Origin: a virus
Reading direction: 5' to 3' (one strand)
IMG/VR virus record: IMGVR_UViG_3300042448_000791
Location: 1 to 41,723 of that record
DNA: 41,723 bases
The notes under the pieces are model-generated. The model did not search any database, was not told the DNA's origin, and saw only the letters and a program-made list of their open reading frames with translations. Shown one piece after another: positions 1 to 41,723 of the stretch. Made by a program: the position numbers and the translations under genes. Positions within the stretch are counted from its first letter, which is position 1. Each line of letters begins with the position of its first letter.

Positions 1-1481
1 AAGAATCAACCACACCTAATCAGGATGGTTATTTATTACAAATTTACTCCGAATCAAAAAGAATTAAAAGTATCTTGGTTGATTTATTTGTTAACAACTT
101 AGATATCAATACTAACTTACCTATGTGGGTTAGAAATACTTGTAAATATGGTGACAACTTTGTTTACCTTAAATTAGATACCGAAAAAGGTGTTACGGGA
201 TGTATCCAATTACCTAATATTGAAATTGAAAGATTAGAGAGGGGTATGGAATCAAGAACCGTAAATGCAACTCCAAATCCAAACGACAAAGGATTAAGAT
301 TCAATTGGAAAGTAAAAGACATGGAATTTAATACTTGGGAAATTGCGCACTTTAGATTACTTGGTGATGATAGAAAATTACCTTATGGTACATCAATGTT
401 AGAAAAGGCTCGTCGTATTTGGAAACAATTGGTATTGGCTGAAGATGCAATGTTAATCTATAGAACATCAAGAGCACCTGAAAGACGAGTTTTCAAAGTG
501 TTTGTTGGTAACATGGATGACAAAGATGTTGAGGCATATGTACAACGTGTTGCAAACAAGTTTAAAAGAGAACAAGTTGTGGATAGTAAAACAGGTAATG
601 TGGATTTACGTTTCAATCAAATGGCGGTAGATCAAGATTATTTTGTTCCTGTTCGTGATGTGGCCCAAACAATGCCTATTGAGACATTGGCGGGAGCTCA
701 AAACTTATCGGAGATTGCCGATATTGAGTACATCCAAAAGAAATTATTAACCGCACTAAGAATTCCAAAAGCGTATTTAGGGTTTGAGGAAGTTGTTGGT
801 GATGGTAAAAATCTATCTTTATTGGACATTAGATTTGCAAGAACAATCAATAAAATACAAAAGGCAATTATTGCCGAATTAAATAAAATTGCAATTATTC
901 ACCTATTCTTATTAGGGTTTGAGGATGAATTACACAACTTTACCTTAGGTTTAACAAATCCATCTAAACAAGCCGATCTATTAATGATTGACGTATGGAA
1001 AGAAAAAGTAACATTGTATAAGGATATGGTTACTGAGATTGCTAAATCAATTCAACCAACATCTGCTACTTGGGCTAAGAAACATATATTTGGTTTCTCT
1101 GATGAAGATATTAAACTTGAAGTACAACAAATAAGATTAGAAAGAGCGGTATCTGCTGAGTTAGATAACACCGCAACTATAATCACACATACGGGGTTAT
1201 TTGATAATGTTGATAAACTTTATCACACATCAACAGGAGCAACACAAAATGCGGGAGGAGCACCACCTGCACCTGGTGCGGCACCTGATATGGGAGGAGC
1301 AATGCCACCACCACCACCTGATATGGGAGGTGAAATGCCTGTAGGAGAATCAAAAAAAGATAACTTAAATATACTATTGGAAAATGATAATATATTGGGA
1401 GATACGTTTATTGATTTATCAAAAGGTAGAAATTCTTTGGGATCTATGGAAGATCAATTAAACAAATTACTAAATGATTGA
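1..1481 (+). CDS. 20: Portal vertex protein, T4 gp20-like (5' truncated by window)
   Basis: The portal forms the dodecameric DNA gate at the head-tail vertex and starts head assembly. The frame is open from base 3 with no start codon, so the true start lies outside the window; the first TTG at 75 is not a credible start. About 490 residues are visible, against about 520 for T4 gp20. The segment around bases 730-900 (IQKKLLTALRIPKAYLGF, then LDIRFARTINKIQKA) is typical of gp20-type portals. The C-terminus carries a low-complexity Pro/Gly/Met-rich extension (about bases 1240-1350) absent from T4. It is followed by the protease, scaffold and capsid genes in T4 order, which strongly supports the call. 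Confidence 0.93.
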   Translation, partial: ESTTPNQDGYLLQIYSESKRIKSILVDLFVNNLDINTNLPMWVRNTCKYGDNFVYLKLDTEKGVTGCIQLPNIEIERLERGMESRTVNATPNPNDKGLRFNWKVKDMEFNTWEIAHFRLLGDDRKLPYGTSMLEKARRIWKQLVLAEDAMLIYRTSRAPERRVFKVFVGNMDDKDVEAYVQRVANKFKREQVVDSKTGNVDLRFNQMAVDQDYFVPVRDVAQTMPIETLAGAQNLSEIADIEYIQKKLLTALRIPKAYLGFEEVVGDGKNLSLLDIRFARTINKIQKAIIAELNKIAIIHLFLLGFEDELHNFTLGLTNPSKQADLLMIDVWKEKVTLYKDMVTEIAKSIQPTSATWAKKHIFGFSDEDIKLEVQQIRLERAVSAELDNTATIITHTGLFDNVDKLYHTSTGATQNAGGAPPAPGAAPDMGGAMPPPPPDMGGEMPVGESKKDNLNILLENDNILGDTFIDLSKGRNSLGSMEDQLNKLLND

Positions 1482-1489
1482 TATTTATA
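1482..1489 (+). promoter_or_regulatory. TATTTATA box, candidate late promoter for the gene at 1503
   Basis: An exact TATTTATA begins one base after the portal stop codon and ends 13 bases before the next ATG, followed by an A-run. The same box at similar spacing precedes many virion-type genes in the window. Its role as the late sigma's element is inferred. Confidence 0.6.
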
Positions 1490-1502
1490 ATAAAAAAAAA
1501 TT

Positions 1503-2219
1503 ATGAAATTTGGAATATTAAAATCAAGGATTGAAGATTGTTTAGTTGAATCTTATAGAAAAGATTCTCTAAAAAAAAATATGTTTGTTTTTGAAGAACT
1601 TGTATTAAAAAACAAATCTCTAAGTACACTTTATTTTTTATATGATGAACTTAGTAAAAACAAAGGTTTAAATGAATCTTTTATAAATGAATATATTAAC
1701 GAAAGTATTATATTATTTGAAAATACAATCTCTAAGGTAGAAAAAAACGACCTTAAAGATCTTAATATGTGGGTAGGTCATATTGTTTCAGAAAATAGGT
1801 ATCAAGACATTGATAATTTATTTTCATCTAACGCATCTACAATCGAAGAAAAATTAAGAAGTAAAAAAACTATTTCTGAAAATCTTAAAAAAGATCCATC
1901 AAAAGAAAAAAAAGTGATTGAGGTTCCATTAAAATCTATGGTTGAGGTGGCTAACAATACAATTAAATCACATATTGATAGTTTAACCGAAGGTGAGAAA
2001 AAACAACTTAATATTTTATTAAACACTTCCGATGAAAAACTTAATCAAAAATATGGATTTCTTAAAGAAGATGTGATTGAAAAATTAGAAACTTTATTAT
2101 CTAAAAATGAAGATTCCGAAACTAATCAAAAAATTAACGAAACAATAGAAAAATTACAAATAGAAAATTACGACAAATTAAATTATTTCAAATTAAAACA
2201 ATTAAATGAAAACATTTAA
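1503..2219 (+). CDS. Putative prohead core / internal head protein with capsid-targeting-like N-terminus
   Basis: This is a 238-residue Lys/Glu-rich, mostly helical protein in the slot where T4 has its small prohead-core genes 67 and 68. I do not recognise a domain. The N-terminus (MKFGILKSRIEDCLVE, then S17) is a short amphipathic peptide ending in L-V-E before Ser. That fits the [IL]-x-E cleavage rule of T4-type gp21 protease and resembles the removable capsid-targeting peptides of T4 internal proteins. The late-type box at 1482 supports virion expression. The stop overlaps the bS21 stop on the other strand by four bases. The head role is inferred from position and N-terminus only. Confidence 0.6.
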   Translation: MKFGILKSRIEDCLVESYRKDSLKKNMFVFEELVLKNKSLSTLYFLYDELSKNKGLNESFINEYINESIILFENTISKVEKNDLKDLNMWVGHIVSENRYQDIDNLFSSNASTIEEKLRSKKTISENLKKDPSKEKKVIEVPLKSMVEVANNTIKSHIDSLTEGEKKQLNILLNTSDEKLNQKYGFLKEDVIEKLETLLSKNEDSETNQKINETIEKLQIENYDKLNYFKLKQLNENI

Positions 2220-2404
2220 TTGTTAAGTATTTGTTTTTGTCTGTAAATAGCTTTATTTAAAATCTGTCTCTTAAGGACAGATTTTTTTGTATGTTCTTTT
2301 CTGTTATTAAGATGGGTGTTTTGTCTTGTTTTAATAACTTTACTTTTTAATTCTTTTAGAGCTTTTTCAATCCCCCCATTTTTATTAACTTTTACGATCA
2401 GCAT
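2216..2404 (-). CDS. rpsU: Phage-encoded ribosomal protein bS21
   Basis: This 62-residue basic protein matches bS21 over its whole length. It has the N-terminal MLIVKVNKNGGIEKALKELK, the Lys/Arg-rich middle, and the diagnostic C-terminal pattern KSVLKRQILNKAIYRQK. bS21 is a small-subunit protein near the mRNA exit and anti-Shine-Dalgarno region, and it acts in initiation. In Bacteroidota it helps hide the anti-Shine-Dalgarno sequence. bS21 is among the most common ribosomal proteins carried by phages. The gene sits alone on the minus strand inside the plus-strand head block and has its own host-type promoter, which suggests separate timing. Its stop overlaps that of the convergent gene by four bases. 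A role in redirecting host ribosomes is inference. Confidence 0.92.
   Translation of the reverse strand: MLIVKVNKNGGIEKALKELKSKVIKTRQNTHLNNRKEHTKKSVLKRQILNKAIYRQKQILNN
2261..2290 (+). terminator. Rho-independent terminator inside the antisense of bS21
   Basis: AATCTGTC (2261-2268), a 7-base loop, GACAGATT (2276-2283) and a T-run to about 2288 form an 8-bp stem with a U-tract on the plus strand. It would stop transcription coming from 1503-2219. It lies wholly within the bS21 coding region of the other strand, so the two genes share this DNA. Confidence 0.65.
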
Positions 2405-2424
2405 ATTTTTTTGTTATTAGTTTA

Positions 2425-2432
2425 TATATTTG
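2425..2432 (+). promoter_or_regulatory. Possible host-type -7 element for the gene at 2495
   Basis: TATATTTG matches the Bacteroidota -7 consensus TAnnTTTG and lies 62 bases upstream of the ATG at 2495. No TTG sits at the usual upstream distance; the nearest leaves an 11-base spacer. The call is therefore weak. Confidence 0.3.
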
Positions 2433-2442
2433 ATATATACTA

Positions 2443-2474
2443 CAAAATTAGTTATTATTATCTAAAATAAACAA
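2443..2474 (-). promoter_or_regulatory. Host-type promoter of the bS21 gene
   Basis: Read on the minus strand there is a TTG (2474-2472), a 21-base spacer and TAATTTTG (2450-2443). This matches the Bacteroidota primary-sigma promoter, a -33 TTG and a -7 TAnnTTTG. The -7 element is 38 bases from the bS21 ATG. It differs from the TATTTATA boxes of the head genes, suggesting that host RNA polymerase expresses bS21 before late transcription. Confidence 0.55.
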
Positions 2475-2494
2475 TATCAGTATGAAAAAAATTT

Positions 2495-2962
2495 ATGAAA
2501 AAAGGCAAAACCGAAAAAATCAATGGCTTTAGAACATCTAAAATAGTCTATGGGACGGTAGATTCAAAAGAGTTTAAATCTCTTTACCTAAACATCCAAA
2601 CTTGGGTTGAACCAAAAAAAGACTCCGAAAATTGGACAAGAGTTGTCCTAAATATGAGTAGATCAATTAAACATACGGTCTATCACAAATTAGATAAGAC
2701 AATGTTTGATGATAAATTTATAGTAGACTTAGATCTTAGAACAAGCGGTCTACACCTAAAAAAGAAATCATTTATGAATTTAGAAATTAATCTATTTTTA
2801 AATGAACCAATAGATTTCAAATCCTTAAAATTAAAGAAAACACTTAAATTATTAGTAAAAGAAATTTATTCAGATGTTTTGATAAACAACCCTAATTTTA
2901 AATTTTATTTAACAAAAACAGGTAATGTTAAACCAATTAAAGTAAAAACGGAAACGGCCTAA
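2495..2962 (+). CDS. Hypothetical protein between bS21 and prohead protease
   Basis: This is a 155-residue basic protein of unknown function. Alternating hydrophobic residues (SLYLNIQTWVEP, KFIVDLDLRT, FMNLEINLFLNEP) suggest a mainly beta fold with a basic C-terminus. No signal peptide or membrane segment is seen. The ATG at 2482 is out of frame and reaches a stop after 16 codons, so 2495 is used. It has no TATTTATA box, unlike its downstream neighbour, and may be transcribed early or middle from the element at 2425. I cannot assign a function. Confidence 0.7.
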   Translation: MKKGKTEKINGFRTSKIVYGTVDSKEFKSLYLNIQTWVEPKKDSENWTRVVLNMSRSIKHTVYHKLDKTMFDDKFIVDLDLRTSGLHLKKKSFMNLEINLFLNEPIDFKSLKLKKTLKLLVKEIYSDVLINNPNFKFYLTKTGNVKPIKVKTETA

Positions 2963-2970
2963 TATTTATA
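2963..2970 (+). promoter_or_regulatory. TATTTATA box, candidate late promoter for prohead protease
   Basis: An exact TATTTATA starts at the last base of the upstream stop region and ends 13 bases before the protease ATG at 2984. This is the same spacing as for the gene at 1503. Confidence 0.6.
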
Positions 2971-2983
2971 ACTAAAACTTATT

Positions 2984-3712
2984 ATGAGTGAATATAAAAT
3001 TTTAGGACCTAGAGATACAGGTAAAGGAATTCTTATTGAGTACGATGCAGGATATATTAACCCAAAAGAAGGTCGTAATTACGAGATATTAAAAGAATCA
3101 TCAAATCATTTGGACCATTCAAAACCATTTGAATTTTATGCCGTTCTACAAAAATACAATACACCTAACAGAAATGGTAGAGTATACCCTGAGAAGATAT
3201 TAAAGAGAGAATCAGAAAATTATAGAAAGATGATTGAGAAAGGAACCTCATTATCTGAATTAAACCACCCTGAGTCTTCTTTAATTGATTTAGATCGTGT
3301 ATCACACCTAATAACAGATATATGGTGGGAAGGTCCTGTATTGTTAGGTAAACTTAAATTGTTAACAAGTCCTGGTTTTCATGAAAGAGGGATTGTTTCT
3401 ACTAAAGGTGATTTGGCAGCAAACTACTTACGACAAGGAGTTACTTTAGGTATATCTTCTCGTGGTGTAGGATCCCTTAAAAAAGTTGGAGAACAAAATG
3501 AAGTACAAGATGATTTTGAACTTATTTGTTTTGACTTAGTGTCCTCACCATCAACACCTGGTGCTTATCTTTTCCAAGATAAGAACGATAGAATGAAATA
3601 TGAGGAAAGCTTAGAAGAAGACAAAAAAATAGCGGTAGAAAGAAATGTTGGTGAAAGTGGTAACAAATCACTTGACTTAATGAAAAGATTAACCGATTAT
3701 TTAGATAAATAA
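2984..3712 (+). CDS. 21: Prohead maturation protease, T4 gp21-like
   Basis: This 242-residue serine protease should cleave the scaffold, capsid-protein propeptide and internal head proteins before DNA packaging. Features of the herpesvirus/T4 prohead protease fold are visible. They are a conserved N-terminal core with YNTPNRNGRVYP (about residues 59-69), a probable catalytic His in SELNHPESS (His95), and the nucleophile region LGISSRGVGS (Ser158 or Ser159). T4 gp21 is of similar size. It lies between the portal and the scaffold/capsid genes as in T4. It is preceded by a late-type box, and the next gene follows 8 bases later. Confidence 0.92.
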   Translation: MSEYKILGPRDTGKGILIEYDAGYINPKEGRNYEILKESSNHLDHSKPFEFYAVLQKYNTPNRNGRVYPEKILKRESENYRKMIEKGTSLSELNHPESSLIDLDRVSHLITDIWWEGPVLLGKLKLLTSPGFHERGIVSTKGDLAANYLRQGVTLGISSRGVGSLKKVGEQNEVQDDFELICFDLVSSPSTPGAYLFQDKNDRMKYEESLEEDKKIAVERNVGESGNKSLDLMKRLTDYLDK

Positions 3713-3720
3713 AAAAAACT

Positions 3721-3936
3721 ATGGAACAAGGAGAAAAGTATTTTGTGGCTAAAATCACATCTGATTTATTAGATACTGAATCAGGCAAAGTAAAAAAAAC
3801 AAGAGAAGAAAAATTAGTATTGGGTTATACACCAACTGATGTTGAGGCAAAAGTAACTAAAGTGTATGAACACTATACTATGGATTGGAGAATTACGTCA
3901 ATCACTGAAAGTAAAATTGATGAGGTGATTGGTTAA
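3721..3936 (+). CDS. Small conserved phage protein, DUF4494-like
   Basis: This 71-residue protein resembles the DUF4494 family of Bacteroidota and their phages. It starts with a beta strand (KYFVAKITSDLL), has a charged turn (KVKKTREEKLVLGYTPTDVEAKVTKVYE), and ends with a strand-rich tail. Function is unknown. It begins 8 bases after the protease stop and shares its transcript, which ends at the terminator at 3956. Co-expression with the protease suggests a head-assembly or late role, but nothing in the sequence proves it. The family assignment is from memory of the pattern. Confidence 0.6.
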   Translation: MEQGEKYFVAKITSDLLDTESGKVKKTREEKLVLGYTPTDVEAKVTKVYEHYTMDWRITSITESKIDEVIG

Positions 3937-3955
3937 TTTTTAATTAATTTTTAAG

Positions 3956-3988
3956 ATGGGTATGACATTAGTTGTACCCATTTTTTTT
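3956..3988 (+). terminator. Rho-independent terminator after the protease unit
   Basis: ATGGGTA (3956-3962) pairs with TACCCAT (3975-3981) around a 12-base loop and is followed by eight T residues. It separates the protease unit from the scaffold/capsid unit, which has its own box at 4030. Confidence 0.8.
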
Positions 3989-4029
3989 GCTTAAAAATTA
4001 GAAAAAATGAATTTTTTTAATTTACCTAC

Positions 4030-4037
4030 TATTTATA
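4030..4037 (+). promoter_or_regulatory. TATTTATA box, candidate late promoter for scaffold and capsid genes
   Basis: An exact TATTTATA lies 18 bases before the scaffold ATG at 4056 and just after the terminator at 3956-3988, where a new promoter is needed. Confidence 0.62.
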
Positions 4038-4055
4038 TTGTAAAACAAACTATAG

Positions 4056-5507
4056 ATGAACAAAAAATCAGTTGTTGAAGACGCATTATTCCAAATTCAA
4101 AGTTTGGAAGAAGCTCTTAAAGAAAATGCAAAAGGAATACTTTCTTCTACAATGAAGAATGAAATCAGCTCATTAGTAAAAGAATCTCTTAGAGAACAAG
4201 AAGAGATTGACGTTGAAGACGAAGAAGAGGTTGTTGAACCTGAAGGTCAAGTAGATGATGTCGAGGATGTAGATTTAGGTGCAGAACCTATGGATACTGA
4301 TGATGACATGGAAGATGACGACATGGAAGACATTGACATGGGTACGGATGATGATGATGCAATTGACATGACTGGAGCAGATATGTCAGATGTAATTAAA
4401 GTTTTCAAATCTATGGATGACGAAGATGGAGTTATCGTAAAGAGAGATGCGAGTAATAACATTACATTATCGGATAGTGAAACAGGAGCCGATTATTTCA
4501 TCCAACTTTCTGAACAATATCAAGATGAACTTGATGAAGAAGATGAATATGAAGATGAATATGAAGATGAAGATCTTACATTAGACGAAACTTTGTACGA
4601 AATTGAAATGGACGACTTCGGTATGTCCGATGAAGATGAAGATGAAGAAATGGATTTTGAAGAAAGACCAAGACGCATGAGTCGTAGACATAATGAAGAA
4701 ATGTATGAAACTCCAATGTACGAAACTAATGTTGATGAAACTTTGTATGAAATTGAAATGGATGACTTCGGTATGTCTGATGAAGAAGAATATGAAGAAT
4801 TAGATGAAGAAGATTTGGATCATGTAATGGAATCAAAATTTAAAGCTAAAGGCGTTGGAATGGGTTCACCTAAATTCAAGTACGGACAAGTTATGGATTA
4901 TAAAACTACCAAACAAAAAGAAGGTAAAAAAATGATCAATACAGGAAGTGCTAAAAAATTCTCTTATAAAGATGGAGAAAATTTAGATGGTGAATACAGA
5001 CCAATTAAAAAGAGAAGAGAAACTACAGAAGCTTCACGTACATTAGGTGCGGGAACAAAATTTGGAAGAAAAGGTTTACCAAAACCAAAAGCAGCTCCTC
5101 AACACATTAGTGAGACTGAAGTGGAATTACTAAAGTCTAAAAATGAAGAGTACAGAAAGGCTTTGAATCTTTTCAGAACTAAATTAAATGAAGTAGCAAT
5201 CTTTAACTCTAATTTGGCTTACGCAACTAGACTGTTTACAGAACATTCAACAACAAAACAAGAAAAAATAAATATACTTAGACGATTCGACAATGTTGAA
5301 ACACTTAAAGAATCTAAAAGTCTTTACAAATCATTAAAAGATGAATTCTCATCTGAAAAAACTAAGGAAAACTCTATTAATGAGTCATTCGAAAAATCGG
5401 TCACTAAAACTCCTGTATCAGGATCGGCCGTTAATTTGATTGAATCTAAAACTTATGAGAATCCTCAGTTCTTGAGAATGAAAGATTTAATGGTAAAAAT
5501 AAAATAA
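4056..5507 (+). CDS. 22: Prohead core scaffolding protein, T4 gp22-like
   Basis: This 483-residue protein lies directly before the major capsid gene, the position of T4 gp22, which forms the prohead core and is degraded by gp21. It is longer than T4 gp22 (269 residues), mainly because of a very acidic Asp/Glu/Met-rich region at about residues 50-265. That region contains a perfect 17-residue duplication. The C-terminal third (from about residue 345) is a predicted helical or coiled-coil segment (LKSKNEEYRKALNLFRTKL). It ends with a short tail (ENPQFLRMKDLMVKIK) like the capsid-interacting tail of other T4-type scaffolds. The assignment rests on synteny and composition. Confidence 0.82.
   Translation: MNKKSVVEDALFQIQSLEEALKENAKGILSSTMKNEISSLVKESLREQEEIDVEDEEEVVEPEGQVDDVEDVDLGAEPMDTDDDMEDDDMEDIDMGTDDDDAIDMTGADMSDVIKVFKSMDDEDGVIVKRDASNNITLSDSETGADYFIQLSEQYQDELDEEDEYEDEYEDEDLTLDETLYEIEMDDFGMSDEDEDEEMDFEERPRRMSRRHNEEMYETPMYETNVDETLYEIEMDDFGMSDEEEYEELDEEDLDHVMESKFKAKGVGMGSPKFKYGQVMDYKTTKQKEGKKMINTGSAKKFSYKDGENLDGEYRPIKKRRETTEASRTLGAGTKFGRKGLPKPKAAPQHISETEVELLKSKNEEYRKALNLFRTKLNEVAIFNSNLAYATRLFTEHSTTKQEKINILRRFDNVETLKESKSLYKSLKDEFSSEKTKENSINESFEKSVTKTPVSGSAVNLIESKTYENPQFLRMKDLMVKIK
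4584..4784 (+). repeat. Direct duplication inside scaffold gene (two 51-base copies, 150-base period)
   Basis: Bases 4584-4634 and 4734-4784 encode the identical peptide DETLYEIEMDDFGMSDE. The DNA copies differ at four positions (GAC/GAT, TAC/TAT, GAC/GAT, TCC/TCT), all synonymous. Confidence 0.92.
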
Positions 5508-5540
5508 AAATAAACTAAAAAAAAATAAAAAACCAAAAAA

Positions 5541-7370
5541 ATGGGAGCATTATTAGAATCAGGTCTTGTTGGTAACATCGGGTTAAAACACCTTAAAGTT
5601 ATCAAAGAAGATACTATTAACAAATGGGATAAATTAGGATTCCTTGAAGGCCTTAAAGGCCACCTAAAAGAAAACGTAGCACAGTTGTATGAAAACCAAG
5701 CTTCTTTCTTGATTAACGAAGCAACTTCTGAAGGTTCCAACGGAGCATTTGAAACAGTTGTTTTCCCTATCGTAAGAAGAGTTTTCTCTAAATTGTTGGC
5801 TAACGATATCGTTTCTGTACAAGCAATGAACTTACCAATTGGTAAATTGTTCTTCTTTGTACCTCGTATCCAAGGATATGATAATTCAACCGCTAACGGT
5901 GGAGAACATTATTCACCAATCGGATCACCAAATGGCCCTGCACCGGCAGACAACGCAGGATACCCAGGTGGAACAGGTACATCATACGCTAAAAATCTTT
6001 ATGATTTATTTTATGAAGGTTCAGAAGCAGCGTTAGATCCTCCAGGATTGTTTGATTACTCTAAAGGTCAATGGACTGCAGTTACTGCGGCAACAAACGT
6101 ACAAGTTTGGAGTGGTAGTACCTTAGAAAATGCGGGTGATAATAATTCACAATACACTGCAACTACAGGAACAAGAAAAGTTATTATCAAAATGTGTGAC
6201 TTTAACAGAGCTGGTGAAGGTAAATTAATCGGACCTGATGGTAACGAGATGGATACTGAAACTTTCTTATCTGACCTTAAAATCATTAAAAGTTCAGGTT
6301 TAACTGTAGCTGAAACATCACCTTGTACTGTTGACGCATCAACACCATTATTGTTTAGAGTTGTTACTCAAATCTACGGTAAAGGAATCGTTAAATACGG
6401 TAGTCAAGCTCAAACTTCTTACGCATCAACAGGAAATGGTGGTTCTTACTACGATATCTGTGATGAAGAAGGATGTATCTATTTAGAGGTTGATTTATCT
6501 TGTCCTGTATGTGCTACTTGTGGTACTACATTAGACGGATACACAGGAACAACTTTAAGTGCTATCGCTCAAGCTACTGCATTTACTGCGGTTTACAGAA
6601 GATACAAAAACTTAGAGTTTGAAGATAAAATCGGTGAGGTTTCTTTTGATTTAGAATCAGTAACTGTTTCTGTAACTGAAAGAAAACTAAGAGCACAATG
6701 GTCTCCTGAGTTAGCTCAAGACGTTGCTGCATTCCATAACATTGACGCTGAAGCTGAGTTAACTGCATTGTTATCTGAGCAAGTTGCAGCTGAGATTGAC
6801 CGTGAGATCTTACGTGACTTGAGAAAAGGAGCGGCTTGGAACTTACGTTGGGATTACAACGGATGGAGAAGATTGTCTTTAACTACATCTTACACTCAAA
6901 AAGATTGGAATCAAACTTTGATTACTGCGATTAACCAATTGTCAGCACAAATCCACAAATCTACATTGAGAGGTGGAGCTAACTGGATCGTAGTTTCTTC
7001 TGAGATTTCAGCTATCTTTGATGACTTAGAATACTTCCACGTATCTAACGCATCTCCTGAGCAAGATCAGTATAACATGGGTATTGAAAGAGTAGGTACT
7101 CTTGCAGGACGTTACCAAGTTTACCGTGACCCTTACTTCCCAGCTAACACAGTGTTAGTAGGACACAAAGGAACATCATTGTTAGACACAGGTTACATCT
7201 ACGCACCGTACGTACCTCTACAATTGACACCTACAATGTACAATCCATTCAACTTTACACCTATCAAAGGTATAATGACAAGATACGCTAAGAAAATGGT
7301 TAATAACCGTTTCTACGGACGTATCACAGTTGATGGAGTTAGAACATTTGACTTGAGAGAATTGAGATAA
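5541..7370 (+). CDS. 23: Major capsid protein, T4 gp23-like
   Basis: This 609-residue HK97-fold capsid subunit compares with 521 residues in T4. The N-terminal propeptide ends in LYENQASFLINEATSEG. The I-N-E before Ala61 fits the gp21 cleavage rule, so maturation after Glu60 is predicted (T4 cuts after residue 65). The core carries gp23-type segments such as VVFPIVRRVFSKLLANDIVSVQAMNLP and the C-terminal RYAKKMVNNRFYGRITVDG. A Cys-containing insertion (about residues 300-330, CDEEGC and CPVCATCG) probably belongs to a decorated insertion domain. The gene lies 33 bases after the scaffold behind an almost pure A leader, with no Shine-Dalgarno site. A strong terminator follows. Confidence 0.95.
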   Translation: MGALLESGLVGNIGLKHLKVIKEDTINKWDKLGFLEGLKGHLKENVAQLYENQASFLINEATSEGSNGAFETVVFPIVRRVFSKLLANDIVSVQAMNLPIGKLFFFVPRIQGYDNSTANGGEHYSPIGSPNGPAPADNAGYPGGTGTSYAKNLYDLFYEGSEAALDPPGLFDYSKGQWTAVTAATNVQVWSGSTLENAGDNNSQYTATTGTRKVIIKMCDFNRAGEGKLIGPDGNEMDTETFLSDLKIIKSSGLTVAETSPCTVDASTPLLFRVVTQIYGKGIVKYGSQAQTSYASTGNGGSYYDICDEEGCIYLEVDLSCPVCATCGTTLDGYTGTTLSAIAQATAFTAVYRRYKNLEFEDKIGEVSFDLESVTVSVTERKLRAQWSPELAQDVAAFHNIDAEAELTALLSEQVAAEIDREILRDLRKGAAWNLRWDYNGWRRLSLTTSYTQKDWNQTLITAINQLSAQIHKSTLRGGANWIVVSSEISAIFDDLEYFHVSNASPEQDQYNMGIERVGTLAGRYQVYRDPYFPANTVLVGHKGTSLLDTGYIYAPYVPLQLTPTMYNPFNFTPIKGIMTRYAKKMVNNRFYGRITVDGVRTFDLRELR

Positions 7371-7392
7371 TCAATTAAATACCGAATAAGAG

Positions 7393-7423
7393 AAAGGAGA
7401 CAATTACTTGTCTCCTTTTTTTA
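7393..7423. terminator. Bidirectional terminator between capsid gene and convergent small gene
   Basis: AAAGGAGACAA (7393-7403) and TTGTCTCCTTT (7408-7418) form a perfect 11-bp stem with a 4-base loop. The plus strand continues in T residues, and the minus strand has a shorter T-rich tail. It ends the scaffold/capsid transcript and can serve the convergent gene at 7421. Confidence 0.85.
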
Positions 7424-7663
7424 TTTATCAATAGTTTGGTTAGGTTCTTCCAATTTTGACAACACTCTAATGGCTTTTGATATAACTTCAGATTCACCAA
7501 TTGTAAACGCTCCACGTTTATGTGATGCTTTAACTGACTCAATTAAATAATATAATGCGTGATCTTTATTCATAGATATAAGAATTGCATCTAAATGTTC
7601 TTCACTTAGTAAATTGATGGTTCCAAACAGGTTACCAAATAATTCATTTTCTTGTTCTTCCAT
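7421..7663 (-). CDS. Hypothetical small acidic protein
   Basis: This is an 80-residue, predominantly helical protein (IINLLSEEHLDAILISMNKDHALYYL type pattern) of unknown function. It has no membrane segment or Cys pair. It ends inside the terminator that also closes the capsid operon, and it is divergent from the gene at 7701 with only 37 bases between the starts. The shared interval has one TATTTATA box in the orientation of the plus-strand gene. Read from the minus strand the box is TATAAATA, the classic T4 late element, 15 bases from this ATG, so either gene could use it. Confidence 0.6.
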   Translation of the reverse strand: MEEQENELFGNLFGTINLLSEEHLDAILISMNKDHALYYLIESVKASHKRGAFTIGESEVISKAIRVLSKLEEPNQTIDK

Positions 7664-7678
7664 TTTGTATTGTGTTGA

Positions 7679-7686
7679 TATTTATA
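7679..7686 (+). promoter_or_regulatory. TATTTATA box in a divergent intergenic region
   Basis: An exact box lies 14 bases before the ATG at 7701. It fixes that start, because a longer reading frame beginning at 7614 would swallow both the box and the start of the divergent gene. Confidence 0.55.
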
Positions 7687-7700
7687 ATAGTAGACAAATT

Positions 7701-8642
7701 ATGGATTTAAATCAAATAATAAAGAAAGTTTTATCTGAAGCAACTTCAGATAGTGGTGGGAGTAGAGGTTCATATATTGCACCAATGCAGTTAGGTGTTA
7801 GAAAATTTAAAAATTCTCAAAACGGACCATTCACAATACCTGTATCAAAATACGATAGTCCAATGTTAGAATTTGATAGTTATGATGGGTCAATGGATGA
7901 AACAAAAAAACAAATCAAAAAAATAGAGTCTAAAGCAAAAAAAGTTACAAATTATATTAAGAAACACCCGAACTCAACATTTAGTGATGATGATGGTAAT
8001 AATATTAACCAAACACCTGGTAAAAATAAAAAAATTGTACCTGTAAATGAATGGGTTGAAATAACTGAAGCAAGTACAAGTATAACTGCCGGTGAATATA
8101 GTGGTCCAATTGAAATAGGTTTAAAAAAATGGAGTAAAAGTGAGTTAGGTCCTTTTTACGAATTTATAGACAATAAATTAAATGATATTGCAATTAAAAA
8201 AAGTTTAAAAAATAATTTAAAAAGAATTGTTGGTGTTTGGGAAAAAGGTAAAGATGGAACTCATAACGTTAATACTCACGATGTTCATACAATAAATGAA
8301 GATTTAGGAGTTTGGTTTGGTAAAAAGAAGAAACCTAAAGGGTCTTCTCAACCAAAAGGACCTTGGGTTAACATTTGTAGTAAAGTTGACGGTAAACATC
8401 CTCCATGTGGACGACAGGATACTTCTAAAGGATCTTACCCTAAATGTAGGGCGGCTGGAGTTGCAGGTAAAATGAGTGATTCACAAAAAAGATCTGCCTG
8501 TCAACAAAAAAGAACCGCAGAAAAAAAAGACACTCAGACAGGAAAAGGACAAAAACCTATTATGACATCATATAAAACAAAAAAGGAATCCGTAGATTCC
8601 TTAGTTGATAATATTTTATTTGAAATTAGAAACTCGGTCTAA
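7701..8642 (+). CDS. Putative internal head protein: two repeated cleavable modules and Cys-rich tail
   Basis: This 313-residue basic protein starts at the ATG just behind the late-type box; the frame stays open upstream to 7614, but that start is unlikely. The N-terminus MDLNQIIKKVLSE before Ala14 resembles a T4 capsid-targeting peptide with a gp21-type cut site. A related module recurs. After Glu13 there is ATSDSGG...YIAPMQLGVRKF...GPF, and after Glu123 (ITE before Ala) ASTSITAG...YSGPIEIGLKKW...GPF. The C-terminal part (about residues 215-300) has GPWVNICSKVDGKHPPCGR, YPKCRAAG and SACQQKR. This recalls the Cys-containing DUF5872-type domain of phage proteins. The domain name and head role are inferences. 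Confidence 0.6.
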   Translation: MDLNQIIKKVLSEATSDSGGSRGSYIAPMQLGVRKFKNSQNGPFTIPVSKYDSPMLEFDSYDGSMDETKKQIKKIESKAKKVTNYIKKHPNSTFSDDDGNNINQTPGKNKKIVPVNEWVEITEASTSITAGEYSGPIEIGLKKWSKSELGPFYEFIDNKLNDIAIKKSLKNNLKRIVGVWEKGKDGTHNVNTHDVHTINEDLGVWFGKKKKPKGSSQPKGPWVNICSKVDGKHPPCGRQDTSKGSYPKCRAAGVAGKMSDSQKRSACQQKRTAEKKDTQTGKGQKPIMTSYKTKKESVDSLVDNILFEIRNSV

Positions 8643-9044
8643 GATATTGTGTAGAGAGTTAGTAATCTGTGAATTAACCTCTCCCTCATAATTAAGCCTT
8701 CTCTTATCTGCCTCAAGATCAAAAATATACGTTAATCTTTCCCAATCTCTTTCATGTAGTTTAACATTATAATTGTAAATGTGATTAGTGATCTCAACTC
8801 TATGATCTGTCATTGTTATGAAAATTTTCATATCGTCATTTTTAAGATAACGTTTATCAGACATTGGGGCGATCATAAATTCCGTATCTTTATGTTGAAT
8901 TATTTTAAGACATATTTTAAAACAGGTCTTTTCATATGATAGGATTTCATTTTGATAAGTTGGTATAATATTTGAAGATTTTTTTGACCAAATATAAAAT
9001 TTAAGTTTTAATCTACTTAAGAATCTTTTTACTCTGTTTTTCAT
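8616..9044 (-). CDS. Hypothetical protein, convergent and overlapping
   Basis: This 142-residue protein has a strongly basic N-terminus (MKNRVKRFLSRLKLKFYIWSKK) and mixed alpha/beta pattern. I do not recognise it. Its last nine codons overlap the end of the plus-strand gene at 7701-8642 by 27 bases, tail to tail. Upstream lies an AT-rich 71-base gap with a possible host-type -7 element. Whether it is an early gene or part of the upstream minus-strand unit cannot be decided from the sequence. Confidence 0.6.
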   Translation of the reverse strand: MKNRVKRFLSRLKLKFYIWSKKSSNIIPTYQNEILSYEKTCFKICLKIIQHKDTEFMIAPMSDKRYLKNDDMKIFITMTDHRVEITNHIYNYNVKLHERDWERLTYIFDLEADKRRLNYEGEVNSQITNSLHNILDRVSNFK

Positions 9045-9068
9045 ATTTGTATAAAGTTTATGTGTCTA

Positions 9069-9076
9069 CAAATATA
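9069..9076 (-). promoter_or_regulatory. Possible host-type -7 element for the gene at 9044
   Basis: On the minus strand TATATTTG matches TAnnTTTG and lies 24 bases from the ATG. No clear -33 TTG is found at the expected distance, so this is tentative. The same gap (9045-9115) also holds A/T runs that could form a weak terminator for the gene at 9116. Confidence 0.3.
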
Positions 9077-9115
9077 TATAAATTATTTGAATAAAAAAAT
9101 ATTTTTAAAAAATTT

Positions 9116-9598
9116 TTAACAATATGCTCCTGAACAATGTTTTTTACCATCAAGACCTTTAATCGTACCTTTACATACTTGTACTGCGTGTCCATTTGCA
9201 TATGCTGAAGGGTATACATCATATTTAGATTTTGCGGATGCAATACCTCTCGCACAAAGAGGTGTGCCAACTTTTTTATCTCCTTCCGACATTACCATAT
9301 CTTCATCATCAATATTCGTAGATGATTTCATACCGTCTCTTGTGGTTTCATTCATCATGAAATCAAATACTTGATCCATATTGTTTTTAGCTTCAGAAAT
9401 ATGATCTTGAGCCCAATCATGTCCATTATCTAAAATAGATTCAACCGTACTACGATCAAAATCTAATAATAAATCACATTGTCTTCTCATTTGTTCTAAA
9501 TTAGAAAAGAACATATATCGTTCACTTTTCTGTTCATTAAGGACTCTTTTTACCAAATTGGTAATGTCCGTTTCATTTAATCTTATTACTCTTTTCAT
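9116..9598 (-). CDS. Phage protein with C-terminal YPSAYANG motif
   Basis: This is a 160-residue protein. The N-terminus MKRVIRLNETDITNLVKRVLNEQ is a short basic amphipathic peptide of a kind seen at the start of several proteins here. The middle is helical and acidic. The C-terminal 45 residues contain LCARGIASAKSKYDVYPSAYANGHAV, followed by VCKG and a terminal CSGAYC. The ARA-K-K-x-D-V-YPSAYANG signature recurs in many large-phage proteins of unknown function. Four Cys in the tail suggest metal binding or disulfides. It lies 4 bases after the structural gene at 9603 in the same unit, so a virion role is plausible but unproven. Confidence 0.65.
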   Translation of the reverse strand: MKRVIRLNETDITNLVKRVLNEQKSERYMFFSNLEQMRRQCDLLLDFDRSTVESILDNGHDWAQDHISEAKNNMDQVFDFMMNETTRDGMKSSTNIDDEDMVMSEGDKKVGTPLCARGIASAKSKYDVYPSAYANGHAVQVCKGTIKGLDGKKHCSGAYC

Positions 9599-9602
9599 TG
9601 TA

Positions 9603-9989
9603 TTATGAATTTAATCCGTTAGGTCCTCCTATTACGACCATGTTTAATTGAGTGACTGGAGTACCATATCCGTCAGTATAAACAGGGTGAGGTGGTGTTA
9701 AATTATAAACCGTAATTACTGTTTCATCAGAACAAACTTCACATATATCATATGCTGTATTTGCACTTCTTGGTATATCAATAATACATTCATTACAATT
9801 ATCATATTGGGTGATTGCCGAATATGTTGTTGCTCCAGTGGTGCCAGTTAATATGGTACCACAAATAGTTTCTCCTGTTAGTCCATTACTAAATGAATAA
9901 GTTTGTCCCGTTATTGGGGTAAAACTTACACCAAAACCAACTGTGAATTGATTTGATGATGAACATTGTTCTAATATAAAATTTGCCAT
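9603..9989 (-). CDS. Small putative virion protein
   Basis: This 128-residue protein is rich in Thr, Gly, Ser and beta-forming residues, with several Cys (residues about 9, 43, 84-93, 108). No catalytic motif is seen. The composition resembles small beta-sandwich decoration or fibre-associated proteins. It lies between a tail structural gene and the YPSAYANG protein on the same strand. It is preceded by a TATTTATT box 10 bases from its ATG, consistent with late expression. Function unknown. Confidence 0.6.
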   Translation of the reverse strand: MANFILEQCSSSNQFTVGFGVSFTPITGQTYSFSNGLTGETICGTILTGTTGATTYSAITQYDNCNECIIDIPRSANTAYDICEVCSDETVITVYNLTPPHPVYTDGYGTPVTQLNMVVIGGPNGLNS

Positions 9990-9999
9990 ATCTTTATTT

Positions 10000-10007
10000 A
10001 ATAAATA
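10000..10007 (-). promoter_or_regulatory. TATTTATT variant box for the gene at 9989
   Basis: Read on the minus strand the box is TATTTATT, ending 10 bases before the ATG. The same variant and the same 10-base spacing occur before the lectin-like gene at 34586. Confidence 0.45.
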
Positions 10008-10010
10008 TCT

Positions 10011-11468
10011 TTATTTTTTATTTACGATTTGAAATTTAATCTGTCTCTTATAAGTATTTACTTCTCCACTAGAAATGACTTTTAAATCTATATAATATTC
10101 ATTTGGAATCTTATCCCTTGTGTCAAATATAAAATAGTACTCATTTGGAGTTCTATTAAGTTTGGTCCAATCTTGTACTTGTACTTCGGTTTGACCTTCT
10201 CTAACATACACTCTATAATGACCTTCAATTTTTGGTAATTGTTGGTTAGTGGTATATGCTTTCTTGATTATAACACCAACTTTTCTAATATCGGTATTTA
10301 ATATTTTTTCATCTTGTTTAATTCCATAATAATCAAAACCATATACCGCAGGATCATTAGTTGTTGTTCCTATTTGAATTGATTTCTGTAATGGGTATAT
10401 TACAAATTCATTAATTACATTAGGTAATGAAAAACCATTTAATAAAATGTTTGACCAAGTATCAGTAAAGATACATGGTGTTTTATATCCAAGTAATGGT
10501 GGTATTGTTATCTCATATACACCTTTTGTTACCTGACAAGATGGTAAATTAATAAGACCCGGTATTGGAGTTCCTGTTTGATCACCAATTGTAACCAAAG
10601 GATTATTATCTAAGTTTTGAAAATCCCCATCTTCAAAGATATATAAGTACAGTTTATTAATTTTACCTAATGAAAATGAATTTCTATCATCTTCAATTGA
10701 ATCATTATAGTTTGTTTCTAAGAATGGTTCGTAGAATGTTTGAGTGTGTCTTGTAAAAAATCCAACAGAATAATTACCTGTTGTTCCTGTTAAGTTTTCA
10801 ACTTGAGGTAAGTAAGCAATTCCCCAACCCGTTACACCTGTTAGTGATCCATTTAAAATAGAGTTTATTTCATTTGTCATATCAAACTCTACATTTTCAT
10901 CACCAAATTCAAAATGTTGTGTGTCAATAATTTGTAATTGATTATAATTAAATAATCCTGTATTTGTGTTACTATAAATTCCTGGTTCTTGCCAATCCGT
11001 AATTGTTGTGGTTTCCAACCAATTTGATGGTCTATCTGAATAGTTCTTATCACTTGGTATACCAGTTACTTGATCATAGTAATCATAACCAACACCCTCA
11101 TCCCAATTCTGAGAAGTTCCCGATAAGGAATTAAGAGGTATTCTAAATAATATTAAATCAAATGACGTTGCTCTTAGTCTACCTTGAGATGTTGAAGTGT
11201 TTAATAATTCTTTATCAAAATAACTTGTATTAGTCATTCTTAAGGTATGAGTTGTATCTAAATTACACCCCACACTTATAACACCATTTTGGTATTTTTC
11301 ATTTAATAAAGTAAGGTCTAAATCAAAGATAAAACGTGTAAATCCAATTGGGTTTAAAAGACTTCCATCACCATAAAATAATTCGGTAACAGGATTTCTC
11401 CCTGAATTAACAAGACTATTAGATATTAAAGTATTATTCCTACTGAAATATGAATTATTTATTGACAT
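10011..11468 (-). CDS. Large tail/baseplate structural protein (DNRLRE-like first half)
   Basis: This 485-residue protein is beta-rich. The first half (about residues 1-245) contains TRFIFDLDLTLLNEKY, RMTNTSYFDKELL, VEFDMTNEINSILNG and ETNYNDSIEDDRNSF. This pattern is like DNRLRE-type beta-sandwich stalk domains, which crosslink or decorate surface and virion proteins. The second half (FYLYIFEDG to the end) looks like one or more Ig-like domains. It sits 20 bases downstream of the gp5-like baseplate gene and has its own exact TATTTATA box. Virion location is likely; the exact role is unknown. Confidence 0.65.
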   Translation of the reverse strand: MSINNSYFSRNNTLISNSLVNSGRNPVTELFYGDGSLLNPIGFTRFIFDLDLTLLNEKYQNGVISVGCNLDTTHTLRMTNTSYFDKELLNTSTSQGRLRATSFDLILFRIPLNSLSGTSQNWDEGVGYDYYDQVTGIPSDKNYSDRPSNWLETTTITDWQEPGIYSNTNTGLFNYNQLQIIDTQHFEFGDENVEFDMTNEINSILNGSLTGVTGWGIAYLPQVENLTGTTGNYSVGFFTRHTQTFYEPFLETNYNDSIEDDRNSFSLGKINKLYLYIFEDGDFQNLDNNPLVTIGDQTGTPIPGLINLPSCQVTKGVYEITIPPLLGYKTPCIFTDTWSNILLNGFSLPNVINEFVIYPLQKSIQIGTTTNDPAVYGFDYYGIKQDEKILNTDIRKVGVIIKKAYTTNQQLPKIEGHYRVYVREGQTEVQVQDWTKLNRTPNEYYFIFDTRDKIPNEYYIDLKVISSGEVNTYKRQIKFQIVNKK

Positions 11469-11480
11469 TTACGTTTTTAA

Positions 11481-11488
11481 TATAAATA
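11481..11488 (-). promoter_or_regulatory. TATTTATA box, candidate late promoter on the minus strand
   Basis: An exact TATTTATA reads on the minus strand, 12 bases before the ATG at 11468. It shows that the box follows gene orientation, not one strand. Confidence 0.6.
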
Positions 11489-13042
11489 TCAATTAATCCT
11501 AATATTTTGATTTAATATTGTATTTTGAGAATTATTAAGTATTTCCAGTATTTTTTTAGATGAAGGACCATCAGGTATTGATGGATATTCTTGTATTGGT
11601 GCAAGTCCTGGAAATGGGTGTACGTGACCTATCATAAATTGAACGATGAGGTTTAAGAATGACATTAATTCTTCACCTCTAACCATTGAATTTGTTTTAC
11701 CGTAAATCGTATCTGTTAACGTTGGTTGATCAATACCGTATAGTGTATTTTTTAGATCAATCGGAGTACCTTTACTTGGGATAACTGATTTATGTGATAA
11801 CAAATAAAGAAAATCTCCACCCATTACACCATATGATGTTGGGGTTGCCTCAAATGTGTCATTTGCAACTTTAGTTATTTTAACTTCAAGTTGTTCACCC
11901 AAAACATCTTGTATCCAAACAAGTCCAAACCCATACTCTTTATTTTGAGGTGATAATTTAGTTTTTGAATAAAAATCCAAAATATTATTAAATTCAGTTA
12001 AACCATTTGGGGTATCAATACTTGCATTTAAATATATTTCAGTATTACTTTTTGTTGGGGTAAACACAAATGGAAATTGATTTTCCAATTTAGCTCCATC
12101 TTGTGATGGGTATGAAAGATAACCATCAATATTTATTTTACCAATATTAACACCTTTAATAAAATCATTAATTATTGTTAAAGATTCTTCAGAAGTTTTA
12201 CCAGTAAAGTTTAATTCATATAAAGTTGTTCCTTTGTAACTATCTAAATCAGAAGTAAGGAAAATTTTATTGGATAAAGTTTCAGGTACTGGAATTAAAC
12301 TATATAATTTTACACTACCATCAAAAGTTGTTCCTGTTGTTGCAAGATTTGTAATTTCCCACTCAACCAAATTTTTAACTTGTCTACTTTCTTTTATGTA
12401 TTCGGTAACTGTTTTTGGTTCACCTTTAATTTTTTCTAATGGAGATGTGGATATTTGTAAAAATGATCTTTTATCATTTGGTACGGGTATATTAAAATCA
12501 GCACTTGAAGATTTAAGAGGATCTAATTTACCTGCTCGTATTAACACATCATTTTCTTTAACAACAACATCTGCGGTTCCTCTACCTAATATTGCGTTGT
12601 CACCAGGTTCGGGGTATATTCCATAAATTTTTGGGTCCGTAATCCCTGTTTTACGATCTCTTAATTGATTTGCCTGTTTGAAAAATTCTCCAGTTGCCAA
12701 CATGGACTGAGAGTTTTTCCAATCTTCTTTAGAATTATTTTGGGGTCTTGTTATTGGTCCTTGAATATAAAATTTATTGGCATCTAATCTTTCACGATTG
12801 TCGTAATAAATTAGGTTAACATATTCATTCTCTTTTGGTACCTGATTAATGTAGTATGGTAATAACGGTAAAAACACAAATGGATCTTTTGCCGTCCACT
12901 TATCATTTTCTTCATTCCAATCTTCGGGTAAAGAATCCTCATACCTTTCAAGGGTAGGTACAACTCGTACCCTACCTAACATCATTGGATCTTTATTATC
13001 TTTTACATAACCCGGAAATAAATTTTTATTTTTGAACCACAT
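11489..13042 (-). CDS. 5: Baseplate central spike/hub protein, gp5-like OB-fold
   Basis: This 517-residue protein begins with a gp5/VgrG-type OB-fold. VKDNKDPMMLGRVRVVP (about residues 14-30) and FVFLPLLPYYINQVPKENEYVNLIYY (about 56-81) match the usual D-P-x-x-x-GRVRV and P...VPxxGExV pattern. Then comes GRGTADVVVKENDVLIRAGK and a Gly/Ser-poor beta region. The C-terminus has FMIGHVHPFPGLAP, often seen at the tip part of such proteins. No lysozyme domain like that of T4 gp5 is visible. It would form the membrane-piercing spike at the baseplate centre. It overlaps the small upstream gene by 17 bases. The family call is good; exact T4 equivalence is less sure. Confidence 0.75.
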   Translation of the reverse strand: MWFKNKNLFPGYVKDNKDPMMLGRVRVVPTLERYEDSLPEDWNEENDKWTAKDPFVFLPLLPYYINQVPKENEYVNLIYYDNRERLDANKFYIQGPITRPQNNSKEDWKNSQSMLATGEFFKQANQLRDRKTGITDPKIYGIYPEPGDNAILGRGTADVVVKENDVLIRAGKLDPLKSSSADFNIPVPNDKRSFLQISTSPLEKIKGEPKTVTEYIKESRQVKNLVEWEITNLATTGTTFDGSVKLYSLIPVPETLSNKIFLTSDLDSYKGTTLYELNFTGKTSEESLTIINDFIKGVNIGKINIDGYLSYPSQDGAKLENQFPFVFTPTKSNTEIYLNASIDTPNGLTEFNNILDFYSKTKLSPQNKEYGFGLVWIQDVLGEQLEVKITKVANDTFEATPTSYGVMGGDFLYLLSHKSVIPSKGTPIDLKNTLYGIDQPTLTDTIYGKTNSMVRGEELMSFLNLIVQFMIGHVHPFPGLAPIQEYPSIPDGPSSKKILEILNNSQNTILNQNIRIN

Positions 13043-13244
13043 TTCTTGCTTGATATTCTTTTAATAGTGTATTATATGTCAACTCTAATTTGTCTAAATG
13101 ACTTGTCATTTTAATTAAATTTTCTTTTGTAATATCAAAATCTTTTTTAATAAATTCCATAGCCAAAATTAGATCTTTATTAGGTCTAACTTTGTGTTCT
13201 TTAATAATTTCCACAACTTGTTGTGATTGTACTTTATTATCCAT
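13026..13244 (-). CDS. Small helical protein upstream of the baseplate spike gene
   Basis: This is a 72-residue Lys/Glu-rich, all-helical protein (MDNKVQSQQVVEIIKEHKVRP, then a helix to the end), probably a coiled coil. Function unknown. It overlaps the start of the spike gene by 17 bases and lies 11 bases after the 635-residue structural gene, so it is co-transcribed with baseplate genes. A chaperone or small wedge role is possible. A gp33-like co-activator was considered, but no sequence support was seen. Confidence 0.6.
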   Translation of the reverse strand: MDNKVQSQQVVEIIKEHKVRPNKDLILAMEFIKKDFDITKENLIKMTSHLDKLELTYNTLLKEYQARNVVQK

Positions 13245-13255
13245 TGTTTTATATT

Positions 13256-15163
13256 TTATTTACCATAACAAACTATTGGTATTGTTTGTCCAATTGGTGT
13301 TATACTTAGTGGGTATATTGCAATTTGTGATTTACCATTTGACGCATTTTCTTGATCTGAACCATCTAATAACGCTTTTATTGATGCCAACATTAAGTTA
13401 GGACTTCCATCTGGCATCGTACCTGTTGGTAACCCCAATTCTTCAAAATTTGCAATAACATTTAAAAATGCTCTATCTGAGGAATAACCACTTAAAAGTT
13501 TTGAACTTAATAATAATGGTAATGGGATGTCCCCACCAAATCCTTTTGATGCGATTTTTAACGCATTTAATAAAGCATCAATTACGCTTTTACATTCCCT
13601 AAAATCTTTTACAATTTTAGCAATTGCAATTAGTAATTCAGTTAAAGATAAAATTATATTTAATCTTTTATTATTTAATCCTCTAATTACATCTAAATTT
13701 ACTGATTGGACTAACTTCAAAATATCTTTTTTAATTATATCAAATAAAATTTTAACAAAAATTTCCCCCACTTTTGATGCAAATTTAATAAAGAACGATT
13801 TAAGTCTTCTTGCAAAATCCATAAATGAACTAATTTGTAAATCTAAACTTTGACCTAATGATTTTGTTATAATCATTAAAGGTAAAACAACTTTAGGTGA
13901 AAGGACTGTGGCCACCATTGCCTTTGGAAACTCTTTAAGGAATGATAAATCAATATTTATTTCCAATGGAAACCATCCTGGATTTTTAGTTAAAACATCA
14001 GTTAAATTAGCTGCGTCATCAATACTATTTGAATTATTTTTACCATCAACAAAGACTAAATTATTTAACGCATTTGTTATACTATCTGAATCAACAGGTA
14101 ATTTAACCGTATCACACTCCTCAAATTCAACTACCCCCATTTTTATGTCGGAAACTTTTGAGTCGATAAAACGTAAATCAATATCTGTAAATTCAAAGAA
14201 AGATTCGTCAACATTATCATTTTCAGACAATTTTGCAATTCCGGACACATCAATCTCTTTAGTATTATCAAAACATAGCCCTAATATTCTTTGCATGATT
14301 AACAGTATTTTTTGTAAGTCGTCTAAATCCGCATTACCATCTCCTTTTTTAATAGATATCGCACCTGTCAATTGATTCATAAGATTTGCAAAGAAATTAG
14401 TTTCATCAAAAAGTTTTATTGTTGTAAAATAATCTTTTAAAAATTCAGAAACTTTATTTGTAGTCATTCTATTTTTTAAATCAACTTTAAAAAAGTTACC
14501 TTGTATTGTTTGTGAAGTTGTTGGATCAACGTAAGACTCAACGTATGAAATATCAAATAATTCTTGACCTGATGTACCTTTATAACTTTGTCCCGATGCA
14601 GGAACACTAAATGGTTGGTTAATATTTTGAGTTCTATTATATAATTCCTTATTCATTGAAAATGGAAAACTACTATATTGAATACTTTTCTTTTCATATA
14701 ATAATTTACCCACATCTGTTGCAGGATCCTCTTTTAATGTGTTAAGTAGGTCAACTGACTTAACTCTAATATAAATCGTCTGAGGAACAAATTCTTGGTC
14801 TTGTGAACAACCTACGGCAGTTAACATTAATTCCAATAAAATATCATCTAATTTTGGTACGATTTCTTTAATTGCTTTTGTAAAAGTTTTTTTAAGATAA
14901 CTTTGACTACTTTTACCCGCACCCAATGACAAAAAGTTTAAGTCTAACAACTTATCAAATTGAGTTTTAATTTCTTTTTGATATTTGTTTTTTAATTTTT
15001 TTGCATCAGAAAGTTGTGTGGAAGTTTCAGATTTTTTCTTTTCTAAAGTTTTTCCAGCCTTTTTTCGTAGATCTTCAATATCACTATTAACTTTTTTATA
15101 TTTTTTTAATATAGTTGTTTTTTTATCTACTTCATTAAAACCATCTTCAGTATCCTGTGCCAT
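13256..15163 (-). CDS. Large putative tail/baseplate protein, 635 residues
   Basis: The N-terminus (about residues 1-70) is a Lys/Glu/Asp coiled coil. Two Cys-containing and beta-rich regions follow. Residues about 400-540 hold long hydrophobic helices (FPKAMVATVLSPKVVLPLMI, ILSLTELLIAIAKIVKDFR). These are amphipathic or buried, with no clear signal peptide. The C-terminus is more polar. I do not recognise the family. It precedes the gp5-like spike gene, overlaps the end of the gene at 15163 by one base, and is long enough for a baseplate hub or wedge component. Virion role is inferred from context. Confidence 0.6.
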   Translation of the reverse strand: MAQDTEDGFNEVDKKTTILKKYKKVNSDIEDLRKKAGKTLEKKKSETSTQLSDAKKLKNKYQKEIKTQFDKLLDLNFLSLGAGKSSQSYLKKTFTKAIKEIVPKLDDILLELMLTAVGCSQDQEFVPQTIYIRVKSVDLLNTLKEDPATDVGKLLYEKKSIQYSSFPFSMNKELYNRTQNINQPFSVPASGQSYKGTSGQELFDISYVESYVDPTTSQTIQGNFFKVDLKNRMTTNKVSEFLKDYFTTIKLFDETNFFANLMNQLTGAISIKKGDGNADLDDLQKILLIMQRILGLCFDNTKEIDVSGIAKLSENDNVDESFFEFTDIDLRFIDSKVSDIKMGVVEFEECDTVKLPVDSDSITNALNNLVFVDGKNNSNSIDDAANLTDVLTKNPGWFPLEINIDLSFLKEFPKAMVATVLSPKVVLPLMIITKSLGQSLDLQISSFMDFARRLKSFFIKFASKVGEIFVKILFDIIKKDILKLVQSVNLDVIRGLNNKRLNIILSLTELLIAIAKIVKDFRECKSVIDALLNALKIASKGFGGDIPLPLLLSSKLLSGYSSDRAFLNVIANFEELGLPTGTMPDGSPNLMLASIKALLDGSDQENASNGKSQIAIYPLSITPIGQTIPIVCYGK

Positions 15164-15537
15164 TATTTATTCAGTTTGTAACTATTATCTGTTGAGGTGT
15201 CTTTATCAATTAAACTTTTAAATGTGTCATCATCAAGATCCAAATCTGACAAAGTAAAATTATCTTCTTGTTTTTCCTGAGATTTTTGCCAAATTTGAGC
15301 TTGTAGTTTTGATAACGATAGTTTTTTCTCAACACAATCATTAATAATCTTTTGTTGTTTTTCAATAACAGGACCAATAAGAGTCATATCTTCTGGTTCT
15401 TTCATCATTGTTAACATCTTGTTTTGTATTCTAATTGCGGTATTTCTTTGTTCAACAAGTTCATTATAAATCTCTTGCATTAAAGATAACATTGATTCCT
15501 TAGTTAGATTAATTTCTTTTTTTGTTGGCCTTCCCAT
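15163..15537 (-). CDS. Hypothetical coiled-coil protein
   Basis: This 124-residue, strongly helical protein starts MGRPTKKEINLTKESMLSLMQEIYNEL. It has a central coiled coil (about residues 15-95) and an acidic C-terminal tail (LSDLDLDDDTFKSLID). The opening GRPTKKE is common in small phage packaging or assembly proteins, but I cannot assign one. It lies 20 bases after the late sigma gene and overlaps the next structural gene by one base, so all three probably share a transcript. Confidence 0.6.
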   Translation of the reverse strand: MGRPTKKEINLTKESMLSLMQEIYNELVEQRNTAIRIQNKMLTMMKEPEDMTLIGPVIEKQQKIINDCVEKKLSLSKLQAQIWQKSQEKQEDNFTLSDLDLDDDTFKSLIDKDTSTDNSYKLNK

Positions 15538-15557
15538 ATCTATAAGTATTTTTTATT

Positions 15558-16307
15558 CTATTTTAATAATTCATTTACGATATGAAAGTATATTTTTTTA
15601 TATCTTTTTAATGAATTACGTATTTCTTTTGTACTTAAATTGGTCATTTCCCTTAATTCAAACAGGATAATGTTCTTATTGAACTTATTATTATTTGATG
15701 TTTCTTGGAAAATTTCACCATAATTTGTAAAAATGTCAGTCAAAGCTTCTCCCAATTTTAATTCTTGTTCAGATATATTTGGTTCATTCATATTATCTTT
15801 AAGTTCATTAAGGAATTTTTTTATAATTTCTTCAGAACTTACATCGTCATTATCAATATAATAAATCATATCTGGCATATTATGAACATCACCCGAAATA
15901 TCTTCATAAGATATTTTTCTATTCATTTCTTTTTGGTCTTTTAAAATTTGCCCCATAAGATAATTTTTACAGATAGTTCCAAAATAAGAATAAGCCTTTT
16001 TCTCTTTAGCTGGCTTAAACTTGTCTATTTTAGTCATTAAAAATGAATGAGTATCCATGTGGATCTCCTCAAAGTCCATGTCTTTTCTGTATAATTTATA
16101 TCGTCTAATAATTGACGATATCATTTTATCTAAGGGGTGTTTTAAAAACTCATTATAAATTTTGTTCTTTTCGTCAAAAGATTCTGCGATTAGGTAGGCC
16201 CTAACCGCATCTTCTTCTCTTACGTCAAAATAATTATTTACTGTGGGCTTTCTTCCCTTCTTTTTCTTTTCAATTTCTTCGTTTGATAAATTACCATTTT
16301 CGGACAT
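15558..16307 (-). CDS. 55: Late-transcription sigma factor, T4 gp55-like
   Basis: This 249-residue divergent sigma-70 relative should direct host RNA polymerase to late promoters. A sigma region 2 pattern is visible. LDKMISSIIRRYKLY is followed by an acidic helix, then FKPAKEKKAYSYFGTICKNYLMGQILKDQ, the SYF-x-x-I-x-x-N-x-L core that contacts core polymerase and melts the -10 region. The C-terminus (ILFELREMTNLSTKEIRNSLKRYKKIY) resembles a short HTH or flap-binding tail. A basic AT-hook-like KKKKGRKP lies near the N-terminus. T4 gp55 is 185 residues. The start is the ATG at 16307 in a TGATG overlap with the preceding glycosyltransferase; the TTG at 16310 is not needed. Confidence 0.82.
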   Translation of the reverse strand: MSENGNLSNEEIEKKKKGRKPTVNNYFDVREEDAVRAYLIAESFDEKNKIYNEFLKHPLDKMISSIIRRYKLYRKDMDFEEIHMDTHSFLMTKIDKFKPAKEKKAYSYFGTICKNYLMGQILKDQKEMNRKISYEDISGDVHNMPDMIYYIDNDDVSSEEIIKKFLNELKDNMNEPNISEQELKLGEALTDIFTNYGEIFQETSNNNKFNKNIILFELREMTNLSTKEIRNSLKRYKKIYFHIVNELLK

Positions 16308-17113
16308 CAAATTTCTTGTGGTTCATATTTTATGTCCCTTTGTGCGGTGTAGAAATATTCTTTCTTGGCCGCCTCAATCCAAAATTTAGCCTCATCTTCA
16401 CTTAATCTGTCTTCACCATTTTTGTAGTTCCAAAAAATAGATCCTTCTCTTAAGTTCATATGTTTATATCCGATTTTAGGGATTGTTAAAAATTTAACAG
16501 ATGCGTGAGTCATACGTAAAAAGAACTCATAACCAAATGTTAATTTAATGTTTGATTTAAATTTACCAAATTCTAAGAAAGTTTCTTTTTTAATAACCAT
16601 TCCAGCAATTTGGAAATTTTGATACATTTGTAATGTTTCGTTAGTTAAATAACCAAGTTCTTGTGTGAAGTTTGCTGCGAATGTTGCTTCATTTGTAAAT
16701 CCTACAAATACTCCTTTATCATTAACATCAACAACAATTGGTAAAAATGCTTCAATATCTTTATAGATATCCATATATTTTTGTGAGTTTTTAAACCATA
16801 TGTTTGAATACTCATCATCAAACTCAATTAATGAAACCCAATTAGAAGTTGATATTTCAACACCTCTATTGACTTGGTTAGCAAAATTAGGTTCGTCTTT
16901 CCACACTTCAAGTTTAACGTTTAACCCATCAAAATCATAAGAGTTAACGTGTGTCTCCAAAAGAGAATCATCACAATAAACGATAACCAATTCACTTACG
17001 GTTTCACCTTGGTTTTTAATTGATTTGATACATCTATCAAAGAAGTCCTCAAAGTCTGCGGACCTAGCAGTTTTAATTGGTAATATTACCGAGATTGTTT
17101 TATTATTTTCCAT
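16307..17113 (-). CDS. Family 2 glycosyltransferase (GT-A)
   Basis: This 268-residue enzyme has a GT2 N-terminus: ISVILPIKTARSADFEDFFDRCIKSIKNQ and VSELVIVYCDD. The nucleotide-sugar metal motif follows in WVSLIEFDDEY. The second half (IKKETFLEFGKF, GYEFFLRMTHA) fits a GT2 acceptor domain. It should transfer a sugar from a nucleotide donor in the cytoplasm. The ATG at 17113 is chosen: it follows the upstream stop by one base, whereas the longer frame starts with TTG at 17152. Its stop is fused to the sigma start (TGATG), suggesting translational coupling. Donor and acceptor are unknown. Confidence 0.8.
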   Translation of the reverse strand: MENNKTISVILPIKTARSADFEDFFDRCIKSIKNQGETVSELVIVYCDDSLLETHVNSYDFDGLNVKLEVWKDEPNFANQVNRGVEISTSNWVSLIEFDDEYSNIWFKNSQKYMDIYKDIEAFLPIVVDVNDKGVFVGFTNEATFAANFTQELGYLTNETLQMYQNFQIAGMVIKKETFLEFGKFKSNIKLTFGYEFFLRMTHASVKFLTIPKIGYKHMNLREGSIFWNYKNGEDRLSEDEAKFWIEAAKKEYFYTAQRDIKYEPQEI

Positions 17114-17114
17114 A

Positions 17115-18176
17115 TTATTCAGTTGTTTCAAGTTTAGATAATTGAGCCTCAAAAGAATTTGCTCTTGCGTCGATCATTTTTGCAAATAATTCAACAACTT
17201 CCGATTCAAATTTTTCTTTGGTTGAAAGTTTATTAATGGTTATGTCCATTTCTTCGTATAATTTAGGGTTAAGATTGTCCTCTAACCAATTTTGTATAAA
17301 ATCAGCAATAACATCAACAATCATATTTTGGTTATTGATCCAAATACCATTTTCTTCATTCATCCATTCAGGTGTAATATTAGGTACTAATCCAATAACA
17401 GGTATTCCCATCTTCATAGATTCAAGTGGGAATGTACCAAATGAACTAATATTATCAATCCATACGGATGCAAAACTTTCTTTCATTGCGTTTGTAAACT
17501 CAACTTGAGATAACCCTCTTAAATCTCTAAATGTAATCCATCTGTATTGTGGAAATTTAGTGTAAAAAGTTTTAATTAAATTTACCGTATCTCTGTGATC
17601 TCTTGTGTGTACACCAATAATTGTTTTAGGTGGAAATTTTTGTTTTTCAAAAACTTCAGAAATTGTTGGTTCAATAACATCAACTGAGACACTCCTCATT
17701 GTTGACGAAATATATTCTTTTTGTTTTTCTGATGTTGTAATACATTTATGAAATCCAAGTTGAGTCCAAGTTTGTCCAGGTTGTAACGTTTCAAAAATGT
17801 AATCGTATGATTGTGATAACACAATTTTACCACAAGGTAGTTTAGTTATTTGATCCATTATGAATCCGTAAATTTCTGGAATAACAATTAAATCTTCAGG
17901 TGAGATTTCTAAATTAGTTCCTTCAATAGATTTGTGATCTAAATTTGTCATATATTCCTCACCTAACCAATCTGTAACACCAAAGTATTCAGGGGTTTCA
18001 TGTAGTATTATGGCATTAAATCCATTATTTTTTAGTGACATAGCCATTTCGTAAATGTAACGTATTGACGCTTTTGCATTTCCTTTAGTGTCCTGTACTA
18101 TAAAATAAATTCTTGACTTCTTATCCCTCATTTTCTGAATGGATTCTTCTAGTTTTAAAATTTGTTCTTGGTTCAT
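17115..18176 (-). CDS. GT-B fold glycosyltransferase
   Basis: This 353-residue protein has a two-lobe pattern. An N-terminal Rossmann-like lobe (SRIYFIVQDTKGNAKASIRYIYEMA) is followed by a second lobe (IIGVHTRDHRDTVNLIKTFY). The donor-binding signature is FGTFPLESMKMGIPVIGLVP (about residues 250-270), as in GT4-like enzymes where the Glu holds the nucleotide sugar. No membrane segment is seen. It lies one base upstream of the GT2 gene and 3 bases after the small gene at 18180, so all are co-transcribed. Substrate unknown. It could modify a host glycan, a virion protein or DNA. Confidence 0.8.
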   Translation of the reverse strand: MNQEQILKLEESIQKMRDKKSRIYFIVQDTKGNAKASIRYIYEMAMSLKNNGFNAIILHETPEYFGVTDWLGEEYMTNLDHKSIEGTNLEISPEDLIVIPEIYGFIMDQITKLPCGKIVLSQSYDYIFETLQPGQTWTQLGFHKCITTSEKQKEYISSTMRSVSVDVIEPTISEVFEKQKFPPKTIIGVHTRDHRDTVNLIKTFYTKFPQYRWITFRDLRGLSQVEFTNAMKESFASVWIDNISSFGTFPLESMKMGIPVIGLVPNITPEWMNEENGIWINNQNMIVDVIADFIQNWLEDNLNPKLYEEMDITINKLSTKEKFESEVVELFAKMIDARANSFEAQLSKLETTE

Positions 18177-18179
18177 GTT

Positions 18180-18434
18180 TTATATTTTATTTATTATTTT
18201 TTTCATTAAAAGTGTATTAAAGGCAATTTTAAAGGGAATAGTAACGTCATTATTTTTCATACCTAAATTTTCATCAACTTCTCCTATTTCGGTTAAAATA
18301 GTATCAACCATTGCTTTAACTGACTCATATTTTACTACGTGGATTTGAGTTTCACCACTTGTACCACTATACTGGACAAAGTCCTCTAATTTATCTAAAT
18401 CAATATAATAGTTTTCTCCAAACACATTAAACAT
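18180..18434 (-). CDS. Hypothetical small protein
   Basis: This is an 84-residue alpha/beta protein: MFNVFGENYYIDLDKLEDFVQ, a short TSGET turn, then helices and a basic C-terminus. No motif is recognised. It overlaps the HAD-like gene by 8 bases and ends 3 bases before the GT-B gene, so it belongs to the same transcript. Function unknown. Confidence 0.6.
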   Translation of the reverse strand: MFNVFGENYYIDLDKLEDFVQYSGTSGETQIHVVKYESVKAMVDTILTEIGEVDENLGMKNNDVTIPFKIAFNTLLMKKIINKI

Positions 18435-19104
18435 TCTCTTCTATTTTTTTAATAGTTAATTCCAAATCAGATAAAGAAGAAATTTCGTATTCTGATTTGA
18501 TGTTTTTATTATAATCTGTAATAAATTTTATAATGATTTTATTATCAGGTTTATTTAATAGTAGGTCAGGATTAGCCGTAAGTAAAATGTCTACCTCATT
18601 TAACATATCATTTTTTGTTATTTCACTATAGAAAAATACTTTTTCCACTAAACAACCAAATTTAGATAAGAAAAAAAGTGACGATGGTTTAGATCTACCT
18701 ATTTCATCAGAAACAATCATTAAGTCATAAGTATCTCTTAAGTTATAGTAAATATCGTTTAATATATTAAATGATAACATCTCTGTTGATGGCGCATGAC
18801 CAAATAACTCCATTGTGTATTCTTCATACATAAATGAATATAAATCATCTTTAGATGGAAATGAAAAATGTGATCCTAAATCTAATGATGTAACAGGACT
18901 TAAAACTTTATATTCAAAATTATTAACCTCTATGGTTTCATTAAATTCAATAACCTCATCTGTATCACCTGAAAATTCAATTTCATATGTTTTATCCGCC
19001 GACTCATTCAAATGACTATCAACTAAATGTTTTTCATATAATTCAGTAAATTTACTAATTGTGTCTCTTAAAACACCATTAATCTCAATCCCTATTTTCT
19101 TCAT
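18427..19104 (-). CDS. Degenerate HAD-superfamily-like protein
   Basis: This 225-residue protein opens with KKIGIEINGVLRDTI, closely resembling HAD motif I (hhhDxDGVL). The nucleophile Asp is Glu and the second Asp is Asn (ExN). A later segment DLMIVSDEIGRSKPSSLFFLSKFGC resembles HAD motifs II/III (Ser/Thr followed by a Lys), and VDILLTANPDLL resembles motif IV without its acidic pair. It is therefore likely a HAD-fold protein without normal phosphatase chemistry. It overlaps PhoH by 20 bases and the next gene by 8. A binding or regulatory role is a guess. Confidence 0.6.
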   Translation of the reverse strand: MKKIGIEINGVLRDTISKFTELYEKHLVDSHLNESADKTYEIEFSGDTDEVIEFNETIEVNNFEYKVLSPVTSLDLGSHFSFPSKDDLYSFMYEEYTMELFGHAPSTEMLSFNILNDIYYNLRDTYDLMIVSDEIGRSKPSSLFFLSKFGCLVEKVFFYSEITKNDMLNEVDILLTANPDLLLNKPDNKIIIKFITDYNKNIKSEYEISSLSDLELTIKKIEENV

Positions 19105-19831
19105 TGTACTTAACTAATATTTCACTAATTAATGGGTTTCTAACATTTTTGGCATTTTTAAAGTCATAAATACCAATATCTGGTATACCACTGAATCTTT
19201 GTAATGCATCGTAAAGACCTGATTGTTTTTTGTCTTTATATCTATCTGTTTGTTCTAAATCACCTGATATAAAAAATTTACTATTGTATCCAATTCTTGT
19301 TAATAATAATTTCATTTGATTTGGGGTTGAGTTCTGACCCTCCTCAAAAATTAAAATTGAATTATCAATATTCATTCCTCTCATATAAGCCAAAGCAAAA
19401 ACTTCAATTACCTCATACTCTTTTAACTTCTCTCTTGCCTCTTTACCAATTATTTTATTAAGTAAGTAATAAGATGGGAAAATATAAGGATCTAATTTTT
19501 CTTCTAAATTTCCCGGAAGGGATCCTAACTTTTCTTCAGCCTCAACCGCAGGTCTAACAATAATAATTTTTTCGTATGAATTGTTTGGATCTATTAATAA
19601 ATCTACCGCTGCCTTCATTGAAATATAACTTTTACCAACACCTGCCGGTCCTGAACAAATTGTAATTTGATTATTAATTAAAATATCATAATAGTCTTTT
19701 TGATTTTCTGATAAAAATTTACTTTTTTGTTTTCTTTTGATTACAGAGTTAATTAACTCTTTTCTTGAAATTTGTGGTTGAGTAGTTGACGTTGTATCGT
19801 CTTTTAAAATTGGTTTTTTTCTAATTGCCAT
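19085..19831 (-). CDS. phoH: PhoH-family P-loop ATPase
   Basis: This 248-residue protein has a Walker A motif GPAGVGKS (residues 61-68). Walker B is SILIFEEGQN (about 158-167, where most PhoH proteins have DEAQN). Then come TPNQMKLLLTRIGYNSKFFISGD and EQTD, all typical of the PhoH core. PhoH-like genes are frequent in phages. Family members act as ATPases, some as RNA helicases or nucleases, and the phage role is unclear. The N-terminal 40 residues are a basic linker. A TATTTATA box lies 34 bases upstream of the ATG, further than usual. The next upstream gene ends 50 bases away, so this may begin a new unit. Confidence 0.92.
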   Translation of the reverse strand: MAIRKKPILKDDTTSTTQPQISRKELINSVIKRKQKSKFLSENQKDYYDILINNQITICSGPAGVGKSYISMKAAVDLLIDPNNSYEKIIIVRPAVEAEEKLGSLPGNLEEKLDPYIFPSYYLLNKIIGKEAREKLKEYEVIEVFALAYMRGMNIDNSILIFEEGQNSTPNQMKLLLTRIGYNSKFFISGDLEQTDRYKDKKQSGLYDALQRFSGIPDIGIYDFKNAKNVRNPLISEILVKYNEENRD

Positions 19832-19865
19832 AAGTTTTTTATTTAACTTAAATATAAAACCAACT

Positions 19866-19873
19866 TATAAATA
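19866..19873 (-). promoter_or_regulatory. Distant TATTTATA box upstream of PhoH
   Basis: On the minus strand an exact TATTTATA lies 34 bases before the PhoH ATG. The distance is about twice that at the other genes, so it may be a promoter with a longer leader or a chance match in an AT-rich gap. Confidence 0.35.
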
Positions 19874-19881
19874 ATAAATAA

Positions 19882-20547
19882 TTAACTATATTTTAAGGTT
19901 TTAATAAAATACTTTTTGGTTGCCTCAGTTCTTTTTTTTCTTTGTTCTAAACTTGAGTGTAATGCTTCACGACCCTCATCCAAGTTGATTAATCCATTTG
20001 ATATTAAAGATGGGATAATCTTGTAATTTGAATAGGAAGATATTTTTATATCTTCACAAGTGGGTTCATTCTCTAATAAAACATTTTTTAAAATTTTACT
20101 ATCCATAAACATAAATCTACCTTTAATAACATCAACTATAACATCGGTATCATCATAGGGTTTATTTATGTGTTTTGATTCCCAATAATCTTTTTCCTTA
20201 TTTAAAACGACACCCGAATAACCAATTATTGGGAATGTCCTATTTTTCCCTATAGTCTTATATGTCTTTAAACAATTTTCAATCACATCTGTTTTATTAA
20301 ACATTATATCGTCATCTAATGTAAAAATAAAACCTTCATCAACCATTGATCCAACTAACCATCTTGGCCAACATTTAAAATTATTTGACGAATTAATTTG
20401 AACATCTACATCATAAGATGTCTTATCCTCAATATTATTATTCCATAACCATATATCAACATCAATTGATTGATCCCGTATGGATTGAATTACTTTAACA
20501 ATGTTTTCTTGTCGTTTCCAATTTAATAATAGTGCGGTTACTTTCAT
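19882..20547 (-). CDS. Family 2-like glycosyltransferase
   Basis: This 221-residue GT-A protein starts MKVTALLLNWKRQENIVKVIQSI, the GT2 opening strand and helix. The metal-binding motif is FIFTLDDDIMF (Asp triplet at about residues 78-80). The C-terminus is basic and Lys-rich. It is short for GT2, so probably only the catalytic domain is present. It is the last gene of the minus-strand glycan island and lies 2 bases after the gene at 20550. Substrate unknown. Confidence 0.75.
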   Translation of the reverse strand: MKVTALLLNWKRQENIVKVIQSIRDQSIDVDIWLWNNNIEDKTSYDVDVQINSSNNFKCWPRWLVGSMVDEGFIFTLDDDIMFNKTDVIENCLKTYKTIGKNRTFPIIGYSGVVLNKEKDYWESKHINKPYDDTDVIVDVIKGRFMFMDSKILKNVLLENEPTCEDIKISSYSNYKIIPSLISNGLINLDEGREALHSSLEQRKKRTEATKKYFIKTLKYS

Positions 20548-20549
20548 TA

Positions 20550-21299
20550 TTAAAATAATTTACTATCTGTAATATATTCAGGTAATTTAGTTAAGGAGTT
20601 TCTCCAGTCATTTAAAATATCGTTTATTTTTTTTTCGTCTGTCATTGAATACCTGTCTGTTGATTTAGAATATAAGTTATTACTAATAATATTATTATTC
20701 ACCATAATCATAGGACAACATTTACCAATATCAATTAAAAAAATATTATCTGAAATTTTATTACCATTTTTATTATGTCTTCCTCCATCCCACGTATAAT
20801 AACTTTTTAGTACGGTTACTTTTGAATGGTGTTCATCATCAAAAACACAAAAAGACCTTTGGTTTAAAATTTTATCGTCTTTATTAATAATGTTCTCGGT
20901 TATGTCGGGTATTATGACCACACCTTTAGGTGTTATAAAATCCGAATCATTATTAATAATGTAATTACGTAAATCTGTGTGATATAAAATCTCATCAATA
21001 TCAACATATATTGTAATAAATCCTTTTGATATGTAGTGATCAACAAATGAGTTTTGTTTACCTAATAAAATTGGAACACCTATGTGTGAGTTCTTAACCA
21101 TTTCAAAAGAATCTTCAGAAAACCCTTTAGTTTTTAAATAATCTGAAACCACATCAAAATTTTTATCTAAAATTAAAAAATGAAACTCACTGTAATTAAA
21201 AAATTTTAAGTAGTAGTCAATAAAAATATCGGAAATAATATTAGATCTATCTATGTAAGTTCCAATTTTTAGTTTAACATTATCAATGTGTTTTTTCAT
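20550..21299 (-). CDS. Putative glycosyltransferase, GT-A-like
   Basis: This 249-residue protein starts at the ATG at 21299; the frame extends to a TTG at 21311. It has KIGTYIDRSNIISDIFIDYYLKFF and EFHFLILDKNFDVVSDYL. A DxD-like FITIYVDIDEILYHTDLR follows (about residues 95-112), and then YYTWDGGRHNKNG. This is the layout of nucleotide-sugar transferases that handle short glycans. It overlaps the GT2 gene at 21283 by 17 bases. Family identity is uncertain; the DxD and the neighbours support a transferase. Confidence 0.6.
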   Translation of the reverse strand: MKKHIDNVKLKIGTYIDRSNIISDIFIDYYLKFFNYSEFHFLILDKNFDVVSDYLKTKGFSEDSFEMVKNSHIGVPILLGKQNSFVDHYISKGFITIYVDIDEILYHTDLRNYIINNDSDFITPKGVVIIPDITENIINKDDKILNQRSFCVFDDEHHSKVTVLKSYYTWDGGRHNKNGNKISDNIFLIDIGKCCPMIMVNNNIISNNLYSKSTDRYSMTDEKKINDILNDWRNSLTKLPEYITDSKLF

Positions 21300-21993
21300 A
21301 ACCCTCTTCAATATGTTTACACGTAACTTTATTAACTAAAACACCCTTCAAATTATTATTATTAAAATATTCTCTTATCCTATACCATAAATCGGCATCA
21401 CCAGGTAATCCTGAAAATCCTGTTTCTTCAAAGACATTTCTATGTCTAAGTGGTATTTTTTTAAAATTTATACAAGTTGATGAATGTATTAAACCTTCAG
21501 GTGTTGGATTAAATTCTACTAACTCCAAATCACTATTTATCATTGGATATTCCATAAAATGTTCGTATTCTGATTTAGTACATAACCATAATGAATTTGT
21601 TTTTATTATGGCATCGTTTAATGATGAAAGATGATTTGGGTACCACTCATCATCATGATCTAAATGGCAAACATATTCATAACCATCTGATATTGATTTA
21701 TTAATACCATAATTATTTGCAAAACACCCACCATATTTCCATATTAATGTTTTGTCAGTATATTTATCTCTTTCATGTGCAATAGGTAGATTCTCAAAAT
21801 ATATTTTATCCTTTGGGAATTCATTAAAAATAGACTCAAACTCTTCATTATTTTCATATTTATCTCCAATCACATAAATTTTAAATAGATGATAATCTTG
21901 ATCAAATATACTCTGTAATGCTCTTTTTAAATATTTTGGGGTGTTACCATCTTTTCTTTGGTAAGTTGTTATAACTATACTAAAATTAATCAT
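21283..21993 (-). CDS. Family 2 glycosyltransferase
   Basis: This 236-residue GT2 enzyme opens with FSIVITTYQRKDGNTPKYLKRALQSI. It continues with FKIYVIGDKYENNEEFESI and has the catalytic metal motif YVCHLDHDDEWYPNHL (about residues 110-125). These are clear GT-A signatures. It overlaps the dioxygenase gene by 4 bases (ATGA type), indicating translational coupling. Donor and acceptor cannot be read from the sequence. Confidence 0.87.
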   Translation of the reverse strand: MINFSIVITTYQRKDGNTPKYLKRALQSIFDQDYHLFKIYVIGDKYENNEEFESIFNEFPKDKIYFENLPIAHERDKYTDKTLIWKYGGCFANNYGINKSISDGYEYVCHLDHDDEWYPNHLSSLNDAIIKTNSLWLCTKSEYEHFMEYPMINSDLELVEFNPTPEGLIHSSTCINFKKIPLRHRNVFEETGFSGLPGDADLWYRIREYFNNNNLKGVLVNKVTCKHIEEGYEKTH

Positions 21994-22757
21994 TTTGTTG
22001 TGGGTTTATAAATGTATGGGTTAGGAAACCCTCTATCAATAAAATCTTGATCTACCATATTAGTATATCTAAAATGACATGACCATCTTATTGTGTTGTT
22101 AAAAATATCACCAGATGAGTGTATTAGAAAAGTTGAAAATATTGCAATATCCCCAATCTCAAGTTCCGGTTGAATGTGGTCTCCACTTATTTCTACAGAT
22201 GCAAATCCACCAACTGATTTATAAGGTAATGGACCTAATTTATGTGTTTTTGGCCAAATAAGAATAGAACCATTTTCTTTATTAACATCTACCAATGGTA
22301 CCCATAAAACTATTGAGTCGGAACTTGATTCCATAGATAACCAATCCTGATGAGGTGGGGTTTTATAATAGTGTTCTTCTTTTGCTAATTTAGGGTGGTT
22401 AAAAAATAATACAGGTCTAGTACATAAATTAGGGAATGATAAACCTAAACCATTTATCAAACTCAATAACTTATCTTCAACTGGAAGTTTATATAATTCT
22501 ATTAATCCAGACTGAATTATTTTGCCGCAATTAATAAAAACTTCTTCGTGGTTCTGAAATAATTTAACCATATTTTCAGTAAAATCACCCGTGTAACCGT
22601 ATTTATTAAATTGAATTTTAAATATTTCCTCCGCCTTATTTCGTAAGTTATTAATATATTCTTTATTAAAGAAATTTTTAATTATTATAAATCCATTTTC
22701 ATGTAATTCATTCTTTAACTGCGTAACCAATTCCGGTTTTACCAAATCCATTTCCAT
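21990..22757 (-). CDS. PhyH-like Fe(II)/2-oxoglutarate dioxygenase
   Basis: This 255-residue protein of the phytanoyl-CoA dioxygenase (PhyH) family hydroxylates small molecules or polymer-linked groups using Fe(II), O2 and 2-oxoglutarate. The iron triad is visible as H136-x-D138 (TPPHQDW) and His213 (FLIHSSGD). Arg224 (NNTIRWSCHFRY) is placed to bind 2-oxoglutarate. The N-terminus NGFIIIKNFFNKEYI is typical. It overlaps the beta-propeller gene by 50 bases and the GT2 gene by 4. In a glycan island it may hydroxylate a sugar-linked or lipid group, which is inference. All catalytic residues appear intact. Confidence 0.88.
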   Translation of the reverse strand: MEMDLVKPELVTQLKNELHENGFIIIKNFFNKEYINNLRNKAEEIFKIQFNKYGYTGDFTENMVKLFQNHEEVFINCGKIIQSGLIELYKLPVEDKLLSLINGLGLSFPNLCTRPVLFFNHPKLAKEEHYYKTPPHQDWLSMESSSDSIVLWVPLVDVNKENGSILIWPKTHKLGPLPYKSVGGFASVEISGDHIQPELEIGDIAIFSTFLIHSSGDIFNNTIRWSCHFRYTNMVDQDFIDRGFPNPYIYKPTTK

Positions 22758-23604
22758 TATAAAACATTATAAGTTTATTTTTTGTTTTTAAAATATAAGG
22801 GTAACATACCATTATATTTTCCCATTCGTTATTTTCACTAATATCTAATTCAATTGAATTATCTTTAATCCAATTAATCCCATCTTTAGATGTTGATTTT
22901 TTTATTCTATATGAATTATTAATATTATCCCTATAGTCTAATTTATTACGTATTGAATACCACATTTGATACTCATTATTAATTTTTAAAACTCTTGTTG
23001 CGGATATCCCACCTTCATCACCATCTAATGGTATGCAAGTTATTCCTGTTGGGTTCCAATCAACTCCATTTGTGGATGTTGCATATTTTATATCGTATGT
23101 TGGTTCCATACCATATTCCGACTCAACCCAATCTAAACATGAAAGATACCACATACGCCATAACCCATCTTCTATCATTATACTTACGGTTCCGATATAA
23201 CCAGGTTCTTTATAAGATGTACTTAAAACAGGTCCTTTAGAAAATTTTTCCCATGTTTTACCATTATCATCACTTATTGCTAACCCTAAATTGTTATGAT
23301 ACGGAACATCCATTCTTAATGACCAACCAATATAATAAAGAAATTTCTTATTACCTACCGTTACTATTTCTGTTGGCATAATACCCGCCCAATCAAAACT
23401 ACCCTTTTCCCCAAGTTTAAGGATTGGGTCGTTTGATTTGTTTAAAATTTTATTAGGGTCTTCCTTATCAACATCAACAAACATCGGATTACTTTTCCCT
23501 TCGATTCTTGTGGAATAATAAATACGATAGAAATTATCATATTCATCAACCACAGGTACTTGAGAATGATGATCGTTAAAAATGTTACCTTTTTTATCCC
23601 ACAT
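22708..23604 (-). CDS. Beta-propeller glycosidase-like protein (GH43/GH32-like fold)
   Basis: This 298-residue protein has repeated blade patterns: FYRIYYSTR, KKFLYYIGWSL, GLAISDDNGKTWEKF, WRMWYLSCLDWV, IKYATSTNGVDWNP and YQMWYSIRNK. The I-x-x-A-x-S-x-D/N-G-x-x-W signature is that of five-bladed glycoside hydrolases and glycan phosphorylases. There is no signal peptide, so it acts in the cytoplasm or in the virion. Related proteins occur in polysaccharide clusters. It lies 6 bases after the NeuD-like gene. Whether it cleaves, phosphorolyses or only binds a glycan is not known. Confidence 0.78.
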   Translation of the reverse strand: MWDKKGNIFNDHHSQVPVVDEYDNFYRIYYSTRIEGKSNPMFVDVDKEDPNKILNKSNDPILKLGEKGSFDWAGIMPTEIVTVGNKKFLYYIGWSLRMDVPYHNNLGLAISDDNGKTWEKFSKGPVLSTSYKEPGYIGTVSIMIEDGLWRMWYLSCLDWVESEYGMEPTYDIKYATSTNGVDWNPTGITCIPLDGDEGGISATRVLKINNEYQMWYSIRNKLDYRDNINNSYRIKKSTSKDGINWIKDNSIELDISENNEWENIMVCYPYILKTKNKLIMFYNGNGFGKTGIGYAVKE

Positions 23605-23610
23605 ATTATT

Positions 23611-24288
23611 TTACATTACATCTAATGGTGATTTATCTTGTTTTTTTGCTGGTGATCCCATATAAAATCCATTGTCATCTGTGGATTTTGTTATCATACT
23701 ACCCATTGCGATTAATGAACCTTCACCTATTGTGACAAAATCTCTGATCGTTGAGTTAACTCCAAACCAAGACCGTTCTTTAACGTGACAATGACCCGAT
23801 AAAACCACATGAGACGTAAAAAATACATGATCATCTATTTTACCATGATGACCAATATGGTTACCACTCCACATCATAACATTATTACCAATTTCAGTAA
23901 ATGGTTGTAACGTATTATCTTCAAGAATAAAGCAATTTTCACCAATTTTATTATCACATACCGTTGCCTTTGGTGATACATATGAAATAAAATTATATCC
24001 TTTACGTTTACCTTCTTCGTAAATTCTTTTTCTAACCATATTCATTTTTGATCCGGTCATTGGAGCAAATAACAAGTATTCTGATGGAGGGAAAATAGTT
24101 TCTAAAGTTTCAAATTCAAAAACAGGATAACTAGTTGAGGATCCTCTTGGGGTGAAAAAATCTTTGGTTAAATATTCTTTATTAACCGTAAAACCAATTA
24201 CTTCGTAATCAGTGTCTTTAGAAAGGTAATAGTGAGCCAACTCAGCTAAATCTAAAGTTCCAAAAATTATTATTTTATTTGTAGACAT
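23611..24288 (-). CDS. NeuD/PglD-like sugar O/N-acyltransferase
   Basis: This protein has an N-terminal Rossmann-like nucleotide-sugar binding part (KIIIFGTLDLAELAHYYLSKD, then DYEVIGFTV). A left-handed beta-helix follows, made of hexapeptide repeats (IGENCFILEDNTLQPFTEIGNN, IDDHVFFTSHVVLSGHCHV, IGEGSLIAMGSMI). That is the layout of NeuD and PglD acetyltransferases, which acylate UDP-amino sugars or sialic-acid-like sugars using acetyl-CoA. The start at 24288 (MSTNKIII) is chosen because it overlaps the upstream gene by only 14 bases; ATGs at 24318 and 24303 are also in frame. It probably acylates the amino group made by the neighbouring aminotransferase. Confidence 0.83.
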   Translation of the reverse strand: MSTNKIIIFGTLDLAELAHYYLSKDTDYEVIGFTVNKEYLTKDFFTPRGSSTSYPVFEFETLETIFPPSEYLLFAPMTGSKMNMVRKRIYEEGKRKGYNFISYVSPKATVCDNKIGENCFILEDNTLQPFTEIGNNVMMWSGNHIGHHGKIDDHVFFTSHVVLSGHCHVKERSWFGVNSTIRDFVTIGEGSLIAMGSMITKSTDDNGFYMGSPAKKQDKSPLDVM

Positions 24289-24889
24289 ATATTGTATATT
24301 CATAAAGTTTATAATCATTTCTTATAACGAAATTCTTAGATAAATTATTTTTAAGAAATAAGCCAATCTCATCCATTGATACATGAAATAAATCATCTCT
24401 TTCCCAGTCAACTAATTTTGACATCACATTAAAGGATAACCCTTTGTTTGTTTTTAACCAAAGAGTTTTTAGAGTATTTGACATAAAATCAAACATTTCT
24501 TCATAACTTAAATCTCTTTTTTCGGTAAAAGTACCATTACAAACAATATAATCAAAATTAGGTATTTCATCGTTAATATTAATATCCTTTAAAAAGAAAT
24601 TAACTTCAGGGTATTTTTTTATACAATGGTCATAAAATTTTTCATTTATATCTAAACCACTATAAACGATTTCGTTTTCTTTTTTTTCGTTTAAAATAAA
24701 TTTATAAAGATGACCTAAACCACACCCAAAATCAAGTAATGATGATTTATTGTTTTCATTTATTAGATCTAACATAACTTTATATCTTGTTAATGTATCT
24801 TCATATTTTGGCCAATCGACCCCCAAGTGATTATCCCCATGATCCTCAAAACACTTTTTATAATGTTCGGCAATTTTTAAATAGTTCAT
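24275..24889 (-). CDS. SAM-dependent methyltransferase, class I
   Basis: This 204-residue protein has the SAM-binding motif I SLLDFGCGLGHLYKFI (about residues 50-65) and an acidic end of the next strand (VYSGLDINEKFYDHC). The post-motif NFDYIVCNGTFTE fits a class I methyltransferase. Small size and lack of a DNA-binding domain favour a sugar or small-molecule substrate. It overlaps WbqC by 4 bases and the acyltransferase by 14. Methylation of a glycan is inferred from context. Confidence 0.85.
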   Translation of the reverse strand: MNYLKIAEHYKKCFEDHGDNHLGVDWPKYEDTLTRYKVMLDLINENNKSSLLDFGCGLGHLYKFILNEKKENEIVYSGLDINEKFYDHCIKKYPEVNFFLKDININDEIPNFDYIVCNGTFTEKRDLSYEEMFDFMSNTLKTLWLKTNKGLSFNVMSKLVDWERDDLFHVSMDEIGLFLKNNLSKNFVIRNDYKLYEYTIYVYK

Positions 24890-25581
24890 ATTAAAGTGTA
24901 ATTGTTTAATTCTTTTATTATTGTGTTTTTTGGGTATCTAAATAAAATATCTAATATTGAATTGTATGGATTGTCAAAATTAACGTCTCCCATTTTTATA
25001 AAATTAAGTTCAATATCGTTTAAATTAAAATCTTCTTTATTGTAAAGTTTTTGACCCCCGATTGCATTTACGTACTTGTTACCATTAAAATGTTTAACAA
25101 TATCTTGTAACCCTTCATTTTTTTTTCTATCTGTGATTCCACAACTAGTTGATATTAAATTACATTTTATGTTCAGATAATTACAAACATATTTAATTGA
25201 TGTAAAATTAAAATTTGAAATACTGACATTATCACCTATAGATAAAATTTCATTCTTCCATGGATGTATTATGTTATCAATTACATCATTGTAATACTCG
25301 TCTTTTTTATAAAGTTGAGAAAGTTTTTGTTCAAATTTATTAAACCAATCTTCATTTAATAAAACGTTAACTTCTGTACATTTTTTATTTTGACTGCCGT
25401 TTATAACAGGAATGTTTATTTGAGTGTCACTTTTTATTTTATTTCTTACCATATAACTTCTTTTCATAAAACTAACGTGATCTAAATTAACATATAAATT
25501 AACCGCATTAATTAATTGAAAATACCCAATATAAGGGAAAAAGTAGGGTTGCATTATCCCAATCGTAATGTTATTGTCCAT
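24886..25581 (-). CDS. wbqC: WbqC-family protein
   Basis: This 231-residue protein matches the WbqC family. The N-terminal IMQPYFFPYIGYFQLINAV, then YVNLDHVSFMKRSYMVRNKIK, and later YVNAIGGQKLY are characteristic, and the length is near the usual 220-230. WbqC-like genes occur in O-antigen and capsule clusters next to sugar aminotransferases and are thought to act in building or transferring modified amino sugars; the exact reaction is not established. It overlaps the aminotransferase gene by 11 bases and the methyltransferase by 4. Confidence 0.9.
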   Translation of the reverse strand: MDNNITIGIMQPYFFPYIGYFQLINAVNLYVNLDHVSFMKRSYMVRNKIKSDTQINIPVINGSQNKKCTEVNVLLNEDWFNKFEQKLSQLYKKDEYYNDVIDNIIHPWKNEILSIGDNVSISNFNFTSIKYVCNYLNIKCNLISTSCGITDRKKNEGLQDIVKHFNGNKYVNAIGGQKLYNKEDFNLNDIELNFIKMGDVNFDNPYNSILDILFRYPKNTIIKELNNYTLI

Positions 25582-26212
25582 ACACTTTAAATTTTGAAAG
25601 ATCGGGATAAGATAATTCTAAATCATCATTTTCTTTAGGTTTACCTGTTTTTGTTTCGTAAAATTGAGTTATCAATAGCAGCCCTCTTGCGGATATCTCC
25701 GGCATCATATAAAAGTTCCACCCAACAACTGGGTTGTTGTCAAAATCATCATCGTGATAACTACATTCGTCTCTACCACTAAACCTTGCTTTTTTGAACC
25801 ATTTATAAGCTTGTTCATCGTCAGTTAGAATTGCACCTCCCTTACCTAATTTTAGGTGTTTATAAGGGCCGGTAAAAGACAAACACATATGTGTATTAGG
25901 GACATACATATTAGATGTAAATCTTAAAGCACTATCCCATACTTTTGTTGGATATAATTGATACGCACCTTTTATTGTGTCACCCTCAACAGGTGTAAAT
26001 TTAACTTTACCTCCTGCATGAATAATCTCACAAGGTACCGAAGGGTATGTTCTTGACGGAATCTCAATGGTCATTCCTTTTATTTTTTCATAAGTTAATG
26101 CCAAGAATAACGCATTACTTTGGTTGTCAACGGTAACAACATACTTTGCTCCCGTATAGTGAGATAATTTCTTTTCAAAGTCTTCAGTTATTTTGTGTAC
26201 TCCTTGTGCCAT
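25571..26212 (-). CDS. Compact DegT/DnrJ/EryC1-like aminotransferase
   Basis: This 213-residue PLP enzyme is related to the sugar aminotransferases (DegT/StrS, normally about 370-400 residues). It has ITEDFEKKLSHYTGAKYVVTVDNQSNALFLAL and EIPSRTYPSVP, a cofactor-site segment VWDSALRF, and LSFTGPYKHLKLGKGGAIL, where Lys118 is the likely PLP lysine. The C-terminal domain is missing, yet the frame is intact and there is no sign of a frameshift nearby. It may be a naturally short form. It would make an amino sugar for the acyltransferase. Whether it is active is uncertain. Confidence 0.75.
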   Translation of the reverse strand: MAQGVHKITEDFEKKLSHYTGAKYVVTVDNQSNALFLALTYEKIKGMTIEIPSRTYPSVPCEIIHAGGKVKFTPVEGDTIKGAYQLYPTKVWDSALRFTSNMYVPNTHMCLSFTGPYKHLKLGKGGAILTDDEQAYKWFKKARFSGRDECSYHDDDFDNNPVVGWNFYMMPEISARGLLLITQFYETKTGKPKENDDLELSYPDLSKFKVYGQ

Positions 26213-26213
26213 A

Positions 26214-27725
26214 TTATATAATTATAATGTTATTTTTTATTTTGTCTATGTTATTTTTAATAGATGGAAGTAGATTATTGTGGTAATCGTAATTTAATTT
26301 TACCAAATTTTTTGGATCTTCATTTCTTGTTTGGGATTCATAATGATATGACACACATTCACTACATATATAGTTTTTAAAACCTGAGGATAAAAGATTC
26401 ATATTAACTTCAACATCTTCAAAACAAGAAACATAATTTTCATTAAACATTCCATATTTTTCAAAAGTGTAGTTTCTAACCATCATTAGACCACCCGTGT
26501 TACCAAAAACTTCTTTTGTTGAGTTAGAATAATTGTAATAGTTTTTTAAATTTAAATGTGTTACTCCAATTTTATTATCTATTTTACGAATGAACATTAA
26601 GATTCCATCATGTTGTATTGTGTTATCCTCAAAATGAAGTCTAGCTCCAACGGTACCTGTCATCCTATTTTTTTCAAATACTGACAACATTCCAGTAATA
26701 ACGTCATTCATTATTTTTATATCGTTATTAGAGAATAATAAAAATTCATATTCATCTTTAGGTAAGTTTTTTACAACATCATTATTAATCTTTGCAAAAT
26801 TATAGTAATCATACTCAATTAATTTAACATTCCCAAAAGGTAATATATTATCCTTAATCCAATTTTTTTCTTCTTCAGTTGACCCTGTGTCCGCAATGTA
26901 GACATCAAAAATTTTATAATCACAATGATCGTGAAATGATTTAACACATTCGTATAACATTTCAACTTTACCTTTAGTTGGTATTATAATTGCAATCTTA
27001 CCAAATTTTTTAAATTCTTTTCTTTTTATGTCTGGAGCGTAAATAAACGAAGGTTTTAAATCTAAAGGTAACATACTACCCCATTTCTCAACAAATTTTT
27101 CTTTACTCTCCCAAAATTCCTGATTTGGTTTACCTATAGATTGGTGAGTTATTTCAAAGGATGAGGTAACCCCAATTTTAATCCCATCTAAATAATTTGG
27201 AAGACAAAAAAGATGATCGTAAAAGTGAAATTTACCAATTGTTTCATCAAACCTATGTTTAATTTTTGTTTTATCAAATGACATAAATAAACCATCAATT
27301 GTAACGACAGGAATTAAAAATGGTAATTTAGGTGAATACTTGTTTAACCATTTTTTTTGTCCGTCAGGATGGTGATAAACTTGACCAACCATTGTTTGTT
27401 TCATTCTATCCCAATAAACGCCTGTTTCAGGAAAATAACAAGATCCGGCTTTTCCAATTATACCGAATTCGGGGTTATTAGAATAATCTTCTAATAATTT
27501 TTTACCCCAATTCTTTTCAAGTTTAATGTCGTTGTGACAACATACAACAATATCATAAATTGATTGTGTAACACCACTGTTATAAACTTCCGATAATGAA
27601 TATTGGTTATGGTTCACATATTCTAATATTTGAACATCTTTAACACCAACTGTTTGTAACAAATGTTGTTTAAATTTGTTATTATATTCTTGATCCTTAT
27701 GTGTTGAGTAGATAATCGTTATCAT
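26214..27725 (-). CDS. Two-domain glycosyltransferase (tandem GT-A)
   Basis: This is a 503-residue protein. The N-terminal half (about residues 1-240) is a GT-A-like domain: MITIIYSTHKDQEYNNKFKQ and DIVVCCHNDIKLEKNWG. The second half (from about residue 244) is a clear GT2: KIAIIIPTKGKVEMLYECV, DVYIADTGSTEEE, FLLFSNNDIKIMNDVI, with the acceptor-side GNTGGLMMVRNYTFEKYGMF and CFEDVEVNMNLL. Two catalytic domains suggest it adds two sugars in turn or makes a short repeat. It overlaps the gene at 27722 by 4 bases and lies 1 base before the aminotransferase. Confidence 0.85.
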   Translation of the reverse strand: MITIIYSTHKDQEYNNKFKQHLLQTVGVKDVQILEYVNHNQYSLSEVYNSGVTQSIYDIVVCCHNDIKLEKNWGKKLLEDYSNNPEFGIIGKAGSCYFPETGVYWDRMKQTMVGQVYHHPDGQKKWLNKYSPKLPFLIPVVTIDGLFMSFDKTKIKHRFDETIGKFHFYDHLFCLPNYLDGIKIGVTSSFEITHQSIGKPNQEFWESKEKFVEKWGSMLPLDLKPSFIYAPDIKRKEFKKFGKIAIIIPTKGKVEMLYECVKSFHDHCDYKIFDVYIADTGSTEEEKNWIKDNILPFGNVKLIEYDYYNFAKINNDVVKNLPKDEYEFLLFSNNDIKIMNDVITGMLSVFEKNRMTGTVGARLHFEDNTIQHDGILMFIRKIDNKIGVTHLNLKNYYNYSNSTKEVFGNTGGLMMVRNYTFEKYGMFNENYVSCFEDVEVNMNLLSSGFKNYICSECVSYHYESQTRNEDPKNLVKLNYDYHNNLLPSIKNNIDKIKNNIIII

Positions 27726-28555
27726 GTTAAAAAATTTTCATTGTAGTATTTTTTTGCATTTTCTTCTGATTTTACATAATGATGTTCACTCTGAACGGTT
27801 TGATAACCACTTGATAATTCTGACCAAAATGAATGTGTAAAATTTTTCCTATAATCCACAAATTTATATCCTTTTAAATGTAAACTTTTAAACCAAGGGA
27901 CACCGGCATCTGGCCCAAACACACCAAAAAATGGAGTGTTACCATTTGGGTATGTTTCTTTATTAGACATTTCCCGATTAATTAAACATGCCCATTCATT
28001 TAATCTACATTCGGGTAATGGTTTTGGGTTTATTGGGTCAATATTTTCTTTGTTAGTTCTTGAATATGGTAACTCTAATGATAGAACTTCTTCATAAGTT
28101 GGGTTCCAATCATAAAATTTTTCACCACTACATAAATTTGCATTTTTTGCCGGACAATTCCAACACTGACCAATTTCTCCAATACCTATAGAATCTTTTA
28201 TATTTTCTAGCATATTACCAATAATGTCTCCCGTATATAAAACATCATTGTGAGTTATAAAAATAAATTCTTTATCACTATGCTCAAAACCATATTGAGC
28301 AAAAAGTTTAAGTCTATCGTTTTGGTTATGTATATCTTTTAATTTATATATAAAAGAAGTTTCTCTTTCGTAAATTAATAAATTATCAAAATAATCCGTA
28401 ACCCAATCAACATTATCATTAAAAGGATGTGTTGGTTCTTTTATGAAAAATATTTTATCAATGTGTTCTCCCGAATGACTCATTAAACTTTTTAATGTAC
28501 ATAAAGTTTGCCAAGGTTTCCCATAAATTGGTATTAATACGTCTACTTTTTTCAT
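27722..28555 (-). CDS. Family 2-like glycosyltransferase
   Basis: This 277-residue protein opens with KVDVLIPIYGKPWQTLCTLKSL and has FIFITHNDVLYTGDIIGNML, with an N-D pair where GT2 has DxD. A middle Cys group (CWNCPAKNANLCSG) may bind a metal. The rest, PFFGVFGPDAGVPWFKSLHL, looks like an acceptor-binding domain. It lies 6 bases after the dUTPase gene and overlaps the tandem GT by 4. The DxD is not perfect, so activity is less sure than in its neighbours. Confidence 0.7.
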   Translation of the reverse strand: MKKVDVLIPIYGKPWQTLCTLKSLMSHSGEHIDKIFFIKEPTHPFNDNVDWVTDYFDNLLIYERETSFIYKLKDIHNQNDRLKLFAQYGFEHSDKEFIFITHNDVLYTGDIIGNMLENIKDSIGIGEIGQCWNCPAKNANLCSGEKFYDWNPTYEEVLSLELPYSRTNKENIDPINPKPLPECRLNEWACLINREMSNKETYPNGNTPFFGVFGPDAGVPWFKSLHLKGYKFVDYRKNFTHSFWSELSSGYQTVQSEHHYVKSEENAKKYYNENFLT

Positions 28556-28561
28556 ATTCGT

Positions 28562-29143
28562 TTATAATCCAGTACTACCAAATCCATTATCAGATCTGTC
28601 TTTATTCTTTATTGTGTTAACTTTTATTAAATCCAACCATTTTCCACATACCACAGGACACACAACCGCTTGAGCAATTTTTTGACCTTCTTTAATCTCA
28701 ACAGGACTATTTGTTGTGTTGAATAATATAACTTTAATTTCACCTGTGTATCCTTGATCTACGGTTCCTGGTGAGTTCAATACCATTAGACCTTGATTAA
28801 TTGCTAACCCACTTTTTGATCTAATCTGAATTTCATAATTTTCGGGAACATCAAAATTAACTCCCGTTGGTATTAATATTCTACCAAATGGTTCAATAGT
28901 TAATGATTCCATTGAATATAAATCCATACCTGAATCAGTTGGATATGCAAAATTAGGATCGTATTTTTTTGATGAAAACTCTAATTTCATTGTTGGTTGA
29001 TAAGATTCCATTTCTTTTTCAAGTTCAAAAAGATCCAACCCATGTTTATCTATAATTTCATCATAGTTCATTTCATTCATGTCTTCACCAAACATTGAAT
29101 CTAATTCTTCTAATTGTTTTATTAATTTTGTAACGTCATCCAT
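28562..29143 (-). CDS. dut: dUTPase (dUTP pyrophosphatase) with N-terminal extension
   Basis: This 193-residue enzyme converts dUTP to dUMP and keeps uracil out of phage DNA. All five motifs of the trimeric dUTPase are present: DSGMDLYS (70-77), RSKSGLA (108-114), the substrate loop GTVDQGYTGEIKV (126-138), GQKIAQAVV (153-161), and the C-terminal RSDNGFGSTG (183-192). The enzyme domain starts near residue 52. The first 50 residues are an added acidic helical extension not needed for catalysis. It overlaps the exonuclease by one base and sits inside the glycan island. Confidence 0.96.
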   Translation of the reverse strand: MDDVTKLIKQLEELDSMFGEDMNEMNYDEIIDKHGLDLFELEKEMESYQPTMKLEFSSKKYDPNFAYPTDSGMDLYSMESLTIEPFGRILIPTGVNFDVPENYEIQIRSKSGLAINQGLMVLNSPGTVDQGYTGEIKVILFNTTNSPVEIKEGQKIAQAVVCPVVCGKWLDLIKVNTIKNKDRSDNGFGSTGL

Positions 29144-29844
29144 TATTTTAATTCTTTTAATTTAATAATTGCATCAATTAGTACCTCAACATCTCTCTCA
29201 CAGTACTCTCCAATTTCTTTTAACATACCTTTGTTCCAATAACAATCATGAACTTTGTCACCAGTTACGTCACCACCTTTTGGTGTTGGTATATCTAAAC
29301 AAGAACACATTAAATCTAATGACCCAATTGCGGTGTATGCTCCGTATTGCCACACATCCTTTGTGTCAATTGCTTTAACTTCCCAAGGTTTTGTGTCATA
29401 GGATGGTAGAATTGAAGATGGTTTTAATCCATTGATGATCATTCTTTTTGCAATCATTGGAATGTCAAAGTTTTTTAAATTGTGACCACATAAGTAAAAA
29501 TCCAATTTACCACAACGATTTAATAACGTTTGTAAATCTTTTAATAGTTCACCCTCATTATCACTTGAGAATGTTTGTTTTTTAACTTCATTGTTATCCA
29601 TAACAAATGCAACACTAACACAAACTATTTTTGCAAACTCAGGAACTAATGCGGTTCTTCTTGTGAAAATTTCATCCAAAGATGATTGTGAGTCCTCAGG
29701 AAATCTTTTGTGAAACCAATCAATATATTTCACAAATTGTTCGGCAACTCTTGGGTATTCTTTTACACAAGTTTGATAATCTTTTGTTATTCCCACAGTT
29801 TCAATGTCAAGGAATAAAATTTTTGTAATTGGAATATTAATCAT
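29143..29844 (-). CDS. 3'-5' exonuclease, DnaQ/PolB-like (DEDDy)
   Basis: This 233-residue protein of the PolB-type 3'-5' exonuclease family shows Exo I ILFLDIETVGI (Asp13, Glu15), Exo II CGHNLKNFDIP (near residue 120), and Exo III with GEYCERDVEVL (Tyr and Asp near the end). The stand-alone domain resembles exonucleases that proofread or process DNA 3' ends. Between Exo II and III lies a moderate insertion. It overlaps dUTPase by one base and the cytidylyltransferase by eight. All metal-binding residues are present, so activity is likely. Confidence 0.87.
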   Translation of the reverse strand: MINIPITKILFLDIETVGITKDYQTCVKEYPRVAEQFVKYIDWFHKRFPEDSQSSLDEIFTRRTALVPEFAKIVCVSVAFVMDNNEVKKQTFSSDNEGELLKDLQTLLNRCGKLDFYLCGHNLKNFDIPMIAKRMIINGLKPSSILPSYDTKPWEVKAIDTKDVWQYGAYTAIGSLDLMCSCLDIPTPKGGDVTGDKVHDCYWNKGMLKEIGEYCERDVEVLIDAIIKLKELK

Positions 29845-30295
29845 TTGATTCTAAATTTTTTATTAAATCTGGATTTTGTTTTAAAGTTTGTATTGTAATA
29901 AGGTCTTTTATTTTGGTTGTTGACCAATTATGTGACCTAGTTGTGTAAATAACCTCAATAGGTAGGTGATCACCCGTAAATCGTTTACCTATGTAATCAT
30001 CACCTAAAATTCTTACATCAGGTTTGTAAAATTCAATTAACTTAATAAGATCTTCTTCGGTTTGATATGTTACAACCTCATCAACGTATTTTATTGACAT
30101 CAAAGTTTTATACCTTTCATACAAAGGTATAACTGGTTTATATTTAGTGAATCTTGTTTCAGATGGATCTCTTTGTAAGAATACCATAAAATAATCACAA
30201 TTTTCTTTTGCGGTTTCAAATGTGTATATGTAACCTGGATGTAACAAATCAAAGTTACCTGCCGTAAAACCTATTATTCCTTTTTTATTGTTCAT
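29837..30295 (-). CDS. Cytidylyltransferase-like protein (TagD/glycerol-3-phosphate type)
   Basis: This 152-residue nucleotidyltransferase fold has GFTAGNFDLLHPGYIYTFETA (HxGH region) and VDEVVTYQTEEDLI, then ILGDDYIGKRFTG. The C-terminal RSHNWSTTKIKDL matches the R-x-x-x-S-T-T motif of TagD-like enzymes. The HxGH motif reads H-P-G-Y, so the second catalytic His is Tyr. This may lower or change activity. In the island it would activate a polyol or sugar phosphate with CTP. It lies 1 base before the GT-B gene. Confidence 0.78.
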   Translation of the reverse strand: MNNKKGIIGFTAGNFDLLHPGYIYTFETAKENCDYFMVFLQRDPSETRFTKYKPVIPLYERYKTLMSIKYVDEVVTYQTEEDLIKLIEFYKPDVRILGDDYIGKRFTGDHLPIEVIYTTRSHNWSTTKIKDLITIQTLKQNPDLIKNLESND

Positions 30296-30296
30296 G

Positions 30297-31511
30297 TTAT
30301 TTAATTAAAGATTTATAAAATTCTGATCTTGTTTTAGTGACTTGGTTAAGGTCATATTTGTCTTTTACCGTTTCGTATAATCTTTCACCAAGATCAACAA
30401 TCATACTTGGGTTGTCAACCAATTTTTTAATATTTTTTGCCCAATCACTATGATTATTATTTTCATTAACTAATAAAGCATTACCATCGGTAAATTGACC
30501 TTGATGTAAAGCGTGTTTCAAATCAATAGTATATGGACCAACATTTGACGCAATTAATGCTTTCTTATAAAATCCCGCCTCAATAACTTTTAATTGAGAT
30601 TTCATTCTATTAAAAATATGATTTTGAATTGGCGCTAACGATATATCAAATTTAGAATAATTTTTAGCGTAAGATGTAACAGGTTTTGTCCATACTCTAA
30701 CATAATTTTCATTTTCCCAACCATTGTATGTACCATCTTCAAATTTATCTAAGAATTCTTTATACTTTGGTGTTATAATTTTATAATCGTTTGTAAAAAT
30801 TTTCTCATATTTAATCCAAACTGTTTCTTCAGGTTTTATTGGTCTTTGGGTTTTTTCTCCCGTTTGTTTATTTAATTCGGTAACAGTTCCACGAATGTCA
30901 AAACCACAAACAAAATATTGTAATTTATCTTGTAATGGTGATAATTTAGAAATTGTACCATCCATTAACTTTAAATCGTGTAAATGTGAAGAACCTCCTA
31001 ACCAACCAATTCTGATTTTATCTGATGATAATGTTGGTTCTTTAAATTGTGATTCATTTGGGTCAATAGCATTTGGGAATACAACAACATTCTTATTAAA
31101 TTTACGAATCTCATCTGCAAAAATTTCTGTTGTTGTAATAACATACGAACAAACTTTTAAATTTTTAATGATTTTCTCATGTAATTTATTTTGCATAATT
31201 AATTGATGAATAGGATGTTCCTTTGTTGGTAACCAATAGTCATCAATGTCACCAACAACAACAATTCCCATACCTTTTAATTTCTCAATCAAAGCAGGAC
31301 ATGAGTCATAGTCTTGTCCAATACTACGGTGGAAATGAACTATTTGATATTTTTTCCAATAGTTGTCATCTTGAATTTTAGGTGTGTAATCAATATCAAC
31401 GTGAAAGTCGTTAGGATATATATTTTGTAATTTTACGTGTGGATCTACCGATCTAAATTTCCCAACACCTGATGTGTCTGAGGGCAATACTAATACATTA
31501 ATTTTTTCCAT
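30297..31511 (-). CDS. GT-B glycosyltransferase (GT4-like), first gene of glycan island
   Basis: This 404-residue protein starts at ATG 31511 (MEKINVLVLPSD). The frame runs on to a TTG at 31571 but would swallow the promoter. The N-lobe has GVGKFRSVDPHVKLQ and YQIVHFHRSIG. The C-lobe has KIRIGWLGGSSHLHDL and the donor-site segment SQLKVIEAGFYKKALIASNVGPY, with a Glu in the GT4 position. The length is normal for GT4. It is the promoter-proximal gene of a minus-strand run of fifteen genes reaching 19882. Substrate unknown. Confidence 0.85.
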   Translation of the reverse strand: MEKINVLVLPSDTSGVGKFRSVDPHVKLQNIYPNDFHVDIDYTPKIQDDNYWKKYQIVHFHRSIGQDYDSCPALIEKLKGMGIVVVGDIDDYWLPTKEHPIHQLIMQNKLHEKIIKNLKVCSYVITTTEIFADEIRKFNKNVVVFPNAIDPNESQFKEPTLSSDKIRIGWLGGSSHLHDLKLMDGTISKLSPLQDKLQYFVCGFDIRGTVTELNKQTGEKTQRPIKPEETVWIKYEKIFTNDYKIITPKYKEFLDKFEDGTYNGWENENYVRVWTKPVTSYAKNYSKFDISLAPIQNHIFNRMKSQLKVIEAGFYKKALIASNVGPYTIDLKHALHQGQFTDGNALLVNENNNHSDWAKNIKKLVDNPSMIVDLGERLYETVKDKYDLNQVTKTRSEFYKSLIK

Positions 31512-31527
31512 AGTTATAATAATAATA

Positions 31528-31558
31528 GAAATATAATCTAATTCTATAGAAATATCAA
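31528..31558 (-). promoter_or_regulatory. Host-like promoter of the glycan island
   Basis: On the minus strand there is a TTG (31558-31556), a 20-base spacer and TATATTTC (31535-31528), one base off TAnnTTTG. It lies 16 bases upstream of the ATG at 31511 and just past the upstream terminator. This suggests early transcription by host polymerase. Confidence 0.45.
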
Positions 31559-31569
31559 CCCATAAAAAC

Positions 31570-31594
31570 AAAAAACCCCAATCATTGATTGAGG
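31570..31594 (-). terminator. Terminator after the 34531-31619 operon
   Basis: CCCCAATCA (31576-31584) and TGATTGAGG (31586-31594) form a nine-pair stem with one G-T pair. The minus strand runs into a T-run (31570-31575). It ends the minus-strand unit that began near 34531 and insulates the glycan island. Confidence 0.75.
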
Positions 31595-31618
31595 TTTCCT
31601 TTTTTATTTTAAATTAAA

Positions 31619-32221
31619 TTATTTTGCTATTTTTTTGACTCTAATTAACTTACCTTCAAAAATATGTTGACCAACTCTAAATTTAAAAACTTCATTACTC
31701 TTAGTTTCAGATTCAGTTAATAACCCATTTTCTCTAAGAACATCTTGTACTGTTTCTCTAACAATGTCTCTTATCACATTTGCATCTACACCAACATTAG
31801 ATTGTTGTGGTTGTTGTTGTCTTTGTGGTTGTTTGTTCTCTAACAATTCTCCTTTTGCATTTATATTCATTAACCTACTTGCCTTTTCAACCAACTCATT
31901 TGATAATGTTCCACTACCAGCACCCATTGTAGGTTGTTGTATTGGATGTTCCATCATTAATTTTTTAATTTCATCAGGTAATTTAGAACCTAAAATTCTA
32001 TCAGTTGTCATTGGTCCATTATTAATTGGTTTTGCAACTTCTTGTTCCGATAAAAATTCTTGTGGTAAATTGTAAGTTGCTTGAATAGGTTGGTAATCTT
32101 CTACCATTGGTGATGATGATCCCCCTGATGACTGAATACCATTTCTACCCATGTCATTGTGTTTTTCCATGATCTTTTTTGAGATCATTAATTTTTGTAT
32201 TAAATCTTGTTCTGAATTCAT
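31619..32221 (-). CDS. Hypothetical Gln-rich protein, probably virion-associated
   Basis: This is a 200-residue protein with disordered Gly/Ser/Gln-rich parts (SSGGSSSP, then QPQRQQQPQQSN). The C-terminus is ordered: VIRDIVRETVQDVLRENGLLTESE, then a small beta unit (FKFRVGQHIFEGKLIRVKKIAK). The L-T-E before Ser near the end fits a gp21-type cut site. It is the last gene of its operon, 2 bases after the WYL-like gene. Function is unknown. The C-terminal amphipathic peptide looks like those of putative head proteins here. Confidence 0.6.
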   Translation of the reverse strand: MNSEQDLIQKLMISKKIMEKHNDMGRNGIQSSGGSSSPMVEDYQPIQATYNLPQEFLSEQEVAKPINNGPMTTDRILGSKLPDEIKKLMMEHPIQQPTMGAGSGTLSNELVEKASRLMNINAKGELLENKQPQRQQQPQQSNVGVDANVIRDIVRETVQDVLRENGLLTESETKSNEVFKFRVGQHIFEGKLIRVKKIAK

Positions 32222-32223
32222 AG

Positions 32224-32628
32224 TTATGCTAAATTTTCTTCAGTGTTATCAAAGACTGCGTTAATAATAACTTTAGTCATACTTTTATCTCCGTTAGGAT
32301 TATAGTTTGGTCTTGGTTCATTAAATGTTTCTGCCGTTGGTCTGATAAATTGAACTTTGTCTAATCTAAACATTCTCCAACTTGGTAAAGGTTTTTCACC
32401 TAAGTACGCTCTGTGGGAAGCACCTTCCATGTCCCAAGCTCGTAATACAGGATTTCCACTTTTACTATAACCAAAACATACAGGTTCAATCGTTCTTAAA
32501 CCATTACCTCCCGGCTCACGACCATTATAATAAATCACAACGCGTCTTTTTTTCTTAATAGCATCAACTACTGATTCAATTGATGCTACTTCAACAATAA
32601 GACCTTTTAATGTATTGTAAAGTTTCAT
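32224..32628 (-). CDS. Stand-alone WYL-domain-like protein
   Basis: This 134-residue protein resembles the WYL domain: KKRRVVIYYNG, then RTIEPVCFGYSKSGNPVLRAWDMEG and PSWRMFRLDKVQFI. In bacteria WYL domains bind nucleic acids or other ligands and regulate transcription or defence genes, usually fused to a winged helix. Here it stands alone, with no DNA-binding helix. The N-terminus MKLYNTLKGLIVEVAS again looks like a short amphipathic lead. Its start overlaps the stop of the gene at 32628. Role unknown: regulator, anti-defence or structural. Confidence 0.6.
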   Translation of the reverse strand: MKLYNTLKGLIVEVASIESVVDAIKKKRRVVIYYNGREPGGNGLRTIEPVCFGYSKSGNPVLRAWDMEGASHRAYLGEKPLPSWRMFRLDKVQFIRPTAETFNEPRPNYNPNGDKSMTKVIINAVFDNTEENLA

Positions 32629-32915
32629 TATGCTGACGGAGTTGTGTAAGGTTTGTTTTTTTGATATTCATTAATTTTTATCTCACTAATACGTTCAATT
32701 GTATCCACAGATGAACCACCATTGGCGGTATCCAAAAATACTCCTGTACCTTTACCAAATTCATCACCATCAGATATTGCATCTTTGTTAGTTGAGGAAT
32801 AAGGGTTAACCGACTTGTAATCGTTTTTTGGGATTAACTTTTGTCTTTGTTGTTCAGCGATTTGTCCTAATTCATTATTAGGTTGACTAAAATCTAATCT
32901 TTCACTTGTTGCCAT
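32628..32915 (-). CDS. Hypothetical small hydrophilic protein
   Basis: This is a 95-residue protein rich in Asn, Ser, Asp and Gly, probably largely disordered (GDEFGKGTGVFLDTANGGSS) with a short helical N-terminus. No known motif. It overlaps the WYL-like gene by one base and lies 1 base after the gene at 32917, so it is translated from the same message. Small, disordered proteins in such positions are often virion components, but that is only context. Confidence 0.55.
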   Translation of the reverse strand: MATSERLDFSQPNNELGQIAEQQRQKLIPKNDYKSVNPYSSTNKDAISDGDEFGKGTGVFLDTANGGSSVDTIERISEIKINEYQKNKPYTTPSA

Positions 32916-32916
32916 A

Positions 32917-33387
32917 TTAAATTATTTTTTTCATTATGTCGTTTATCCTTTTTAGGGCTTCTGTTATTTTTATATCATCATTAGTAGAACTATGTTCTTT
33001 TGATGGTCTATTCATATCTGCCAACCAACCCATATCATCAACTAAATCTTGATTAACGTCAGATGGCATATAATCTCTATGTACCTCAGTATTTTGCTCA
33101 TCACCCTTTCTTAATTGAGTGATTGTGTCATTAGTCCAATTTTTTACGTATTCACCACCATTTAATATAAAAGGTGCGTCAGTACCATCACCATCATAAT
33201 TATCAAACCAATTTTTCATTCTACCTAATTGTTGGTAAGAAACATGACCTTTATCTCGTAAATCAATATTACGTTTATGACCTTCAATTGATGGATCTGA
33301 ATTTGGTATATAATCAAAACACTTACCTAAGTATTCGGTAATTTCTTTCGGTAATGAAATCAATTTACCATATAAATTTTTATTCAC
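32917..33387 (-). CDS. Hypothetical protein with GTG start
   Basis: This is a 156-residue protein with no recognised domain, rich in Asp, Asn, Lys and Trp (KNWFDNYDGDGTDAPFILNGGEY). The frame starts at GTG (33387), and no ATG occurs in the first 56 codons, so GTG is accepted. It overlaps the upstream gene by 8 bases. Conserved-looking hydrophobic blocks (SYQQLGRMKNWF) suggest a folded alpha protein. It may be a virion or assembly factor, judged only from its operon. Confidence 0.6.
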   Translation of the reverse strand: MNKNLYGKLISLPKEITEYLGKCFDYIPNSDPSIEGHKRNIDLRDKGHVSYQQLGRMKNWFDNYDGDGTDAPFILNGGEYVKNWTNDTITQLRKGDEQNTEVHRDYMPSDVNQDLVDDMGWLADMNRPSKEHSSTNDDIKITEALKRINDIMKKII

Positions 33388-34531
33388 CTTCTTTTAAATG
33401 TTTGATTAATTTATTAATACTAATACCTTCTTTGTCTGCAATTTTTTTAATAGATTCAATATTTCTTATTAATATTTTACTAACGGGAGAATCTTCAGAG
33501 TCATCTTTAGGTACTACATCGTTAGTTTTTTTCTTTTTCTTTACTAATATTTCATCAATAAGATCTGTCATTTTTTGTTTTTCTAATTCAGACAATCGTC
33601 TTTTAGTAAAACAATTTCTACACATTCCTTTTTTCTTTTCGTTCTTAAGTTGTTTATCTAAGTTTCTATCAAAACCTAAACGTTTAACTCTTTCTTCACG
33701 TTCCATATCATCCTCAACACCTAACTCATCTTTGAAAATTTCATCTGCCTCATCGTAAGTTGAAACATCTTCAGTTTCTTCAAATCCAAATGATTCAGAT
33801 TGATCAACCTCATCAAGTAAATTTTTAATATTATTTTCTATAGATTCACCATAATAACGTTTAAAATAAGGCCATTGATTTGCTCTTGCCATTTTAATCG
33901 TTTGATCTAATGTTTTGTGTGGATGCATTTGTTGGTCTAACATTGGAATATTTGATCCTAATAATGTACCATCGGCATCAACAAATTCTGCTAACTCACC
34001 CTCACCCTCAATTTCTTTTTCTTTATATTTTTCAGGAATTTTACTATTCATTTTAATTCCTAATTTTTTCCCAAACTCAATTATAAATGGTGTTGCCAAT
34101 GTTGATCCCGGTAATAGTTGTAAAACAATTAATGGAATTAACTTAGCAATATCACCAGATTGGTCTTTAATAAAATCTTTTTCTTCTTTTGATAATTCAA
34201 AATCTTTATCTTTTATATAATTTTTTGCTGAAGACAAAATAATTTTAATTAATAATTTTGTTTCTTTAAATTCTTTAGTAATACCATCTTTATATTTCTT
34301 TAAACGACCTGTAATTTCACCAGTACTCATTTTTTTACCTTCAGATAGTATTACACTAATAAAAGTTTTAATATTTTTTTCTTCTGATTTATCAAAATCC
34401 ATTCTACTATCTATTTGTTTAGCCTCATTTAAATTTTCTGAAACTGAGTAATACAATGACATTTTATCTCCTTTGTCTTTCAGAAAGAAATAATATGGTT
34501 TTTTAAAATATTCTGTATTAAAGTTAATCAT
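33380..34531 (-). CDS. Putative membrane-associated or head protein with a Cys pair
   Basis: This 383-residue protein starts at ATG 34531 (MINFNTEYF). The frame continues to 34561, but the promoter box at 34547 lies inside that extension. The centre (about residues 123-160) has a hydrophobic stretch KLIPLIVLQLLPGSTLATPFIIEFGKKLGI, resembling a LETM1-like or membrane helix. It is followed by an acidic region and a C-terminal C-R-N-C motif next to a basic helix. N-terminal segments contain L-N-E-A and L-S-E-G, possible gp21 cut sites. Function unknown. Confidence 0.55.
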   Translation of the reverse strand: MINFNTEYFKKPYYFFLKDKGDKMSLYYSVSENLNEAKQIDSRMDFDKSEEKNIKTFISVILSEGKKMSTGEITGRLKKYKDGITKEFKETKLLIKIILSSAKNYIKDKDFELSKEEKDFIKDQSGDIAKLIPLIVLQLLPGSTLATPFIIEFGKKLGIKMNSKIPEKYKEKEIEGEGELAEFVDADGTLLGSNIPMLDQQMHPHKTLDQTIKMARANQWPYFKRYYGESIENNIKNLLDEVDQSESFGFEETEDVSTYDEADEIFKDELGVEDDMEREERVKRLGFDRNLDKQLKNEKKKGMCRNCFTKRRLSELEKQKMTDLIDEILVKKKKKTNDVVPKDDSEDSPVSKILIRNIESIKKIADKEGISINKLIKHLKEGE

Positions 34532-34546
34532 AAAAACTTTTTTTAA

Positions 34547-34554
34547 TATAAATA
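34547..34554 (-). promoter_or_regulatory. TATTTATA box, candidate late promoter (minus strand)
   Basis: Read on the minus strand this is an exact TATTTATA, 15 bases before ATG 34531. It supports the shorter start. Its partner at 34568 points the other way, so each divergent gene has its own box. Confidence 0.6.
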
Positions 34555-34567
34555 CTTTCATTTATGG

Positions 34568-34575
34568 TATTTATT
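34568..34575 (+). promoter_or_regulatory. TATTTATT variant box for the lectin-like gene
   Basis: TATTTATT ends 10 bases before the ATG at 34586, the same variant and spacing as for the gene at 9989. Confidence 0.45.
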
Positions 34576-34585
34576 AATAAAAAGA

Positions 34586-37500
34586 ATGGCGGAACAAAAT
34601 ATTAATCAATATGTTTATAAGAAGTACAGGATAAATCTTGAGTCCGATAGTATGGATATGTCGTTGACTTCTGATGAAAAAGATTATAATCAAGAAGTTA
34701 TTTTTTCTCCGTTTTTAATTGCCCAAACATATGGTGATCGTTTACCAATTAATTTTAATATTAGTGACCCATTAAGCGCACAAGATTTAACGCTAACCTA
34801 TAAAAATTATAACACCAATAATGTTTTTGTATCACAAAACTACTATAACCCAAAAAATTTAGATTTAACTTGTTTTTCATCATCAACGGCTTGTGATATT
34901 GGTTTAACTGGTATTGATAATGGGTTGGTAACAAAAATGTCAGGAGAAACAATTTATTTTACAAATGGTTTATATGATGATAGTTTAAAATTTGATAGAT
35001 TACATTTTGATAGAAGATTAAAAATGTTTCAAGTTACCGGTTATACTGAAACTAATCATAGGTTTTCGGGAATACCAAAAACAACTTTATATGAGGTTGT
35101 TAGTAAGACAGACCCAACTTTTGGTAAATATCACGAATTATATGGTGGTTTTTATCAAGGATTCTACAAACTATTTGGGTATGATTATGACATTTTCCCT
35201 GAGAGAATGAATAAAGGTTGGTCAGTTGAAATGGTAATTAAACCTAGATTGATTGATCAATATTTTCCTGATCCTGATGAGACAACATTAAATGAAATAT
35301 ATCCCGATAATAAAAACACATTTTTTTATTTTGGTACAAGAGCTGAAAATAAATTTTATCACCACGCAGATGGTTCACCAAATTGTTTTACAGGATACAC
35401 AAGAGTCACATCTGGTTTAACAAAAGTTGAAACTTGTGCGTGTTGTAACACTTACACTAATAATAGTAGATGTATTTACGTTTACCCACCAAGATCCGTT
35501 GATAATAAACACGATAACCATTTAAATTATGGTTGTAATTTATGTGGTGGAGATAAAGATAAAAAATTAACTTGTGGTTGTAATTGTGGTGAAGAACGAT
35601 GTGACACTTGTGGTTGGGAATGTCAGACACATATTTGTCCTACAATTTTTGTTACACCAACACCAACTCCAACACCAACGGTAGAACAGGGTTGTTATTG
35701 CACACCTACACCAACACCATCATTTACTCCAACACTAACTGTTGAGAATTGTTTATTACCACCTGTGTGTACACCAAGTTGTGCGGGTTGTGAGACTTGT
35801 TATGATTGTCTTGATTGTTCAACAACAGGATATACTTCAATAGAAGATACTTGTGAAAAAGATCCTTTATTTGATTCTTTATCAAATGCGTTCTCATTAA
35901 AATTATGTGGTGATCCAAAAAATCCAAAGATTGGTGTTAAAGTATTAAAAATTACAGGTGATTGCCAAACATCAGGAACTTGTATTACCGGTCAAACTTA
36001 TGTAACGGGTTATACTATATCCGAATATTGTTCACCAAATGGTATATACGATTATTGTGTTGACAAATGTGCCCCATTCTTTGATGTAGAGAAATGGGTT
36101 AATATTAATGTTGTATGGAGTAGGTATACATATTTAGATACTTGTGATTTAAAATATAGAGGTGGGTTAGATGATATCACAAAACGTGAATATCTTGATT
36201 CACTTGCAAATGACACAACAAAATTAATTACCGTTCCAATTACTAATGGTAAAAAGGAACCTGAAATGGTTGAACTTGTTAATCTAAATCAAAAATGGTT
36301 GGATGATAAAAAATATAGAATGGGTAGATTAAGAATCTATGTTAATGGTAAACCATTTTACACTATTGAAGACTTTGAAGAAATTATTCCAAGAGCACTT
36401 AATACAGATAAAGAAAGACAACTTGGGGTTCCATTCAACATTTCGTGGGGTGGGGGTACTCAAGGACTACATGAGAACTTAACTTTCTCATCAACAACTT
36501 ATCCTTATAACAATTATATTCAGGATCCTGAATTATTCCCTGTGAATATTCTTAGTGGAACAACATTTGCGGGAATGAAAACAAATATTTTATTGGAACA
36601 AAATTTTGGTGGAACATTTGAAGGAGGTATATCTCAATTTAGAATGTATGTGACACCATTATCATCGGCTGAGGTTAAACATAACTTTAACGTATTGAAA
36701 GGTACTTTTGATATGTTTGATTACGATTGTCCTGATTGTGATGTATTTGTTTGTGATGTAAATGATTTCACATATGAAATTGAAACAACAACTACAACTC
36801 ATCCATTAATAACAACTACTACAACTATAATACCAACACCAACACTAACAATAACTCCAACACTAACAATAACTCCAACACCAACTCCAACCTCAACATC
36901 GGTATACAGTGAAAATTTATGTTCACCACCATGTAGTTTAGGATTTGACACATATAGTTCAAATACTATTGGGCAATTAGTTGTTGGTAGTTTAACAGGT
37001 GGGTGTGGTTCAATAACATCGTATGTTATTTATTGGTACGATTCATTAGGAAACATACAATTAGTTAGTGGATATGGACCGTTAATACCAGGATTTACAG
37101 TTTATACTGTGACTCACCCATTAACATCAAATTTTGCGCCTCCAATACCTGCGGGACAATATACACCTGTTTTACAATCAATAGTAATTGACGGAGTAAC
37201 ATATACATCAACAGGTGCGGAAGGAACAACACAAGCAAATTTAGATTGTTTAAGTGATATTAATATTACGGTATTATCTTATAGTTGTGAGAACTGCACA
37301 GAAGTTGGTAATTATAAATGTAGAAAAACTTACACAACAACACCAGGATCTCAAGTACTTCCAGGTTCATTATCAACAACGTTTGAATTGGATCCAACAC
37401 AACCGTATTTTGCATATTCAATTAAGGGGGATACAGTATCTGACACATTAAAAATAACATTTATAAACCAAGATGGTACTAATTATAGTGATCCAATTGT

Positions 37501-38878
37501 TGTTGAATATTTAGAAATTGGTCAATCTGTTAATGGTGGAACAGACTATAGAGTTTCCACAAATCCTAAACGAATTGCCACAAATAATTCAAATTCCTAC
37601 TATAGTAAACCAATTAACTTAACTAATTTTATAATTAACAATGGTGATTATTTAATTTTGGAATTGATACCAAACTCCAATATTATTCAAACAAGTTGGG
37701 ATTTATATTTCACTTGTTTAGAAAGTTTTAGTTGTGATAGTTGTTTAGAAACAAACCCATTATTTAAAATTGACGAAACTACAATTACAAACTCATTAAT
37801 ATCTCCTTGTGATATATTATCGTTTAGTGCTAACATTATAGGGTGTCCACAATCTGGATTAACAAATGAGGATATCTTCAAATATATGCACTCATTATCA
37901 AACCCTTCTTTAGATACAACATTCTACACTCAAACTCCTCAATCTCTTTATCAGGGATTAAATGGTGGGACAATGTCTGCTAACGTATCATTTAATCAAG
38001 GATGTGATTTTACAGGTGTTATAGAAGATGATGTTTGTCAAACAACTATTGGACAAACAATAAATGTGGTAAAAGTTGGTTCCGTAATAACAATAACTTG
38101 TTCATCTATTACGGATAGAGATGCGTTTTATAACTCATATCAAACACAATTTAATTTATTAAATGGATGGACCCCAACACCCCCATCTCCAACTAATATT
38201 GATTATTATCAATATATTACTTTTAAAAATATTGAACCTTTATCGGTTAATAGTACTTGCGGTGATGGTCAATATAACACCTTTGTGTATGATATACATC
38301 CAAGTTCAACTGTAACACCAAGTGGTGGTCCTGGTTCATATATTTTAACAATAAATTTAGCGACCATAACAAATCAATATCCACAAAGTACTTGTGATGA
38401 TTGTTATTTTGTTGCGGAAGACATTACTTCAACAATTAACTCAACAATTAATTATCCTAACATTAACCAAACGTCAAATATTGCATTAAGATATGAAAAC
38501 CCATTTAACGGTAGATATAAAATGGAAATTAATTCACCAACACCGGTATCGTATTTGGGAGATTCTAGATTAAGTATTCCTTATTATTCAACAAGAACAT
38601 TACCATATTCCGGTAGTCCATTAACATTTATACCAAGTTTATCCGCAACAACTTGTAATTTTAGTTGGATGACGTTTGAAAATCAAATTGATATATTAAC
38701 TGGAAATGAATCACAATATTTTACAAATACATTCTATCAGTACTTTATAGTTTTGACTGATATAACTAACCCAACATACTATGAATTAAGATATCTTAAC
38801 CCTACTGGTACATTAGTTTATGAGGTTAATTCATTGTACCCTAGTGGTCATGTTGTTGATCCGAATTATTTTTTATAA
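34586..38878 (+). CDS. Giant lectin-like tail/adhesin protein (1430 residues)
   Basis: This 1430-residue multi-domain protein probably recognises the host surface. A split concanavalin-A/LamG-like domain is visible. GWSVEMVIKPRLIDQYF with NTFFYFGTRAENKFY (residues about 210-260) is joined, after an insertion, to KYRMGRLRIYVNGKPFYTIE, FNISWGGGTQGL and FEGGISQFRMYVTPLSSAEV (about 580-705). The insertion (about 284-411) is Cys-rich with repeated C-x-x-C pairs (CACC, CNLCGG, CDTCGWEC, CETCYDCLDC) and a Thr-Pro linker. A second Thr-Pro linker (about 748-772) leads to several Ig-like beta domains to the end. No signal peptide, as expected for a virion protein. Confidence 0.75.
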   Translation: MAEQNINQYVYKKYRINLESDSMDMSLTSDEKDYNQEVIFSPFLIAQTYGDRLPINFNISDPLSAQDLTLTYKNYNTNNVFVSQNYYNPKNLDLTCFSSSTACDIGLTGIDNGLVTKMSGETIYFTNGLYDDSLKFDRLHFDRRLKMFQVTGYTETNHRFSGIPKTTLYEVVSKTDPTFGKYHELYGGFYQGFYKLFGYDYDIFPERMNKGWSVEMVIKPRLIDQYFPDPDETTLNEIYPDNKNTFFYFGTRAENKFYHHADGSPNCFTGYTRVTSGLTKVETCACCNTYTNNSRCIYVYPPRSVDNKHDNHLNYGCNLCGGDKDKKLTCGCNCGEERCDTCGWECQTHICPTIFVTPTPTPTPTVEQGCYCTPTPTPSFTPTLTVENCLLPPVCTPSCAGCETCYDCLDCSTTGYTSIEDTCEKDPLFDSLSNAFSLKLCGDPKNPKIGVKVLKITGDCQTSGTCITGQTYVTGYTISEYCSPNGIYDYCVDKCAPFFDVEKWVNINVVWSRYTYLDTCDLKYRGGLDDITKREYLDSLANDTTKLITVPITNGKKEPEMVELVNLNQKWLDDKKYRMGRLRIYVNGKPFYTIEDFEEIIPRALNTDKERQLGVPFNISWGGGTQGLHENLTFSSTTYPYNNYIQDPELFPVNILSGTTFAGMKTNILLEQNFGGTFEGGISQFRMYVTPLSSAEVKHNFNVLKGTFDMFDYDCPDCDVFVCDVNDFTYEIETTTTTHPLITTTTTIIPTPTLTITPTLTITPTPTPTSTSVYSENLCSPPCSLGFDTYSSNTIGQLVVGSLTGGCGSITSYVIYWYDSLGNIQLVSGYGPLIPGFTVYTVTHPLTSNFAPPIPAGQYTPVLQSIVIDGVTYTSTGAEGTTQANLDCLSDINITVLSYSCENCTEVGNYKCRKTYTTTPGSQVLPGSLSTTFELDPTQPYFAYSIKGDTVSDTLKITFINQDGTNYSDPIVVEYLEIGQSVNGGTDYRVSTNPKRIATNNSNSYYSKPINLTNFIINNGDYLILELIPNSNIIQTSWDLYFTCLESFSCDSCLETNPLFKIDETTITNSLISPCDILSFSANIIGCPQSGLTNEDIFKYMHSLSNPSLDTTFYTQTPQSLYQGLNGGTMSANVSFNQGCDFTGVIEDDVCQTTIGQTINVVKVGSVITITCSSITDRDAFYNSYQTQFNLLNGWTPTPPSPTNIDYYQYITFKNIEPLSVNSTCGDGQYNTFVYDIHPSSTVTPSGGPGSYILTINLATITNQYPQSTCDDCYFVAEDITSTINSTINYPNINQTSNIALRYENPFNGRYKMEINSPTPVSYLGDSRLSIPYYSTRTLPYSGSPLTFIPSLSATTCNFSWMTFENQIDILTGNESQYFTNTFYQYFIVLTDITNPTYYELRYLNPTGTLVYEVNSLYPSGHVVDPNYFL

Positions 38879-38893
38879 AATAATTTCAGATTG

Positions 38894-38901
38894 TATTTAT
38901 A
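38894..38901 (+). promoter_or_regulatory. TATTTATA box, candidate late promoter
   Basis: An exact TATTTATA ends 11 bases before the ATG at 38913 in a short gap after the lectin-like gene. The purine-rich AAGG just before the ATG could help initiation. Confidence 0.6.
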
Positions 38902-38912
38902 GGTAAACAAGG

Positions 38913-39413
38913 ATGAGTCAAACTATAATAATACAAAGTGTTAATTACGATGGTGAGGTTGCAAATATAATATTTAAACCTGACAATGATAATATTGTAA
39001 TTAATTTAGGTGATGTAACTTTACCTTGTACGTTTAACCCTTCGTTGTTAACACCACCAAGAGAAATATATGGTACTTATACTATATTAGTATTAAACGA
39101 TCAATGTCTTGATAGTGATTGCCCTAATATATTAAATGTTGTTAGACCAACTCCTACACCAACACCTACACCAACATTAACAAAAACACCTACGCCAACA
39201 CCAACTCAAACGGTTACTCCGACTGAAACTAAATATGTTTGTATACCAACACCAACAATTACGGTAACACAAACAATGACTCAAACACTAACTCCCACAC
39301 CTCACCCTACGTGTACAAATCCGTGTGGTTGTCCATCACCAAGTAGAACGCCTAAACCAACAAGGACACCAACATTAACGGTAACAAATGGATATTGTCC
39401 AATACTACCGTAG
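38913..39413 (+). CDS. Thr-Pro-rich putative tail fibre accessory protein
   Basis: This 166-residue protein has an N-terminal beta domain (residues 1-78: TIIIQSVNYDGEVANIIFKP, then a Cys pair). A long Thr-Pro repeat follows (about 79-155: PTPTPTPTLTKTPTPTPTQTV, then PTPTITVTQTMTQT). The C-terminus has Cys and Arg (CTNPCGCPSPSRTPKPTRTP). The repeat is the same kind as the linkers of the lectin-like neighbour. It may act as an extended stalk. The next gene follows 33 bases later. Confidence 0.65.
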   Translation: MSQTIIIQSVNYDGEVANIIFKPDNDNIVINLGDVTLPCTFNPSLLTPPREIYGTYTILVLNDQCLDSDCPNILNVVRPTPTPTPTPTLTKTPTPTPTQTVTPTETKYVCIPTPTITVTQTMTQTLTPTPHPTCTNPCGCPSPSRTPKPTRTPTLTVTNGYCPILP

Positions 39414-39446
39414 TTTGTTTTTTTATTATCAAACTATTTATGGTAT

Positions 39447-39752
39447 ATGTTAATATTACAAATTGATGGAATAACAGGTGCTACCGCACCCTACGTTTTA
39501 TATGTCTGCGATGTCTATGGTAATCAATGTGCAATTTTGGCAACAATAAACACTCCGATTCCACCATCAATAACATTAAACGTACCATCTCAATTTAATA
39601 ATGTTCCTGCAATTGGTCTTAAAATAATTGATGCAAATGGTTGTGAAGAATTTGGAATCATATATTGTGGGGATGCCAAGGGTAAAATATTCCAATCAGC
39701 GGAGGTATTCTTATTCATGGATGGAAATATTTATATTTTTGAGGACCAATAA
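39447..39752 (+). CDS. Small SprB-repeat-like protein
   Basis: This 101-residue beta protein resembles one SprB/Ig-like repeat of Bacteroidota adhesins: GITGATAPYVLYVCDVYGNQC, then LKIIDANGCEEFGI. The D-A-N-G-C motif closes many such repeats. The final part (KGKIFQSAEVFLFMDGNIYIFED) is a further beta hairpin. It sits between the Thr-Pro-rich protein and the collagen-like fibre and is likely a virion component. It has a near-match TATTTATG at 39435 but at only four bases from the ATG, so its promoter is unclear. Confidence 0.6.
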   Translation: MLILQIDGITGATAPYVLYVCDVYGNQCAILATINTPIPPSITLNVPSQFNNVPAIGLKIIDANGCEEFGIIYCGDAKGKIFQSAEVFLFMDGNIYIFEDQ

Positions 39753-39764
39753 TAAAATTTTTAA

Positions 39765-39772
39765 TATTTATA
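39765..39772 (+). promoter_or_regulatory. TATTTATA box, candidate late promoter for the collagen-like fibre
   Basis: An exact TATTTATA ends 11 bases before the ATG at 39784. It follows the preceding stop directly and is followed by AGAGG near the ATG. Confidence 0.6.
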
Positions 39773-39783
39773 AGTAAAAGAGG

Positions 39784-41723
39784 ATGCCAAATTATCAAAG
39801 ACTGACGGATAGAGTATTAGCACCAACTATATCTGTAAATGATATAGTACATATTGTCATTACAGGTGACACATCTCAAAATCCTGCCGGATCATCTTAT
39901 AAGGCTAGTTTAGCTCAACTTGCTTCAGTTATTGGTAGTGTTGGTACTTCAGGTACTTCAGGTACTTCAGGAACTAGTGGTAGCTCAGGTATAGATGGAA
40001 CATCAGGAACAAGTGGTACTTCAGGTTCAGACGGAACATCAGGAACAAGTGGTACTTCAGGTTCCTCAGGAACTAGTGGTTCTTCAGGAACTAGCGGTTC
40101 AAGTGGAATAGATGGTACTTCAGGTTCAAGTGGAACTAGTGGTAGTTCAGGTATAAACGGAACATCAGGTTCAAGTGGTACTTCAGGAACAAGTGGAACT
40201 AGTGGTTCTTCAGGAACTAGCGGTAGTTCAGGTATAAACGGAACATCAGGTTCAAGTGGAATAGATGGTACAAGTGGTTCAAGTGGAATAGATGGTACAA
40301 GTGGTTCTTCAGGAACATCAGGTACTAGCGGAACTTCAGGTTCTTCAGGAACAAGTGGTTCTTCAGGAACAGATGGAACATCAGGAAGTTCAGGAACAGA
40401 CGGCACAAGTGGTTCTTCAGGAACTAGTGGTAGTTCAGGTATAGATGGTACAAGCGGTTCTTCAGGAACAGATGGTACAAGTGGTTCTTCAGGAACTAGC
40501 GGTAGTTCAGGTATAGATGGTACATCAGGTAGTTCGGGAACATCAGGTTCAAGTGGTACGGATGGTACATCAGGAAGTTCAGGAACCGATGGCACTTCAG
40601 GTTCAAGTGGTACGGATGGTACAAGTGGTTCTTCAGGGACTAGTGGTAGCTCAGGAACAGACGGAACTAGCGGTTCTTCAGGTACTAGCGGAAGTTCAGG
40701 CACGTCAGGTTCAAGTGGAATAGATGGAACAAGTGGTTCTTCAGGAACTTCAGGTTCAAGTGGTACAGATGGTACATCAGGAAGTTCAGGCACAGATGGT
40801 ACAAGCGGTTCAAGTGGAACATCAGGATCAAGTGGTACTAGCGGAACAAGTGGCACTAGTGGTTCTTCGGGAACTAGTGGTAGCTCAGGAACTGACGGAA
40901 CAAGTGGTTCTTCAGGTACTAGCGGTTCAAGTGGAATAGATGGTACAAGTGGTTCATCAGGAACTAGTGGTAGCTCAGGTATAGATGGTACAAGTGGTTC
41001 TTCTGGAACATCAGGCTCAAGTGGTACATCAGGAACTAGTGGTAGCTCAGGAACATCAGGAAGTTCAGGTACATCAGGTTCAAGTGGAACATCAGGATCA
41101 AGTGGTATAGATGGTACAAGTGGTTCTTCAGGAACATCAGGTTCAAGTGGTACGGATGGTACAAGTGGTTCTTCGGGAACTTCAGGATCAAGCGGAACAA
41201 GTGGTTCTTCGGGAACATCTGGTTCAAGTGGAACATCAGGTTCAAGTGGAACATCAGGTTCAAGTGGTACGGATGGTACAAGTGGTTCTTCAGGAACTAG
41301 TGGTAGTTCAGGAATAGATGGTACAAGTGGTTCTTCGGGAACTTCAGGATCAAGTGGTATAGATGGTACAAGTGGAAGTTCAGGAACTAGCGGAACAAGT
41401 GGTTCATCAGGAACTTCAGGAACATCAGGAAGTTCAGGTACATCAGGTTCAAGTGGAACATCAGGATCAAGTGGTATAGATGGTACAAGTGGTTCTTCAG
41501 GAACATCAGGTTCAAGTGGTACGGATGGTACAAGTGGAAGTTCAGGAACTAGCGGAACAAGTGGTTCATCAGGAACTTCAGGAACATCAGGATCAAGTGG
41601 AACATCAGGTTCTTCGGGAACTTCAGGATCAAGCGGAACAAGTGGTTCTTCGGGAACATCAGGTTCAAGTGGTATTGATGGAACAAGTGGTTCATCAGGG
41701 ACTTCAGGTTCTAGCGGTATAGA
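39784..41723 (+). CDS. Collagen-like tail fibre protein (3' truncated by window)
   Basis: An open frame of at least 646 codons runs off the right edge. Residues 1-50 (MPNYQRLTDRVLAPTISVND, then IVHIVITGDTSQNPAGSSYK) look like the N-terminal attachment domain of Bacteroidota-phage fibres. From residue 51 every third residue is Gly, with Gly-Thr-Ser and Gly-Ser-Ser triplets broken by Gly-Ile-Asp, Gly-Ile-Asn, Gly-Thr-Asp and Gly-Ser-Asp. About 198 Gly-X-Y triplets are visible, so it should form a collagen-like triple helix stalk. Pro is absent from X-Y positions. The receptor-binding tip lies beyond the window. The box and ATG context fit late expression. Confidence 0.85.
   Translation, partial: MPNYQRLTDRVLAPTISVNDIVHIVITGDTSQNPAGSSYKASLAQLASVIGSVGTSGTSGTSGTSGSSGIDGTSGTSGTSGSDGTSGTSGTSGSSGTSGSSGTSGSSGIDGTSGSSGTSGSSGINGTSGSSGTSGTSGTSGSSGTSGSSGINGTSGSSGIDGTSGSSGIDGTSGSSGTSGTSGTSGSSGTSGSSGTDGTSGSSGTDGTSGSSGTSGSSGIDGTSGSSGTDGTSGSSGTSGSSGIDGTSGSSGTSGSSGTDGTSGSSGTDGTSGSSGTDGTSGSSGTSGSSGTDGTSGSSGTSGSSGTSGSSGIDGTSGSSGTSGSSGTDGTSGSSGTDGTSGSSGTSGSSGTSGTSGTSGSSGTSGSSGTDGTSGSSGTSGSSGIDGTSGSSGTSGSSGIDGTSGSSGTSGSSGTSGTSGSSGTSGSSGTSGSSGTSGSSGIDGTSGSSGTSGSSGTDGTSGSSGTSGSSGTSGSSGTSGSSGTSGSSGTSGSSGTDGTSGSSGTSGSSGIDGTSGSSGTSGSSGIDGTSGSSGTSGTSGSSGTSGTSGSSGTSGSSGTSGSSGIDGTSGSSGTSGSSGTDGTSGSSGTSGTSGSSGTSGTSGSSGTSGSSGTSGSSGTSGSSGTSGSSGIDGTSGSSGTSGSSGI
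39934..41723 (+). repeat. In-frame Gly-X-Y coding repeat (9-base unit family)
   Basis: The DNA is made of variants of GGT-ACA-TCA and GGT-TCA-AGT triplet blocks, with interspersed ATA-GAT. Synonymous codons vary (ACA/ACT, TCA/AGT/AGC, GGA/GGT/GGC), so copies are not perfect DNA repeats, although longer blocks recur. Other frames and the opposite strand stay open only because the repeat lacks stops. Confidence 0.9.

Follow-up and report, generated by a model that had tools for sequence, protein, structure and literature searches.

TATTTATA as a probable late-promoter element, spaced in two modes from the start codon, in T4-like phages that encode a gp55-like sigma factor

The closest described counterpart of the element considered here is the T4 late promoter (TATAAATA), which is used with gp55, gp33 and gp45. 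In two published accounts (PMC2988020, PMC7892883), it is an 8-bp TATA box near -10 with AT-rich DNA just downstream and no -35 hexamer, and it precedes virion genes on both strands; gp55, a region-2-type sigma, flips out three bases, including -12A and -8A (PMC7892883). The box can change within the gp55 family, as in Aeromonas phage Aeh1, whose late box carries a/gC at -13/-12 (PMC2988020). Bacteroidota sigma-A promoters are the second point of comparison. According to PMC6847099, those of Flavobacterium johnsoniae have AT motifs at -18/-28 and a start 4-5 nt past the box, here a TAHHTTTG -7 box (-12..-5), and Flavobacterium does without Shine-Dalgarno and uses A-rich upstream bases. Such hosts can have messages with the AUG at the 5' end or close to it. 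Leaderless messages make up 5.5% of mapped mRNAs in F. psychrophilum (PMC9723704).

The window analysed here is a 41,723-nt stretch of viral DNA. We consider it very likely, on comparative sequence evidence, that its TATTTATA box is a -10-type late-promoter element of a T4-like phage clade, with a gp55-like sigma as its reader. Host core RNA polymerase and this sigma would read TATTTATA on the non-template strand, and transcription would start about 4-5 nt past the box. Like the T4 late promoter, the element is an 8-bp TATA box at a predicted position near -10 that precedes virion genes on both strands, and in relatives it has AT-rich DNA downstream and no upstream hexamer. The T4 consensus itself is replaced: in register, TATTTATA differs from TATAAATA by AA to TT at -10/-9 and keeps -12A and -8A, whereas the Aeh1-type change lies at -13/-12. 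The first-pass annotation had taken the element for the T4 box in reverse complement, a reading rejected here because the boxes follow gene orientation and the in-register difference is two bases. Among the papers listed from one open-licence library, titles and partial abstracts contained no mention of TATTTATA as a phage late promoter; a T4 TATAAATA oligonucleotide in PMC7892883 has it as its template strand.

Exact TATTTATA is present in 10 copies in the window, a number not above chance (dinucleotide shuffles: 10.5), so that only the position of the box departs from chance there. Of these copies, eight are found 2-22 nt ahead of one of 45 curated starts (P=8.6e-10), against 4.6% for other A/T-only 8-mers, and TATTTATA has the top placed fraction among window A/T-only 8-mers with at least 6 copies. 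The ten boxes named in the first-pass annotation, eight exact copies and two of the variant TATTTATT, are all located precisely where it put them. On the plus strand, exact boxes stand at 1482..1489 (13 nt ahead of ATG 1503), 2963..2970 (13 nt ahead of the prohead protease ATG 2984, a gene with an exact box in 4/4 orthologs examined), 4030..4037 (18 nt ahead of ATG 4056, whose product, an acidic protein upstream of MCP, is scaffold-like by position only), 7679..7686 (14 nt ahead of ATG 7701), 38894..38901 (11 nt ahead of ATG 38913) and 39765..39772 (11 nt ahead of ATG 39784, which opens a collagen-like protein gene that runs past the window edge). The minus strand carries exact boxes at 11481..11488 (12 nt ahead of ATG 11468) and 34547..34554 (15 nt ahead of ATG 34531). 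The latter is back to back with a plus-strand TATTTATT at 34568..34575 (10 nt ahead of ATG 34586), giving divergent predicted promoters; the other TATTTATT is at 10000..10007 (-), 10 nt ahead of ATG 9989. The glycosyltransferase-like, dUTPase and sigma genes had been singled out as lacking the box, and their upstream regions in the window bear this out. Three further sites had been missed: exact TATTTATA at 19866..19873 (-), 34 nt ahead of PhoH ATG 19831 and overlapped by TATTTATT at 19873-19880; exact TATTTATA at 39728..39735 (+), 48 nt ahead of ATG 39784, within the preceding ORF's end and of uncertain role; and TATTTATG at 39435..39442 (+), 4 nt ahead of ATG 39447, a leaderless position.

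Because the window's own record consists of these 41.7 kb only, enrichment was assessed in relatives (160 loci, reduced by dereplication to 98 plus the window; 14 records scanned for the extended motif; three jumbo genomes, G001-G003, 873 kb, taken whole), and the genome-wide enrichment upstream of starts on which the original proposal had been staked was found in their genomes. TATTTAT was the strongest upstream 7-mer in the three jumbo relatives (313 vs 61.5 expected, z=32); for Microcystis phage Mel-JY01, the 7-mer count used 82 kb. Exact boxes lay 2-22 nt ahead of ORFs in 50/137, 42/129 and 42/115 cases in the jumbo genomes (P<=1e-21 each) and in 20/45 in Flavobacterium phage immuto (P=4e-10), and within 2-45 nt of ORFs in 13/63 in Mel-JY01 (P=9e-6). 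Single-base changes at -13 to -7 lowered the enrichment from 37.6x to at most 8.1x and -6 accepted A, T or C; the strict core is TATTTAT, with A or T favoured as the final base. In T4, TATTTATA was weakly placed (4/32 at 2-22 nt, P=0.009), so AT-rich upstream DNA in general may account for some of the signal. TATAAATA was raised in G001 (17/137, P=0.003) and G003 (20/115, P=1e-5). As a second box it was rejected, since 24 of its 48 copies 2-22 nt ahead of jumbo ORFs were part of TATTTATAAATA and the rest were near background.

Among labelled ORFs (77/1081), exact boxes preceded 17/37 virion genes and 0/28 replication/nucleotide genes (p=9e-6), with PhoH, sigma and endolysin placed in neither class and the truncated portal gene of the window and the GIY-YIG gene of G002 excluded; TATTTATN stood ahead of 25/37 and 4/28, respectively. 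That GIY-YIG gene, which the script labelled T4 td, has TATTTATT at 6 nt. In immuto, boxes were found at 7/19 virion and 0/23 replication/nucleotide genes. The box thus stands, as in T4, ahead of virion rather than early genes, and together with the spacing described below the class counts support the proposed virion-gene-biased, promoter-like box with very short predicted leaders. The variant TATTTATC precedes the DnaB helicase gene in 3/3 jumbo genomes and the SSB gene in one, which makes the box late-biased and not strictly virion-only. The major capsid gene was without a box in 3/4 genomes, and 12/37 virion genes had no TATTTAT within 40 nt.

The candidate reader is encoded at 15558..16307 (-) and combines a sigma region-2 domain, the homology that characterizes the gp55 family, with a C-terminal HTH-like extension, by which it differs from T4 gp55. 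In one collection, 529 sigma-encoding stretches were confirmed. The window protein matched PHROG_234 ('late sigma') at E=1e-3; the profile matched 6/7 non-T4 records at E 1.5e-4 to 8e-3, and the Mel-JY01 sigma, which it missed, was found by tblastn. The top structural match of the sigma model was T4 gp55 open-complex chain 7d7c_F (Z 9.6, rmsd 10.4, 121 aligned), with other sigmas tying. None of the 17 sequences that a PDB search with the sigma returned up to E=10 was itself a sigma. With Foldseek alone, neither model had a match at E<=0.001, and Pfam Sigma70_r2 reached E=0.03 only, under its cut-off. The C-terminal domain aligned with SigA region 4 (6ono_B: Z 5.2, rmsd 3.5, 68/69 residues), unrelated helical folds tying, and HTH_71 gave sub-cut-off matches in 9/26 members. 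No gp55-style C-terminal clamp-binding tail was seen by eye in the sigma, a helical extension taking its place.

Pocket residues for -12A, -9A and -8A (Y97, N13/H95 and T99) were compared across 10 sigmas of the TATTTATA clade. They retain Y97, T99 gives way to G, S or Q though -8A is kept, and N13 is changed in an alignment-dependent way; H95 is F in 4/7 T4-type sigmas too, one of which, Moby, departs at N13, Y97 and T99. Covariation of sigma and box at the -9 pocket is therefore partial. Nevertheless, every non-T4 phage examined for both carries the box along with the sigma: the phage of the window, immuto, Mel-JY01 and the three jumbo relatives taken whole. This co-occurrence makes the gp55-like sigma the most likely reader. 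That a distinct phage factor reads the box while the gp55-like protein acts elsewhere, for example in middle transcription, we regard as fairly unlikely: the helicase-associated TATTTATC and the weak PHROG_234 fit (E=1e-3 to 1e-4, with matches at E<=1 in 7/14 control genomes) would suit such a factor, but the co-occurrence speaks against it, as does the sigma being the single PHROG_234 match in each of G001-G005 and immuto.

In searches for gp33 and gp45, phrog_223 matched T4 but found nothing in immuto, Mel-JY01 and the 5 jumbo records, while phrog_254 gave only matches at E 0.007 and 0.01 inside 753- and 686-aa ORFs, which were discounted. Thus gp33 and gp45 were not credibly detected. Mel-JY01 encodes a gp44-type loader (6e-77) and still has no phrog_223 match, so the sensitivity of these searches is limited. 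Directly after the sigma gene lies a small conserved gene (15163..15537, -) whose product begins M[GPAS]RP. Its ATG at 15537 is preceded at 3 nt, a leaderless position, by the degenerate box TACTTATA (15541..15548, -), and its orthologs have TATTTATA 3-6 nt ahead of the start. A small gene occupies the same place in immuto and Mel-JY01, recognized by position alone. For the small gene that follows the sigma, Pfam returned nothing at E<=0.1.

The distance from box to ATG is bimodal, at 3-6 and 10-16 nt. The spacing of 10-18 nt reported in the first-pass annotation is real, but it describes one mode only: among 300 sites in relatives, 104 lie at 2-6 nt and 145 at 9-22 nt. Boxes also occur at 33-36 nt, for example ahead of sheath and tube genes, and 13/21 Mel-JY01 sites lie 31-42 nt from the ATG, several with separate GGAG-like signals. 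Distances here are mostly 3-16 nt, compared with 17-29 nt in T4. A box at 10-16 nt would give a leader of roughly 5-12 nt and one at 3-6 nt a message starting at the AUG or within about two bases, so that about a third of boxed genes (104/300 sites) are predicted to yield leaderless mRNA, against the 5.5% reported for F. psychrophilum (PMC9723704). With the T4 register (-13 to -6), a 3-nt spacing puts +1 at the G of the ATG; the start would therefore be 1-2 nt closer, which would match the Flavobacterium spacing, or flexible. The mode was kept in 94/100 ortholog pairs, which are not independent, and, corrected for kinship, in 40/44 gene families (shuffles average 18.2; 0/10,000 reach 40).

The first ATG was taken mechanically as the start of each ORF, and the 3-6 nt mode could be an artefact in which true starts lie downstream and all messages are leadered. 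Pairs aligning from residue 1-2 in both members numbered 13/29 for leaderless, 42/70 for leadered and 197/350 for unboxed genes; with only 13/29 leaderless pairs so aligned, some starts may be misassigned. As an account of the whole mode this is unlikely, however, since many of these proteins have in common a distinct N-terminal leader of the MKK/MNLQ type starting at the called ATG, 13 chosen sequences of the M[GPAS]RP gene align from their first residue, and the mode persists across families.

Both modes share one upstream pattern. At -16..-13 from the box, AT content is 91/89/88/79% for leaderless and 96/96/92/81% for leadered sites, against 59-81% in coding controls (p=9.7e-15 and 2.7e-24, respectively, versus sense controls), and neither class differs in the control block at -24..-20. 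The patch is also present at 31 sites at 23-40 nt, but at these sites the control block is different as well (p=0.01-0.03). T4 sites lack it (32-64% AT at -16..-13). The bimodal spacing, the upstream AT pattern common to both modes and the conservation of mode across families are new. The AT patches sit at about -19/-20 and -28 to -25, upstream by one and by two turns of the helix, and their likeness to those of flavobacterial sigma-A promoters suggests that both make the same contact with host polymerase. Host core polymerase is therefore probably involved, and the short predicted spacing from box to start is another feature in common with Bacteroidota sigma-A promoters; a specific upstream contact by the C-terminal domain of the sigma is not needed and was set aside.

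The same resemblance would fit a promoter read by sigma-A or an alternative host sigma, independently of the phage sigma. We find this improbable. The exact box lies 2-22 nt ahead of 0/1313 ORFs in 80 host-type loci (contigs picked as host-type by GroEL match), and it is also placed in Mel-JY01, for which the cyanobacterium Microcystis is recorded as host. Moreover, TATTTATA replaces the TAHHTTTG box ahead of boxed genes: boxed regions show no excess of this host sigma-A-type element (12/178 vs 12.3 expected), whereas unboxed upstream regions do (52/232 vs 14.0 expected from base shuffles). Early and late promoters therefore look separate. It is highly improbable that the box acts in translation initiation or as part of the mRNA leader, standing in for Shine-Dalgarno as an AU-rich element of Bacteroidota. 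The closeness to start codons and the A-rich bases of Flavobacterium (PMC6847099) would favour such a role, but it is countered by the bimodal spacing reaching 33-36 nt, the AT pattern out to -16 in both modes, the long gaps at boxed genes (in G001-G003, the median distance to the upstream same-strand gene is 30-77 nt where a box stands at 2-45 nt and 3-4 nt where there is none), the lack of placement ahead of host-type genes, the distant sites of Mel-JY01, several of them with GGAG-like signals, and the absence of the exact box at 28/28 replication/nucleotide genes (TATTTATC at 4).

With TATTTATA as a late promoter, a further possibility can be put forward tentatively, though we doubt that it holds in full: these phages may carry a fused late sigma, with a gp55-type region 2 and a region-4-like C-terminal domain, that works with host RNAP, needs neither gp33 nor the gp45 clamp, and serves a large regulon with a conserved leaderless late subset, many of the late genes, leaderless or not, encoding capsid-targeted internal proteins. 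To our knowledge, such a fused late sigma has been asked about in the T4 field and had not been found.

The box provides a concrete predicted late-promoter consensus for an abundant, mostly uncultivated clade of T4-like jumbo phages, and late transcript starts would become predictable with an error of only a few bases. In bacteria lacking Shine-Dalgarno, the two spacings would amount to a natural experiment that sets leaderless against short-leader translation.

The first-pass annotation had placed TATTTATA, an A/T-only box with the core TATTTAT, just upstream of virion-type genes, and every one of its box coordinates proved correct when checked in the window. The number of exact copies, ten, is not above chance (a shuffled sequence gives 10.5). 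Measured against 45 curated gene starts, however, 8 of the 10 lie 2 to 22 nt before a start, compared with 4.6% for other A/T-only 8-mers (P = 8.6e-10). The window, a 41.7-kb virus record, also carries portal, prohead protease and major capsid genes of the T4 type.

Searches of a viral collection using the capsid and the sigma each returned at least 80 loci, and the dereplicated set comprised 99 sequences with 1478 ORFs. In this set, 297 copies of TATTTATA were found within 60 nt, peaking at 3 to 5 nt and 11 to 14 nt before the ATG, and the T4 late-promoter box, TATAAATA, occurred 60 times with a small peak at 7 to 11 nt; in the jumbo genomes, 24 of 48 TATAAATA copies located 2 to 22 nt before ORFs belong to TATTTATAAATA. 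Whole-contig analysis used three long contigs of 296, 273 and 304 kb. Among their upstream 7-mers TATTTAT ranked first (313 copies against 61.5 expected under a second-order Markov model, z = 32), and exact boxes lay 2 to 22 nt before an ORF in 50/137, 42/129 and 42/115 cases (P of 1e-21 or less each). Positions -13 to -7 of the box are strict, and A, T or C is allowed at -6.

No exact box was found 2 to 22 nt before a start among 1313 ORFs on 80 host-type contigs (1.44 Mb). T4 served as a second control: TATTTATA was weakly placed there (4/32 at 2 to 22 nt, P = 0.009) and TATAAATA strongly (20/32 at 2 to 45 nt, mostly 17 to 29 nt, P = 3e-18). Phage Mel-JY01, whose recorded host is Microcystis, carries 13 of 63 exact TATTTATA copies at 2 to 45 nt (P = 9e-6), and 13 of its 21 TATTTAT sites lie 31 to 42 nt from the ATG, several with GGAG-like signals. 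The box therefore tracks the sigma clade and not the host phylum.

Box placement is biased by gene class. Among labelled genes, the exact box was present 2 to 40 nt upstream of 17/37 virion genes versus 0/28 replication or nucleotide genes (p = 9e-6), and TATTTATN of 25/37 versus 4/28; the four exceptions were the DnaB helicase in all three genomes (TATTTATC) and one SSB. Flavobacterium phage immuto gave 7/19 versus 0/23 for exact boxes, and its boxed genes include terminase, portal, sheath, tube, hub and tape measure. In 3 of 4 genomes the box is missing before the major capsid gene, which in the window lies at 5541 (+); its A-rich leader and the nearness of the preceding gene suggest read-through. 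In the window, 16307-31571 (-), which lies between virion genes and holds dUTPase and glycosyltransferase-, methyltransferase- and aminotransferase-like genes (functions assigned by eye, save dUTPase and PhoH), has no boxes except that of PhoH.

For genes of the three jumbo relatives that follow an intergenic gap of at least 40 nt, the flavobacterial-type element TAHHTTTG was found upstream of 52/232 unboxed genes against 14.0 expected from base shuffles, and of 12/178 boxed genes against 12.3. On these counts there appears to be little overlap between the two promoter types. The elements of unboxed genes are probably early promoters, and their excess hints at Bacteroidota hosts. A WYL-domain protein at 32224-32628 (-) (E = 6e-5) is a possible phage regulator. 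A second, strongly over-represented motif, pieced together as TATATTTAGGTATCAATAA, lies about 17 to 29 nt before starts in immuto (NC_055915.1), where TTTAGGT was seen 16 times against 1.0 expected; it is perhaps another promoter class.

Spacing was examined at 300 sites of the three genomes and the window, each being the last TATTTAT in the 45 nt before an ORF: 104 lie 2 to 6 nt from the ATG, 15 at 7 to 9 and 112 at 10 to 16. Between -16 and -13 from the box, the 2-6 and 9-22 nt classes share a patch rich in A and T that coding copies do not have (sense controls, p = 9.7e-15 and 2.7e-24; antisense controls, p = 6e-10 and 1e-17); a control block at -24 to -20 showed no difference for either class. 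The 31 sites of the 23-40 nt class are likewise enriched in AT at -16 to -13 (p = 4e-4), but their control block shows a difference as well. With the box set at -12 to -5, the AT patches lie near -19/-20 and -28 to -25, close to the AT motifs described at -18 and -28 in sigma-A promoters of Flavobacterium johnsoniae, where the -7 box ends 4 to 5 nt before the start (PMC6847099). At that distance, messages of the 3-6 nt mode would begin at or within about 2 bases of the AUG. In the other mode, positions 4 to 6 nt past the box are A-rich (84, 87 and 91% A) and mark the same place as this inferred start.

Where both members of a reciprocal-best ortholog pair have a box at 2 to 22 nt, the mode was kept in 94 of 100 pairs and, once the pairs were collapsed, in 40 of 44 families (shuffles average 18.2, none of 10,000 reaching as many). 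Terminase spacing jumps between genomes from 4 nt to 12-13 nt, a shift that would fit discrete modes. Only 13 of 29 leaderless pairs align from residue 1-2, and some of the leaderless starts may therefore be wrongly called. The window has a single leaderless-position site with an intact core (TATTTATG, 4 nt before 39447) and a degenerate one before 15537.

The gp55-like sigma of the window (15558-16307 (-)) matches PHROG_234 (E = 1e-3). In the same orientation, TATTTATA and TATAAATA differ at -10 and -9 only. T4 gp55 is described as flipping out A-12 (Y97), A-9 (N13, H95) and A-8 (T99) (PMC7892883). We aligned 17 sigmas, 10 from the TATTTATA clade and seven T4-type. All 10 of the clade retain Y97 and have G, S or Q in place of T99; N13 is replaced, by residues that differ between two alignments. 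H95 varies even within the T4-type sigmas, one of which, Moby, departs at N13, Y97 and T99, and among the T4-type phages the box was checked in T4; for these reasons, support from sigma and box covariation is partial.

For the predicted sigma model (mean pLDDT 72), the best match is the gp55 chain of the T4 open complex (Z 9.6, rmsd 10.4, 121 residues), with other sigmas tied. The C-terminal 95 residues of the sigma, absent from gp55, are predicted with confidence to form a helical domain (pLDDT 87) with a weak, tied match to sigma region 4 (Z 5.2, rmsd 3.5, 68/69 residues). Profile searches of limited sensitivity gave no gp45 match in five jumbo records, immuto and Mel-JY01, and for gp33 two weak matches, both within ORFs some 700 aa long. 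A review on T4 raises the question why a fused late sigma is not known (PMC2988020); the window sigma is a candidate. Directly after it, at 15163-15537 (-), lies a small protein beginning M[GPAS]RP, highly conserved (66-93% identity to the window copy across 12 chosen loci) and with no Pfam match. Immuto and Mel-JY01 have a small gene at the same place, alike by position, and that of immuto has its own TATTTATA box at 13 nt.

Many late-box proteins share an N-terminal leader (MKKIIRLTESDLTRIVKRVIxE, MNLQESIRRILREE or MKIIITEEQY...), often ending in [LI]xE. An ad hoc rule applied to the three jumbo relatives and the window found leaders in 31/104 leaderless, 32/157 leadered (difference p = 0.10) and 65/781 unboxed genes, and in 1/88, 0/136 and 5/564 mid-protein controls, respectively; the sole window ORF to pass was 9116-9598 (-). 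T4 gp21 is described as cleaving L/I-X-E, and T4 internal proteins carry such capsid-targeting sequences (PMC9026906). LINE|A is kept in the 53 extractable MCPs, and the product of 7701-8642 (+) contains VLSE|ATSD. Each phage possibly packages and ejects dozens of proteins. A collagen-like GTSGSSG repeat protein (39784-41721 (+), Pfam Collagen 7e-87), with a TATTTATA box in front, runs off the window.

Taken together, TATTTATA very probably marks late promoters that are T4-like but have a new specificity, and the gp55-like sigma, working with host polymerase, very probably reads it; a conserved leaderless subset of late genes is predicted.
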